DNA of 64,000 bases from Asparagopsis taxiformis. Taxonomy: Eukaryota; Rhodophyta; Florideophyceae; Bonnemaisoniales; Bonnemaisoniaceae. The stretch is from assembly GCA_030407315.1 (NCBI GenBank), contig JALQPE010002421.1, positions 28,631-92,630 on the forward strand, given 5' to 3'. The position numbers and the translations under genes are program-made. The notes beneath the pieces are model-generated. The model did not search any database, was not told the origin of the DNA, and saw only the letters and a program-made list of their open reading frames with translations. Of the stretch, positions 1 through 64,000 are shown one piece after another (the stretch's first letter is position 1; each line of letters begins with the position of its first letter).

Positions 1-2
1 AG

Positions 3-476
3 GGATCTGAGAGCGAATCGAGGTTAGGGCGTGCTGAACCTGGAAGCATCGTTCAAGCAGTGTGCAAAGATGGATGGTATGATGCTGGTATAGTAGTACC
101 CGCCCATAGCAGGACGAGCATGGAGGAATTCACATGTTCCAGACGTGTCCTTTTCGTCACATTGTCATTTTTTATTGTGGTAGGGCAAGGAGAGGAGAAG
201 AAGGCAAAGAAATGGAAGCAGAAAACTCCATATGCTGTCTGCATTCCCTTGACATGCACTGGAGACGGTATGTACCGGAAAGGTGGGAATGATACTATAG
301 TTCACGTTGAAATGAACGACGGGGTCCGAGAAGTTTTGCACGTACATAACTGCGAGTCAGGAGTTTGTTTATACGATAGACAAAGTGGCATTGTAGAGCA
401 CAATAGTGATATTCTTTCTGGTGGTGAAGTGAGCGTCTTAACTAGAGAAGATGGATACCCACCACGTTCAGCATAG
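3..476 (+). CDS. CACTA-like transposase, C-terminal fragment (copy 1)
   Basis: The reading frame is open from the window edge to the stop at 474-476, so this is the tail of a gene that begins off-window. It aligns along its length with the last ~150 residues of the transposase at 55157-58075: both share a hydrophobic patch (LSFFIVV / LAFFIL), a Y-[AG]-V-C motif, a valine-rich VEM strand, an NC-x-S-V/G-V-C segment and the C-terminus GYPPRSA / GFPPRAA. The catalytic residues are outside this fragment. The equivalent position, just upstream of a ParB-dioxygenase gene, is occupied by the transposase in copy 3, which supports the assignment. The internal ATG at 60 is not the true start. Whether the full copy-1 transposase is intact cannot be seen. 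Confidence 0.65.
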   Translation, partial: GSESESRLGRAEPGSIVQAVCKDGWYDAGIVVPAHSRTSMEEFTCSRRVLFVTLSFFIVVGQGEEKKAKKWKQKTPYAVCIPLTCTGDGMYRKGGNDTIVHVEMNDGVREVLHVHNCESGVCLYDRQSGIVEHNSDILSGGEVSVLTREDGYPPRSA

Positions 477-735
477 AGTGTTCCAGCACAGTGTTTAATA
501 CATCAGTAAACTTTCGTAATTCATTTAGCAGCAGTCCTGATCAAGTCTTCCAACAAATGCTATACAAAATTTGTACATGTCGTTTGAAGAATAGAGTGGG
601 ATTTTGTTCCATGCGCAAAAATAAAGTGTGTTTTGCGAAGAGCGTACGCACTTACGTACGTATGACGCCATTGGTACTAGAGATGGAGCCGCGAGTTGCA
701 GGACTCCTAGTTCCACAAAGTTGAGTTCGCATAAT

Positions 736-925
736 CCAATGGAGAGCTGGCACCTTGCCAATGAAGTGGAAAATAATACCCGGTATAGTTTTCTGGCTCC
801 AGTGACAAGTGGAGTATTGTGACTGATGGCTGTCTGCTGGCCAATGGGGAGCCGGCACCTGGCCAATGCAGTGGAAAATAATACCCGGTATAGTTTTTTG
901 GCTCCAGTGACAAGTGGAGTACTAT
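736..925. repeat. Pair of compound palindromes, copy-1 family (gap 1)
   Basis: Two tandem ~85-90 bp units start with CCAATGG at 736 and 841. Each carries AAAATAATACCCGGTATAG, then TTTTnTGGCTCCAGTGACAAGTGGAGTA. The AATAATACCCGGTAT core here is slightly degenerate on its right arm compared with the other copy-1 gaps. They fill the gap between the transposase stop and the first ParB-dioxygenase gene. In the rest of 477-1183 I see no gene. Confidence 0.8.
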
Positions 926-1183
926 GATTCATGGCAATGGGATGGTTTTGGGAACGAAGGAATTGTGTGTGGGAAGTCCTTCATCGAGGAATGACAGATG
1001 GCCGAATACAATTGGAGCGCGTGGAAGGTGAATCAATAACTGATATTTCACGTTTAGACGTGTAGGGAGATCGTTTCCCGCCAAATACCACCTTGAAAGA
1101 GGAATATCTCTTGATCGTGTAGTCGGAGAGAAAAGGTATCTTTGTTATCCTGAACGGCTTCTCTACGCGTCCAAATCTTTGCA

Positions 1184-4100
1184 ATGGCCGGAAGCGACAC
1201 TGAGCGCGCTGCGGAACCAAAGGATACCGTCGAAAGCGTTGCAGAGAGACTTGCAACGACGGTAGGCGGTGATAAAACACCCTCCGGAGGTTCTGCTGAT
1301 GGAGGGGCTCCGTCTGCAGCGGGAAGGGAGACGGCAGATAGCCAGACACCCATTCAGGGAGCAGACGCTGCCATGATAGAGGCAGCAAAAACCCTTGGTG
1401 ATATATCACCATCTGGGAAAAACACTCTACGCTTTCCATCTACTCCTGGGACGGTGAAATCGAAAAACAGGGAGAGGTCTAACGTCCGTGAAGGCGAGGG
1501 GAGTCCTGCTGGCATGGAAGCATCAGAAGAGTCTGTGATGGGGATTGACATCAACATTGTCGAATGCAGGACTGAACCTAAAATGATCAATCCGCTAGAT
1601 GTTGCCAAACCGGAATCAACTTCTCGTCTTGTGCAGGAGGCCAGAGTGCGCGATCTGGTCAGCAAAATATCTACCGAGGGGTTTCTGGAAACTGGCACCC
1701 GAATGACCATCTGTGAAACAATGGGGTCAGACGGACGGAAGAAACTGCAGTGCATTGATGGAGGTCATCGTATCAGCGCTTTGCAGTCGATTTGGAAAAC
1801 AAACCGACAGTTGCTGATCGATGGAGACTGAGGAGCATTAGCGTTGACTTCATCCGACCACCTGGAACCCGTGAAATGTTTCATCCTCTTGAAGTGATGC
1901 GAATATCGCAGAAGCTGAACGAAAAGACTCATGACGTGATAGAAGTTTCTATTGCTGACCACGTCTGTACGGTCATGAAGTTCATGATGATGAAGGGCTT
2001 GATGAAGGCGAAGGTAAATGTGTGCACAAAAGTTGTAGTCGAGAACAAGGTCATTCCAGGTTGTCAGGAAGGAATCATGATGAAGTACGTTTCGATTGCG
2101 CAGGGCTTCGGAGACGTAAATAACCCGGCGTTCGAACATTGGTCAGCTATCCCAAGTCGATTTGCAACTGAAACTAGTCCGCCAGACTCGAAGAATATGC
2201 AGGGATGCACTGTGGACGTCCTATTCGCTTCTGCGTTTCGAAAAGCTTCGGTGGACACCAAACTTGTCATTCTAGAGCTCACTGCAATGTGGACGATGTG
2301 GAAACGTAGGAAAGGAGATGGTGGTATAAGTCTAAAGACATGCGCGCAAAAGTGGTGCTACAGCATGTGTGAAATATATGACATACTTGAGAAAGCTGTA
2401 CGGAAAGAAAACTCCTGGCATTCCTCACCTCATCCATGTTTCAGGAAGTTACATGAAGTACCGGAGCCAGGTGGACGAACACGAAAAACCATACGATATC
2501 GCATTTTGACTGTCCTCAAAGATTTCTATCCTTCCGACGCACCAACTGGGAGAGGTATACGTGCAGCATTGACGCGGTCTATGATGAAAGAAATCCGTTA
2601 TGTGGTTTTCAACGGCCCAATTCTATCGGATGACTCTCTCGACCATTCCGTCGCGCCTGAAATAGGTGTGCAGGAAAGGCGGACTAGGCGAAAATCCTTG
2701 GAAGGGAATACTGCACCTCAACCACGACAACAATCCGCATCGTATGGTGATACTTCAAATGCTGCCATTGATCGCTCGGACGTGGTACAGAGTCCAAATG
2801 TACTTACCCAACAGCAGACACAGGGCAGTCTGGAAATATCGGATCGTGTTAACGCTGAGGTCGGTGCTGCAACACAGGTTGGTGAAGAGGCGACAGGGAA
2901 AGCGGCAGATTCCGAAAGCGCAAAGCAGGTTACAACGGACCGCGCAGTGCCTACTGCGCCAACCGAGAACAATTCTTCGAAACCTGGAGATTGTGAAGTT
3001 GGGGATGTGTTGCAGAAGAACGTAGGAACTCAAGAGCTTGAACCAACTGGTGCAAATCGAGGAAGAAATGACCACGGTGATGAAAATGACCTGCAACAAT
3101 CACCTAGCCCAGTGGCAGCCGGAAGTGCCACGCTCAGACCAGAGCAGGGTGGAAAGTCGCCGGCGAATATGTCAGTTGGTCATCCAAGAACTGGTCGAGA
3201 TGGTGAAGGAGGTCCTGAATCTAGGAAGAGCGATGGGTCTGGAACGAAAGATGTCCGCGAAGAATGTCCCGAACATTCTTCTGGAAGGACAACGGAGGAC
3301 CCGATGAAAGGTGTACGAAATCAGGGTGATGGCACTGGAGACGCTATGTTATCTACAGCGGATGTCGGCCTACCTGTTTTACCTGAGCTGGAGGACACGG
3401 AAACACCTGTTACCAGTTCTACGCCTAGGAAGTTGATGAAAGCCAAGCACAGCAGTGGTTTCGTGCCCTTAAAGGCAAAGCCGAGGAATACGGAGACGCC
3501 GCCAATGATTCTACGATCCAAACGGAAATTGGTGGATGTCACCCCTCAAGAGGTTATTGACCTGGTGGGAGAGGATACCAGCAGGCCGCGGTGAAAGAAG
3601 AAGCAAAAGATGCGTGAAGACGCAAATTTGCAATCCGGCAAAGACGCTGCAGTCCACGCGGTTCAAGGAGGTCAGTATTCGAACAGGCAACAAAATGATG
3701 TCCCTGACAAAGATGTGGAGGAAGGTATAGAAGCGAAACTGCCTGTTATCATTCATCCCGACAGTCGAATGAAATACTATGTGAATGGGAAACTGGTCGA
3801 TACGCTTCGAGCCGAGGTCGCTGAAGCAGCAGCGAGTGCCTATTCGGCACAAAATGTTTCCGCTGAGTTTCTCTCGAGGGCTTATTTCCGAGAGAAACGA
3901 AATGAAATAGACTTGGTTGGGTTTACAATTCTGGACGGAATATTCAAGTCTTCTACTACTGCAGATGCGATCCACGAACTGCTCCTTCATTTTTCTGCGT
4001 TGTTTGAGGAACGTCTCGAGGATGCCAAGAAGAACTCTGAATCCGGTGACACCCGCAGAGATCCGGACTGGACACCGTGGTGCATGGCTATGATGGATGG

Positions 4101-4707
4101 GAAAAACTCTGATGAAGAAGGTGAGAAGGGCAGAGGAATCTTTATAACAAAGCGGAAGAGCTTATGTGATGACCTCGAGGATAACAATAATAATCTCTAT
4201 CGGAAGAAGATGATTGTTGAGCTCGGTCTAGGTATTTGTGCGGAAGGTTTGGAATTGAGGACTAGTGGGAAGGACCCGATGGCCTTCCCCAGCACTGGAA
4301 CTACTTTAGTGCTGACTGGAGAGCGGACTAAACCTCGTGCTGGACATACAGACTATGAAGTGGGAATCGATGAAGTTAACAGTCCCCCTTCTCCGCCATC
4401 CTACTTCATGATGTCAAGCGGCGCAGATGGATTCGGCCTCGTGCTTGCACCCTACAGTCATGTCTGTTTATCCCATCCCAACAGAGAGTTATACAGAGTT
4501 CCAATGAAGAGGTGTGAAGTACCACCATATTCTGTTCTTGTCTGCCGAGGGGATGTTTATCACCACGAGGAAGGATTTGAGAGCAATAAGGGTCTTCAAT
4601 ACAAGTTCCCGATCCGATCTCACATATTCCTCAAAACTGAGCAGCATCAAAGTGAAGAAGGAGAATATGTCGTTGGACATTGGGAGGGCAATTCGAAATT
4701 GAAGTGA
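1184..4707 (+). pseudogene. ParB-like / 2OG-Fe(II) dioxygenase fusion, broken copy (dioxygenase 1 of copy 1)
   Basis: Translated in pieces, this matches the intact 938-aa gene at 5734-8550 from end to end. It begins at ATG 1184 with a disordered, Ser/Gly-rich stretch, followed by a ParB/Srx-like domain with an IDGGHRISALQ motif near 1755-1790. The frame is lost at about 1790-1830 and continues one frame over (SVDFIRRPGT-like segment conserved with its paralogue). A helical region follows to about 2500, then a long acidic/Pro-rich linker. An in-frame TGA lies at 3592-3594, after which the same frame runs to 4707. The C-terminal part has the dioxygenase signature: H (4345-4347)-x-D (4351-4353), distal H (4561-4563) and R (4615-4617). 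So the metal and 2OG ligands survive although the gene is split by one frameshift and one stop. Introns are an alternative explanation for the breaks, but the intact paralogue has none. The gene is probably dead, or yields separate ParB and dioxygenase proteins. Confidence 0.7.
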
Positions 4708-4960
4708 TGAAGGGCATCTGTCCAGCCGTGTTGAAGCCTTAGTTGGGTATGAATCCGTAGAGTAATAAACACAATTCCAATAGAACATGATAAAAGAGAT
4801 ACTGCATGGATTCTTTATATAGTCAGATCAACTTCACAAATGTAACAAACACCACATGCAGAAAGCTATTCTCCACAGAAAGCTCTACCTACAGGAGCTG
4901 CAAATTCTAAACCTCTTCAGTAGATGCAAGAAACGATAGCAGATAGTAAAACCTGGTATT

Positions 4961-5300
4961 ATATTACATCGTTCACTATCCCCGGTAAAATTTTCAGTTC
5001 CTGAGAACAGGAGTCTGGCCGGGTATAAAGTTGGGTGGGTGTAGACCAAGTGCACCAACCCCATTGCCTGGGGGTACTCCGGATAACCTCAGCCAATGGC
5101 GTTGGTGCACCTGGCTTTTGGGAGGCCAAAATAATACCGGGTATTATTTTGGGTCGGTATAGACCAAGTGCACCAACCCCATTGGCCGAGGTTGTCCAAA
5201 CTACCACCGGCCAATGGCGTTGGTGCACCTGGCTTTTGGGAGGCCAAAATAATACCGGGTATTATTCCTAGTTTCTCAAGCCAGGTGCAGTGCACTCATT
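4961..5300. repeat. Compound palindrome cluster, copy-1 family (gap 2)
   Basis: Two full cores occur at 5128-5150 and 5246-5266 (AATAATACCGGGTATTATT). They are flanked by mirrored blocks: CCAATGG...TTGGTGCACCTGG on one side and CCAAGTGCACCAACCCCATTGG on the other, so each unit can fold into a long imperfect hairpin. Degenerate half-cores (CCCCGGTAAAA, GCCGGGTATAA) lie near 4980-5030. The rest of the gap, 4708-4960 and 5301-5733, shows no gene. Position: between the two tandem dioxygenase genes. Confidence 0.8.
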
Positions 5301-5733
5301 GGCCGAAGCCCACTTATTCGTGGTTCATGTTGAATACAGACGCATTTGGTATGTACGCATCAGCTCCACGAGTTGGTGCAAAATGCTGGGAAGTATGTGA
5401 CTTCAGCATTATGTAGTTATTACTTGAGTGGTTTTGGGGTAATCACCATGACCAACTCGTACCTGTTTAGCCACTTTGAGTATGAACTCGTCGTATAGCG
5501 ATTGTATTTGGCCGCAGAAATTAACTGAATTTCGAGTATTACTCTTGATCTGAGTCAAGTGGTCTAGAAATAAACAAAAAATTGAAATCAGAGTTGAAAC
5601 GGATTGTTCACGTTTGATCCTTTATCAGACTGCAGTAGCGAAATAAATCTATCTTAATCGTCTCTGTATCGTCGTTATCGGGGTCGTACACTCAATCAAG
5701 CTTCTCTCCATTCCTGCTTTCCCTCATCCTTCA

Positions 5734-8550
5734 ATGGCTCCTCGCACTCGCTCCAAACCCTCTGCCCCCGCCCCTGCTCGCGCTTCGACTCGCGGTCGGG
5801 CCTCCGCTCGCTCTCGCGCCCCTTCTCGCTCTCGCGCCCCTTCTCGCAGCCCTGGTCACGATAACTCTGTCACCGCCGAGGTTCAGTTGTCAGACTGTCC
5901 CAAAGCTGACCACAGGCTGTCTCCCTTGGATTTGCACAGACCCCCCCTATTCTCTCGTCATATTAGGGAAGGGAGAGTGCTTGAGCTGAAGGAGAAGTTC
6001 TTGAGGGAAGGATTCACCTCCTCAATCTCCCGAATCCTTGCCTGCAAAATGCTCCTTCCTAGTGAAGGCAGCACAACCCCCACCCTTCAAACCTTTTACA
6101 TCGATGGTGGCCATCGCGTTGCGGCTCTCCAGAAGTGCATTCGTGAAGACCCGGAAGGGCAACATCCGTATGCTGCTTCATTCAGGAACATCGATGTGGC
6201 TTTGATCAGGCGCCCAGGGACAGAAGAAGTTTCCGATGAGTACTTCACACCTTTTGAAGTACTCGGGCTGTCCATTCAAGCAAACACACTCACACATGAT
6301 GTTGCCCTTGTTTCTTTGGCAGACCGAGTGTGTTCTGTGGTCCAACTGCTCACGACCAAGGACATGCTGGGTGAACCGAATCGGAAGTGCATTCAGGTCA
6401 TCATGGACAGCCAGTTGTCGATATCGAAACTGGGCTACCAAGCCATCAACAAGCACGTGACTGCTGCGAAAGGCTTCCGGACTGTGAACAACAAAGCGCT
6501 TGAGTTCTGGAGTTCCGTACCGAGCATGTTCACCAAGGAAATTCTCGCTGCGGAACAGGAAAGGGCCGTTAAAGAAGGCCGTGACATCAACGACGATGTC
6601 TTCAAGCAGTCCGTAGACATGTATGGCTGCAACATGGATCTCGTTTTCATGGCAGACTTCCGTCGCGGCTCGGAGTATCAGCAAAGGTTCATCTTGCTCA
6701 TAACAGCTCTCTGGACACGCATGCGAGATCTGCGTCAGTTGAGTAGGACGACAAGAGGATTTGGTAATCCTTTCGTTCGTGTTTTGATTGAAGTTTTCAA
6801 GATGTCCGAGCCGGTTGCTGCTCACAAAAAGATGGAGCCTCCGCTCGAGCATTTCTACTCCGAGCTCAAGAACACTGGGTCAGGAAAGGAGACTGTTATT
6901 GCGAACAGTATTGCGGAGACCCTCCTGCACTTCAATACCGACGACAACAGCGGTACGAAGCATGCTCTCGTCTCCGACGAAATGTATGAGCAGCTTCGCT
7001 TTTCCACGGGCGTTGTGGACATGGAAGAAGACCAAAGGGTCATTGTTCACAATGAACAGCCATCTGAAGATGCGCCGAAGCCATCTACGCCCCAATCAGA
7101 TGAGCCTTCTACCCCTTCTACCCGTTCTGGTCCTACTCCTCCTGCCCCTTCTACCCCTCCTGCTCCTTCTACCCCTCCTGCTCCTCGTGCTCATTCTACC
7201 CCTTCTACCCCTTCTACTCCTGCTCCTACTACCCCTCCTGCTCCTGCCACTTCCGTTCCTGCAGTTGAGCAGGCTCAAGGAACCCCTGATGCCACTGTGG
7301 CAGGTTCTGAGAAGCAATTGGGATCTGTTCTCCTCCGTCTCCCTCTCAATGCACCCCCGGTTGCGGTGAATGAGCCAGTCGAGACACTTCGCAGGTCGAA
7401 ACGGCAGAGAACGGAGAGTCTACGGGTTGGCGGCGACAGTCAGGCAGAGTCGGAGGTAGAAGAAGAGTCCGAAGAGCCCCTTCCGAAGCGCAGAAGACTG
7501 GAATTTAACCGTACGGTTAAACGTTCAACCGAGGAGATTCCATTGTTCAGCGATGAGCAGGAAAATCCCCTCCCCGACAGGGTAGTCGATGAACGGATTA
7601 TGGATATTCTCCCGAACACCATACCGTCAGACTCTAGGGTCAAGTACTATATCGACAGCAAGCTGTACGAAACAATCCGACAGGAGATTTTGAGTGCAGC
7701 TGCTGCCGATATGAATTGTATAGCGTGCAGTGGTCCAGCTTGCTGTGCAGAGAAGTTCTTTGCAACAGCTAGGTCAACTCTCAATCTCTTGGGTGCCCAT
7801 GTACTCAGTGGTATCTTCCGTTCTTCGACTGTGGGCAACGCAGCACATGAACTGTTCACGTTCTACGCCCAGAAGTTCAAACCTGTTCATTCTTCTGCTG
7901 AAGACAGTTCCAATGATCCCTGGCATCAGATTCGAAACAAGGGTGAGGTAACAGCAGAGCAACAGGCCTCTCGTTTGGGAAGGTTCTCTATCTCAAGGAA
8001 GAAGATTTGCGACGATCTCGAGCAGATGGATGAACATCAATTCAAGAACAAGATGATTCTCGAGGTCGGCAAAGCAATCTGTGCCGAGCTAATGTACTTG
8101 GGCCTAGGAATCCATGAGCCTGTGGCCTTTCCTAAAACCGGTTTACGTCTTTTGCTGACCTCTGATGGTGCTCCAGATCAAGACTTGCACACAGACCTAC
8201 CGGTGGTCATCAATGATTCCGATTTCCCACCTGGAAGATCGTACTTTCTGATGGCAAGCGCGGCTGATGGGTTCTGGCTTCGTGGAGCGTATTTCAGCCA
8301 CGTCTGTTTGACGCGTGCAGACGCTGAGAAGTACAAGACGCCTGTTATGGACATCTACGTGCCACCGTATTCTCTCTTCATCGGTCGTGGTGACTTCTAC
8401 CATGGAGGCAAAGGATTCAGTAGTTCAGCGGAAAATCGCCTAACATATGGTCTTCCGGTTCGTTCTCATCTCTACCTTTTAAGTGACGAAGAAGAATTGG
8501 CGGATGCTATCGAAACAGTCAACTACTGGGATGCACCTAGTGCGCGATAA
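5734..8550 (+). CDS. ParB-like / 2OG-Fe(II) dioxygenase fusion protein (intact)
   Basis: This is an uninterrupted 938-residue frame. Residues 1-50 are an Arg/Ser/Pro/Ala-rich basic tail with repeated SRAP units, which could be DNA-binding or nuclear-targeting. A ParB/Srx-like domain spans about 55-180 and has the DGGHR motif at about 124-128, matching the DGxHR box of ParB/DndB-like folds. A conserved helical part follows (about 180-400). Residues about 445-515 are a Ser/Thr/Pro repeat encoded by a CCTTCTACC-type microsatellite (7087-7260). Basic NLS-like clusters (RRSKRQR, PKRRR) precede the C-terminal domain, about 625-935, which contains the double-stranded beta-helix signature H819-x-D821, H890 and R910. 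In known families these residues bind Fe(II) and 2-oxoglutarate. The substrate is unknown; a nucleic-acid base (as for TET/JBP or AlkB) is an inference from the ParB fusion and the adjacent methyltransferase. It is the only one of three paralogues in this window without breaks. Start: first ATG, with a short clear 5' region. Confidence 0.7.
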   Translation: MAPRTRSKPSAPAPARASTRGRASARSRAPSRSRAPSRSPGHDNSVTAEVQLSDCPKADHRLSPLDLHRPPLFSRHIREGRVLELKEKFLREGFTSSISRILACKMLLPSEGSTTPTLQTFYIDGGHRVAALQKCIREDPEGQHPYAASFRNIDVALIRRPGTEEVSDEYFTPFEVLGLSIQANTLTHDVALVSLADRVCSVVQLLTTKDMLGEPNRKCIQVIMDSQLSISKLGYQAINKHVTAAKGFRTVNNKALEFWSSVPSMFTKEILAAEQERAVKEGRDINDDVFKQSVDMYGCNMDLVFMADFRRGSEYQQRFILLITALWTRMRDLRQLSRTTRGFGNPFVRVLIEVFKMSEPVAAHKKMEPPLEHFYSELKNTGSGKETVIANSIAETLLHFNTDDNSGTKHALVSDEMYEQLRFSTGVVDMEEDQRVIVHNEQPSEDAPKPSTPQSDEPSTPSTRSGPTPPAPSTPPAPSTPPAPRAHSTPSTPSTPAPTTPPAPATSVPAVEQAQGTPDATVAGSEKQLGSVLLRLPLNAPPVAVNEPVETLRRSKRQRTESLRVGGDSQAESEVEEESEEPLPKRRRLEFNRTVKRSTEEIPLFSDEQENPLPDRVVDERIMDILPNTIPSDSRVKYYIDSKLYETIRQEILSAAAADMNCIACSGPACCAEKFFATARSTLNLLGAHVLSGIFRSSTVGNAAHELFTFYAQKFKPVHSSAEDSSNDPWHQIRNKGEVTAEQQASRLGRFSISRKKICDDLEQMDEHQFKNKMILEVGKAICAELMYLGLGIHEPVAFPKTGLRLLLTSDGAPDQDLHTDLPVVINDSDFPPGRSYFLMASAADGFWLRGAYFSHVCLTRADAEKYKTPVMDIYVPPYSLFIGRGDFYHGGKGFSSSAENRLTYGLPVRSHLYLLSDEEELADAIETVNYWDAPSAR

Positions 8551-8881
8551 TCTGCAAGAATACTGCTTTGCCTCTCCCTCTACAGGCAGCATCTGCCAAT
8601 CCTAAGCTAGCTTCGGTAGTATACTTCCTTTACCACAACTAAATCTACTCCTATTCATGACTTTGAAAATATTAGCACGGTCAGTCTACTGCACTATTAG
8701 AGTTCCTCTACCTCTCACCCCGCATAGCTTCTACACCCTACATCGTACAGACTGATCTCTTTTCCTTTCCTACATGCATGGCACAGTTTTGCAAGACTGC
8801 CACAATTCCACATCACTCGAGTAACCAAGGTCTTGAATTGTTCTTCTTAGTATACTAACTATAGTTGAGATGCAAACCTGG

Positions 8882-9085
8882 CAGCCAATGGCAGAGCTGC
8901 ACTTGGGCTGGCCACACCCAAAATAATACCCGGTATTATTTTGGCATGGCAAAGCCCAGGTGCAGCAATTCCATTGGCTGCCGCTGCGTTCATGACAGCC
9001 AATGGCAGAGCTGCACTTGGGCTGGCCACACCCAAAATAATACCCGGTATTATTTTGGCATGGCAAAGCCCAGGTGCAGCACTAT
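8882..9085. repeat. Pair of compound palindromes, copy-1 family (gap 3)
   Basis: Two near-identical direct copies about 114 bp apart carry the perfect core AATAATACCCGGTATTATT inside AAAA...TTTT (8920-8942 and 9034-9056). Each core is bracketed by CCAATGGCAGAGCTGCACTTGG on the left and CCCAGGTGCAGCAnTnCCATTGG-like sequence on the right, so each unit forms a hairpin of about 85-90 bp. They sit between the convergent 3' ends of the dioxygenase (+) and the methyltransferase (-). 8551-8880 and 9086-9240 contain nothing else I can identify. Confidence 0.85.
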
Positions 9086-9240
9086 CATTGGACGTGGGCT
9101 GACTGGCACCGCTCAGCAAATGAAAGTCTGTTATTATCGCTCAGGTAGATTGTAGTACTACAACGTTGTACGAGTTCAGATGCAAGACTTTTTATTGCTG
9201 ATGGTACTCTTGATATCTGTAATTGGACGCCTAAACTGTC

Positions 9241-12200
9241 CTACTTCTCTGCAGTCCAGTAGCGCGATCCATAGTCAACGAATATCTCTTCCCCAGCTCG
9301 AACATCTACTACAACCTGCGCTAGGATGAGATCAGGTTTTGCTACTGCATACTTGAAGTCGCAAGTAGGATTGACGTCTTTGTGAACTCGGAACTCTGCA
9401 TTTTTTCTGCGTTGCACATTTGCAACTCTCTCCATTCCGTCAATGGTCCTACTGTCGTTGAGGTAGCTGCAGACATTGTATTCCGCTGGTACAAGATATA
9501 TCTTGTCGACCGGTGCTTCTTCTCCGATGACACTGGTCTCCATCTCCATGTTGAAGTTTTGGAATCTTTCACCAGTACAACCGAACCCGTCCGGTCCGTA
9601 CAAGCGACTGCGTTGCGGTTCATTCTCCCCAATCTTCCCGTATAAAATTGTCCCATTATACCATCCAACAACAGAGCCCCTCTCTAAATCTTCTGCGGCA
9701 AAAACCCCCAATCCTCCCTCTCGAACTGTCGATGCAGCAACAATAACGTTGTGAAAGGAGGCATCTACTGCAAGCATCATCTCAGGGTCAACGGAGAAAA
9801 CCTTGCCTAAATCTTCTACGCCCCATTCATTCATTGGGACTTCGGCAAGTCTTCGGAGCATGCTTTGATCCCGCGCAACAGAGGAGACAAATCGCAACAT
9901 ATGCAGTGGTAGTGAAGATACCGACGGGAATCCATCAGGCGCATCACTTCGATGTCGAAGTCTTTCACTTCCTACATTGCTCCTTATCGAGTAATTCCAT
10001 TCTTTGTTAGCGAGAATACTCGATATGTCATTTTTGGTTGCCTCCCCAAAAACTCCATCTCGACCTTGCCTAACAAAGCAATCCAGCAACAACGGCTGAG
10101 CTGATCCATGGCATGTGGCGTCTTTTTCACATCCAATAAACTTGCGATACAGACCATCTCTCATTGTCATGCAAGCTATTGCAGTAGAATACGTTCCGGA
10201 GAATAGATCTACCACAATGTCTCCTGGCTTTGAAAACCTTGAAATAAGCTCTCGAAGTATGGACAGAGGCTTCTGCTCCGCACGTAGCCTTTTGTCTTCG
10301 AAGTTCAATGACTCACCAGGTCCGAGCTTTGGGCAGTTGTCGATTGCGTTCACGTACCCTGGATGTCGTGAAAGGTCACGGTTATGCAAAGAATAATCAA
10401 CCATTTCAAACGCGGCAGCTCCCATCCCACGTTTGAAACTGTGCACAACAAACTCGTGAATGTTGTGTAATGAACACGATTTGTTCATTGGGTTTTGGAT
10501 GAATACGTAGGGACGACGGCTTAGAATGAGAGGAACATCGTCTGTACGCATGGATTGTTCCCCGCTTTCTGCATTTTGAAGAGCTTCTCCCCACCCAACC
10601 AACTGTTTGATACTGGAAAATATCAGGGCATGTCCTCCAGGGCGCAGCATTCGAGAAATGTCCTTTCCAGTACGAAACATTTGTGCGCTATTGATGTCAT
10701 CATAGTCTGAATTGGTCTTGCCTTTCTCCCTCCGCGTGTTGAAGGGTGGATCGGTGAGCACAAGTTGTGCTTGTCCATCAATAGTATTCCCTGAAAGCAT
10801 GCCAATGGAATCAGTGTTAACCTGGTGCACTAACCTCGAGGCTGTACAGTTGTAAGCCACGCAAAATCTCTTCATGACCTTTTTCAATTGCACAATATGA
10901 TCCGGTACCCCCTCTTCCTCACCCACTGCCTCCGCTGACGGTGTATCCTCCGCAACATCTTGCATAACCGTGTCCATTGCGGACGAAGCCCTCCCATCCA
11001 TGCTGGATGTATACTGGGATCCAGAGTCATTGGTAGGTTTCCTTCCACCTGTACCTAAACGGCGAGTGCTGTGCTGCATTGATTCATTCGACTCAAGACG
11101 ATCTCTTTCTCGAGAAAGAGATCTGGATGCTGCGTTGCGCTGTTCAGTCTCGTAGAGAATTTTCAAGTCGCAGACATCAACTGGCTTCACACGCATTTCA
11201 CGGTTCCAGTTCTTCCATACCTTGAGTCTTTCGTGACCATCCAATGCGATGGATTGTTCTATTCTTGCTTCGATGAAGGCGTTCAATCCGAACCGGTCAG
11301 GCTGATGGAAAAATTTAGTGCGCAGCCCTTCCATCTGGTTCGTACTTGATCCGAATACATCAATGCCTATCATACAGTCATACACAGACACTAGTACGGC
11401 TTCTGTCAAAGACCTCAACCTTGCATCAACAGAGATATCCAAAGTGCCTGGATAACCTGCATTCTCGCGGAGTTTCACTACCGGGGACGGAAGCAGAAGA
11501 TCTGAGTAGTGGTCAGGATGTGCCCACCCGTCAGTACGATTAGCAAGACAGATGAATTGGAATTTCTCAGAGTCGAAAACCATGTATGGGCGACACATCA
11601 TGTAGGCGCTTTCGAAGCCCAGAATCATCGCTGTTGTATCCCAGGCAGACATGACCCTTTCCAAAACGACACCCACAGACTCTCCGTTTGCTCTTGTGCG
11701 CTGGAAAGGGGCGAATGTAGAAGTCTCTGTATCCCTCCCAGTTCTACGACGCTTCCTACCCCGGCGAATGGGTGCATTTCTGCGTCTAGTGAGGGCAATG
11801 TGCACAAATGAAATCATAAACATCAGCCTTCCAAATACTTTGTCTTCTTCTGTTAATGTTCTACCCTGTGCACTTCTTCCAGAACGAAAATACTCACAGG
11901 TGAGGACTTCGCGACACAATGGAGAAGCAATTTCACCACTTGTAGACATCCCAAACAACTGCTCGCCGACTGATGCTCTTTTCTCGAGAGATGTGGGAAA
12001 CTCCTTCATCGCAAAATTGTTCTGAACTTCCACCGGCCTTCCCCATACAATACAGAACAACTGCCACAGACAGCGAACCATTTTGGGATTGGGTTCTTCT
12101 ATGCGACTGTAGGGGCGAAGCACACGAAGAATTGACAAGCAACTCTCGTACTGTGGCTGCCTCAGCACAGTTTCTGCCAAATCTTCGCGCTGAGATCCCA

Positions 12201-12750
12201 CGGCGAGCCATCGCCTAATGGATGGCATATTCACGTCGCGAATTGTAACCATGCTTGAGCTTCCTTGTTTTTCACCTGCGTTTCGCTCCCAGTACCCATC
12301 TCTAAGATCCAAAGTAAGATTCAGGTACTCAATGAAAGTCATCCTCTTCTGCCTGGATGCCATATCGTTCGCGTTTGATGCTTTCACACTATCTAGAAGG
12401 AAAGCAGCACTTGTAATCGGAGATATGTCGACTTCTTCTTCAATCATAGGAACAGTGAAATCACGCGGAAGCTCACCGTTCTCTATGAGCTTGATTACAG
12501 CTTTCGAACGATGCGCACCATCCAGCACCTCTACCTCACCGGCAATGATCCGACCGGTAATTGGGTTGTTGTCATTGTAGCCGTAAACCTGAATGCTCTC
12601 GGCAATAACATCGACGTGCCTGTAGTCGATTTCTCGAATCTCGACATATCTTTTGATCTTGAATGGGTCGATGTGCAATAGCCCATTGCGCCGCTCACCA
12701 TGAAGGGGACGCCCAGAGGTGCTCGCTGGATTTCTCTTCTCAGAGGCCAT
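9241..12750 (-). CDS. ParB-like / beta-class DNA amino-methyltransferase / SET-domain fusion (intact, copy 1)
   Basis: A single frame of 1169 residues. Residues ~25-110 form a ParB/Srx-like domain with DGAHR at 77-81. A long helical middle part follows, with an NLS-like RRGRKRRR cluster near 330-340 and a disordered acidic linker near 550-620. The methyltransferase has motif IV, DPPF, at 667-670, followed ~180 residues later by motif X/I (KPLSILRELISRFSKPGD then VVDLFSG at ~846-851 and FIGCEKD). That IV-before-I order is the beta class of N6-adenine/N4-cytosine methyltransferases such as CcrM. The glycine loop reads FSGTYST where FxGSGTT is usual. Residues ~1000-1167 match a SET domain: GGLGVFAAEDLERG, a SYLNDSR segment where NHSC is usual, and GEEIFVDYG at the C-terminus. 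Inference: a nuclear protein that may write DNA amino-methylation and histone lysine methylation together. It diverges from gene X over a 731-bp shared promoter region. Confidence 0.75.
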   Translation of the reverse strand: MASEKRNPASTSGRPLHGERRNGLLHIDPFKIKRYVEIREIDYRHVDVIAESIQVYGYNDNNPITGRIIAGEVEVLDGAHRSKAVIKLIENGELPRDFTVPMIEEEVDISPITSAAFLLDSVKASNANDMASRQKRMTFIEYLNLTLDLRDGYWERNAGEKQGSSSMVTIRDVNMPSIRRWLAVGSQREDLAETVLRQPQYESCLSILRVLRPYSRIEEPNPKMVRCLWQLFCIVWGRPVEVQNNFAMKEFPTSLEKRASVGEQLFGMSTSGEIASPLCREVLTCEYFRSGRSAQGRTLTEEDKVFGRLMFMISFVHIALTRRRNAPIRRGRKRRRTGRDTETSTFAPFQRTRANGESVGVVLERVMSAWDTTAMILGFESAYMMCRPYMVFDSEKFQFICLANRTDGWAHPDHYSDLLLPSPVVKLRENAGYPGTLDISVDARLRSLTEAVLVSVYDCMIGIDVFGSSTNQMEGLRTKFFHQPDRFGLNAFIEARIEQSIALDGHERLKVWKNWNREMRVKPVDVCDLKILYETEQRNAASRSLSRERDRLESNESMQHSTRRLGTGGRKPTNDSGSQYTSSMDGRASSAMDTVMQDVAEDTPSAEAVGEEEGVPDHIVQLKKVMKRFCVAYNCTASRLVHQVNTDSIGMLSGNTIDGQAQLVLTDPPFNTRREKGKTNSDYDDINSAQMFRTGKDISRMLRPGGHALIFSSIKQLVGWGEALQNAESGEQSMRTDDVPLILSRRPYVFIQNPMNKSCSLHNIHEFVVHSFKRGMGAAAFEMVDYSLHNRDLSRHPGYVNAIDNCPKLGPGESLNFEDKRLRAEQKPLSILRELISRFSKPGDIVVDLFSGTYSTAIACMTMRDGLYRKFIGCEKDATCHGSAQPLLLDCFVRQGRDGVFGEATKNDISSILANKEWNYSIRSNVGSERLRHRSDAPDGFPSVSSLPLHMLRFVSSVARDQSMLRRLAEVPMNEWGVEDLGKVFSVDPEMMLAVDASFHNVIVAASTVREGGLGVFAAEDLERGSVVGWYNGTILYGKIGENEPQRSRLYGPDGFGCTGERFQNFNMEMETSVIGEEAPVDKIYLVPAEYNVCSYLNDSRTIDGMERVANVQRRKNAEFRVHKDVNPTCDFKYAVAKPDLILAQVVVDVRAGEEIFVDYGSRYWTAEK

Positions 12751-13481
12751 CGAGAAATAGATTCTTCACCTCAATCAGCCACCAGCAGAAAACAATCTTC
12801 TCTCCTACCTGCCGTTAAAAACCTTCGGCAACAATCTTGATAAACCTTAAATGCACAGTTAAAGAGTTAACCTGAATATTTTCAGGTATACTTTGGCTAG
12901 GTAGGGTACGTAATGAGGAATAATTAGGTTCTTCGGCGGCCTTTCAATACAATTATTTCGCCAACGGACATTTCCATTTTTGTTTTGAATTTGAAGTCCC
13001 CTCGAGAGATTGAGTTTGAAATCTGCCATCGGAGATTTCAAAACCAATCTCTTGAGAGGACTTCATCTTCTGTTCGAACTTGTAGACTCGTTCTTACAAC
13101 CAGTATATAAATATACACATTGATTTCACTGCATCATTCTCGATCCCTGCGTCTGTTTATACATACACGTCTAGGTTCCGTTATATTGCCACAGCGAAAA
13201 ATACACCCAATCTACTGGTAATGGCTTCGAGCAGCTCGGAATAAGATCTTTATTATATGGTGATGAATGTTCAAGAGAGATGATCATCACGATGTTGGTC
13301 TCCCATGTCGCTTGGGACAGGTGTTAGTAATTTATAACCGTTACGAGTTATGCAAGTATAAAAATAGTAACCTACCAATTTTCTCTCTATCATTCCACAC
13401 GGATACAAGCTGTACAGTTTCGTCATCTTTCCTGTTTCCTCAGTCGATACCTCTTCCATTCTTTTCCTGGGAATACCCATT
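12751..13481. promoter_or_regulatory. Divergent promoter region between MTase-SET and gene X (copy 1)
   Basis: This 731-bp gap separates two divergently transcribed genes. It contains TATA-like strings towards gene X (TATATAAATATA near 13100-13115 and GTATAAAAAT near 13356-13366) and a near-perfect hairpin at 12992-13065, listed separately. Which TATA-like string is used cannot be told from sequence. Confidence 0.45.
12992..13065. repeat. Hairpin in the divergent promoter
   Basis: An inverted repeat starts TGAAGTCC-CTC-AGAGATTG and ends CAATCTCT-GAG-GGACTTCA, with inner arms TTTGAAATCT / AGATTTCAAA around a short loop. Total 74 bp with only a few mismatches. It is unrelated in sequence to the 3'-gap palindromes and I see no counterpart in the matching gap of copy 2. 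Confidence 0.75.
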
Positions 13482-14870
13482 ATGCAAGACCCAACAGACT
13501 TTGTCTCCGAAGGATCAGTCATTGAAGTAGAATGGAGTTTACGAACGAGAGGAAGGAAACAGAAAAAGGTTTGGTGGGGCGCCAAAGTTTTGAGTACTGC
13601 CAAGCCGGACGCGTCCGGAGAACATCGTTTGACTGGAAACTTGTTTGTTACGCTGCAATATCAATCTGAACACGGTTTCGACCAGTCAGTCTCTACAGCA
13701 AAATTATTCAAGAACAATTCGCTGCTGGACATTGACTCTGGAAACATGCTACGTTGGAGGTTTGGAGAGCAACTAGCACTAGAGCAGACGATCTCGTCTG
13801 CGGGTGAAGACAGTTTCCATAAAAAAGACTGCAAACAAAACATGTTGAGTCGATCCAAGTCCGAGCCGCGCTTAGTTTGCGATGAGAGTCCTCCTGGTCC
13901 TAACATCAATGAGGACATATCCAAGCTGTTTCAAAAGGTATCCTACCTCGAAAGGCAGATTCTCAACTGTCGCGGTTCATCAAGCGCTACTGGACCCATC
14001 TTCGGAAACATTGTGTGCGACTACCTGTTCCAGAGAGTTGGCTTAAAACTGGACAAACCCCTGTCCTCCAAAATCACGAAGTCTGAAACAGGCCGGGAAG
14101 TGAGCTCCTTGGTGCAAGACTATGTGACGGCAAGAGCAGATTGCTCGCTTGAACAGTTTTTACAACTTTCCAGGCTATGCGAAGAGAAGAACAACCCAAA
14201 CACAATTTTCCTGCCGAGCGTCGAGGCGGTTCGAATTTCAACTGGGAGAGATAAAGAGCTATCGATCCACTTTGGAACATACTATGACCTCTGCAATACT
14301 TTAGCTCCTTCCATGTCTACATGCACGAACTCTACTATCCTCAAGTGGAAGAAAACACGACACGATTCTGGGTCTTCTGTCATTAGAGTTTTGGGAACTC
14401 TAGCAGACAGTGCTTCAGAAGATTCTATTCCATCTACAAAGGCTGTTCTTGTTGGTTCCTCTTTATACAGGAGATCTGAAAACATGAGTAGTACTGTCGT
14501 TCTTACTCGAGAATCTGATGAATACGACTATGTCAATTGCAGCTATTCGTATCCTTTGGAAGCTCGCTTCCTCTCAAGTCGAGAAATGCAGGAGAACTTT
14601 GAGCTGCCGGACAGCAAAAATTTCAAACTGGCCAACTCGTTCTCACTGACCTGGAAACCTGTTCAAGGCCCTCGTCCATATGGAACTTTCGAGCGCGTTC
14701 TCAAGAATGTTGTGTTGGGAACTGCATACTTGAACCTCCCAGCATGCATTTTCAGTGGACACACCATCTGCAGCGAGCTAGACACAATTGGACATGACGT
14801 TATCGTTGGACAGAATAGTTCCCCTGTCGATGCACCTCATCCTACCGTACACGATGTCGCCTCCGAGTAA
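13482..14870 (+). CDS. Gene X, copy 1: element-encoded protein with possible Tudor/agenet-like N-terminus
   Basis: A 462-residue intact frame, paralogous over its whole length to 22279-23640 in copy 2. The N-terminal ~90 residues (GSVIEVEWSL..., WWGAKVL..., YQSEHGFD, ending in LRWR) resemble a small beta-barrel of the Tudor/agenet/PWWP kind: a G-x-V/I-E-V strand, an aromatic W-x-A-x-V strand and a charged third strand. That fold call is by eye and weak. A short helical stretch follows (about 145-160) and then a globular C-terminal part conserved between copies (KxxKPLS...ITKSE, ADCSLEQF, EYDYVN / EFDHVN, CIFSGxTxCxELxxIG). No enzyme motif is visible. It diverges from the methyltransferase and converges on gene Y, so it belongs to the same cargo block. 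A chromatin-reader or accessory role is inference. Confidence 0.6.
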   Translation: MQDPTDFVSEGSVIEVEWSLRTRGRKQKKVWWGAKVLSTAKPDASGEHRLTGNLFVTLQYQSEHGFDQSVSTAKLFKNNSLLDIDSGNMLRWRFGEQLALEQTISSAGEDSFHKKDCKQNMLSRSKSEPRLVCDESPPGPNINEDISKLFQKVSYLERQILNCRGSSSATGPIFGNIVCDYLFQRVGLKLDKPLSSKITKSETGREVSSLVQDYVTARADCSLEQFLQLSRLCEEKNNPNTIFLPSVEAVRISTGRDKELSIHFGTYYDLCNTLAPSMSTCTNSTILKWKKTRHDSGSSVIRVLGTLADSASEDSIPSTKAVLVGSSLYRRSENMSSTVVLTRESDEYDYVNCSYSYPLEARFLSSREMQENFELPDSKNFKLANSFSLTWKPVQGPRPYGTFERVLKNVVLGTAYLNLPACIFSGHTICSELDTIGHDVIVGQNSSPVDAPHPTVHDVASE

Positions 14871-15009
14871 AACGTTTTCTATCTTTTCTAGATGGGTCTA
14901 CAAGACTGTTCAGAGTTAGTCAACCTCGATTAAGTCGATGGTATCCATCGATACATGCTCCGTATCTTTCTGGCCTGTTCCTTCGTCCAGGGACTGTCTG
15001 CATTCTGTA

Positions 15010-15195
15010 ACAATGATTGCCCTCCACTTGGCAAAATATCCCTGAAAATAATACCGGGTATTATTCTTAGGTTTCGTCCAGGGATCGCCTGTAGTCGGTA
15101 CGAATGATTGCCCTCCACTTGGCAAAATATTCCTCAAAATAATACCCGGTATTATTTTCCGCACTACTCTGCCAGGTGGAGCTACGGCATTGGAT
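15010..15195. repeat. Pair of compound palindromes, copy-1 family (gap 4)
   Basis: Cores at 15045-15065 and 15136-15158 (AATAATACCSGGTATTATT) are preceded by direct copies of GATTGCCCTCCACTTGGCAAAATATYCCT. The second is followed by TGCCAGGTGGAGC and GCATTGG, completing a hairpin with the CCACTTGGCA block. They lie between the convergent ends of X and Y. 15196-15477 and 14871-15009 show no gene. Confidence 0.8.
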
Positions 15196-15477
15196 GGGAC
15201 TGCACAGGCCCCGAAGCTACTAGAGGCGTGCTCAATGACAGGGTAAAACTCTTAACCGTAGTAGACATGACGCTTTCTAGTCGCAGAGTGAGCTGAAAAA
15301 TAAGAACGATAGCTATTGTTTCCAGTACACCATGTAGTACGTAGCATGCTAGGGTGCACCTTTTCCACTCATATCCTAGACAGTTTCATATCTAAAGGTT
15401 TCTATTTCTCCTCAGTCTGCCTCGTCGTAATTATTTTACTTCAAAGGTTATGAAACTTTACTTATCCGCTTCCATTA

Positions 15478-17001
15478 TCAATCTTCCTCATCAAGGAAAA
15501 CTTCAACGTAGCTTTCACTCCCATCTTCTTCATTTCCATGTCCGCTATCCTCCTCAAACGCGGTACTACGCTGTTCCAAGTGTTGTTCATCGAATTTTTC
15601 GTTAGTAATTGTCAGTACATCTTCGCAGAGATGCCTCTTACAGATTCGCTCACTCGGCAACATCGCCTTTCCTAATTGTTTGAGCTCGTCTTGTACACTT
15701 TCTTCGAAGGTCTGACCTGATTGTACCTTGAAAATTCCTAGAATCCCGGAAGCGATTGCATAGACAAATCTGAGTGAATTGCAGGAACGTCGCAGGAAAA
15801 CCATTCTACTCGTGCATTAAAGGAAAGCAATTGCAGTGTTCAGGGCTACCTCCAGGATATTGATTCTCCTTCGAATCATCCTTTTGGCCACACATCCCGA
15901 TATCTCGACTTCGTACTGAATGATGACAACCATCTCTTTCCGCTCAGCGATGAATTGTATCAAGATCTCGGAATTCTTGTCATCCACAACTTTCCGTTCC
16001 TCAGGCCTTAGATTTCCGTTGGTCACACGGGTATCGGGGATAACATCCATATCTCGAATGAGATCGTGAGTTGGAAACTCGAAAGTGATAGAGGCGTCCG
16101 TTTCCAAGACTAGAGCGAACCCCAGTTCGACAGGGAATCGATGGCGCACCTGCTCTCTAGACTTGTTCAGGAAACCGAGCACCTTTGTCAGCGCAACTTT
16201 CGTAACAGCCAAATATATTTCACGCTTGCTCAACTGTCCACCATTTCCATCTGTTTTCCTCCGCTTCCTAGCCCCTCCGTCAATGCTTCCTGCAGGCTGG
16301 TTTCGGCCATCGCCAGTGGCACCATAAACAACTTCTTCGATTATTTTGTCCAGAATGTACTTGTTCTCCTTCCAGACGTTGAACGCATTCGAATCGCGTC
16401 CAGAGCTCGAGCCTTCCACTGTACGGCATGTACCCGACTTTTCCTTCTGAATGTTCCGCAGGAGAGACATCACCACTTGGAATCGAAGCTCGATGTTGTT
16501 CTTCCCGGTGTTGGATTGGAACACATCCCTCTTGTCATTGCTCTGCTTCGCAAACATCATTGCAGAGAGCAACCTGCAACCACGGAGGTCGTAGATTCCT
16601 TGGTTGGTGTAAATTGTCGCCCCAGCATCAATCTTGTCGACCAGCAAAGGTACAACAGTTCCAAATACTGCACACAGAAAATTGTAAGAAAACGATAGTT
16701 CTGCTGACTGCGAGATGCGCAAACGGTCCCTGTCCTTGTCAGTCATCCCCTTCTTCGAATTGCCCTGACTCTGCTGTAATAAACCATCACAGATGTCTTT
16801 CACACCCTGTAATTCCGTTACTATAAACTCGACGCGACTCATCAGCTTTTCGATTTGCTGGCGTTGGGACGTTCGATCATCGTCGATTTCATCCATCCTC
16901 TCCCCAATACGACGAACTTCCCCAGTCACTGTCCTGAATCCCTCTCGAATAATCCCTGCGAGGCAGTCATTTGGATTTTCCTCACGACGCTGAGATTCCA
17001 T
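15478..17001 (-). pseudogene. Gene Y, copy 1: coiled-coil nuclear-type protein with an in-frame stop
   Basis: Reads as about 507 codons from ATG at 16999-17001 to the stop near 15478, the same length as its intact paralogue at 23916-25442 (508 aa). A TAA at 15817-15819 interrupts the frame where copy 2 has a glutamine codon; four codons later the homologous MVFLRRS (copy 2: MFLRRS) resumes in the same frame. Residues ~1-90 are predicted coiled coil (heptad-like, many Glu/Lys/Ile). Next come a DKDRxRLRI/ELSFS segment, a stretch with NNIELRFQVVMSL, a basic NLS-like RKRRKTDG cluster, the conserved block LAVTKVALTKVLGFLNKSREQVRHRF and an acidic C-terminal tail. No known enzymatic motif. The single change looks like a nonsense mutation; stop readthrough is possible. 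Function unknown; a structural partner of the methyltransferase is only an inference from linkage. Confidence 0.65.
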
Positions 17002-17693
17002 CTTCCGTCAAACTTCTCCTCTCGTTCCAATCGCAAAGTGTCACTCCAGACGATTTTCCTGCAACAAGAATGCTAGCAATAGTAACAAATAATGCCAACT
17101 ACTCTACTCATATCCTCGGAAAACGACCGATTTTCTCCTACCTTTTTTGTAACGGTCATTTCCATGTGACCATGCATCCTCTACACTTCTCACTACTAGT
17201 AGCTTCAGAATAGTTTCCTCTCTTCTCTACTTGAACTCACATGCGAACACATTGTACAACCCTATCCTGGACAACTATTGCAACATTGAATCTCAGAAAA
17301 TACCAATCACCAATTACTATCAAGGCAGTACTTGCAGGCAGTACAATTCACTGCCGGAGCCAGTATATTTTACTGCCTGATTCTAATGCCAGGTCATTTG
17401 CCAGGGCAGTACTGTACGGCAGTACATTCCATTGCAGAAATCATCAAAAATCACTGCATTGCACTACTGCCCTGTGGTACCAGCAAAAATTACTAGAATT
17501 TGCTATCGTACAGTACTGCATTCTGCTACATACCGTACTGCCAGGAAATTTTGTATTTTACTGTCTGCGGCACTAGAACTGAAAAAATTAAAATAGTAAT
17601 TTTACTGCCTCAGGCACTACATTGCTCAGGCAGTGATTTTTACTGCCTCAGGCAGTAAATTTACTACATTTTTTGATCTCAAACTCAGTAGTG
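17002..17693. repeat. Right subterminal region and terminal inverted repeat of CACTA copy 1
   Basis: From about 17310 to 17665 the sequence is filled with inverted and direct copies of GGCAGTA / TACTGCC (for example CAGGCAGTGATTTTTACTGCC), the subterminal transposase-binding-type repeats of CACTA elements. The end itself, read inwards on the reverse strand, starts CACTACTGAGTTTGAGAT at 17693. 17002-17300 is the upstream region of gene Y. Confidence 0.8.
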
Positions 17694-18105
17694 TAGAAAG
17701 ATGTGAGTGAGAAATTGTGTAGCAACGCAGCATGTAGAACACCAGTAAGACAGCGATGTAGGAGAAGCAGTAACCCCATTACAGTGCGGGCCGTTTACCG
17801 GGGATGCTGACAGCAAAGTCATCGTTACGATGACTTTGCTGTAAGGAACTGTTTCCTTGCAGTGGCCAAAGAATTTTTTACCGGGTAAAAAATCCGCAAG
17901 AACTTTACCAAGATCGGCAAGAAATTTGGCGTGGCGCTGTAATGATTTGTTTTCTTACAGCAAAGTCATCGTAACGATGACTTTGCTGTCAGCATCCCCG
18001 GTAAACGGCCCGCACTGTAATGGGGTGACTGCTTCTCCTACATCGCTGTCTTACTGGTGTTCTACATGCTGCGTTGCTACACAATTTCTCACTCACATCT
18101 TTCTA
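17694..18105. repeat. Large hairpin with two copy-2/3-family palindromes, abutting the copy-1 terminus
   Basis: Arms of about 135 bp (17694-17828 and 17970-18105) are nearly perfect reverse complements, starting TAGAAAGATGTGAGTGAG and ending CTCACTCACATCTTTCTA. Nested inside are two ~37-bp palindromes with ACAGCAAAGTCATCG half-sites (17808-17844, 17955-17990) and a TTTTTTACCGGGTAAAAAA core (near 17874-17893). It starts at the first base after the CACTA end at 17693. 18106-18296 holds nothing further. Confidence 0.85.
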
Positions 18106-18296
18106 GTTTCTCTCCTTTTCGTATCCATAGGTAAAGCAGTAGAAAAGTGGATAGTTTGCACTCCAGGCCGCAGATGCCTTCCTGCAGTCATGTCACGATT
18201 GTTGTAGTCTAGTCTATAATATCTAGCGCTCTTGCAAGATGATGCACAGTCTATTGTCTCTGCCAATGCGTGTTTACTCAAATCTATCAAAGTAGC

Positions 18297-21200
18297 TCAG
18301 TTAGCTGGCCAATATTTTCTACCATAGTCGGCAAATATCTCCTCATCAGCTTCAACGTCTCTGGTCAGAACGACCTTGACAGCATGGGGATTCTTGATAT
18401 TTGAAGCAAAGTCCGGTTTGTCTATGGCATCGCCTTGTCGAAACTCGGCTGACTGTGTTCGACTCACCTCGGTCGCTTTCTCCGTTCCGTCAATGACCCG
18501 ACAATCATTGAGGTAGCTGGTACAATTATAGACCGCTGGAACGAGCCAGACCTTCCGAACAGGTGCACCCCTCCCTATGTACGTGGTTTCCAATTCCATG
18601 ATGTAGTCCTGGAACCTCTCTCCTGTGCACCCAAATCCTTCCGGGCCGTACATCACTGATCTCTGCGGTTCCGAGTCTCGAATCTTCGCATAGAAAATCG
18701 TCCCGTTGTACCAGCCAATGACCGTCCCCTTCTTCAGTTTCTTCGCCGCGAATACGCCAAACCCACCACCTCTTACCTCCGATTGCGAAACATAGACACC
18801 GTAGAATGCGGCATCGGCAGCCAGAATCGCGTCCGGGTCTATGCTCCAAAACGAGTGCATGTCCTCGGCAGGCCACTGGTCCATAGGCACCCCGCTCAAT
18901 CTGTGAAGCATAGACCCGTCCTTCTTCATTGACGCAACGAACACAAGCAGATGGTTCGGCAATGCTGTCACAGCAGGGAATCCTTCTGGTGCATCTGAGA
19001 TGTGCTTCTGACGAAGCCTTGGAGCTTTTCCTGTGACCGGTACCGACTCGTCCCCAAGAATACTCTCCACCTCACGCTGCAAGATCCCCCCATATCGCCC
19101 GGCTTTCACCTCACTGACGAAAGCATGCAGTATCCACTCCTGCGATGCATCGTGGCACCTTTTTTTCCTTCTCACACCCAATGAACCGACGATACGTACC
19201 ATCCCTCAACGTCATACACGCTATGGCTGTGCTGTACGTTCCCGAGAAGAAATCCATCACGATATCGTTCTGCTTCGAAAATCGTTCCAGAAGCTCACGA
19301 AGAGTGGTCAACGCCTTCTGCTCATGGCGCAGTCGGTTGTTCTGCCCATCATATTGAGCTTCACCAGCCGACAACCTCGGAACGTTGTCAATCACGTTGG
19401 TGAACCCAGGGTGCCTCGATATGTCCGGATTGTGCAACCTGTAATCCACCATATCGTACGCAGCCATACCCTTCCCCCGCTTATACGCATGGATAACGAA
19501 ATCGTGCATATTATGCAGTGTGCACGTTTTCGTCGATGGATTGGACGTAAAGCTGTGTGGTCGGCGAGATAGCACGACTGGAACACTGTCCACAATCATC
19601 TTGCCAGGCTCGGCATTTCTGATTGCATCCATCCATGCCACGAGTTGGCGCACTCTGGAATAGATCAGAGCATGGCCGCCAGGCCGAAGAACTCGAACTA
19701 TTTCACACGCAACACTCGCCAACTCTTCCGGCTCCAGAATATCGTACTCCGAGTTTTCTCTGCCGCCTTCCCGCCTCGTGTTGAATGGAGGATCAGTGAG
19801 CACAAGCTGAACACTGTCCTCCAACACGCCATCTTCCAGGAAACTAATTTTGTCCTCCACCTCTTTGGCTACATCAGTGGCGTCACAATTCACAGTGTGA
19901 ATGTAACGCCCCATCACAGCTTCCAGCTTGGTGACGTATTCTGGCTTGGTTTCCTTTCCGACGTCAACGAGCGGTGCTTCTGTAGGCGATACAGTGTCAA
20001 CCTCCATAGCGTCATCCTCTTCCGCACCTTCTCTTGTTGCTGTTTCGCTAGCAACCGCCGCACTATCGTCCTCTCCACCACCGCACTCCAGCCTAGCCTT
20101 CTTCCTCTGTGGCTCCAGACTATCCTCTTCTATATCCTCGCTGCCATTGTTTGGCACTGCTGCGGATATTTCCATCTGCGCAGGTGCACCTTCAAGGATG
20201 CCAGGCTCGGGCGTATCCTCAAGACTGTGCAACTCATCCAGGGTCAGAGGAAGCTTTCGTTGCTCTCGGGTTCGCAATAACCAAGCCTTCAGCCTCCTCT
20301 GACCATTCAGGGCATGAGACGTGTTCGACTTGGCTCGCATGAACGAGTTCAAGCCGAACTTGTCAGGAGTGTCGAAAAGCAAGGCTCGAAGTCTCTGCAT
20401 CAGCTGACCACGCTCGGCGAACACATTCACCTCAGTGACACATTGGCGTATCGACAGCAGGAAGGCGCTTGTCAATGATCGTAGCCTTGCATCCACAGCC
20501 ACTGGAAGGTCGGCACAGAACCCGTTTTCACTGTCTACAGTTTTCGGGACAATGGTCAGGTTTTTCCGATGCTCCTCGACCGCACAGCCATCAGACCGAT
20601 TCGGGAGTGACCTGAAGCAAAGGCTCGCAGGATCGAATACCATGAACGGCCAGCACATCGATTCAACATCCTCATACCCCAACACTCTTGCCCCGGTATC
20701 CCACGCAGCTAACACACGGTCGACAACAAATCCAAGCTGGTTGGCTTGCGCACTGGATGTTGCAATTCCAACCATTCCACCACCACCAATGGCCCCGGAT
20801 GTGGCTCTGGCCCGCCTAGATGGCACACTGCCCATCTCCTTACTGCGAATAGCCAAGATACACTGGCACATCATAACCATCAGCCTCCTGAACCGCTTCT
20901 GGCTAGCCTGCAAAGAATCTTGCATGTCGGATGTAGCGCCGTCCAGAAAGTACCTGCTCGAAAGCAGTTCACGGTTCAGTGGAGAGGACAATTCTCCGCG
21001 GGGTGTCTTGCCAAACATTTCGACGGCACGAGAACTAGTCACCCCCACCTGTTTCGGAAACTCAACCATCCTCGGAGAATCACCCATCTCTGCATTGAGT
21101 CCCCATGCATGACAAAACATTTGCCACAGACGTAAATCAATCGAACTCGAATCTTCTGCTCGGTGATACGGCCGAAGCACAGCCAGGATAGACATGCATG

Positions 21201-21774
21201 AGCTGTACTGCGGTTTACCACTCAGGCTTGAAGCAATTTGGCCGCTTGGATCGCAGGATTTGATCCAGCCCAACACATCAGCCATCCTCACAGACGAAAT
21301 GTGAGCGTAGTTGTCCTTTCCGTTTTGGACCCAGTACTCGTCTCTGAGATCAACGGCGATCATCAGATACTCAACAAACATCATGCGCCTTTGCAGGCCT
21401 GCAATGTCGTTGGATGTCGTCGCTCTCACACGGTCCAGCACAACAGCAGTACTGCTGTTGGTGTCCGCCACGATAGACTCTTCTCGCATAGGAATCGTAA
21501 CGCCAGGAGGAAAGACGCCCTTCTCCATTCCACGTACAATTGCCATGCAGCGGTGCGCTCCATCCAATATCTCCAGAACGCCTTCTCGAAACCTGCCAGT
21601 CACAGGATGAGCTGTGTCATAACCGCTGTTGCGAATGCTCTCCATGAGCGCTTCCACATGACTTGCATCAACATCGCGAATCGATACGAATTTGCTGACT
21701 TGATTGGGGTCGATGAACACCCATCCGTCGTGCTTTTCACCGTGATTGTGGAACGTTCCTTCCATGGCGAACAA
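18297..21774 (-). pseudogene. ParB-like / DNA methyltransferase / SET fusion, frameshifted (copy 2)
   Basis: Paralogue of 9241-12750 over its full length. From ATG at 21772-21774 (or a nearby in-frame ATG at 21763-21765) the frame encodes a ParB/Srx-like domain with DGAHR, the helical middle part, a PQRKKARL NLS-like cluster with acidic linker, motif IV DPPF (19783-19794) and motif I (MDFFSGTYSTAIAC, FIGCEKE). At a run of seven A on the coding strand (T7 at 19160-19166) the frame is lost and stops at 19111. The rest, including a SET domain (GGGFGVFAAKKLKKG, SYLNDCR, DEEIFADYG), continues in another frame from about 19202 to 18297. One base fewer in the run restores the alignment with copy 1, so this is a 1-nt indel. 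It separates the methyltransferase from the SET domain. A sequencing error in the homopolymer is possible. Confidence 0.75.
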
Positions 21775-22278
21775 AGGTAGAGTTTTTAAGAAAGGGATAG
21801 TTGGTTGCTGCTTGACCAGGGTGGCGCAAAGCAGAAGTTGGTTGTTTAAAACAAAGTGTCAGCGAGTGGTAGCACTTCGGTGGCTGTTTCCTTTCCACCC
21901 CTGTCCGAACCTTTGCAAGATAACTACATCGACTGTTAGCTCAATAATCAATGTAATACTAAAGTAATACTCAAAATATTTTTCCATGCAATTTATTGGG
22001 CCCCGTAACATCTCTAAGCGTATCTTTGTAGTCCAATCGTATGCATCCGACATTCACTTCTAGAACGATTATTCACATCAAATTTTATGCTGCAATCAGT
22101 TCATGGCAGACATCATCCACACTGACGTGTCAATTTTGTCAATTGTCCATTCTATTTCTACATCACCTAAACATCTCTTCTCGACCTTTCCAATCCTCCT
22201 AGTATATACTACTCTTTAGCAGAAGGTAACGGTTAGGCTTTCACTAATACAACAATTCTATCCCATACCTATCCCAAC
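21775..22278. promoter_or_regulatory. Divergent promoter region, copy 2
   Basis: A 504-bp gap between divergent MTase-SET and X. AT-rich, with a TATA-like string AGTATATACTACT near 22200-22212 ahead of gene X. No strong repeat and no counterpart of the copy-1 hairpin. Confidence 0.4.
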
Positions 22279-23640
22279 ATGCTTCCTCTCGCTCCAAACG
22301 ACGTTATAGAAGTTCAATGGGAACTTCGGCCGTTTGGGAGGAAACGAAAAATTGTCCGGTGGTCTGCAATCGTCAAGGAAATTACTCAGGTCAAGACTGA
22401 AACAGACCCATTCCTCCATGCATTGCTCGAATACAAAGCTGAATATGGTTTCGACTCTACCCTTTCTCAAGTCAAGATTTCAGATCGTAACGAGCTCGTC
22501 GACAAGGATTCCGGAAGGGTTCTCCCGTGGCGAAGTGGTGAGCTTCGCAGTATGGACTCACCTGCATCCCCAGCAGAGAGAGACCCGGACTACGGCATTG
22601 ACCACATTCGCCACCGCCACCGCGGCATCCTCCAAGATTGCACTGCGGATCAAATGAAGAAGACCGTAGCAGAAATGCTGGCAAGATTGGAAAAGCTGGA
22701 GTCAGCTGCCAAACATCCTCTACCCCCTCCATTCGATTCCAACAGTTCCATGACCTCCTCTGCTCTGACTGTATGTAGCATTCTGTTTCAGAAGCTTGGT
22801 GTGTACACGGACAAGCCCCTCTCCCTCCGGATGACAAAATCCGAGCACTCCAGGGGAATGCGACAAACATCGCAAGAAGAAATCAGAGTACAGGCCGACT
22901 GCTCCCTTGCTCAATTCCGCACTATTGCCATTCAATGCAAGGCGAAAGAGAATCGTGACGTTCTCTTCCAGCCGTCCTTTGAGGACATCACCTTTCCCTC
23001 TGGAAATGAGTCGGATCCTTCCATCATTTTCCCCACCTTTCAGGCACTATGTGACTCCATAGGTACCTCGCAACACGGGTTCCAGAAAATATTGGTGAAG
23101 AGCAGGGCGGAACGCGATGGAGGCAGCTCATCGATTGTCCGAATTTTAGGAAATCTAGTCGACGTTGATTGCTCTCATGATGCTCCTTCTTCCGCATTTC
23201 TCGTCGGCTCATCTGCTTACGTCTTGTCCAGCCCAGACCAACGTATGACAGTTCTTTGCAGAGACTCCTACGAGTTTGACCACGTCAACAATACATTTTT
23301 ACATCCCCTATGTCTTAGCCAACTATCACAGTCTAGCATCGTGGACTCTTTCCACCTACGTGATAAGGCTACTGTTACCTATGGAGCAACGTTTTCGTTA
23401 CTGTGGAGACGTATTCAGCGCCGAGCCAGTTACAGCACTTTCCAGCCTCTATCAACCGCAGAGACGTTTGGTACACTACATCTACGCTTACATTGCTGTA
23501 TTTTCAGTGGTACTACTACATGCCAGGAGCTTGAAGACATTGGCTATGAGGCTATCTCTCGTCTTGGCTTCAATGCGGATTCAGACACTACCCACCCTCC
23601 TTCTCCTCCACCTGCCACCTGCAGTCCGGAGCAAAAATGA
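22279..23640 (+). CDS. Gene X, copy 2: element-encoded protein with possible Tudor/agenet-like N-terminus
   Basis: An intact frame of 453 residues, homologous throughout to 13482-14870. The N-terminus (NDVIEVQWELRPFGRKRK, WSAIVKE, YKAEYGFDSTLS, LPWR) repeats the pattern seen in copy 1. The middle has a short coiled-coil-like helix (MKKTVAEMLARLEKLE) and the C-terminal part keeps the LFQKLG...DKPLS...MTKSE, ADCSLAQF and CIFSGTTTCQELEDIG blocks. Conservation of frame in both copies, with many substitutions between them, suggests selection on the protein. Role unknown. It runs towards gene Y across a 275-bp gap (23641-23915) that lacks the palindromes seen in other gaps. Confidence 0.65.
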   Translation: MLPLAPNDVIEVQWELRPFGRKRKIVRWSAIVKEITQVKTETDPFLHALLEYKAEYGFDSTLSQVKISDRNELVDKDSGRVLPWRSGELRSMDSPASPAERDPDYGIDHIRHRHRGILQDCTADQMKKTVAEMLARLEKLESAAKHPLPPPFDSNSSMTSSALTVCSILFQKLGVYTDKPLSLRMTKSEHSRGMRQTSQEEIRVQADCSLAQFRTIAIQCKAKENRDVLFQPSFEDITFPSGNESDPSIIFPTFQALCDSIGTSQHGFQKILVKSRAERDGGSSSIVRILGNLVDVDCSHDAPSSAFLVGSSAYVLSSPDQRMTVLCRDSYEFDHVNNTFLHPLCLSQLSQSSIVDSFHLRDKATVTYGATFSLLWRRIQRRASYSTFQPLSTAETFGTLHLRLHCCIFSGTTTCQELEDIGYEAISRLGFNADSDTTHPPSPPPATCSPEQK

Positions 23641-23915
23641 TAAAGTACACCTATCCGTAGTTATCCTGTTCCTGGGTATTTCATTCTAGAGCTCCTGTGG
23701 CCATCAATTTCTAGTAAAGACGGATACCCTCGCCCCTTCCTACTTCGACTATTCCACTACCTGTCTCTGCGCTGTTCCTTCGACTTGACACTATCGTCTG
23801 ACTGGTTTCCTGATGTCTCGTATCTATCTACTTCCATCTATTACAAAATTCAACTCAACAGAAATTTTATTTCTTCATTCTTCGTCTACTACACCGAAAC
23901 CGGTTTCATCCGATA

Positions 23916-25442
23916 CTACTCCCCTTCATTCTCAATTTCATCATCGACAAATACCTTCACGTATTCTTCATCTCCTCCGTCCTCTTCCATAGACCTGAAG
24001 CTCTCCTCCAGCACTGAGTCCCCTCCATCGTCTACATTCAGTTCTTCATATCTATCACGCGATATAGTCAAAACCTCCTCATTCATAAAACGACTACTCA
24101 CCCGCTCCCCGGGAAGAAGCAGTTTCACTGCTTCATTGATTTCCCGGATTTGCGCTCCTCCCACCTCTGCTCCACTTTGAAATTTCAAAATCGTTCGGAA
24201 CCCGTATGCAAGTATGTAGATGAATTGCAAGGAGTATTCTGAACGTCGCAGGAACATGTTCCTATCAGAACATTGCGTGTAGGCGACTGCAAAGTTCAGT
24301 GCAACCTCTACTAAATTGATCCTCCTAGTCACAAACCTCTTGTCCGGTTCTCCAATTATTTGAACTTCGTACTCGACTTTGAATACCATTTCTTTTCGCA
24401 CAGCAATGAAGTCGCGAAGAATCTTCATATTCTTGTCATCCATTGCTGCGCGCCCCGCTTCATTCATTTTCCTCTGCGCCGAGTACAGACTTGGAACTGA
24501 CTCAATGTCCAGCCCACCGTCGTGCAAATGATGCTCCATGCGGACTGAACCTTGAAACCCACTGTATAGAACGAATCCAAGATCTCGGATGAACCGGTTT
24601 CGCACATGATCTCTGGACTTGTTCATAAACCCGGTCACTGCGGTGAGTGCCGATTTCGTCACAGTGATGCCTACCTCCTTTCTGTGCAACGGCCCATTAT
24701 CACTAACCTTTCTTCGCTTCTGCTTTCGAGAGGCCCCATCACTTCCCTCGGACGTCCCATGCATTCCATCCATGCGAGCAGAGTCCGTTCCGCGAATTGT
24801 CTCCTCAATGGTCCCGGTAGTCACATACCCCCGCGCCCTCCACCGTTCGATACCTTCCGACGTTCCATTGAAGCTGGAACGGTCTCCTCCCTCTCTGAAA
24901 GAATTGTTTTGACACGTATTCTTGATTAAAGAGGTCACAACTTGGCAGCGCAATTCAATGTGGTTCCGACCGGCAAGCGTCCTATTGAACACATCCTTTC
25001 GCTCATTGCTCTGCCTGGCGAACATCAGCGTATTGATTAGCTGGCATCCGTTGAAATGCCTATCCCTCTTATCCACCATTGCCTTCGTGTACGTTGGAAC
25101 AACAGCACACAGCACAGCACACACCATTTCGAACGTGAACGATTTCTCCGCATCCTGCGCAATGCGGAGACGTTCCCTGTCCTTCTCGGAGGCGATCTTC
25201 TTCGGATGTCCTTGTCTCTGGCTCAGAAACCCATCGACGATGCTCTTGACCTCCTGCATATCGGAGTTTAGCATGGAGACAGTCTTGGCGACATTTCCGA
25301 GAGTCTCGCGTAATTGATTGGTGCTCTTCTCAACGGCATCCATTTTATCACTCAGGGCTTTCAGCTCTGCAGTGATGTTCGAAAAGCCCTCACGCGTTAT
25401 TTCGGAAAATGCGGCGAAGCTTACGGAGGTTTCGGGATTCAT
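23916..25442 (-). CDS. Gene Y, copy 2: coiled-coil nuclear-type protein (intact)
   Basis: 508 residues from ATG at 25440-25442; the open frame extends further upstream only because it runs into the retrotransposon LTR, so the downstream ATG is chosen, matching the start of the copy-1 paralogue. The N-terminal ~100 residues are a coiled coil (ITAELKALSDKMDAVEKSTN..., SMLNSDMQEVKSIV). Next come SEKDRERLRIAQDAEKSF, a HIELRCQVVTSLIKN block, an NLS-like RKQKRRKV cluster, VTKSALTAVTGFMNKSRDHVRNRF and an acidic tail with DGGDEEYVKVFVDDE. No enzymatic motif. The chromovirus LTR begins 82 bp upstream, so its native promoter has been displaced. Confidence 0.65.
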   Translation of the reverse strand: MNPETSVSFAAFSEITREGFSNITAELKALSDKMDAVEKSTNQLRETLGNVAKTVSMLNSDMQEVKSIVDGFLSQRQGHPKKIASEKDRERLRIAQDAEKSFTFEMVCAVLCAVVPTYTKAMVDKRDRHFNGCQLINTLMFARQSNERKDVFNRTLAGRNHIELRCQVVTSLIKNTCQNNSFREGGDRSSFNGTSEGIERWRARGYVTTGTIEETIRGTDSARMDGMHGTSEGSDGASRKQKRRKVSDNGPLHRKEVGITVTKSALTAVTGFMNKSRDHVRNRFIRDLGFVLYSGFQGSVRMEHHLHDGGLDIESVPSLYSAQRKMNEAGRAAMDDKNMKILRDFIAVRKEMVFKVEYEVQIIGEPDKRFVTRRINLVEVALNFAVAYTQCSDRNMFLRRSEYSLQFIYILAYGFRTILKFQSGAEVGGAQIREINEAVKLLLPGERVSSRFMNEEVLTISRDRYEELNVDDGGDSVLEESFRSMEEDGGDEEYVKVFVDDEIENEGE

Positions 25443-25518
25443 CTTGAACTTGCAATTCGAGTTTGCTAAAAGGAGAAGTGGAGAAGTACTTTGAAGGAAG
25501 GATGTCACGCTTAGTATA

Positions 25519-25523
25519 GCAGT
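25519..25523. repeat. Target-site duplication of chromovirus 1 (GCAGT)
   Basis: GCAGT immediately precedes the 5' LTR and the same five bases follow the 3' LTR at 39658-39662. A 5-bp duplication is typical for Ty3/gypsy integration. Confidence 0.9.
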
Positions 25524-26187
25524 TGTAGTATACGTGGCAATTCCGAAATTGCAAATATTTACGTTTTCCGCAGAATTCGAATTTCGGCGGACACGACCGG
25601 CGACAGCAATGCACGAACATTGCTGGCGCATGCGCGCGCAACCGGCACACGTGTGCAACGAACGTACTGGCAACGGCCAACGGACCAACGGGTCCCTACG
25701 TGTGACCCACAAGGTCCTTTCCCATTCGGGGACGTTACGAGCAGTGTTTACACTGTAAAGCGATGCCATCGTGGCTATATAGGTATTGGCATCGTGCCAG
25801 GAGGGAAAGGGGACAATTCATCGAACGAGCAACGGCTCTAGTCTACGACTTACTTCTACGTTTACGTTTACGTTTTGCCTAACGAGGCTTCGTCTCCGTC
25901 GAGCTGCGTACTCCCTACCCATCGCCGCACGTAAGGCTGATTGCGTGTAGTGCCTCCGGGCTTGGTTGAGAGCGCCTCCGGTGACGTGCCACCTCGTTTA
26001 CCGAACGTAATCCTCGCGTGGATTGTTGCGTCGTGACGCTCGTGTCTACTCGCTAACCTATCTCTACCGTTCTACCTAACATACAGTCAAACACCAGCGG
26101 GTGGCACTGTCCGTTCGTTTCGTTTCGTTAAGGACAGTGTGTCCGTAGCTCGTACCAGCTACTTCGTCACCGAACTATCGTTCCACA
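25524..26187 (+). repeat. 5' LTR of chromovirus 1
   Basis: 664 bp, TGTAG...CACA, matching 38994-39657 with only scattered differences (for example GTTTTCCGCAG versus GTTTACCGCGG near its start). It contains a TATA box, GCTATATAGG, at about 25774-25783, placing a probable transcription start shortly downstream. Confidence 0.93.
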
Positions 26188-26188
26188 C

Positions 26189-26206
26189 TGGTCTCTCGAC
26201 CTAGAA
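26189..26206 (+). other. Primer-binding site of chromovirus 1
   Basis: TGGTCTCTCGACCTAGAA starts one base after the 5' LTR. TGG pairs with a tRNA 3' CCA end. The same sequence follows the LTR of chromovirus 2, so both use the same tRNA primer; I cannot name the tRNA. Confidence 0.7.
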
Positions 26207-26286
26207 GTTGCTACGAGCATAACGACAACCAACGAGGTTGAGCTCTTTTACGTTAACGAAAAGCTACGTGCTACAGACGACGGTCT

Positions 26287-28692
26287 ATGAATTACGCTGT
26301 GTCGAATTCCAGCGCGTCGCCCAGGCAACCGTTGCCAACGTCAGCGGACGCCGAAGCCGACGTGGCCTTGTCAGCAGAAACGATCTTCGCGACTGATCGA
26401 TCTATCCCGCCGGATATCGAGGCGATCGGCCAGCTACCACGTACGGTAAGCCCGTTTGAGTCCGTGAGTATGGACCCCGCAACGCGCGGTCAGCTCAACG
26501 AAGGGAACGTGACTCCCACGGCACTACGCGTAGTGTACGAAGACCTTCGAGGTCACATCGAAAGGGCGAGCGACGCGGCCGTCGACGAAGCCGTAAGGCA
26601 GAGACTCGGAGTCTCGGAGCGCGAAGCTCTTGCGTTACGTGAACGCTCAGCGACCCTCGAACGGGAAAACGAAGATTTACGAAACCGCCTCTCCGCCGTG
26701 GAGGGAAGACTCGACTCGTTTGTCGTAGTATTCAACGAAATCGTCGCCGGACGTTCCGCTCCGCCGAGCGGAAGCGATCCGAACTACGAAGAAGGCTCGC
26801 GCGCCTATAACTCGCAATCCTCCCCGGCCGTTCCGGGAGGATACCTCTCAACACCCGGTCCGACGACCCCGACAACGTACGGAAGGGGGGCGACAGTGCA
26901 ACGAGCCATCGCCAACCCCGACGAGACGCCACGAAGTCAATTGTGTTTTAACGATACGCCAGACCACGCGCGGTCGGCGGACGCAGCACGAGCTGCGCAA
27001 TTCGATACGAGAGCTCCCCCGTCACGTGAGACGTACATTCTGTGGCTGGGTACGTTCGGCACGACGGACACGCGAGTCCACGAAAACGAACGTGCCGACG
27101 CGGTACGCTTACCAGGGAACGCCCTCGGACCCGTTTCCCACGCGTTGGCAGAGCACACGACGATGCTCGACGCATTTGCGAACGTGGTGTCGTACCGCAT
27201 GTACCGACTTAACGATGTACGTGAACATCTCTACGTGAACGAGATTCAAAGCGTACATAAGCTCAAACGTGAGCTGGAGGGACTTTTCCCTACGTTGAAG
27301 CCGTTCTCCGGCCGGAATCCGATTACGTTGCTCGGATTCCTCGCCCAAATACGTGATGGGTTCAGCACACTCGGAGTGTGCGAGGGAGTGGCAGTACGTG
27401 CGCTGCACTTCTTCCTCGAAGGGGACGCCCGACGGTTCTACGATTCCCAGTGTACGACTGGCGTGATCACGACTGATCCGACGAAGAGGTTCTCGTGGCC
27501 TCACGTAATCAACTCGTTGATTAAACGTTACCTGCAAGACGACGTGCTGCAGGAGGCCTACGAAAAGGTCACGATGATTACACAGAGTCCTAACGAGGAC
27601 GAGAATCAGTACGCTGATAGACTCGACACCGCCACGCGGGCGTGCAACTACGTGTTTACGGACCGACTCCTCGTTCACCACTACGTGCGTGGTTTGCTGC
27701 ACTCGACGCGGGCAGCAGTGACGGAACAACTCCGGTCACTTCCCGAACGAGAGAGGAACTACCTCACCGTTGTGAGACGATTGGCGACGGCCGAAGGAAT
27801 GACCTTCCGTGCACGTACGGCAGCTGTCGCGTCAGTCGCGAAACCGAAAGTGCGGTTTCCGATGAAGCCTACGTTGGCTATTTCCGACCACGAGTCGAAG
27901 AAGTTCGCGGACTACGATGAGTCCGCGTACTTACGTAATGAACGGGCTAGCGAGCCCAGTTACCACGATGGTAACCCGAATATCCCCGCGAGGGATGATG
28001 AAGACGTGTCGCTCGCTGCGGTTCACGTTGCCGAAAATTGGGAGGCGATCCTCTTCACGAACGGGCCGCCGCCCAACGATACGAAAACGGCAAACAAAAA
28101 GCCGGATGAGCTCGAAGCTCGATTGAACCGTCCATGCGAGGACGTGCCGAAGCTCACGAGCGAGCAGACGCAATTGGCGCATTCTGTAATCCCGAATGAT
28201 TACTGGACGCTATCGTGTTGGTCATGCCGCGAAGATGGCCACTCGACGTTTACGTGTCCGCGTCTGACGCCAGATCAACGGATCTTTTTCGCGTACAAGT
28301 ACTACCTCTTCCACGTGAAGAGCAACCCACGTCAGGCTGAGTACTTCCGCCAACGAATGGCCAAACGTAACCAGGAACGACCTGATGAGCGAGGGAACGT
28401 GACCCCGCGGAGATACGGCACGCCGCCTACGATACTCCGAAACCCCAATCGGGACGGGGGGAGGCCCTTCGACAGGCGCCGCGGCGACTTTCGTAATGAC
28501 CGACGTGACTCCCGCCCGTGGGCGAACGAACGAAATGGCCAGCGTAATGGCTGCAGCGGAGTCTACGTGACGACTTCCGCTGACGAAACACCACTCGAGG
28601 TGGAAACGAGTCACGATGACGAACGAGCTTCGTGGGCTCACGACGACGACGTGTCGAACGGCCTCGTACCGGAAAACGACCAGGCGATGTAG
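26287..28692 (+). CDS. gag: Gag polyprotein, chromovirus 1
   Basis: 801 residues. The N-terminal third is acidic with a coiled coil (REALALRERSATLERENEDLRNRL at ~116-140) and a disordered Pro/Ser stretch. The central part (about 310-500) fits a Ty3-type capsid (an LLGFLAQIRDGF segment, a DENQYADRLDTATR segment). Near residue 640 is one CCHC zinc knuckle, C-x2-C-x4-H-x4-C (CWSCREDGHSTFTC), followed by an Arg/Gly-rich basic tail as in nucleocapsids. The frame overlaps pol by about 60 bp, with pol in the -1 frame, the usual arrangement for ribosomal frameshifting. It would assemble the particle that packages element RNA. Confidence 0.85.
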   Translation: MNYAVSNSSASPRQPLPTSADAEADVALSAETIFATDRSIPPDIEAIGQLPRTVSPFESVSMDPATRGQLNEGNVTPTALRVVYEDLRGHIERASDAAVDEAVRQRLGVSEREALALRERSATLERENEDLRNRLSAVEGRLDSFVVVFNEIVAGRSAPPSGSDPNYEEGSRAYNSQSSPAVPGGYLSTPGPTTPTTYGRGATVQRAIANPDETPRSQLCFNDTPDHARSADAARAAQFDTRAPPSRETYILWLGTFGTTDTRVHENERADAVRLPGNALGPVSHALAEHTTMLDAFANVVSYRMYRLNDVREHLYVNEIQSVHKLKRELEGLFPTLKPFSGRNPITLLGFLAQIRDGFSTLGVCEGVAVRALHFFLEGDARRFYDSQCTTGVITTDPTKRFSWPHVINSLIKRYLQDDVLQEAYEKVTMITQSPNEDENQYADRLDTATRACNYVFTDRLLVHHYVRGLLHSTRAAVTEQLRSLPERERNYLTVVRRLATAEGMTFRARTAAVASVAKPKVRFPMKPTLAISDHESKKFADYDESAYLRNERASEPSYHDGNPNIPARDDEDVSLAAVHVAENWEAILFTNGPPPNDTKTANKKPDELEARLNRPCEDVPKLTSEQTQLAHSVIPNDYWTLSCWSCREDGHSTFTCPRLTPDQRIFFAYKYYLFHVKSNPRQAEYFRQRMAKRNQERPDERGNVTPRRYGTPPTILRNPNRDGGRPFDRRRGDFRNDRRDSRPWANERNGQRNGCSGVYVTTSADETPLEVETSHDDERASWAHDDDVSNGLVPENDQAM

Positions 28693-31600
28693 GTCACGAG
28701 CCACCCACATCGCCTGAACCCTTACGTAAAAGGGGGACGACCGACGTCGATGATTGGTCCTCCGCAGGCTCAACGACGAACGAGAGTTACGAAAAGCTCA
28801 CGGCCGCGAAGGCCAACTCGAGTCACACGACACCCGACGTGGGGGAAGAAACGAAGTCTGACGGGACAAACGAACCTCACACGAAGAGGAAGCCTCGCAG
28901 ACGAGCGAGACACGCTACCCGGAAGCACGACGCTTCCGAGCGCGAGAAAGCCAAGCACACGGCTTATACGAAGCGTGTCGACGCAAAAGAAGCCATACGG
29001 GCTCATACGGTGAAGCGACGAATCGCTAGCGAAGACGTAGACCGCGCGCCGGTCAGGACCGAACCGTTGGTCCTCGGCGGGCATACGTGCCTACTTGCGT
29101 CGAAGCATTATATCGTATCCGGAACGATCGGACTAGACCTCAACGTGATGAGGGCGATTACCATCGCGATGGATACGTGCAGCGGCTACAACTTGATACG
29201 AACAAGTCTACTGCCCTACGACTGGGTCGACCGCTGTCTACGTGACGAAGAGCTACCGAAGCTCGGAGACGCCAACGGGCGACGTTTGCCTATCGAGGGC
29301 GCCATCCTGCTTCGCGTCAGGTTGGGGAACTCGCTGTTCAGCGTAAAATTCTTCGTAGCCAACACGCTGGCTGTTCCCGTCATAATGGGTACATCGTTCA
29401 TGTCGAAACATGTCGATGCTATACGCTGTCGAGCGCAGACGATCGAACTCCATCGGGGAGATACGATACCCATTGTCGCGGAGGGCGATACGAAGACTCC
29501 GTACGAGGAGGGGGAAGAGACGAATCCAAACGTGGAACACCCGAAACGCCGCGAGCGTAACGCGGCCGCGAATCGGCCGAGCCGAACGTTCTCGGTTCGC
29601 CTGACGAAGTACACGCGTGTACCGGCGATGTCGCAACGGACCGTCAACGTGACGACGGATGCGACCGGACTCATGTTCCTCGAACCGAAAGCGTCGGTGC
29701 AATTCCGGCATGGGCTACGCATAGCCAACGGAGTGGTCGACGTAGGACCGAGAGAGACGTTCTCCATTATCGTGTCGAACTTCACGAAGAAGGACCGCGA
29801 ATTGCCGAAAGGCGCGACGATTGCGTACGCGGTACGCTCCCCGTTGGGAATCGTTCCACTCAAGCGTGAGGGCGGCGAAGCCCTCGCGAAGGTTTTGAAC
29901 CTACCGCTAGTCGACGCGACGACGCGGACAAATACGAACGAGTTAGGCGACGAAACGCCAGACCCGTTGGTCAACGAAAAGGGGAACGACCCCGCCACGA
30001 ATTGGCAGTCGACAATCGATTTGTCGCACCTCGACGACGAGGACTTACGAAAACGCACCAACGAGATGCTAGCCACACATTCGTCAATGTGGACGAGCGG
30101 ACGCCTCGGCGAAACCAATGCTACGGAGCATCGAATCGAACTCGAACCAGGCACGCGGCCCATACGTTCAATGCCCTATCGGCAGGGTCCGGCCCTACGT
30201 ACGATAGCCGAGGAGCAGATCACGAAGATGCTCAACGAAGGGGTTATCGAACCCGCGTCCAGCGAATGGGCGTCACCAATCGTGTTGGTGCCGAAGAAGG
30301 ACGGATCCCTATGTTTCTGTGTCGACTACAGGCGTTTGAACGCGAAAACGATCGCTGACTCGTATCCGCTTCCTCGTATGGAAGATTGCCTCGATTCGCT
30401 TGGCGACGCAGCCATCTTTACGACACTCGACTGTAACGCCGGTTACTGGCAAGTGCCCGTCTCCGCCGAGGACCGTGATAAGACAACGTTTACGTCTTTC
30501 ATGGGAACGTATCGCTACGTGCGAATGCCATTCGGGCTACGAAATGCCCCCGCTACGTTTCAGCGGACGTTGGACATAATCCTCTCCGGAGTACGTTGGC
30601 AATCGTGCCTTGTTTACTTAGACGACGTAATCGTCTTTTCGAAAGACCTCGAGTCTCACCTGGGTCACGTTGACCAGGTGCTTTCCCTGCTACGCGCAGC
30701 GGGAGTAACGTTAAAGCTCACGAAGTGCTCGTTCTTTCAACCACGAGTTGACTACCTGGGGCACGTGATCACCCCAGGGAAGCTGCACGTCGCAGCTCGG
30801 AACAAGGAAGCCTTTCGTACGGCTACGTTCCCACGAGACAAGACGCAATGTCGATCGTTTTTGGGCGCGGCCAACGTTTACCGCCGCTTCGTAAAGGCGT
30901 ATGCCGAGATCGCTCGACCCCTCAACACGATGTTGAAGAAGGACGCTTCCCCCGATTGGACGAACCCAACGGACGCGCAAACGAATGCGTTCGAAACGTT
31001 GAAGACAATACTGGTGTCGCCACCAGTATTGCACCTTCCGAAGGCGGGACGTCCGTTCATGATCGATACCGACGCGTCGGCGTATCAGCTGGGAGCTACG
31101 TTGCTCCAGCAGCAGAACGAAGATAAGCCCAACGAATGGGTGCCGATTGGGTACTGGTTGAAGACCCTTAACGAAACCGAACGCGGTTACTCGGCAACGG
31201 AGCGCGAGTGCTACTCCGTCGTTTGGGCGATAACGTCGCTCCGACCCTACGTAGAGGGTCAACGGTTCACCGTACGTACGGACCACGAAGCCTTACGTTG
31301 GCTGATGACGTTGACGGACGCGTCCGGACGACTACTACGATGGAGGCTACGCGTTGCCGAATTCGATTTCGAAGTCACGTACAGGCCTGGGCGCGTGCAC
31401 CAGGTACCTGACGCTTTATCACGTGTGATATCTACGTATGACGACGGTCGACCGGTTGACGATGACGTACCATCGTATGGGGACGCGGTCCTCGTGACCA
31501 CTCGCAGTCGGCGACAACCCACACGAAATGGGCACGGACGATCGACGTCCGCACGTAAAAAGGCAACGAATGCCAGGGGTCACGACGACCCGTCGAACGA

Positions 31601-34015
31601 GACTCGTGACGAACGAACACCAGCCACGACGGCTGGCCACGATGAACTCGAGTTCAACCACGATGCGTCGCTCGACGACATTCTTGACGAGGAACCGGAT
31701 TTCCTCGACGAGCAGCGCGCTGCCGAAGACGATTCGGCACGCGTGCCACCAGCTGACGTTCAGCTTCCCATTACGAGGGACGAGCTTATCGAAGCTCAAC
31801 GCGAGGACGCGTTCTGTCAAACGATACTGACACGACAGTCCGAGACGCAGGACGCTGCATTCTTCGAAGGCCACGATGGCTTACTCCGACGCCGGAACCC
31901 TCACGACGAGGAACGTACACAAATCGTTTTGCCAGCTTCGTTACGGCCGCGGCTGCTGGAGTTAACGCACCACCACGTCCTCGCTGGACATCCCGGACAA
32001 ACAAGTATGTACTACACCCTACGGAGGACGTACTACTGGCCCGCGATGGCCGCCGACATCCACGCAACGGTACGAAACTGCGTCGGATGTGCGAAGAACC
32101 GCGTGAAGCTTCGCAAACGGACGAACCCGTTACGTTTATTCCCGGCTACGGAGCCGCTGCGAGACCTATGTATCGACATACTAGGTCCGCTGACGAAGAC
32201 CACGCGTGGTAACCGATTTATTCTCGTGATAACGGACCGCTTTACGAAGCTAACCAGAGTCGTACCTCTACGGAATATCGATTCCGCCAACGTGGCGAGC
32301 GCGTTCGTCAACGCGTGGGTCTTCTCGTATGGACCCCCACGGACGCTCATAAGCGATAACGGAAAGCAGTTCGCTGCTAAGTTTTTCCAGCACATCTGCA
32401 ACGAAATCGGCGTAACGAACGTCTTTACGTCGACGTACCACCCCCAAACGAACGGGCAGGTGGAGCGCTACAACAGGACGATCCTGGCGATGCTGCGCAA
32501 TTACGTGAACGAAAACCAGAACGACTGGGATCGATATGCATCGGCATTAACGTTCGCGAACAACACGCATGTGTGTGATGCAATTTATGTTGCAAGTGCG
32601 CGCGCGGGTCGGAGCGATGCGTCGCGTTGAGTCCGCGTGCATTCGCGTTTAGTTAGGTAGTAAGCGAGCGTACGCGTGGCGATACAATTACGTGTCACGG
32701 CGCGCTTGCGCGAACGCGTACGATTGCGAGCTTGGCGCCACGTGTAGCGCCTTTTGCGAAATTCCCTTTATTTCCCCTTTTTGGGTTTTTTATGACGAAA
32801 GTCTTTTTCCCAAATATTTCCCTTTTTGCGTGCGAGCGAGCGGCCGCCGGCCGGCCGCGCAAGGACAACCTGTCCTTAGTAGTTAGCTATTAATGGTCGT
32901 TCTGCTTCGCACCTTACCAATAAACAGTCAGCATCTTCGCAGCTACGAGTTAAGCGTTTAGCGAATCGCGAGGACCGATTGCGTTGAAACGTTGCGTGCG
33001 GGTTGCTCACGATCGCCGACGTTCGCGTGCGCGCTGCGCATAAACCGATCGTCGAACCGCGTCGCACCGCGATAGCGCGCGTTGCGTCGCACGCCACTAG
33101 GCCAGGGATTTACGACCCCTGTGTGGATCGCGTTGTGCTCGAGTTTACTCGGTGATCTCACCCTGAGATCACGGCTTGCGCCGGCCCGCGAATCCCGTGT
33201 TGCGATCGTTCCCTACGCGTTCCGCCGTTGTACCACCCGTTCGCCAGCGCGACCGAGCGACGCGCGAACGCAAGTTCAACCAGCGCGTTACGGTTCACCT
33301 CGCCCTGACACGGCTGCAATTCTAGAACTCCCTTAGCGATCGCCACCCCGGCTGGTCCTACAATGTGCATTCGAGCACGGGCACGACGCCCTTCGATTTG
33401 ATTCTCACGAATCCACCGCCACCGTTGGCGCTACACACGTCGGTAACGAACCGCGAACTACCCGACGGGGGAGGGCGAGCCACTTACGTTCGTGAGCTCG
33501 CCACAACGATGGACGACGCGTATCGAACGCTGAAGGCCGCGCAGGCACGTTATAAACGAAACTTCGACAAGCGAGTCCGTGTCTCGAATCGAAACATCCG
33601 CGCGGGAGAATACGTATTCATAGACCCGACGGACGGGACTACGAAGGGCACGAAGCTCGGCAACCACGCGTTGGGACCGTTCCGCGTACTACGTAACGAC
33701 CTACGAACGTTCGTCATCCAACGAGGAGACGTAGTTGAACGTGTCAACTCGGACCGCGTGGCGTACGCGCCAACGCCGGCGAACGCGCCCCCGCCGGAGC
33801 CATACGATGCCACCGAGGCAGACCTCGACAAGAACCGCGACGGTCCGGCGTATGTAGTAGACGACCTATTCAACCATCGCGTAAACGATGACGGCACCCT
33901 AGACTTCCTCGTGAAGTGGGTCGGGTATCGTAACCCTACGTGGGAGCCCCGCCGGAACGTATCTGAAGAGAGCGTCTCTCGATACTTCGCACGCGTGCGA
34001 CGAGCAACAACGTGA
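28632..34015 (+). pseudogene. pol: Pol polyprotein, chromovirus 1, interrupted by a solo LTR
   Basis: The -1 frame relative to gag. Order: aspartic protease (about 29155-29420) with the active site written DTCSG where DTGA/SG is normal; reverse transcriptase with YLDD at 30615-30626; RNase H (IDTDAS, TERECYSVVWA, RTDHEALRW); integrase with an HHCC zinc module (H-x-AGHPG..., CVGCAKN) and D,D-E catalytic core (DILGP, SDNG, NGQVERYN). A 789-bp LTR insertion at 32574-33362, with a 5-bp duplication, splits the protein after FANNTHV. Skipping insertion plus duplication keeps the frame, which ends in a chromodomain (VDDLFNHR..., FLVKWVGYRNPTWEP) at about 33850-34000. The insertion truncates integrase after residue ~1314, so this copy cannot make a full integrase. 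Confidence 0.9.
32574..33362 (+). repeat. Solo LTR of the chromovirus 2 family inside pol
   Basis: 789 bp, TGTGATGC...GTCCTACA, flanked by ATGTG at 32569-32573 and 33363-33367. It matches the 807-bp LTR at 41792-42598 for most of its length (GGCCGGCC block, CAATAAACAGTCAGCA, GATCTCACCCTGAGATCACGG, CCCGGCTGGTCCTACA). No internal sequence remains, so it arose by LTR-LTR recombination after a full insertion. Confidence 0.9.
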
Positions 34016-36160
34016 AAGGCCACGACGGCCCCCGAAAACGCACACGAGCGTCGGGTTAAGCGCACGCGTGCGCGACGTTGCACGATGCAACATACGAAGG
34101 CGACGAGCCGCACGAACGAGAAGCGACGGCACAACGAGTGGCCGGGACGTCCACCCTTGCGTTGGGGGGGGCGCGATGCGTGCTAGAGCCGTCGCTCTTT
34201 TCGTTTTCGACACCATACGTTGGTGGAGCACGAGCGCCAACGAAAGATTGGACGACGAGTCCACGCGCGGACGATTCACACGATGTGAAGAGCCACGACT
34301 GGCTCGACAGTGTTGACCGTCCCACGGGCAAAGGTGACGACACCACGGGCCACGGACGGACAACACGTCAGATTTTTCGCGCGAAAAATTATGCCTGGGC
34401 CAGCGGGCCATGGACGCACGGTACGAAAAATCGGGCCGATTACAATGCGCTAATCTAGCCAAACCTCGGGACACGCGTGCCCCGAAAATTTCGTAATTTT
34501 GGCATGTCACGTGAGCCATCGTACGTCCCCGTGGGCAGCCGCTGACAACGAGTCGCATCGACCAACGAGGCCAACGCCAAAAGCTCGCGAGCTAACGGCA
34601 ACGTAACGCCGGAAGGCGGAGAAACGACGTAGGACGGACGCGTCCCCAACGAAGATTGCAACGGCCTCATTACGAAACTTCATGCACGAAGCGCAACGAA
34701 GCTATACGTTAGCCGACGAACAAGACCAACGGGTCTCAGCGCACGAAGCGCGCGAGTAAAGCGTGCGAAACGTCGAGCCAACGAGGCCGCAACAACGGAC
34801 GGCGAACCGTTATCGCCATCGTGAGGCACGACGCCGAACACGGTAGCCACGTACGGCAACCACGGAACGACACAACGGTGTCCTGCCACGCGGGCATAAC
34901 GAATGACGCGCGAAAGCGAAAAGCCCGCCGGTTAGTCGAAACGCACGAGCAAACCCGAAAGGCGGGTAGACCACGTACGGTCACGAAGGCTAAGACGCGC
35001 ACGTCCGCGTCGCAAAACGAGTAAGCTAACAAAGCTTAGACTCCGTTCGAATTCGAAGGCGCACGCGCCACCGGCCACGTTGGCCAGGATACAAGCGCGT
35101 ACGCGGACGTCGTAACGATAACAACGTACCTCAACGGGTCGACCCCGCGAAACAAAAATACGAATACGCAACGGCGTACAAGCTGGTAGCCAACGTAAAC
35201 GGCACAGCCGAAGGCAACGAGCCGACGAAAAACTGGCTCACGTAACAGCCTCAAACGCCCGCGGGCGTGCGAAACGACTTCGTCAATCGCGTCCCCGTCG
35301 GGTTCGCAAGTTGAATAAACGAAATTACGCAACGGCGTAGAGGGCGAGCATTACGTAGGCCCAGGTGCACGTCGCACCACATAACGGATGAGCTAACGAA
35401 ACACTCCTCGGACGCCGCGGCGAACGACGCCACCACGCGAAGCGGACTAGCGCAACGATTGCGCCACCGGCTAACGTGAAGCCGCGGGAACGTGAAGCGC
35501 GACGGCGCTAACGGTGTTAACGGCTATACGAAAAGCCAAGCCCGCCGGCAAAGACGTTGCCAACGGAACCGCGACGCACCACGACGCACTGCCGCGTACA
35601 CGCAACGGCGTGAAACGTCAAGCCAACTCACGCGCGAGTCGGCCTGACGTTTAACGAATTTTTCGCCCAGCTCATCGGAGCAAATTAAAATTGGCACCGA
35701 CGTGCTACGTGCCAAAGAGCTCGAATGCTCAACGGAATTAGACACCCGACGGGGTTATTCGAACGAGAAACGACGGCGGAAACGATTTTCGAGTTAATTA
35801 CTAAATGATACGCACGCCAACGGGCCCTACGATCGAGGTTAACGTACCACTCGCAGTGAAAAGCCGCCGCTACGCGCCGCCGCTTCGCCGAATAGTTGCG
35901 TGTGTTACGAACCTGCCAACGGGCACGCGCCGCCGCGAACTCGAAGCATGGGCTACGTAAGCCATACGACACCCGACGGGGTAGACGCCACAACAAAAAA
36001 ATTGTGGGGAGGGGCTTAACGCTAACCCCTCCCCCGCTGCAGACGACCTGCCAAACGCGAATTACGAAGCTCAACGGAGCCGTGCGGTTACGCAGAAAAC
36101 AAGACGAAGTTTACGAAGCAGCACGATGCTAAAGCCTACGTGGCCTACGAACTAACCTAG
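34016..36160. other. Gene-free internal region of chromovirus 1
   Basis: About 2.1 kb between pol and the antisense ORFs without a convincing gene. It is GC-rich and biased to short ACG-containing words (CCAACGGG, ACACCCGACGGGGT, CGAAGC). Near 34140-34175 GGCCGGGACGTCCAC is followed by a G8 run, which closely resembles the sequence just before the 3' LTR polypurine tract (38963-38990). It may be a second internal polypurine tract. Confidence 0.55.
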
Positions 36161-36167
36161 GAACGAC

Positions 36168-38397
36168 CTAGTAGCGACGAGAACGCTTGCCCGCAGGGTC
36201 ATACGGACCAGGGCCTTCGCCGCGGCTATCGTGGCTGCGGCTGCGACTGGGCTGAACGAAGCCCGGCGCGTACGGATCGACGGTCTGCGTGACCACGGGG
36301 GCTCGCTCGCGATGCGACTCGGGATCCCTAGCGTAAGGATCCGCAGTCCCGTGACTGCGCGTATCCGAAGGGCGCGCCGAAGCGGGGTCGCGTGGCAGGT
36401 ACGCCGCTGCGTGACCATACCCGGCGGGGTCACCGAAGCCGCCGCCACTCGCATAACCGTAAGGTTCATTACAAACGCCAACGGGCGGCGCGTAACTACG
36501 AGTCGCCGCGGCGAGACGTTCCGAAATCGCGCGCTCCGTTGCCAAGCGGGCAGTCAGGTCCAACGTCTGGGCCCTGAACTCTTCGGCAGCGCGAGCCACG
36601 GACGAGATGAGGGAACGAATAACCCAGCCCTCCGCACGAGGCGGAGCGGCCATCGACGTACCGAGAAGCCGACGGGCATCCTCATCGGAGACGCGGTCGT
36701 CCAGGCTCACGAACCGTGGCGCGCGCTCGGCCGGCGTGGCCACATCCGGACGACTGACGCGGGCAACGTTTCCCCCTCCCGTAGCCTCGCGTGGCACGAT
36801 CTCTCGAGGATCCGGCGCACGCGGCGCTTCATTTTGATGGCCACGACGGCCAGAACGCGTCCCGCGGGGGCGCTCGTTGCCCCCGAGGCCGCCGAAATAA
36901 CCGGTACGATTGCCACGACGGCGTTCGGAACGGGAAGCGACCCGCGGCACGTAAGCCCCATCGCTGCGAACGGAGACGAACTCCTGGTTATCGCCACTTG
37001 CGTAATCGGGACGTATAACCCGATACTCCGGCCCCAACGCAAGGGCGCCGCGAGCCTCAGCCAACGCACTGGTAACGGAGACGAACGTGTCAGAGCCGTC
37101 CACCGGGATTGCACGAAGCATCTCGTAATCGGCCAGGAAGTCCAACGTGGACTCCGGCAGCAGGCACGCGCGCCCGAACACACGACGTTCCACGAACAGC
37201 GAGCATGCGAGCATCGCTGCGTGTTCGATATCCACGGCCATGAGGAAACGTTCCTTCACGGGGGCAGGCGCGTCCTTCACGGCATCGGTAAAGTAGTGCA
37301 CCACGCGTGGTAGCAACGTGGACGACCCACGGGGGTACGGAAACTCCTCCACTACTTCCGGCAACGGCGGGAAGTAGAGTTCGCTTGGGATGACCCACCG
37401 AGCCGACGCGTGCGACACGCGGTAATCGTCCGCGTTCGCGTGACGGAGCGCGAAATGGTCATCGTACAACACCACGCTCTTGGATATGACGCTCAACGAA
37501 AGAGCAATCTTCCATTCGGCACGTTGCCTGTCGGAAAGTGTCCGCGGACACACGAAGACGGACGCCACCGAGATGAACGGCGGTTCCTCGGGCGTCCCCG
37601 TCCACAAGAACGCGTCCATCCGATCGACTTAGATCGCGTCGTTGACGTCACGCAACCACGAGCGGTCGTAACGTATCGACGCCGGGATCTGGTAACGTTC
37701 CGATCCCGGTGGCCCGTTGGCGAAACGACGCCCGGCTGCCCGCCCCCACGTATCCTCGGCGGAACGCATATAGTCGACGACCGCGCGGGCGTCTAGACGA
37801 TCTCTGGCCAACGTGGCGAGATCGTCATCCGTGATACCCACGCGGGGCAACGCAGCCCACGCGTGGGTGAGGACGCATACGTTGAGCGCCGCACCGCCAC
37901 GTGAAGCGGTGCCGACTGTCCCAGCGGGGTCACCACCCTCCGGCGAGGGATCCTGGCGAGGGGAACGAGGCGAGCCGTCACGACGAGGCACGCCCGTGCG
38001 GGCCGCCGCCACAGCACGACGCAAACGAGCGGCCGCTGCCATCGCGGCTACGCCCATCGACGGGGCCGCGGCATCCGGAATGACGGGTGACGAATTCCCC
38101 CGAGTCGGACGCCGTTGCGTCATCATCACGTGGGGCATCGGCCCTAGCAGCCTCGGCAGGCGTCACGGAAGCCACCAGGCGAGACGGAGCCATCGGGCGA
38201 GACGAAGAGGCGACGGCCTGAGGAGCAACGGCTTGACCCGCCCTAACGGATGGGGCGGGCGCGACGGACGCTTCCGTCGCTGGCGCCGCACCGGCCCCGA
38301 CGAGGGAGGGAGCGCCCTGCGAAGGGTTCCTCTCTCCACCTCCAGCAGAGCCGGCGGGCCGCGGAGTGTGGGTATCGGTGCTACGCGTAGTGACCAT
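36168..38397 (-). pseudogene. Antisense ORF block of chromovirus 1 (unknown function)
   Basis: On the strand opposite to gag-pol, a putative coding stretch starts at ATG 38395-38397 (MVTTRSTDT), Ala/Pro/Ser-rich. It shifts frame somewhere in 37978-38138, continues to a TAA at 37629-37631 and resumes in the same frame at MDAFLWTG, running 483 residues to 36168. The long part has a folded-looking N-terminal half (DRQRAEWKIALSLSVISKSVVL..., SELYFPPLPEVVEEFPYP) and a disordered, Gly/Tyr/Arg-rich tail after a coiled coil (AAEEFRAQTLDLTARLATERAI). A TATTTAA string near 38602-38610 lies about 200 nt upstream of the ATG as a possible antisense promoter. I recognise no family. The stop may mark two adjacent ORFs and not a mutation. 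Confidence 0.4.
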
Positions 38398-38979
38398 CGT
38401 GGTCAGTTCGTACGCAACGAAGACGAACAGTGCAACGAGCACGAAAACGAGAGCCACGCAGGCTAGACGAAACAAGAGAACGAAAGGAACGGAGGTAGTA
38501 GTACCCAGCGGGGGAAAGAGGTAAGGGAGAACGGAGAGGCAACGGCCTGGATGACGATGGTGAGAGGAAGGGTGAGCGACGATCGCTATCACGTTAAGCC
38601 GCGGCTTAAATAACCCTCGGACGACCGTTGTCGTAATGCCCGCTGGCAGATTCACGAAAGGGCCGCGGCCTACGCACGTATCGCGCTGAATTGAAGCACA
38701 CCCGCGTGGTGGAATTGGACACTGCATTCGTTGCAAGAAACCGCCTAAGCGAGGCATTGACGAACGATGCCAACGGGCGGGCCTCGATGATTACGAAAGA
38801 GCCGGAGCGCACACGCGCGCTCCGGCGCCGTGGCGATTCGATCAGCCAACCGGGCCGCGTACGTTTAAACGAGATTTTTCGGGACAACTGCCACGTCCGC
38901 AGTTGTACCCGAAAAGGCGCCACGGCCCCGTGTCTCAGGCGCGTCCTGACGGGCCTCGCGTGGCCGGGACGTCCACGTG

Positions 38980-38991
38980 TGGGGGTGGGGC
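38980..38991 (+). other. Polypurine tract of chromovirus 1
   Basis: GTGGGGGTGGGG lies directly before the 3' LTR, where the plus-strand primer of LTR elements is expected. It contains two T interruptions, so it is not a pure purine run. Confidence 0.55.
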
Positions 38992-38993
38992 TG

Positions 38994-39657
38994 TGTAGTA
39001 TACGTGGCAATTCCGAAATTGCAAATATTTACGTTTACCGCGGAATTCGAATTTCGGCGGACACGACCGGCGACAGCAATGCACGAACATTGCTGGCGCA
39101 TGCGCGCGCGCAACCGGCACACGTGTGCAACGAACGTACTGGCAACGGCCAACGGACCAACGGGTCCCTACGTGTGACCCACAAGGTCCTTTCCCATTCG
39201 GGGACGTTACGAGCAGTGTTTACACTGTAAAGCGATGCCATCGTGGCTATATAGGTATTGGCATTGTGCCGGGAGGGAAAGGGGACAATTCATCGAACGA
39301 GCAACGGCTCTAGTCTACGACTGACTTCTACGTTTACGTTTACGTTTTGCCTAACGAGGCTTCGTCTCCGTCGAGCTGCGTACTCCCTACCCATCGCCGC
39401 ACGTAAGGCTGATTGCGTGTAGTGCCTCCGGGCTTGGTTGAGAGCGCCTCCGGTGACGTGCCACCTCGTTTACCGAACGTAATCCTCGCGTGGATTGTTG
39501 CGTCGTGACGCTCGTGTCTACTCGCTAACCTATCTCTACCTTTCTACCTAACATACAGTCAAACACCAGCGGGTGGCACTGTTCGTTCGTTTCGTCGTAA
39601 GGACAGCGTGTCCACTAGCTCGTACCAGCTACTTCGTCACCGAACTCTCGTTCCACA
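38994..39657 (+). repeat. 3' LTR of chromovirus 1
   Basis: 664 bp, same length as the 5' LTR and nearly identical. It is followed by the target duplication GCAGT at 39658-39662. Confidence 0.93.
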
Positions 39658-39662
39658 GCAGT

Positions 39663-40471
39663 GTTGTAGCAAATATCATTCTAGTGGATGCATCCATCCT
39701 GTTCTACTCTACATAATAATAATGCTTCCCAGTGCTCCGTAACGGTTATTTTTCATAATTTAGTGGTGGATGGTGCGTATTCTTTCCTTTACCGCCACCC
39801 ACGTCCTGTGCATACCACACCTCGCTACCAGACTGACGTCTCCTACTCGACACTTTCAATTCAAAGATAGATAGGTATAATTTGAAATGCTAAACTCAAC
39901 ATAATATAGCTACTCTGTACATTCTCTCCTTACGGTGAGACAAACGAGATATGTTCAATCTTCCCAATCTTTCATTCTACGTCCTATTCAACATCTAGCT
40001 TCCCTGCACCCAACTATCTGTAAAGCACCATCACAATTACTATAGTCGTATTCCACACACCATTCCAATATTTACCTTCACACCAACACTATGCTCCATA
40101 TTTCCTCTCAAGTCCACTCCACCAGACAGTGTTGTGAACTAATGCACGGTACTACCCGCAGACAATACAATTTGCTATCTACACTACTGTCCACAGATTT
40201 CCCCAGACAGTGCAGTAATACAATACAATGCATTGCCTCAGACAGTAAAATGTACTGTCTGCACATACTGTCTGGCGGCAACACTTCCGGACAGTAAAAT
40301 TTACTGTTTTTGGTACTGTCCAGATTTCGTGTCAGTTTACTGCTGCAGCAGTATTCTGAAATTTCCAGACAGTAAATTTTACTGTCTCCGCGCACTGTCT
40401 TGGCCAGACAGTAATTTTTACTGTCTCAGACAGTAAATTTCCTGTCATTTTTCATTCTCAACACCGTAGTT
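39663..40471. repeat. Right subterminal region and terminus of CACTA copy 2
   Basis: 39663-40100 continues the 5' flank of gene Y from before the chromovirus insertion. From about 40120 to 40445 there are repeated AGACAGTA...TACTGTCT inverted motifs. The end, inverted, reads ACTACGGTGTTGAGAATG from 40470, matching the copy-3 left end CACTACGGTGTTGAAAAG at 51594 apart from the first base. Confidence 0.75.
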
Positions 40472-41786
40472 CAGGAAAATTAGAGTGGTTGCCGTGATGG
40501 ATGCGGAAATCCATGTCGAGCACGGCGGCAGAAATTTCTGGGCTCGAAATTTTTGAATTTCTGAACCGGCGCCCGTCCTAGGTGGACATAGACATGGCGG
40601 ACGTCCATCCCGAGGGGGACATCCGTGGTACTAGAAACAATGAATGTCGCCCTAGTAATCCTAGACGTACTAGACCGCATGGACGTCCGGTTCTAGGCGG
40701 ACATCCAAAAATACTGGAGAACATGGACTTCCGCCTAGTAATACTAGGTGTACTAGAGGTTGTGGACGTCCGCGTCCATTTCCGAGAACACAGACGAATG
40801 CATGTGTGTCATGGCGGCAAACCCCCACCTACTCATGGCCCGAGCACAACCTGCTGCGTGATCCGGTTTGATCACGAAAAAATCGCAGAAATTACCTGAC
40901 CGCCGGCGGCGGTAGTGGCCAGCTAAATCAAAAAAAATTTGGAAATTTTATTTTGATCAAATCATGGCGATACCGCCGCAAGTTGGCCAAAAAAGACAGA
41001 TTTTTATTTGATCAAATACGGGCCAAATTGCTACTTGCTTCGGAGATCCTCCAGCCATGCATGCCAACGGCCACACCATAGCAGATCAACTTTATGCCCG
41101 TACCGGGTCGACCGCAACAAACCCATTGTGGCAATTGGCCCCTTTCGGTGCAAAACTGCTCCTGTTTCCTATGCCCAGCTCAGAAAAAGTCAAGGCGGTA
41201 TATCCCAACGGCCATTGGCCTCCGTTTTGAGAAGGGGTGTGTGTGGTGCAAAGCCATGTGGTGGACCGCATTCCATGGTGAAACACCAATAATTTGTAAC
41301 ATATTTTTTGGAACTTTGATTCCCATTGTATTCTGGCTACTTTGCCTGTCCACAGTGAATCACTGAACGCAGTACACTTGGACTCTGTGGTACACTGAAG
41401 TTGTACACCAGCACTAGCTGTTGTACACTACACTAACAGAGGGTTTACCACGCCGGCCACCCCGGCCACTTAAGGTTTTTCCGACCGCCCTACTGTACCA
41501 GTATTTAGCCTATCCACTGACAACCGTAGAAGTTCATTTAGGGCTAGCCACCGTGCTGTAACATAGTATTTATTTTACGGCGAATCGTCCAGTTCTTCGA
41601 TTGTAAAGTCACCGGAAGTTCGGTTGTCATTTTGCTCCCAAGGTTTCGCCGTCTCATCTGCAGCCTTCTTCTCCCTTGCTATAGTTCTTGGCACCCTTCC
41701 GGTACCCGTTCGTCGCTGATCCAGCGTTTGTTTGTTGCCCTGGCACTCCACCCGGTGTATCAGCATTATCCCTTTCCACGCGCGAC
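40472..41786. other. Unassigned sequence between CACTA copy 2 and chromovirus 2
   Basis: No gene is supported. 40648-40690 and 40732-40773 are two direct copies of a CGCCTAGTAATnCTAG...GTACTAGA...TGGACGTCC motif about 84 bp apart, within a stretch rich in GGACGTCC and GGACATCC. 40920-41030 has AT-rich TTTGATCAAAT repeats. This may be host sequence or the remains of another element. Confidence 0.5.
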
Positions 41787-41791
41787 CTGTG

Positions 41792-42598
41792 TGTGGTGCA
41801 ATTTAAGTTGGTCGATGGAACCGATGCGAGCGCGCGCGTTTACGTTAGTCCGCAAGCATCCGTTTGAGTTAGTTTAGTAAGCGAGCGTACGCGTGGCGCC
41901 TTGATTACGTGTCACGGAGCGTCAATGCGAGCGCGTGCGCGCGTACGTTGCCACGAAACCGCGAGCCGCGCCACGTGTAGCGATTTCCGCGAATTTCCCT
42001 TTATTTCCCTTTTGGGTTTTTTATGACGAAAGTCTTTTTCCCAAAATATTTCCCTTTTTGCGTGCGAGCGTGCGGCCGCCGCCGGCCGGCCACACAAGGA
42101 CAGCCTGTCCCAAGTAAGTTAGCTATTAGTGGTCGCATGGCTTCGCACCCTACCAATAAACAGTCAGCACTTTCGCAGCTACGAGTTAAGCGTTGAGCGC
42201 GTCGCGAGGACCGATTGCGTTACGACGTTGCGTGCGGATTGCTCACGATCGCCGACGTACGTGCGCGCGCGCCGCGTTTACCGACCGTCGAATTGCGTCG
42301 CACCGCGAGACCGCGCGTTGCGTCGCATACCGCTAGGCCAGGGATTTACGACCCCTGCGTGGATCGTGTTGAGCTCGAGTTTACTCGGTGATCTCACCCT
42401 GAGATCACGGCTTGCGCCGGCCCGCGAATCCCGTGTTGCGATCGACCCTGCGCGTTCCGCCGTTGTACCACCCGATCGCCTCCGCGACCGAGCGACGTGC
42501 GAAACGCAAGTTCACGAGCGCGTTACGGTTCAACACGCCCTGACAAGGCAAGCGATTCTAGAACTCTCTTAGTGACCGCCATCCCGGCTGGTCCTACA
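41792..42598 (+). repeat. 5' LTR of chromovirus 2
   Basis: 807 bp, TGTGGTGCAATTTAAG...GGCTGGTCCTACA. Boundaries come from alignment with the solo LTR at 32574-33362 and from the primer-binding site that follows. It contains a conserved CCAATAAACAGTCAGCA, whose AATAAA could be a poly(A) signal (near 42150). Confidence 0.88.
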
Positions 42599-42600
42599 AC

Positions 42601-42618
42601 TGGTCTCTCGACCTAGAA
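42601..42618 (+). other. Primer-binding site of chromovirus 2
   Basis: TGGTCTCTCGACCTAGAA, two bases after the LTR and identical to the site in chromovirus 1. The 42619-43174 leader shows no gene I can support. Confidence 0.7.
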
Positions 42619-43174
42619 TTGCGCGAACCGACGTGCGAACTCAGCGAAGAACAGAAACTCCGCTTGGGGAAACACGGGACGCCAAACCTATCGCTTACTC
42701 TAATTCTTCTTTTATCCGTTCGTCGTGCGCGACAGCGAGGGCGATTGACGCGTGCGCGCGTATCGCTATCCCGGAAGCGGTGCTATAGCCTCTCTGGTTT
42801 GTATAACTACCCTACCTCTACTACGACGGTTCGCCGCGCGGAACGACGCGATCGACGACGCAGCGCGTGCGCGCGCTAGTTCGCAACCCTAACGCGGGTT
42901 CGGCGGTGCCGAAAATATTGGGTTCGCGGACGATCGAGACCCGTCTTTGCGCGTTCCGAGCGAGGAAGAAGCCCTCCTGCGAGCGAACTCGTCCCCCTCA
43001 CCCTTACTACGCGCGCCCGATACGCAGACAATTTTCGGGAAGCGCTTCCCTTTTTACTTGCCAATTTTTCGACGCGCCGACGCGAGATTTTGACGCGCGC
43101 CGAATTCCCCTTTCTCCCTTCCCATCATCCCTTTTTCCCTTTTCCCTAGGCGACGATCGAACGCGACCGCGCCG

Positions 43175-45211
43175 ATGGATCCCCCTACGCGCGAGCGATC
43201 GAACGCGCCGACCGAACCGCCGCCAGTCGCGTCGCAAACGCACGCAGTCGACGCACTGGTCGCTTCACACATCCCTGACCCTACCGCTTCCCCGTGGCCG
43301 CCGCTACCGACGCAAGCGCTCGCGAGCATTGACGACGACGCGCAAACGTCCGACGATGGCGCCGCAACGAAGCGCGAGGCCGAGTTCCGCGTTTCCGACG
43401 TGCACGCTACGCCGTCCGCAACGCTTCCGAGCTTGGTTCGACAAGTAGTGGACGACCCTACGTTCCAATGCATGCTCCAGGCAGAAGTCCGAGCGGCTGT
43501 GGACCGCGCCATCAAGGGCCAATCACGTGGATTGACGGCTCAGATGAGGGCGCAAGTCCACAACCTAATCGTCACTACGATGGACTCCCGCGAGGAGCAC
43601 AATACCGACCGCGCGAGCGTCGTTACGCGCGAAAACCGAACGCGAACCGCAGCGCGCGCGACTCCGACGAACTACGCGCGTAACGCGGATCCCGAAGGAT
43701 GGCTGGAACTGGCGCGCCAGGACCTGTCATTCGATGATCACCCGCGCTCGAATAGCGACGACGGACCCGCGCACCCCGGGCTGGTAGAGATCCAGCCGTT
43801 GAACGAGCTGTTCACGCGCGCGCTTTCGTACCGCACGTATCGCTTGCGAAATACGGACCGCGCGTTTAATCGGGAAATCGCGAGCGAACTGGCCAACACC
43901 GCGAAGATGGTGCGCCATTCGATGCAAGGAGAGAATTTCACGGGCACTGACGGAATCGCGGTACTATCGTTTCTGAAGTACTTCAAGAGCGCATGCGACG
44001 ACACCGGCGTATCCGAAGGCGCAGCGCTTCCGATTCTCAAGTATTTCCTGGCCGACGAAGCGCGCGACACGTTCCAAACGTACGTGGGACGAACGTTCCG
44101 AGGAGCGCGCGCGGGCGTCGATTCGATTACGTGCTACGCGGAAGCCGTTCAGTGGCTCTTACTAACCTACGCGCGCGAAGGCGACGTTGCGCAAGCGTAC
44201 CGCGACGTGGCGCAACAAACGCAAGACCCGAAGGAAACCGAAACGCAATTCGCTACGCGATTACGACGACGAGCGCTGCGCTGCGGCGACGCGTTTAGCG
44301 AGCGAACGCTTGTTTCTATTTTCGTCGATGGTCTACGCCCCTACGCGCAACACCTCGTGCGGGACGCGCTGTCTCGTGACCCGCGGCGATACACCTTTCG
44401 AGAGCTAGTCTCTATGGCGCAGAGCCACGGGGACACGCACCGAGCGATGACGCCGACGACGAGCGCGCGACCGCTACTGCGACGAACGCCTGCGCTCTAC
44501 GTAGACGAGGACGAGACACCGATGATGCAAGCTCTGACCGTGGGGCACACCCCACCATCAGGCTTCTCATCGCCAAACGTCTCAACCTCCGCCGCGACAC
44601 CGCACGCTCCGCGCGAACGGAAGTTCTCGACTCCGAGCCCCATGCGAAGTCCGACCTCGCTTGGCACTCCTTCGTCGAATTACCGCACGCCACGCTCGCG
44701 CGACGCCTCGCCCGCCGACCGCTCACGACGCACTGCGCATACCGACGACCGGGAACGCGAACGCGCGGGACCGTACACGGCGCACATACCGCGCGCGACT
44801 TACCCACCGCCTATCGTGAGGCAGACGGCACCGGCCGACACGTCTCGCACGGCAGCGTTCCGATGCCTGATATGCAGGAAGTTCGGGCACCCGATGGTGA
44901 ATTGCCCACTGCTCTCGTCCGAGCAGCAGGCCGCGATTCGCGAAATGCATAGCCACGCGCGCCTAACGCCCGAAGAACTGAACCTGCAGCGCAACGTTCA
45001 GGTCTTCGAAGTCTCCGCGCACGCCGACGCGAACGAGAGCGAGCGACAGCGCGTCGACGGCAACGAGCGAACGCGCGAAAACGAGGGCGCACGCGAGCGC
45101 GAGCGCGAAAACGATCGGACGCGCGAATACGACGCGCATGACAGCGAGCAGCTCACGCCCCACTCGGTTCGTTTTGCAGAAGACCCGGGAAACGCCTACG
45201 AGGAGCCGTAG
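43175..45211 (+). CDS. gag: Gag polyprotein, chromovirus 2
   Basis: 678 residues, intact. The N-terminus is disordered and acidic. The central Ty3-type capsid region (about 200-420) contains LNELFTRALSYRTYRLRNTDRA and ALPILKYFLADEARDTF, comparable with the same region of chromovirus 1 gag (VVSYRMYRLNDVRE, VAVRALHFFLEGDARRFY). A Pro/Ser/Arg-rich spacer leads to a CCHC zinc knuckle (CLICRKFGHPMVNC) near residue 565, and a highly charged Arg/Glu tail follows. Pol lies in the -1 frame, 92 bp after the gag stop by its first ATG; the pol frame may begin further upstream. Confidence 0.88.
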   Translation: MDPPTRERSNAPTEPPPVASQTHAVDALVASHIPDPTASPWPPLPTQALASIDDDAQTSDDGAATKREAEFRVSDVHATPSATLPSLVRQVVDDPTFQCMLQAEVRAAVDRAIKGQSRGLTAQMRAQVHNLIVTTMDSREEHNTDRASVVTRENRTRTAARATPTNYARNADPEGWLELARQDLSFDDHPRSNSDDGPAHPGLVEIQPLNELFTRALSYRTYRLRNTDRAFNREIASELANTAKMVRHSMQGENFTGTDGIAVLSFLKYFKSACDDTGVSEGAALPILKYFLADEARDTFQTYVGRTFRGARAGVDSITCYAEAVQWLLLTYAREGDVAQAYRDVAQQTQDPKETETQFATRLRRRALRCGDAFSERTLVSIFVDGLRPYAQHLVRDALSRDPRRYTFRELVSMAQSHGDTHRAMTPTTSARPLLRRTPALYVDEDETPMMQALTVGHTPPSGFSSPNVSTSAATPHAPRERKFSTPSPMRSPTSLGTPSSNYRTPRSRDASPADRSRRTAHTDDRERERAGPYTAHIPRATYPPPIVRQTAPADTSRTAAFRCLICRKFGHPMVNCPLLSSEQQAAIREMHSHARLTPEELNLQRNVQVFEVSAHADANESERQRVDGNERTRENEGARERERENDRTREYDAHDSEQLTPHSVRFAEDPGNAYEEP

Positions 45212-45303
45212 CGGGTGGGCCGGCTCCTCCTCACTCAACGGATACGCGACGCGCGACGACGCAACCACCGCGCGAAAAACCGCCTCCGTTACCACCCGAA
45301 ACA

Positions 45304-48300
45304 GTGGTCCTGTTTCAGACCCCTACCGCGAACTACAAACTCGAGACCCGCGTCGGGTATAATCAACGCACGGCCACCGCGGTGACCGCCGTGCTTGATA
45401 CTGGCGCAGGCCCGAGCCTCATTCGCGAAAACGTACTAGGCGCCGACTGGAAGCGCCACGCTACGCCGCCGACGCTGCGCTGCGCGATTATCGACGCGAA
45501 CGGACGACGCCTCGCGCCAAACGCGTCGCTGCGACTTAGCGTTTTTCTAGGTGCCCGAGCGCATCTCCAAACCTTTTTGGTGATGCCACGCTTATCCGTC
45601 CCATGTATCTTGGGAGCGGACTTCATCGACCGCGTAGTCGAAATTATCTACACTGGACCGCAGCGCGCGTTGCGAACCCGCTATGGCGACCACGTCCCGA
45701 TGCTTCCGCGTACGCCGACGAAACCGCGCCGCGCGCCGACCGCGAAGACGACCCGACCCACAAGCTTCGCGCCTATTCGCGCTGCGCGCCGCACATCGAT
45801 TCCGCCGAACGCGACGCGAGCGATCGACGTTACCACGAGCGCTGAAGGGCGCTGCATCGTAGTTCCCGCGACTAACCTCTACGCGCAGAAACTACTCCGT
45901 TTAACCAACGGGGAGACGCTGGTTCGAAGGAATGTACCCTTCCGAGTACAGGTACACAACGCTGGCACTCGTCTACAAGTATTGCCCAAAGGCATGAAGG
46001 TAGGCACCGCCGTGCCCAACCCCGTGGGGTGTCTACAAGTCGCTCAGGAAGCGCCGGACCCGCAAGACCGACCGCCCGACGACGCGACGCGACGCAACGT
46101 TACGACACCGCCGGACCCGCGCGAGACCGACGAAATTGCGAGCGCGACGCCGCCTTGGGAAGAACTCTTACGCGCGACGCTACGCGACGAGCGAGTAGAC
46201 GACGACCTGCACGCGGAAATTATCGAGATGCTAAGAAAGCATGAGCGCATGTGGAGCGGCACGCTGGGAGCCATTCACGCGACGGAGCACCGCATCGAGC
46301 TGGTTCCGGGGGCGACCCCCGTGAACCAACCGCCGTACCGCGCCGGACACGCGTCGCGCGAAATTATCCGTACGCAAGTGGAGAAGATGCTCCGCGCTGG
46401 AGTAATCGAACCCGCTACGTCGGAATGGGCGAGCCCGGTCGTGGTCGTGCCTAAGAAGGACGGGACCTCCCGCTTCTGCATTGACTACCGCCGCTTGAAC
46501 GCCGCCACCGTGAAGGACGCGTACCCGATTCCGCGCATGGACGATTGCGTCGATTCGCTCGGTAACGCGACAGTTTTCACGACGCTGGACTGCAACTCGG
46601 GATACTGGCAAATCCCAGTAGCGCACGCCGACCGCGATAAGACTACGTTTACGTCGCACGTCGGTACGTACCGCTTTCGCCGCATGCCTTTCGGACTTTC
46701 GAACGCGCCCGCGACGTTTCAGCGCGCGCTCGACATTTTGCTCGCGAACGTGAAGTGGCAACATTGCCTTGTCTACCTGGATGACGTAATCATCTTCTCC
46801 GCCGACGTAAACGCGCACGTGCACCACGTCGACGAGATACTGGGAATCCTCGGACGCGCAGGCGTTTCGCTGAAATTCGCGAAGACCGAGTTCTTCAAGC
46901 GCTCGGTGGACTACCTGGGACATACTATTTCGCCTGGGAAGCTCTCCGTACCGACGACGAAGTGCGACGCGCTGCGCGATGCGACGTACCCGACGACGAA
47001 GACGCAGCTGCGAAGTTTCCTAGGAACTTGCAACGTATACCGCCGATTCGTCGAGAAATTCGCGTTCGTCGCGGCGCCGCTTACGCAGTTGCTAAAGAAG
47101 GACCAAGGAGACAACTTACCCGCGCCGACGCCGGAGCAAACGCGCGCGTTCGAATCATTGCGACAAGCGATGTTGTCTCCACCAATCCTCCGTCTACCGC
47201 GCGAAGGGCACCCGTATGTGCTCGATACAGACGCGTCGCAAGGGCAAATCGGATGCGCGCTACTTCAGCTAGACGCGGACGACGACGTACTACATCCAGT
47301 CGGATACTGGTCGCGCACGCTTAACGACGCGGAGCGCAACTATTCGACGACGGAACGCGAATGCCTCGCAGTCGTATGGGCAGTCTTGCTATTACGCGCA
47401 TACTTGGAAGGACGAAAGTTCACGGTTCGCACCGACCATAATTCGTTGCGTTGGATCCTGAACATGACGTCCGCGGAAGGACGACTCGCGCGCTGGAGAT
47501 TGCGACTCGCCGAGTTCGAATTCGACGTCGAATACAAGAAGGGAAAACGCCACGTTATCGCCGACGCGCTCTCGCGAATGGCCACGCGAAGCTGCGACGA
47601 GACGGAAATACCGGACGAGATACCCTGCTTCGGCGCCGCGAACATCGTCGAACCGCACGCGAACGCGTGCGACCGAACCGACGCTGCGCTATTATGCGAC
47701 TACGCAGAATACTACCCGAGCTTGGCCTGCCTACTGGCAACTCGGTCGTGTATCGAGCCGCCCGTATCCACTGACGAGTGGATTCGCGAACAGGCGACGG
47801 ACGAATTCTGCCAGAACGCGAGACGCGACGTCGAAACCGCGCCGCGTTCGCGCTTCCATCTGTCCCCCGACGGGATACTAATGAGGACCGCTCCGCTCGA
47901 CGACGCGACGCAGATAGTTGTGCCCGAAGCGATAAAAGGACGTATTCTGCGAGCGAACCATTACGCGGTAACTGCAGGGCACCCGGGCGCGCGACGCATG
48001 TACGACGCAATTCGACGCGCGTATTACTGGCCGATGATGAGCGTAGACGTCTACACCACGGTGAGACAATGCGATGCGTGCGCGCGCAACCGCGTTACGC
48101 AATATCGCCATACGAACGCCCTGAAGCTATTCCCCGCTACGCGCCCGCTCGAAGACGTCGCTATCGATATTCTGGGACCGCTGCCCGAGACCCCGCGCCA
48201 ACGCCGCTTCGTACTCGTAATCGCCGATCGCTACAGCAAGCTCTGTCGACTCATCGCGCTCGGACGCGTATCCGCGCTCGCCGTCGCAAAAGCGTTTTGC

Positions 48301-49392
48301 CGAGATTGGGTCTTCGTTTACGGACCGCCGCGCACGCTACTTTCAGATAACGGACCGCAGTTCCGCTCGAAGCTGTTTCAGGAAACGTGCGCGCTAATGG
48401 GAACGCGTAACATATTCACGACTACCTATCACCCGCAGTCGAACGGGCAGGTCGAGCGTATGAACCGTACCATCGTCGCGACGCTGCGCCACTACGTCGA
48501 CGAAGAGCGAAAGAATTGGGACGAGCACCTAGACGCGCTGGCGTACGCATACAACCGCGCGATACACCGCTCGACGAATACGTCGCCGTTCGAACTCACG
48601 CTCACGCGCTACCCCGTATCGCTGGGGACGGAGCAGGTCGACACGATTCGCAGCACGCCGTTCCTCCGCATGGAGTTTCTCGCGAAGCTATCCGACGCGT
48701 ACGCGGGCGCCGCGAACGCGCTGAAGAAAGCGCAGGCGAGATACAAACGCGACTTCGACCGCGGCGCACGTACGGTGAACAAGAGCATCAAGGTTGGCGA
48801 CCAAGTATATCTGGACACTCGCGCGGGAGCGACGACACGAACGCAGCGCGACGACGGAACGCGCCCTTCGAAGTTGGACTATCCCGTGTCGGGACCCTTC
48901 CCGGTCACAAGCTGCCGCGGGCACACTTACGAAATCATAATCGACGGCGTGCCCGAACTCGTCAGCTCCGACCGTATTCGCCTAGCACCGCGCAACGCGA
49001 CGCGCGCGCCGGTTACGCCAAGCGGCGAAGAAGGGGGGACTGAAGCGGAGGACACAAGCGACGCAGCGCGACGTGACGAACGCGTACTCGAGGACGCACG
49101 CAAGGTCAATCCTGAAGCAGGATACGGGACGCGGGAGTTCATGATTGACAGATTGACAGCTGAAGGTGTCGACGACACCGGTGCGCCCGTATTCCGTGTA
49201 CGCTGGAAGGGCTTCTCTCCGCGCGACGACACTTGGGAGCCCGAAAGCTCGTTACCCGCGCCCATCGTGCCCGTTTCCGCCGCGACCGCGGACGCTCCGC
49301 CTCTGAAAACACTGCGCGCAACACCGAGATTGACGCCACGTCACCGCGCAATCGTAGAAAGCGACCGACACGCGGCGACGCCCCACGTATAA
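45304..49392 (+). CDS. pol: Pol polyprotein, chromovirus 2 (intact)
   Basis: 1362 residues without interruption. Protease near residues 25-125 with a canonical DTGA active site (VLDTGAGPSLI). Reverse transcriptase about 365-545 with YLDD (VYLDDVIIFS). RNase H about 640-755 (LDTDASQGQ, TERECLAVVWA, RTDHNSLRW). Integrase about 855-1190 with an HHCC module (H-x-TAGHPG, CDACARN), D,D-E core (DILGP, LSDNGPQF, NGQVERMN) and GPY/F-like segment. A C-terminal chromodomain at about 1275-1325 (DRLTAEGVDDTG..., FRVRWKGFSPRDDTWEP). The chromodomain suggests targeting to histone-marked chromatin. This is the best-preserved retroelement gene in the window. Confidence 0.93.
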   Translation: MVLFQTPTANYKLETRVGYNQRTATAVTAVLDTGAGPSLIRENVLGADWKRHATPPTLRCAIIDANGRRLAPNASLRLSVFLGARAHLQTFLVMPRLSVPCILGADFIDRVVEIIYTGPQRALRTRYGDHVPMLPRTPTKPRRAPTAKTTRPTSFAPIRAARRTSIPPNATRAIDVTTSAEGRCIVVPATNLYAQKLLRLTNGETLVRRNVPFRVQVHNAGTRLQVLPKGMKVGTAVPNPVGCLQVAQEAPDPQDRPPDDATRRNVTTPPDPRETDEIASATPPWEELLRATLRDERVDDDLHAEIIEMLRKHERMWSGTLGAIHATEHRIELVPGATPVNQPPYRAGHASREIIRTQVEKMLRAGVIEPATSEWASPVVVVPKKDGTSRFCIDYRRLNAATVKDAYPIPRMDDCVDSLGNATVFTTLDCNSGYWQIPVAHADRDKTTFTSHVGTYRFRRMPFGLSNAPATFQRALDILLANVKWQHCLVYLDDVIIFSADVNAHVHHVDEILGILGRAGVSLKFAKTEFFKRSVDYLGHTISPGKLSVPTTKCDALRDATYPTTKTQLRSFLGTCNVYRRFVEKFAFVAAPLTQLLKKDQGDNLPAPTPEQTRAFESLRQAMLSPPILRLPREGHPYVLDTDASQGQIGCALLQLDADDDVLHPVGYWSRTLNDAERNYSTTERECLAVVWAVLLLRAYLEGRKFTVRTDHNSLRWILNMTSAEGRLARWRLRLAEFEFDVEYKKGKRHVIADALSRMATRSCDETEIPDEIPCFGAANIVEPHANACDRTDAALLCDYAEYYPSLACLLATRSCIEPPVSTDEWIREQATDEFCQNARRDVETAPRSRFHLSPDGILMRTAPLDDATQIVVPEAIKGRILRANHYAVTAGHPGARRMYDAIRRAYYWPMMSVDVYTTVRQCDACARNRVTQYRHTNALKLFPATRPLEDVAIDILGPLPETPRQRRFVLVIADRYSKLCRLIALGRVSALAVAKAFCRDWVFVYGPPRTLLSDNGPQFRSKLFQETCALMGTRNIFTTTYHPQSNGQVERMNRTIVATLRHYVDEERKNWDEHLDALAYAYNRAIHRSTNTSPFELTLTRYPVSLGTEQVDTIRSTPFLRMEFLAKLSDAYAGAANALKKAQARYKRDFDRGARTVNKSIKVGDQVYLDTRAGATTRTQRDDGTRPSKLDYPVSGPFPVTSCRGHTYEIIIDGVPELVSSDRIRLAPRNATRAPVTPSGEEGGTEAEDTSDAARRDERVLEDARKVNPEAGYGTREFMIDRLTAEGVDDTGAPVFRVRWKGFSPRDDTWEPESSLPAPIVPVSAATADAPPLKTLRATPRLTPRHRAIVESDRHAATPHV

Positions 49393-51131
49393 CGCCACCT
49401 AGCCGCGCGAGCGCGCGCATCGCGAGTCGACGAACGCCTTCGCATGCACCGCGCAACTGACGCGCGGAACGGGGCTGAACACGCCAGTTGCGCCCAGCGG
49501 AACCGACGCGTAGATAAACACGCGGGCCAAGCCTCCCATCGCCACCTGTCGTCGCACGCCGCGCAGCTGCGCCACCGTTTGCCACGCAATTGTTCCCATC
49601 GTATGCCGCGCAACCGTTCGACGCAACGCGACCGCGCTTGACCGACGCCACGCAATCGCGTTCATCTTTGCCGCACAATCGCCAAGCGTCGCATCGCCGC
49701 GCTACCACGCAATCGTTGTCACCGCGCAACCGCCGCCTGTCGTTGCACGCCGCGCAACCGCGCCATCGCTACTACGCAGCCGTTGTTGCTACGCCCTCGC
49801 CGCATGTCGCCCTCGCTACGCAATCGTTCCCATCGTATGCCGCGCAACCGTTCGACGCAACGCGACCGCGCTTGACCGACGCCACGCAATCGCGTTCATC
49901 TTTCGCCGCGCAATCGCCAAGCGTCACATCGCCGCGCTGCCACGCACGCAATCGTTTCGTTCACCGCACAACCGTCGCATTCCACCGTCCGTCTTCCGCT
50001 CCCGCACGAACCCAAGCGGCAACCGTAGCCGGGAGTCCATGTGCCGTTCGCTTCCCATCCCCATGCCGACAACGCCAGAATCCCCAGGAGTGGGCACGCC
50101 CGACAGCGCAATTATGCGCGAAAAAGGGAGGCGCGCACACCGGATTGGTCGTTGCGGGGGAGGGATTGGCCCATACAGCATGGCCATTTACGGGGCTGGA
50201 AGATTATAGGCCGAAAAACGAGCCGAGGCCGGGGCAGGCCAAAAATGGACGGCGCCGATCTGCCCCGACGCCGTGGCGAGATGCTTCCTGATGGCACCCC
50301 CGGATTGGCTGTTCACATACGCGCGCACGCGACGAACCACACGGGTGGCAGGGAACGACGCAGAATACCAGCAAGCGAAAGCCTCCGCTGGAAAGGGGGA
50401 TGCCACCCACACGCCCGTCCTCTTCGTCCAGGAAGGCCATGGCGAACCCCAAACCTCCGGGGGCGGGAACCCAGCTAGACGCTCGCTAAAAACCGGAGCA
50501 TTAGAAACCCAGCCCCCGAGACGCGAACGAAAAGCGCGAACGAAGCGCGAACGAACGCGACGAAGCGCGAACGAGCGCGACGAAGCGCGAACGAACGCGA
50601 CGAAGCGCGAACGAACGCGACGAACGCGAACGAAAGACGAAACGCGACGAAACGCGACGAAACGCGACGAAACGCGACGAAACGCGAAGCGAAAAAGCGA
50701 ACGAAAACGCGACGAACGCGCGACGATAAGCACGACGAGAACGCGCCCGTTCTATGTGCCTACCGGCCAGCAGCTCTATCCCCCTCTCTCCCGCCTCGCC
50801 CTACGCGACCCTAACCGCGTCGCTCGCAAATCCCGAGCGTCGACGCGGTCGCTGGGCAAACACTGCTTCAAGCGGCGACTCGCGCGACGAAACTCGCACC
50901 GAACCGTGGTTAGTAGCTCCCCAACCGGACGTCCGTACGGCACTCCGAGGAGCCGCTGGACGCAGCCGCAGTCGCGTGCGGTACACCGTCGCGCCTACGC
51001 ATGCGCCGCAAACGCAATTCGCGCCGCGCGTACGAAAGGAAGGATGGCCAAGGCGAAGTTAACAAAACACAAGAGGTTTAATCAAGGGAGTAGAATGGAC
51101 TACCGGCTAGCCCGGATGTGGACGAAGAAGC
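49393..51131. repeat. Repetitive 3' region of chromovirus 2
   Basis: Contains a tandem duplication with a 234-bp period (49581-49730 and 49815-49965, both with ACGCAATYGTTCCCATCG) within a stretch of CGCAACCG-type words, and at about 50519-50720 a simple-sequence array of GCGAACGAA and CGACGAAACG units. Long open frames here are Arg-rich by-products of the repeats, so I call no gene. Confidence 0.6.
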
Positions 51132-51593
51132 TCACTCACGTGCGTTATCCTCGCGGCGCGTGCGTCGGCTCGAAGAACTGCCCGTTGCGCCGCGCGCGCG
51201 AGCACGACTTGAAGCCGTGTCTGCTTGGTGTTTGCGTCGTCGCTCGGAATTCAGCACGCGGAAGACGCGTCCGTCTTGCACGCCGAGACGCAAAGGAGGA
51301 ACGCCGGGACGTGCAGCCGCTGCGGCCGCCGCGCGAGTGCGAGACGTTGGACGCGCACCTCCGCGACCGGCCCCGTCGCTTCCCACCGCGACTGACGCAT
51401 CACCTTCCCCTTCCGCTCCCTCGTTAAGACCGCTGACCGACTGCGTCTCGCTGTTAGACACCACCCCCGCCGCGGACGTTTCGGGTGACCGCTGCACTAA
51501 GCCAACGATATCGTTCAGCGTCGTGCCGAGGCGACGCGTGCGTTCGATCGTATCCTGGATCCTACGAACGGTCTCCCGTTCACGCGCAGTATA
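51132..51593 (-). pseudogene. Antisense ORF of chromovirus 2, truncated by CACTA copy 3
   Basis: An open frame on the reverse strand reaches the CACTA boundary at 51594 without a native start, so its 5' part lies across the inserted transposon. The visible ~150 residues include a helical stretch (RETVRRIQDTIERTRRLGTTLNDIVGL), then Ala/Gly/Arg-rich sequence. Position and orientation match the antisense block of chromovirus 1, with a coiled-coil-like segment in both, but I see no clear sequence homology. Family unknown. Confidence 0.35.
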
Positions 51594-51950
51594 CACTACG
51601 GTGTTGAAAAGGGGGCCTCAGACAGTACTGCGAGACAGTGATTTTTACTGTCTGAGACAGTAAAAATCACTATGCGGCAAATGAAAATTAATGCCACACT
51701 TGGAGACAGTGATTTGCACTGTCTGGCAGACAGTACGGAACACTGTCTGCAGACAGTAAAAAACACTGTCTCACAGTACTGTCTGAGGCAGTGAATGGAG
51801 ACAGTAAAAATTAATGATTTATTCAATAGTTGGATATGATGTAATTTACTGTACTGGGCAGTGTTGGCGGATAGTGTTTTGTATTGGCCAAGGCAACATG
51901 GCCGGATAGTGAAATACGCTGCCTGGGACAATAGATGGAACCAACACGGT
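51594..51950. repeat. Left terminus and subterminal repeats of CACTA copy 3
   Basis: The terminal CACTAC is followed by many inverted AGACAGT / ACTGTCT motifs, such as ACAGTGATTTTTACTGTCT and CAGACAGTAAAAAACACTGTCT. The same motifs mark the right end of copy 2 (40120-40445). Confidence 0.82.
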
Positions 51951-52475
51951 GCACTGTCCTGGGCAGTACCTGGAGACAGTGATTTTCACTGTCCTGGGCA
52001 GTACCTGGAGACAGTGATTTTCACTGTCCTGGGCAGTACCTGGAGACAGTGATTTTCACTGTCCTGGGCAGTACCTGGAGACAGTGATTTTCACTGTCCT
52101 GGGCAGTACCTGTAGACAGTACTTTGTGCTGCCCTGGGCAGTACCTGTAGACAGTACTTTGTGCTGCCCTGGGCAGCACCTGTAGACAGTACTTTGTGCT
52201 GCCCTGGGCAGCACCTGTAGACAGTACTTTGTGCTGCCCTGGGCAGCACCTGTAGACAGTATTTCGTGCTGCCCTGGGCAGCACCTGTAGACAGTACTTT
52301 GTGCTGCCCTGGGCAGCACCTGTAGACAGTATTTCGTGCTGCCCTGGGCAGCACCTGGAGACAGTATTTCGTGCTGCCCTGGGCAGCACCTGGAGACAGT
52401 ATTTCGTGCTGCCCTGGGCAGCACCTGGAGACAGTATTTCGTGCTGCCCTGGGCAGCACCTGGAGACAGTAAAAG
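51951..52475. repeat. 35-bp tandem repeat array, about 15 units
   Basis: The unit is TGTCCTGGGCAGTACCTGG followed by AGACAGTGATTTTCAC. It drifts along the array to TGCCCTGGGCAGCACCTG(T/G)AGACAGTA(C/T)TT(T/C)GTGC. Each unit holds an inverted GGCAGYAC/CTGCCC-like motif derived from the subterminal repeats. Frames of 122-147 residues across it are repeat artefacts. Confidence 0.9.
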
Positions 52476-54272
52476 TAGTGTCCTGATATAGTAAAATTCG
52501 GTGTCTGGGAGTGGTGGATGAGATGGAGCGTCACGCTGTCGTGGGCATCTTTCTGGGGTAGAGGAAGGCAGTTCTAGCGCTATGAGGATGGGGCATGGAC
52601 GGTATTCATATGGGAATGGACAGAATAGTACGGCTAGGAATTTTTATTTCGTAGTGACTATGAGCTAGCGAGAGGTATACGCGGTAGGATAGGTAGCAAT
52701 CTAAGAGGGTGCGATATGGGAAGCTTCACTCTGGATTTGTTTATTTGCGCAGGCTACATTGAGAATAAACAATCCCTATGTTAAAAATGCTACTACAACT
52801 AACACTATTCCGACGAGTAAAACTAAAACTACTAGAAAAGTCTAGAAATCTATCAACTGATTGAGCTGCATGAATAAGCTAGGAAATGAAGAGAAGAAGA
52901 AAAAATGATGTAGAGAAAGGAAACAAGTTAGTGACGTTGAATTGGAGAGGGAAATTGATGGTGATTAGGAGACTAACGTACCTTAACAAATACCATTGCA
53001 TCCCAAATTGAGATATGTACTCACAGGCAGAAAAGAAAATTAGTGGAGAAGTGGTAAGAGAGAAAGATAAATGAAAGTAGAATTGGAACACTCACCGACT
53101 GGAAACCTGAGAAAGAGAAAACGAATAGAAAACTGGGTTAGTGGCGTGAGTTGTGGAAACGTACCATCATGGTTCATATCCGTCGGAGACAAAGCAACAA
53201 CTTTGGCCTTGGGAGCCGTATTGATGATCTAAAACTTACGCTTTGGAAGCAGTTTAGATGATCTATACGGCTTCCACGGCCAGGGTTGTTGCTTTGCTTC
53301 CGACGGATATGAAGATGGAAACAGGGATCTCCAGAATCTGTTGTTTAAGTAGCACTCTGCGGGCGGAAATGACGTGTACTCTAACAATAGAGGGATGAAT
53401 TTGAAACGGAGCGGTGCGATGGGAGGCCCAGAAAAACGATACCTAGGGTGCGAATTACGCTTTGAAGCACATGACCTGGCAGAACAGGCGCAAAATTATT
53501 GTATCTTCTACCGCCTTCTCTAGTCTATAATGACGTCATCACTACAGAAATATAGGAAAAACACTAGCATATCGGGCCTACTGGAAAGGGGGAGGCGAGG
53601 AGTAGGAAAAATGGCGCACTTTCCTGGACGAGGAGTCCGCGCTTCCAGTGATGATTTGGACGGTATATATCGATGACGTCATTGCATGCTCTGAGCACAC
53701 TTGGCAGGCAGTCAAAGCGGGCCACGTGGATGTGGGCGGCTAGGAAACAGCAGTGTGGGAGAAATTTTATAATTTTCATGTTGCAAGCGAGCAGTGAATC
53801 TGCATTGCAATATATAAATTTATGCTAATTTAAGATATCACACCGAGTACGATTCAACGAGAGATTGTGCTTTCAACTTGTAAATAGGGCCGAAAATGGT
53901 AGAGTATACGAGTAGGAAGTACGTGTATGAGAAAATCAGATTCAGTATTAGTGCCTAGAGCATCACTGCGAAATAAACGGCCGTTTTCCGGAAATGGATA
54001 CATCTTGGCTGGGTTTGTGGTTAGGGGATGCGATACAAGATAGCAAAACGATGTTGAGTCCGGATGAAATAGCAATCAATGTGCATAAAGCAATGAGCAT
54101 AGGGCAAAGCATTGTGGTGAACCAGTTCATTGGATCGAATGAAAGCCTGGAAAGGTTTCGTAACGGTTAAAAGTAGTAGTACTGTATTGAGATAGTAGTC
54201 ATGTCATAGAAGTTTAGAGTTGTATTCTATGCAACAAAACTGAGCGAAGAAGAAAAGAACAAAAACATCAAG
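52476..54272. other. Leader region of CACTA copy 3
   Basis: 1.8 kb without a supported gene. It holds an imperfect inverted repeat at 53173-53313 (TTCATATCCGTCGG...CCGACGGATATGAA, with inner CAAAGCAACAA / TTGTTGCTTTG and AGCCGTAT / ATACGGCT blocks). The rest is AT-rich sequence, likely promoter and 5' region of the transposase gene. Confidence 0.55.
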
Positions 54273-55160
54273 ATGGCTCCGAGACGGACTCCTATTCGAA
54301 AGAAAACCACAAGTCGTAGGACAAAGGCGAGATTCGATTCACTCAATGTGGCCAGTCCCAGTAAACAGCTTCCTGGGAAACTGCAGGGAGAAATCCGCAG
54401 CAGTGATGCAGCCTGCATGAACAAAGAAATCCCGAGAGGTAATGAGCTACGACGTGAGTGTACCACAGATGACCTATTGGAGTCCCCAATCCCTATGGGT
54501 GACACAATAGAAGGTTGTATTGATGTGTACAGCAACAACGATGAAGCTGGAAGTGACATCTACGTAGCATCGAGCACGCTAATGGAATCGGAAGAAGCAA
54601 CCGGACGAGGTTCTGATTCCATTTCAACTGGAGGCCCGATAGACCGAAATGCTGGGGATGAAGCATGTGGTGATTTCAAGGCATTACTACAATGGCCTGC
54701 GATGTATGGGGCTCTTCAGCTGAGTGGAACTCAAAGAATGACAAGAGCCCACTATGAAGGTACCCTGTTCGGAATGAATTTCCGCAGAGATCCAAGTGAG
54801 CACGTCCCGTCGGACTCTGTGATGCGACAGAAGATACTACCATTCTTGAGGAAACACTGCTATGCAAAGAGCTGTGACATCGAGTTTCCGATAGACCTTC
54901 GAAAGAGCGGAGCAAGAGCTGCACAGCATCGAGGTGCAGTAGGAACCCGTGGAACAACAGATGACAGAGACAATTGTGGAGGAATGGCGAAAGTTCGTAT
55001 TGTACTCCCAAGCACATGGGCTCTGAAAGATGTCCAGACTCGACCAATCTTTAAAGCATTCCGCAGTGATGCGAACAATCGAAGCTCGAAGGAGAAAAAT
55101 CAACCGCAGAGTGCAGCATTGAAGATTCGTTCATTGCAAAGTGCAGGAGGGGTGTTTTGA
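54273..55160 (+). CDS. N-terminal part of the CACTA transposase, or separate small ORF
   Basis: 295 residues starting MAPRRTPIRKKTTSRRTK, a basic NLS-like tail, followed by acidic/Ser-rich disorder (to about 125) and a conserved-looking segment (LQWPAMYGALQLSGTQRMTRAHYEGTLFGMNF..., VMRQKILPFLRKHCYAKSC). In Plavaka/CACTA-type transposases a segment just upstream of the catalytic core often matches this kind of sequence. The stop at 55158-55160 overlaps the -1 frame of the next ORF, which has no ATG for ~95 codons, so the two were probably one protein of about 1266 residues, joined by a 1-nt indel or a frameshift at GTTTTG (55154-55159). Confidence 0.5.
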   Translation: MAPRRTPIRKKTTSRRTKARFDSLNVASPSKQLPGKLQGEIRSSDAACMNKEIPRGNELRRECTTDDLLESPIPMGDTIEGCIDVYSNNDEAGSDIYVASSTLMESEEATGRGSDSISTGGPIDRNAGDEACGDFKALLQWPAMYGALQLSGTQRMTRAHYEGTLFGMNFRRDPSEHVPSDSVMRQKILPFLRKHCYAKSCDIEFPIDLRKSGARAAQHRGAVGTRGTTDDRDNCGGMAKVRIVLPSTWALKDVQTRPIFKAFRSDANNRSSKEKNQPQSAALKIRSLQSAGGVF

Positions 55161-58075
55161 GCGACCCATTCGTTCGCACAGCAGTTGTTCCCATTGACAG
55201 CGATGGGAAAAAGGGTTTGAAGCACATTTATGTACCTGATGGAACAGCAATTCGAATCCGATGTCATCCAGGAGCTCGTCAGGTTGCCGTCATCGAAAGA
55301 GCAAAAGGGTTCAGGAAGAATGACAGAGATGGTGGGAAACCGAAGAGGAGAAGAGTGGCGGTTACGTCGTTGTGGGAACTTCATGCTAGGACCATAGTTA
55401 CCTATGAGGCTCGACACGACGGTGAGCATGATGTGCATGTCGAAAAATATCTGCAGCCGCGAATGTCACATCTATTGGAATGGGAGAGGCAGCATGCTCT
55501 GCGAGCGATATCGCAATGTGTAATCGGAGCAGGAGCCAAGGGAAAAGAAACACGAGCTGGGGACGTGATAACCGTTCTATTACCAATTGGAATGGAAGAG
55601 GGTGATATTGTTCCACACGTCGTATTGGTGAACAGGTATTTGAAAGAGCAGGTCGGAGAAGCATCCACCATGTTACTTTGCTTTTCACCGGGCGCGAGCT
55701 TTGCTGAAGCCAGAAAACCGCCCGATAGACTAGGAAGCCCCAACTATGAAGAAATTCGTGTTTCAGGGGTGTTCTCGGATGGTTTCGGAGACCACAGGTC
55801 GCAATGGCACCCAGCGTCTCCGCGAGAAGATGCACCATGTTGGGGAAAGCTGGAGGATGGTCGAAACTACTTTGTTTACCGATTTCTCCTTTACACGGAT
55901 GACTTTGAACCATTCACAAGCAGGAAGGGAAGTTTTGGTGGATGCTATATGTTACCTCTCAATCTACCGCCTCGGAAAAGGGGAAGCTACCAAGCGGTTC
56001 GAGTGATTGGTTTGCCACCTCCGGGAGTGTCCACAAATTGTGTATTGCGATATATCGTTCAAGATATAGTGCGAGGAAGCACAGAGGGTTTCCCAACGAA
56101 AAATGCAGAGGGAGAAGATATTGTGGTATTTCTAGACCCAGTGGGGAGCATTGGAGACTATCCTGCAGTTTCACATACCCTGGATGTTCTTGGACACACA
56201 TCAAACTCTCCGTGCCACATCTGCAGTTTCCGCAAATATGACCTGAGCAGTACTGGTGGCACGAAGAATGCATACACTTCGGTAGTGAACGGGCAAACAT
56301 CGACGCATGCCAGGAGCAAGTATCGGAATGCATCGACACGTAAGGATGCCACAGAAACCCAGCTTCGCACTCTCGGACTGGCTGCAGAAGAAGGGGAAGA
56401 TTTACCATTTCATGTCCTGAGCACTTCCTTGGAAGCAGTGCAGGAAGAAGTACCGAAGACGGAAAACGGAGTTTCAGTTGTCCCAGCAATTTTTGACCCG
56501 TACCGTTCCGCAGTGATAGCACCTGACCATCTATTGTCTGGACTGGCACAAGATGTACTGAACGCTTGTATTTCAGCTGCCAGCCCACGAATTCGAGAGG
56601 TAGCTGAATTGCAAATTCTGGGCGCTCTGAAGAAGTTCAGGATGGGAAGGCAGAACCGTTTATTTGGAACCAACAATCTGCTTTCCATGAACATGAGTGA
56701 CATATTCAGTGTGCTTCTGATAGCACCTATGGCATTCGAAAACGCAGCTCGAATGATGGATGGGAAAGGGGAAGGTCATCGTGAAAAATTTGATGGGGCC
56801 GTCAAACTAGTAGTGATGTTTCAGAAGCTGGTTTCGTGTATTAGTTTCATGCCCGTATGGTGGAAAGACGGTCCCCATGAAGTAGAGACGGCTGACGGAG
56901 AAGGTGGCAGGAATGAATACATTCTGGGAAGAACTGTAGACTACGTGGAGACGTTGAATGAGTATTGTCGGAAAGTGAAGGGAGCAGGAGCACATTTGGA
57001 CAAGCCTAATGTTCATCGTCTTGTCGAGTTTTGTGTTCATACGCTTCCTGCCTACGGCTCTGTGAAGCACGTGCAGGAGCTTATATTCGAACGGATGCAT
57101 CAGCCGCTGAAGAAAGGTGTGAGAATGTCCAATCACCAAAGCGAACAGCTTTCAGCGCTGGAATTAGTTCTTGCGGATGACTGGCAGACGAGAGTGGCCA
57201 TTGTTTTGCGCGAAATCGGCATGGAGCCACAACATTGGTCCTCGTCCGAATGCTCTCAAATGGTCAACGTTCTTTCACAGGAGCTAGGGAGAGAAATAGA
57301 TGTGGAAGACGAGGTAGTGAAAAACTGCTTCCAGGAACCGGTTCTCCAGCTTCTCTCCCAGCGTCGAGGAAAGATATTGTCGGCGGATGGTGAAATTGTG
57401 ACGTGGAGAGGGCATGGAGGTATATCTATTGACGAGGTCAAGGAGTACATGAATGGAAAATGTGATATGGCAGAGGGTGCTGTAGGTGTTTTCAAACGGT
57501 TCTTTACCGAAAGGTACGGAAGCGGAACAAGCGGGTGTGGAAAGTATGCCGAATGGGTGAGAAGAGTTTCTAGAAGCACTACGACAGAGTGGGGAAGGAA
57601 AACAGTGCAGAGGTCTGGCTCTCTAGAATCAGGAGCTATCATCCATGCTGTTTGCCCTGAACAGATGAAATGTGAGGATGGTGCAACTTCACAAGCGATT
57701 CTGTACCCGGCGTCTCGTCTCACATCAGAGATAATGCGGGGAAGAATTAATTATGAACCGCGGTTTTTTATTGTTCTAGCGTTCTTTATCCTGAGGAACG
57801 AGAGTGCGAGAGATGAGCAAGGTACAGCTTATGGAGTTTGCCTGGGTTTGCAAAAAACTGATGAAGGAGTGTTCAAGGTCGAAGAGAGGCGACGAACAGT
57901 AATTGTGGAGATGAGTGAGGGAGTCACTGAGGTGTTTGGTATGCACTATTGCAATGGGAGTGTATGCGAATATGATGAGAACATGAGGGAGGTAAGGCAC
58001 GGACCCGGACTGCTGGAGGGTGGAGAGATATATGCACTATGTAGGCGAGACGGATTTCCACCGAGGGCTGCATGA
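55157..58075 (+). CDS. CACTA/Plavaka-like DDE transposase
   Basis: About 970 residues in frame. The RNase H-fold catalytic region is recognised from the first Asp in YTDDFEPF (about residue 249) followed by LPLNLPPRKRG, the second Asp in GDYPA with LGH then CHIC a few residues later (about 337-359), and the likely catalytic Glu in ELIFERMHQPLKKG (about 637), preceded by KPNVHRLVEF. This D / GD-P-A / C-x2-C / E-x2-H-x2-L-K pattern belongs to the CACTA (tnp2)/Plavaka/KDZ-type group, and the CACTAC termini favour CACTA. The C-terminal part matches the fragment at 3-476 in copy 1. The frame has no early ATG and overlaps the preceding ORF, so this copy carries a frameshift or uses one. It would excise and insert the element. 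Confidence 0.7.
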   Translation: MSDPFVRTAVVPIDSDGKKGLKHIYVPDGTAIRIRCHPGARQVAVIERAKGFRKNDRDGGKPKRRRVAVTSLWELHARTIVTYEARHDGEHDVHVEKYLQPRMSHLLEWERQHALRAISQCVIGAGAKGKETRAGDVITVLLPIGMEEGDIVPHVVLVNRYLKEQVGEASTMLLCFSPGASFAEARKPPDRLGSPNYEEIRVSGVFSDGFGDHRSQWHPASPREDAPCWGKLEDGRNYFVYRFLLYTDDFEPFTSRKGSFGGCYMLPLNLPPRKRGSYQAVRVIGLPPPGVSTNCVLRYIVQDIVRGSTEGFPTKNAEGEDIVVFLDPVGSIGDYPAVSHTLDVLGHTSNSPCHICSFRKYDLSSTGGTKNAYTSVVNGQTSTHARSKYRNASTRKDATETQLRTLGLAAEEGEDLPFHVLSTSLEAVQEEVPKTENGVSVVPAIFDPYRSAVIAPDHLLSGLAQDVLNACISAASPRIREVAELQILGALKKFRMGRQNRLFGTNNLLSMNMSDIFSVLLIAPMAFENAARMMDGKGEGHREKFDGAVKLVVMFQKLVSCISFMPVWWKDGPHEVETADGEGGRNEYILGRTVDYVETLNEYCRKVKGAGAHLDKPNVHRLVEFCVHTLPAYGSVKHVQELIFERMHQPLKKGVRMSNHQSEQLSALELVLADDWQTRVAIVLREIGMEPQHWSSSECSQMVNVLSQELGREIDVEDEVVKNCFQEPVLQLLSQRRGKILSADGEIVTWRGHGGISIDEVKEYMNGKCDMAEGAVGVFKRFFTERYGSGTSGCGKYAEWVRRVSRSTTTEWGRKTVQRSGSLESGAIIHAVCPEQMKCEDGATSQAILYPASRLTSEIMRGRINYEPRFFIVLAFFILRNESARDEQGTAYGVCLGLQKTDEGVFKVEERRRTVIVEMSEGVTEVFGMHYCNGSVCEYDENMREVRHGPGLLEGGEIYALCRRDGFPPRAA

Positions 58076-58196
58076 TTTTTAGGGAAGAATAAAATGAATA
58101 ACCAGATGCATCACATATGAATTGTACACTCTAGGGCGGTGGTGGATTGGTGCAAAGTAGTGGGGAGAGGATCTGAGAGGATGGAGGGAGGTATGC

Positions 58197-58710
58197 TTAC
58201 AGCAAAGTCATCGTTACGATGACTTTGCTGTAAGAAAACGTTTCCATTACAGTGGCCAAGAATGTTTTACCGGGTAAAAAAATCGTGGCAGCTGTAATGA
58301 TTTGCTTTCTTACAGCAAAGTCATCGTAACGATGACTTTGCTGTAAGGAACCGTTTCCTTGCAGTGGCCGAAGAATTTTTTACCGGGTAAAAAATCAGCA
58401 AGAAATTTTACCGGGTAAAAAAATTGTGGCCGCTGTAATGATTTGCTTTCTTACAGCAAAGTCATCGTTACGATGACTTTGCTGTAAGAAAACGTTTCAT
58501 TACAGCGGCCACAATTTTTTACCCGGTAAAGAAATCATGGCTACTGTAATGTTTTCTTTTCTTACAGCAAAGTCATCGTAACGATGACTTTGCTGTAAGA
58601 AAACGTTTCATTACAGCGGCCACAATTTTTTTACCCGGTAAAGAAATCATGGCTGCTGTAATGTTTTCTTTTCTTACAGCAAAGTCATCGTAACGATGAC
58701 TTTGCTGTAA
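58197..58710. repeat. Five palindromes of the copy-2/3 family between transposase and dioxygenase
   Basis: 37-bp palindromes with ACAGCAAAGTCATCG half-sites lie at 58197-58233, 58310-58346, 58451-58487, 58562-58598 and 58674-58710. Between them alternate TTTTTACCCGGTAAA / TTTACCGGGTAAAAAA cores and inverted CATTACAG-GGCCA / TGGC-CTGTAATG blocks, forming nested hairpins. The surrounding 58076-58196 and 58711-59410 show no gene. Confidence 0.9.
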
Positions 58711-59410
58711 GAAAACGTTTCATTACAGCAAATTCATCGATAGTTAAGGTTAAGTAACCAACTTTAGGATGTCCAGAGGACCTGCTCGTTGTAAGGAATA
58801 AGGAATATTGATCAACTGACGAAGAGGAAGCATTTTGAATCGACTAGGGTAGGAACGCAATGAGATTTGGTATGCAAGAAAACTGAATCGCAGTAGTGAA
58901 TAGGTAGTTGAAATGAATTCATATTGATGTTCTTTGGTGTATTGTCCATTGGAGCACATTGAAAACCATTTATATGATCACCGTTTAAATAGTCTATGAA
59001 TCCTTTGCAGCCGAGTACGCCAATAGGAAGAAATTCAAGCAGTGGCCTGCACGGGAACCGTTCATTTGTGAGTAGCAAAAGTTAGTGTAGAAATGAATTT
59101 TTCAGACTTGTAGGAGAGGTGGATCGTAGTAAATGTATAAAACTCACGTAGAATCGATTGATAGGAATCAATGGTACGGAAGAAGAAGCGAGGTGGAGAG
59201 TGTGGATGAAATAGGTTGTTGGAATATGAATGATAATTGACGTGGTGAGGTAAACGGGTTCGATTGCATTATATGCGCTAGAGGTACATACTATTAGGTG
59301 TAGATTGATGGAAAGGGCTAAACGCTTTGTGGAGGTATCAGGATCAGGTAGAGTCAGAGGTGCTGAGCGGGTGCAGCGTAAGGTTCATCAGGACTGAACG
59401 TAGGTAGGGA

Positions 59411-62400
59411 ATGTCTTGTCCGGACAGTATAAGAGAGGAAGCTGAGAGACGGGAAGCGCACTCGGAGGTACCACAATTGTGGATTTCATCGTCTACACAA
59501 CATTTGAACAGAGAACCGATTGAACGAACTGAGATTGCAGGGATTACAATGGGAGACAATAGTATCATGAATACTACAGCGGAGAAGAGCAATTCTCCTT
59601 CTGCTGAAGAGAAAAGCATCACTATTGCTCAGTACAGCTCTTCTAAAGTGCAAGTTGATCCTCGCAAAGTGAAATTTCCGACAGTGACCTCCCGTTTGGT
59701 GCGACCGGGTCGTGTAAACGAACTGGCCAGCATTTTCATGGATAGAGGTTTCTCTACCACTGGAACTATGATTACAGTCTGCAAAATGGAAGATAACGAA
59801 GGAGACGAGTTTTACTGCATCGATGGCTCTCATCGCATAGCTGCTCTGCAACTATGCCTGGAGAAGTACTCAGGAAAGAACAGGGATTCCTTGGAATTGG
59901 TTTGGGTACAACAGTTGATTGCGCCGAACGGGCGTCTAATTTTCGATGCGCTGGAGGTTCTGAAACTGTCTCTCGAAGCCAATATACAAACTCACGATGT
60001 CGCTTCTGTGAGCATTGCCGACAATGTGTGTGCGGTCATAGAGTTTCTCAGGTTTTCCAACCAGATGGATCTTCCTGTTGTCCGGCTTATTCCTATTCTG
60101 AAAGAAGTGAGCTATATTCTGCCGTCCGACAGGAACCGTTCGGAGAACTCGTATAGGCAGTACATCAACATTGCGAAGGGGTTCAATCGCACAGACAGCG
60201 TTGCTTTCGTGTACTGGAGCTCTATCCCTAGCGTTTACAATGCTTTGGATAGGAACAGAGAAATCGAGGATGCAAGAACCGAGGGAAGAGATCCGGACTT
60301 TTCTCGAATTGACTCTGCCGATATGTACGGGTGCGTGCTCGATCTTGTCAATAACGCAATATTCCGCAATGGCACGGACGGACGCGGGACGCGCGATAAG
60401 GAGTGGTTCCAGTGGTTTGTGCTCGAGATGACAGCGTCGTGGACAAGGATGAGGAGGAGAGAGACTTGTCAGAAATATCGGAAGCGGAAGTCCGTTCACG
60501 ATGCGCACTTGGCTACTGGCTCTGTTGGCCATCTATGATATGGCAGAGGTCGTCCGCAAGTGGTTGAACTCTGCAACGATGGAGGAATTCGTGCGAACGG
60601 ATTTGGCAGCAGAAAACGCGAAGGAGGTCGGGGATAATGATCATCGCATTGGAGAGCGCATTGTATTCGTCCTTGTCGACTTTCATGACGACGTGGTAGA
60701 CAGTAGCAGTCTGAGAACCAAGAACGGGATGTTTACAAACAGTTTTTACGACAAACTGGAATATGCTACCGGGACAAAGGCAATGCAGGAGACGAAAGCG
60801 GAGGAGGAGAGGGAACGGAATCGCATGACCCCCGGAGAAATAGAAAAAGCACTTGTTGATGGCGCCAAAGCAGAAGACGAAGAAGCACCTACTGCCGCAG
60901 AACAGGGAAATAATTCTACAGAGAAGGAAACTGTGGAAACTTCTGGTCCTGTTCAAGCAGAAGAAGGAGTATCTGCCGAAGCCCAAGCAGAGCAGGAAGT
61001 TTCTGCTGTTGTGGAGGAAGAACAGGAAATTACTCCAAATGTGGTGGCTGAAGAAGTGATTCCTGCTGTCGCGACGAAAGCAATAGAAGAGGCACCTCTG
61101 AGCACCCCGAAAGAAGCAGAAGACCGTCCTGCCGCAGCAAAAGAGGGAGGACAGGAACGTCCTGCCACGCGTCTTGCAGCAGCTGAGAAGAGGGAAGCAG
61201 AACGTCTTGCTGTTCTCCAAAAAGAACAGGAACGTCTTTCAGCTTCAAGGGCAGAGCGGGAAAGTCGTGCCAGGGATAATTCGCCGGGAAGGATTGTCAG
61301 AGAAGATCTTCCTCAGGGAAGGAAACAAAGCGGCGATACGCAAAGTCTGGATATCAACTTGGACAATAGTGGTCGCATGGACATAGACACGCCTGGACAA
61401 CAAGCTGGAGATGCGCAGAACCGCTCTGTGATATTGAAACTTCGAATCAGGACACCAGAAACTTACAGCACTAGCCCGGCCGAAGTGGACAAGGAGAATT
61501 CGGGAAGAAGCAGGAGTTCTGGTGGAAGCGGCGATGAAAACGAGTCCAGGTTGGATAAGAAGCGAAGAAGGGAAGATACTAGCGCGAAGTTTTCTGAGCC
61601 CAATACGCCGGATGACAACATTGAGATTGGGCCTCCCCGGGAAAAGAAGAGTAGAGTCAATGCAAGAAAACGAACGACTGGAGAAGAAGCACCACTCTTC
61701 ACTGACGAGCAAGAAAACTCCCTTCCAGACCGCACATTCGCAGAGGACATACCTGAGAAGCTGCCTTTATGCGTTCCTTCCAACTCGAGAATGAAGTATT
61801 ATATCACAGAAGAAGACATTGATACAATCCGGACGGAGATAATGGAAGCAGCTGCAGGCTACTCTACTTTGGTATGTCCCCTCGGTTCTTGTGAAAGCCA
61901 ACAATACTTCAGCTACCAGAGAAGAATGATCGACGAGCTTGGTTACGTGGTGTTGCAAGACATTTTCTCTTCTACTACAGTGGGAGCAGCTACGCACGAG
62001 TTATTCACACAGATGGCCAGCACATTCCAAGGTACTACAAGTGGCTCAAGTGCAAGTCAGAAGAACCCGTGGAAACCACTTCGACCGAAAGACAGCACTG
62101 GTGTATTCAAGACGGACCGGAAAAGCATCTGCGATGACCTTGAGCAAGAAAGCGCGCGGCAGTACAGGAACAAGCTGATTCTGGAGCTAGGTAAGGCGAT
62201 TTGTGCGGAGAACCTGAAGCTCGGGTTTGGAAGAGAAGAAGCGGTGGTCTTTCCAGAAACGGGTCTTCGTCTGATTTTGACCGCAGAAGGTAGTCAGGAG
62301 CAACTTATGCATACCGATGTTCCCGTCCGTGAGGGAACTGGAACTGGTCCTCTCAACTCGCCATCATATTTCATGATGGCTGCTGGTGCGGATGGGTTCA

Positions 62401-62668
62401 TCATTCGTATCGCCAAGTTCAGCCATGTGTGCCTAAGTCATCCAGCGAAAGAAAGTACCGCGTGCCAGTGACGAACGTGCGCATCCCACCGTATTCCCTG
62501 CTTGTATGCCGAACGGACGTGTATCACGGAGGAATGGGATTCGCGGAGGGTCGTTCTTCGGTGAGGTACCAGCATCCTATCCGGTCCCATCTATCACTGC
62601 GAACTTCCAGGGAGAAGTTGCTACAGCCTCCCTTCAATGTCAACTACTGGGAGCGTTTAGATATCTGA
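59411..62668 (+). pseudogene. ParB-like / 2OG-Fe(II) dioxygenase fusion, broken copy (copy 3)
   Basis: Orthologous in position to 1184-4707 and homologous to 5734-8550. The first frame (59411-60538) contains the ParB/Srx-like domain with CIDGSHRIAALQ (near 59817-59850) and the conserved VSIADNVCAVIEFL helix. The frame is lost near 60480-60500. The second frame (to 62471) carries a long Glu/Ala-rich linker, NLS-like KKRRRED and REKKSR clusters, and the first half of the dioxygenase fold with H-x-D at 62310-62318. A second frameshift near 62445-62460 moves to a third frame with the distal H (62525-62527), R (62582-62584) and the family C-terminus NYWERLDI. All metal and 2OG ligands are kept, but two frameshifts split the gene. 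Start taken at 59411; an in-frame ATG at 59551 is also possible. Confidence 0.7.
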
Positions 62669-62899
62669 TGAAATTAGTTCTTAATAGCATTCTATGGCAG
62701 GCATCAAGGCCGCCTTCAAGTAAACGATGAAAGTTAGGCTAGTACATGACGTTTGCGTATGTAGACGGGTCGAGAGATATACAATACTCAATTTAATATG
62801 AGAAGGGGAGGAAACTATGGTGGGCACTACTAGAATAGAACAAGGTAATATCGCAGTCGTCTTTGGTTACAACATTGAGGTGAGGAAGGCTTACAGATG

Positions 62900-63180
62900 A
62901 TGCAGTTTCGCTGGGGTGCTGACAGCAAAGTCATCGTTACGATGACTTTGCTGTAATGATTTGATTTCTTACAGCAAAGTCATCGTACCGATGACTTTGC
63001 TGTAAGAAATCAAATCATTACAGCGGCCACAATTTTTACCGGGTAAAAAATTCTTGCTGATTTTTTTACCGGTAAAATTTTCTCACCACTGTAATCAAAC
63101 CTTTCCTTACAGCAAAGTCATCGTAACGATGACTTTGCTGTAAGCATCCCGGGTAAACGGCTTCGGCTGTAAGCGGTTGG
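62900..63180. repeat. Palindrome cluster of the copy-2/3 family downstream of dioxygenase 3
   Basis: Three 37-bp palindromes (62919-62955, 62969-63005, 63107-63143) with TTTTTACCGGGTAAAAAA and TTTTTTACCGGTAAAA cores between them. It closes with GCATCCCGGGTAAACGGCTTCGGCTGTAAG, whose reverse complement resembles the start of the 17694-18105 hairpin. 62669-62899 and 63181-63744 show no gene. Confidence 0.88.
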
Positions 63181-63744
63181 GAGTTTCGTCCGTCTCCCAC
63201 CCTGGGAAGGGTGAGAAGGGAAGTGTGGAGCCGGGAACATCGTACAACGATGGTTTGGACGACTGTTGACGGCTCTGGGGAGCACTCTGCGTCGTGCAAG
63301 CCTGGTTTGCGCTGGCTGCACTACCTGGTATTGAACGGTTCTGTGCGCAAAGTTTACTCATGAAGGAGTTAGGGTGTTGTGTACCACACCAACCATAGTT
63401 ACTAACATTTGCAGTGTACTCTAGTGATGTAATTATTATTCTAGTTTCTAGCTATACAATGATATTAAGTAAGTCAGATGTGCACAGAGCATGGTCTAAG
63501 CCTAGCACGGTAGAGAAAGATGGAAGAAAGATTGAAGGGTAGGCATGCAGAGGTATGAAGGCAGCAGTATGTGTAGACTATGGCAGTGGTAAGAAAATAT
63601 TTCATGCACCAAAGGGTGGGTAGAGTGACATTAGAGAGGTGGTGTGTAGGGGGAAGGTAGGTGGAGATGATGAAGGAGGACAACAGAAACGAGAGCGAGG
63701 GTTGAGACCAACGGCTTACAGATGGAGCAGTTTACCAGGGATGC

Positions 63745-64000
63745 TTACAGCAAAGTCATCGTTACGATGACTTTGCTGTAAGGAAAGGTTTCATTACAGT
63801 GGCCATGATTTCTTTACCCGGTAAAAAAATTCCTGGCCGCTGTAATGAAAACGTTTTCTTACAGCAAAGTCATCGTAACGATGACTTTGCTGTCAGGAAA
63901 CAAAAACATTACAGTGGCCATGATTTCTTTACCCGGTAAAAAATTCCTGGCCTCTGTAATGAAACGTTTCCTTCAGCAAAGTCATCGTAACGATGGCTTT
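63745..64000. repeat. Further palindromes of the copy-2/3 family, running off the window
   Basis: Palindromes at 63745-63781 and 63859-63895, and a degenerate third from about 63973 to the edge, with TTTACCCGGTAAAAAA cores between and GTGGCCATGATTTC blocks repeated. Confidence 0.88.

Follow-up and report, generated by a model that had tools for sequence, protein, structure and literature searches.

Do the genes for putative DNA- and histone-modifying enzymes at this locus of Asparagopsis taxiformis travel with a transposase as one element, and what might they do for it? The window, that is, the whole 64,000-nt stretch analysed (G000:C2295:28631-92630), belongs to an assembly of 141.5 Mb in 3,156 contigs, and its right edge (64000) is the end of the contig. 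The original prediction read it as three partial copies of a single CACTA transposon. There are indeed three copies, but they fall into two families, A (copy 1) and B (copies 2 and 3), and copy 1 is nested in copy 2. The proteins of the two families show pairwise identities of 31-48% (transposase end 35%, methyltransferase [MTase] 41%, SET 48%, X 33%, Y 39%, dioxygenases 31-46%). The window also holds two Gypsy retrotransposons, apparent from Pfam matches and higher in G+C. One of them (25524..39657, forward strand) sits in copy 2; its boundaries, 25524-26187 and 38994-39657, were considered as candidate transposon ends and ruled out, since they are LTRs with a target site duplication (TSD) of GCAGT.

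Copy 1 (1..17693, forward) has its left end upstream of the window, at C2295:17389, and its right end at GTAGTG (17688-17693), directly followed by the TSD TA (17694-17695). It comprises the 3' end of the family A transposase gene (3..476, forward; 98.7% to P0003, of 1233 aa), ParB-dioxygenase A (1184..4707, forward; broken by one frameshift and one TGA), ParB-dioxygenase B (5734..8550, forward; intact, 938 aa, with HTD at 819, RGDFYH at 885 and PVRSH at 908), a ParB-N6_N4 methyltransferase-SET gene (9241..12750, reverse; intact, 1169 aa, with DGAHR at 77, DPPF at 667 and DLFSGT at 848), gene X (13482..14870, forward; intact, 462 aa, without a family match), gene Y (15817..17001, reverse; 394 aa to an in-frame TAA) and right subterminal repeats of the GGCAGT/ACTGCC type (17326..17660). 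A complete family A copy is found at G000:C2634:70129-93869. It is 23,741 bp long, bounded by CACTAC and GTAGTG and flanked by a 2-bp TSD (AC), and it carries, in this order, transposase (1233 aa), ParB-dioxygenase A (1174 aa, in one frame), ParB-dioxygenase B (interrupted by a TAG), MTase-SET (1169 aa), X (462 aa) and Y (507 aa). This copy, together with Pfam matches to N6_N4_Mtase and SET, PHROGs matches to ParB and the transposase homologues, bears out the gene content and order originally proposed. It is a unit of the kind that the suggested check asked for (CACTAC-bounded, TSD-flanked, 20-26 kb), and its length agrees with the earlier estimate of ~24 kb, obtained by adding 6.5 and 17.2 kb (23.7 kb); the 6.5-kb part, as we understand it, fits a left end at 51594.

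Copy 2, the right part of a family B element (17694..40471, forward), is interrupted by copy 1 and by the LTR retrotransposon. It contains ParB-MTase-SET (18297..21774, reverse; frameshift near 19111-19202), gene X (22279..23640, forward; 453 aa), gene Y (23916..25445, reverse), whose frame continues to 25769 inside the LTR and whose start probably lies at 25445, and right subterminal repeats (GACAGT/ACTGTC) that together with the right terminal inverted repeat (TIR) span 40130..40471. Copy 3 (51594..64000, forward) is the left portion of another family B element and runs to the contig end. Its left TIR, CACTACGGTGTTGA (51594..51607, forward), lies exactly where homology with contig C2123 starts, and is followed by left subterminal repeats that include a 35-bp tandem array (51608..52471), the transposase (54273..58075, forward; RAG1/Transib fold and BAH-like C-terminus, in two frames here and in one 1267-aa frame in P0002) and a broken ParB-dioxygenase C (59411..62471, forward). 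Across the window, open frames are those of dioxygenase B, MTase-SET and X in copy 1 and of X and Y in copy 2; frames are broken for dioxygenase A, Y of copy 1, MTase of copy 2, and both the transposase and the dioxygenase of copy 3. The two parts of family B are linked by contig C402, which matches 51590-64000 (99.2%) and 17932-21603 (96.6%) and has, between both matched parts, a second family B ParB-dioxygenase (28-51% to the known dioxygenases). Over the stretch that C402 covers, A and B have the same succession of genes, namely transposase, two dioxygenases and MTase-SET. For family B, X, Y and the right end lie beyond this stretch and are read in copy 2. From these partial copies we infer a family B length of about 26 kb.

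The original prediction had relied on CACTAC termini. We defined the ends by the TIR, by the start of homology between copies and by TSDs; CACTAC by itself is weak evidence, as it occurs 37 times in the window against 22.4 expected (0 of 100 shuffles reached 37). The 14-bp family B TIR at 51594-51607 has a partner at 40458-40471 (reverse) that matches at 13 of 14 positions, the outermost base being changed. The subterminal regions are rich in GACAGT/ACTGTC in family B and in GGCAGT/ACTGCC in family A, and the right ends of the two families can be aligned over 60 bases with a score of 33 (background mean -7.8, sd 4.7); four of 18,258 windows reach this score, and these are presumably the ends themselves. 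A CACTAC at 53540 was rejected as the left end of copy 3, given that the TIR, like the point from which C2123 and C402 are homologous, places it at 51594, and a GTAGTG at 52475-52480 was rejected as a right end.

Upstream of the window, beyond the left end of copy 1, lies a dioxygenase gene of family B that shares 98.7% identity with its counterpart in copy 3, which indicates that copy 1 is inserted in a family B element, namely copy 2. The insertion duplicated TA, and the element-free sequence equals the other arm of a family B palindrome. The uninterrupted 118-nt joined site matches at 98-100% in 40 scored places (best 40 of 441), one of them being that other arm; matches may be mirror arms of a palindrome, so that some of them may not be empty sites. 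An uninterrupted counterpart of the occupied site, as envisaged at the outset, is present elsewhere. We attempted to read both ends in copy 1 and 20 other copies, and kept nine of the 21. A 2-bp TSD is present in six of the nine (copy 1, C2634, C337, C2275, C2115 and C2142; chance 4e-6) and unmatched in C1573, C2055 and C1579; a 3-bp match, as in fungal EnSpm, is seen in none of the nine. The copies left out are C2263 (left end at the third contig base, with two mismatching flank bases), C522 and C1572 (right end coincides with the contig end), C385 and C285 (one end available), and C291, C3005, C706, C2680, C388, C2338 and C718 (left end not found). The distance between MTase and X is 731-737 bp in 34 of 40 places scored, and 30 of 49 dioxygenase B places have X no more than 12 kb away; the six and 19 misses, respectively, may reflect contig ends, nested inserts or the scoring of best candidates only.

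It could be argued that the cargo consists of unrelated passengers caught between nested transposons, with no single composite element, given that nested insertions fill the window and that 19 of the 49 dioxygenase B places are without X within 12 kb. The same gene order in two families and the fixed MTase-X spacing argue otherwise, and the complete TSD-flanked copy refutes this reading unless C2634 is misassembled; we regard it as extremely improbable. The complete copy, the 2-bp TSDs in six of nine copies, the uninterrupted site elsewhere and the constant spacing together support cargo and transposase as one mobile unit of ~24 kb.

The element is present in the genome in dozens of near-identical copies; the counts are lower bounds, as only the best candidates were scored. 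X has at least 92 matches at 98-100%, 91 of which are without a stop (best 92 of 1,267 candidates), from which it follows that family A is young. MTase-SET has at least 40 matches, none with a stop (best 40 of 3,787), dioxygenase B has 90 match rows, 88 without a stop (best 49 of 9,033), and the family B transposase has at least 37 matches, none with a stop (best 37 of 2,173).

Which transposase moves this unit? In a 23-row alignment, D248, D334, C353, C356 and E641 are invariant at 90% or more; the catalytic acidic residues are a putative assignment of ours among these. The second D is followed by a C(2)C motif, as in DDE transposases of the CMCT clade, and H620 is conserved before E641, although a second H at H(3-4)H spacing was not identified. 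Fold matches are to RAG1 and HzTransib, and the C-terminus may be a BAH domain. Pfam names no family for the window transposase and gives no match to PF18759 (Plavaka), which appears below cut-off (E 0.35) in one of seven scanned homologues (P0024). The ends are CACTAC, not the TGT..ACA or CATCA..TGATG of Plavaka, and the TSD is 2 bp, not the 8 bp of KDZ (Zisupton). CACTA-type terminal inverted repeats are present in both families (CACTAC..GTAGTG in A, the 14-bp TIR in B). Fungal EnSpm elements have TSDs of 3 bp and the CMCT clade (CACTA, Mirage, Chapaev, Transib, Plavaka) has 2 to 5 bp, according to PMC12730594. The CACTAC ends and RAG1/Transib fold support the CACTA-type assignment originally made as far as a CACTA-like member of the CMCT clade; with a TSD of 2 rather than 3 bp, we place the elements at the level of that clade only. 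None of 24 pattern matches to the transposase in viral contigs, and none of 27 in prokaryote contigs, was confirmed.

Among the cargo proteins, both MTase-SET proteins match N6_N4_Mtase (PF01555; E 1.2e-13 and 7.6e-16) and SET (PF00856; 25.3 and 31.2 bits, cut-off 22.4). The catalytic motif (DPPF, 667) precedes the AdoMet motif (DLFSGT, 848), which is the beta-class order, with DpnA, CcrM, MboIIA and RsrI as relatives, and the methyltransferase looks adenine-specific. The SET part resembles KMT2C/D only at E 0.1-0.5. In a protein search with MTase-SET, the sole match among 7,999 candidates was the query itself, and the phage collection gave one weak match (22.6% identity). ParB-like domains had been predicted on all cargo enzymes. 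PHROGs matches are found for the MTases (phrog_1033, E 6e-5 and 0.0056) and for dioxygenase C (0.017) and are lacking for dioxygenase B and the A1 piece, and a ParB-ParB profile comparison is weak (probability 8.7%, P 0.0039). Comparison of gene X with solved structures gave nothing of note.

The dioxygenases had been described as TET/JBP-type. The HxD...H...R motif of iron and 2-oxoglutarate, common to many 2-oxoglutarate enzymes, is present in dioxygenases A and B (in B, HTD 819, H 890 and R 910), and the frame of dioxygenase C breaks off before the H and R; dioxygenase B, however, matches no Pfam family at E<=10. It also has no match among 8,000 candidates in a protein search, and the AlphaFold2 model of the ParB-dioxygenase has a mean pLDDT of 36. 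The enzyme could be a TET-like eraser of 5mC through which the element escapes silencing, as proposed for fungal TET+ transposons. Such a role would accord with the motif and with the transposon-borne TET/JBP genes of fungi (PMC12730594), but less so with the missing Pfam match and with the failure to find a C5-methyltransferase (PF00145) in the assembly, a weak test for a eukaryote given that the 14 control genomes, of which ten were positive, are all prokaryotes. We consider this role rather improbable. MT-A70 was not found in the assembly either, nor in any control genome, so the absence of both methyltransferases is only weakly tested.

A further feature of the elements is their palindromes. 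The window has 16 perfect palindromes with arms of at least 12, against none in five local shuffles; 14 are family cores, and two (11100 and 51637) do not belong to these. The family A core, AAATAATACCSGGTATTATTT, occurs at eight sites in the window, and the family B core, ACAGCAAAGTCATCGTWACGATGACTTTGCTGT, at 12; a family A match with five mismatches at 4944 was left out. In family A, cores at 771 and 876 (771..896) lie 3' of the transposase, those at 5129 and 5247 (5126..5267) 3' of dioxygenase A, those at 8921 and 9035 (8918..9058) 3' of both dioxygenase B and MTase-SET, and those at 15046 and 15137 (15046..15158) 3' of X and Y. In family B, the palindromes of copy 2 (17694..18105), the insertion target of copy 1, lie 3' of MTase-SET, and copy 3 has five cores 3' of the transposase (58190..58730) and five 3' of dioxygenase C (62922..63893). 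By our own classification of spacers, palindromes are present in seven of eight spacers on the 3' side of genes, the exception being X-Y of family B, and in none of five purely 5' spacers (Fisher p 0.0047). Strict cores fall in 3'-side spacers in 8 of 8 cases in C2634 and 13 of 13 in C402. They might serve ParB as addresses, mark transcript ends or act as insulators.

We suggest, with moderate confidence, that the locus holds two related DDE cut-and-paste families of the CMCT clade (A, 23.7 kb; B, about 26 kb) whose cargo would mark their own copies as permissive. The transposase, with its DDE core and BAH-like domain, would move the unit through the CACTAC ends and subterminal repeats; ParB-MTase-SET would write 6mA on element DNA and methylate nearby histones; the ParB-dioxygenases would oxidise modified bases on the same DNA; and the ParB-like domains, with the family-specific palindromes, would confine these activities to the element's own copies, which would thus remain in permissive chromatin and be transcribed and mobilised. 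We favour self-marking for permissive chromatin in view of the many open-frame copies and of the association of 6mA with H3K4me3 and transcription in eukaryotes with robust 6mA (PMC12695648). The same source weakens the case, as it ties robust 6mA to AMT1, an enzyme other than the present MTase, and reports 6mA unchanged when H3K4me3 was inhibited. Unmatched TSDs in three of nine copies, a dioxygenase without a Pfam match and with a low-confidence model, missing or weak ParB matches, the palindrome-free X-Y spacer of family B and the marginal KMT2C/D similarity of the SET part also run against it.

Alternatively, the same transposon may use its cargo for transposition or self-limitation, with 6mA and histone methylation silencing it, or with ParB nicking DNA while MTase and dioxygenase protect or process intermediates. 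The ParB-methylase of Bacillus cereus is described as a non-specific nickase in PMC5512222, which disfavours palindrome reading by ParB, and phage polyvalent ParB domains are there read as NTP-regulated DNases; for the bdelloid enzyme N4CMT, which also belongs to PF01555, a part in transposon silencing is reported (PMC8885841). The SET fusion, however, points toward chromatin, and dozens of near-identical open-frame copies do not suggest silencing, so that we see this alternative as possible but on the unlikely side. Returning to self-marking, a stronger form of it appears doubtful: a portable chromatin system in which a BAH-like reader, 6mA and histone writers in one protein, two ParB-dioxygenases as erasers and palindromes read by ParB as addresses would let A and B mark only themselves. 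The literature searched gave no counterpart of a eukaryotic transposon that addresses its own epigenetic identity in this way. A working cargo would mean that a mobile element exerts direct control over the DNA and histone marks of its copies rather than merely evading those of the host, and a genomic parasite might thereby determine the chromatin state of those copies. Because the copies are many, nearly identical and open in frame, and the 141.5-Mb genome is assembled, self-marking is testable. The probable histone-reader domain of the transposase would also be relevant to insertion-site choice by giant transposons.

How new is this combination? Neither a ParB-methyltransferase-SET fusion nor a CACTA element with this gene set appeared in the literature searched, a scope that excludes Repbase Reports and most subscription journals. 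The novelty first claimed was nevertheless overstated, because earlier publications describe giant EnSpm elements of red algae, ParB-methyltransferases carried by algal transposons and SET genes in oomycete transposons. Giant EnSpm/CACTA elements of Chondrus crispus (Kojima, Bao, Jurka 2013, Repbase Reports, quoted in PMC6431247) have 16-20 kb and 4-5 ORFs, compared with 23.7 and about 26 kb and six genes in the complete copy here; both may belong to the same lineage. For red algae, PMC12477816 cites Petroll et al. 2025 (Bostrychia genome) both on giant EnSpm that carry several accessory genes and on ParB-MTase-like transposon proteins, features found in the present elements as well. The same source gives Ectocarpus Sola1-1_Ec32 as a 21.5-kb element with a 1104-aa ParB-like and N4/N6 methyltransferase protein opposite to the transposase, which differs in its transposase superfamily and in a description that mentions neither SET nor dioxygenase. 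SET histone methyltransferase genes are carried by Phytophthora (oomycete) HarbingerS and MuDR transposons (PMC12730594), but these are other superfamilies, and no fusion to a DNA methyltransferase is mentioned there. The fungal TET+ EnSpm, Plavaka and KDZ elements of that source are DNA transposons with dioxygenase genes, some with CMCT transposases; they differ in that their dioxygenase is recognisably TET/JBP and in that ParB goes unmentioned there. Bdelloid N4CMT is likewise an acquired DNA methyltransferase tied to chromatin; it carries a chromodomain, and PMC8885841 does not present it as cargo of a transposon. DNMT-bearing retrotransposons (PMC5890265) have a captured DNA methyltransferase tied to self-methylation, and differ in carrying C5 enzymes and in being retrotransposons. 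Compared with Transib and RAG1, the present elements differ in their ends, length, cargo and BAH-like tail.

Among copies of dioxygenase B, one of the two ParB-dioxygenases of family A, in the host assembly G000 (best 49 of 9,033 candidates), open frames range from 946 to 1027 amino acids, with the copies otherwise 96-100% identical. The matches split near residues 450-510, which points to a proline-rich middle that varies in length from copy to copy. The N-terminus of the cargo gene X is well conserved across families A and B (window 13482-13781 versus 22279-22566; 39% over ~100 residues) and looks like a Tudor/Agenet-type domain, with no database match to this region.

Copy 2 contains a Gypsy LTR retrotransposon (window 25524-39657; LTR identity 97.6%, target site duplication GCAGT), within which antisense open reading frames lie at 36168-38757. 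A second Gypsy element, with a chromodomain integrase, occupies 41843-51593, and its left LTR region (41843-42599) shares 86% identity with an internal stretch of the first (32625-33363). Copy 3 appears to have inserted into this second element, whose right LTR was not found up to the contig end. Within G000:C2295:21516-28630 (locus L009), the transposase gene of copy 1 appears, judging by distances, to hold a further insertion of ~5 kb. Elsewhere, a more distant relative of the methyltransferase (26-27%) lies on the plus strand at G000:C2123:69827-70411 (L057), and perhaps belongs to a third family.
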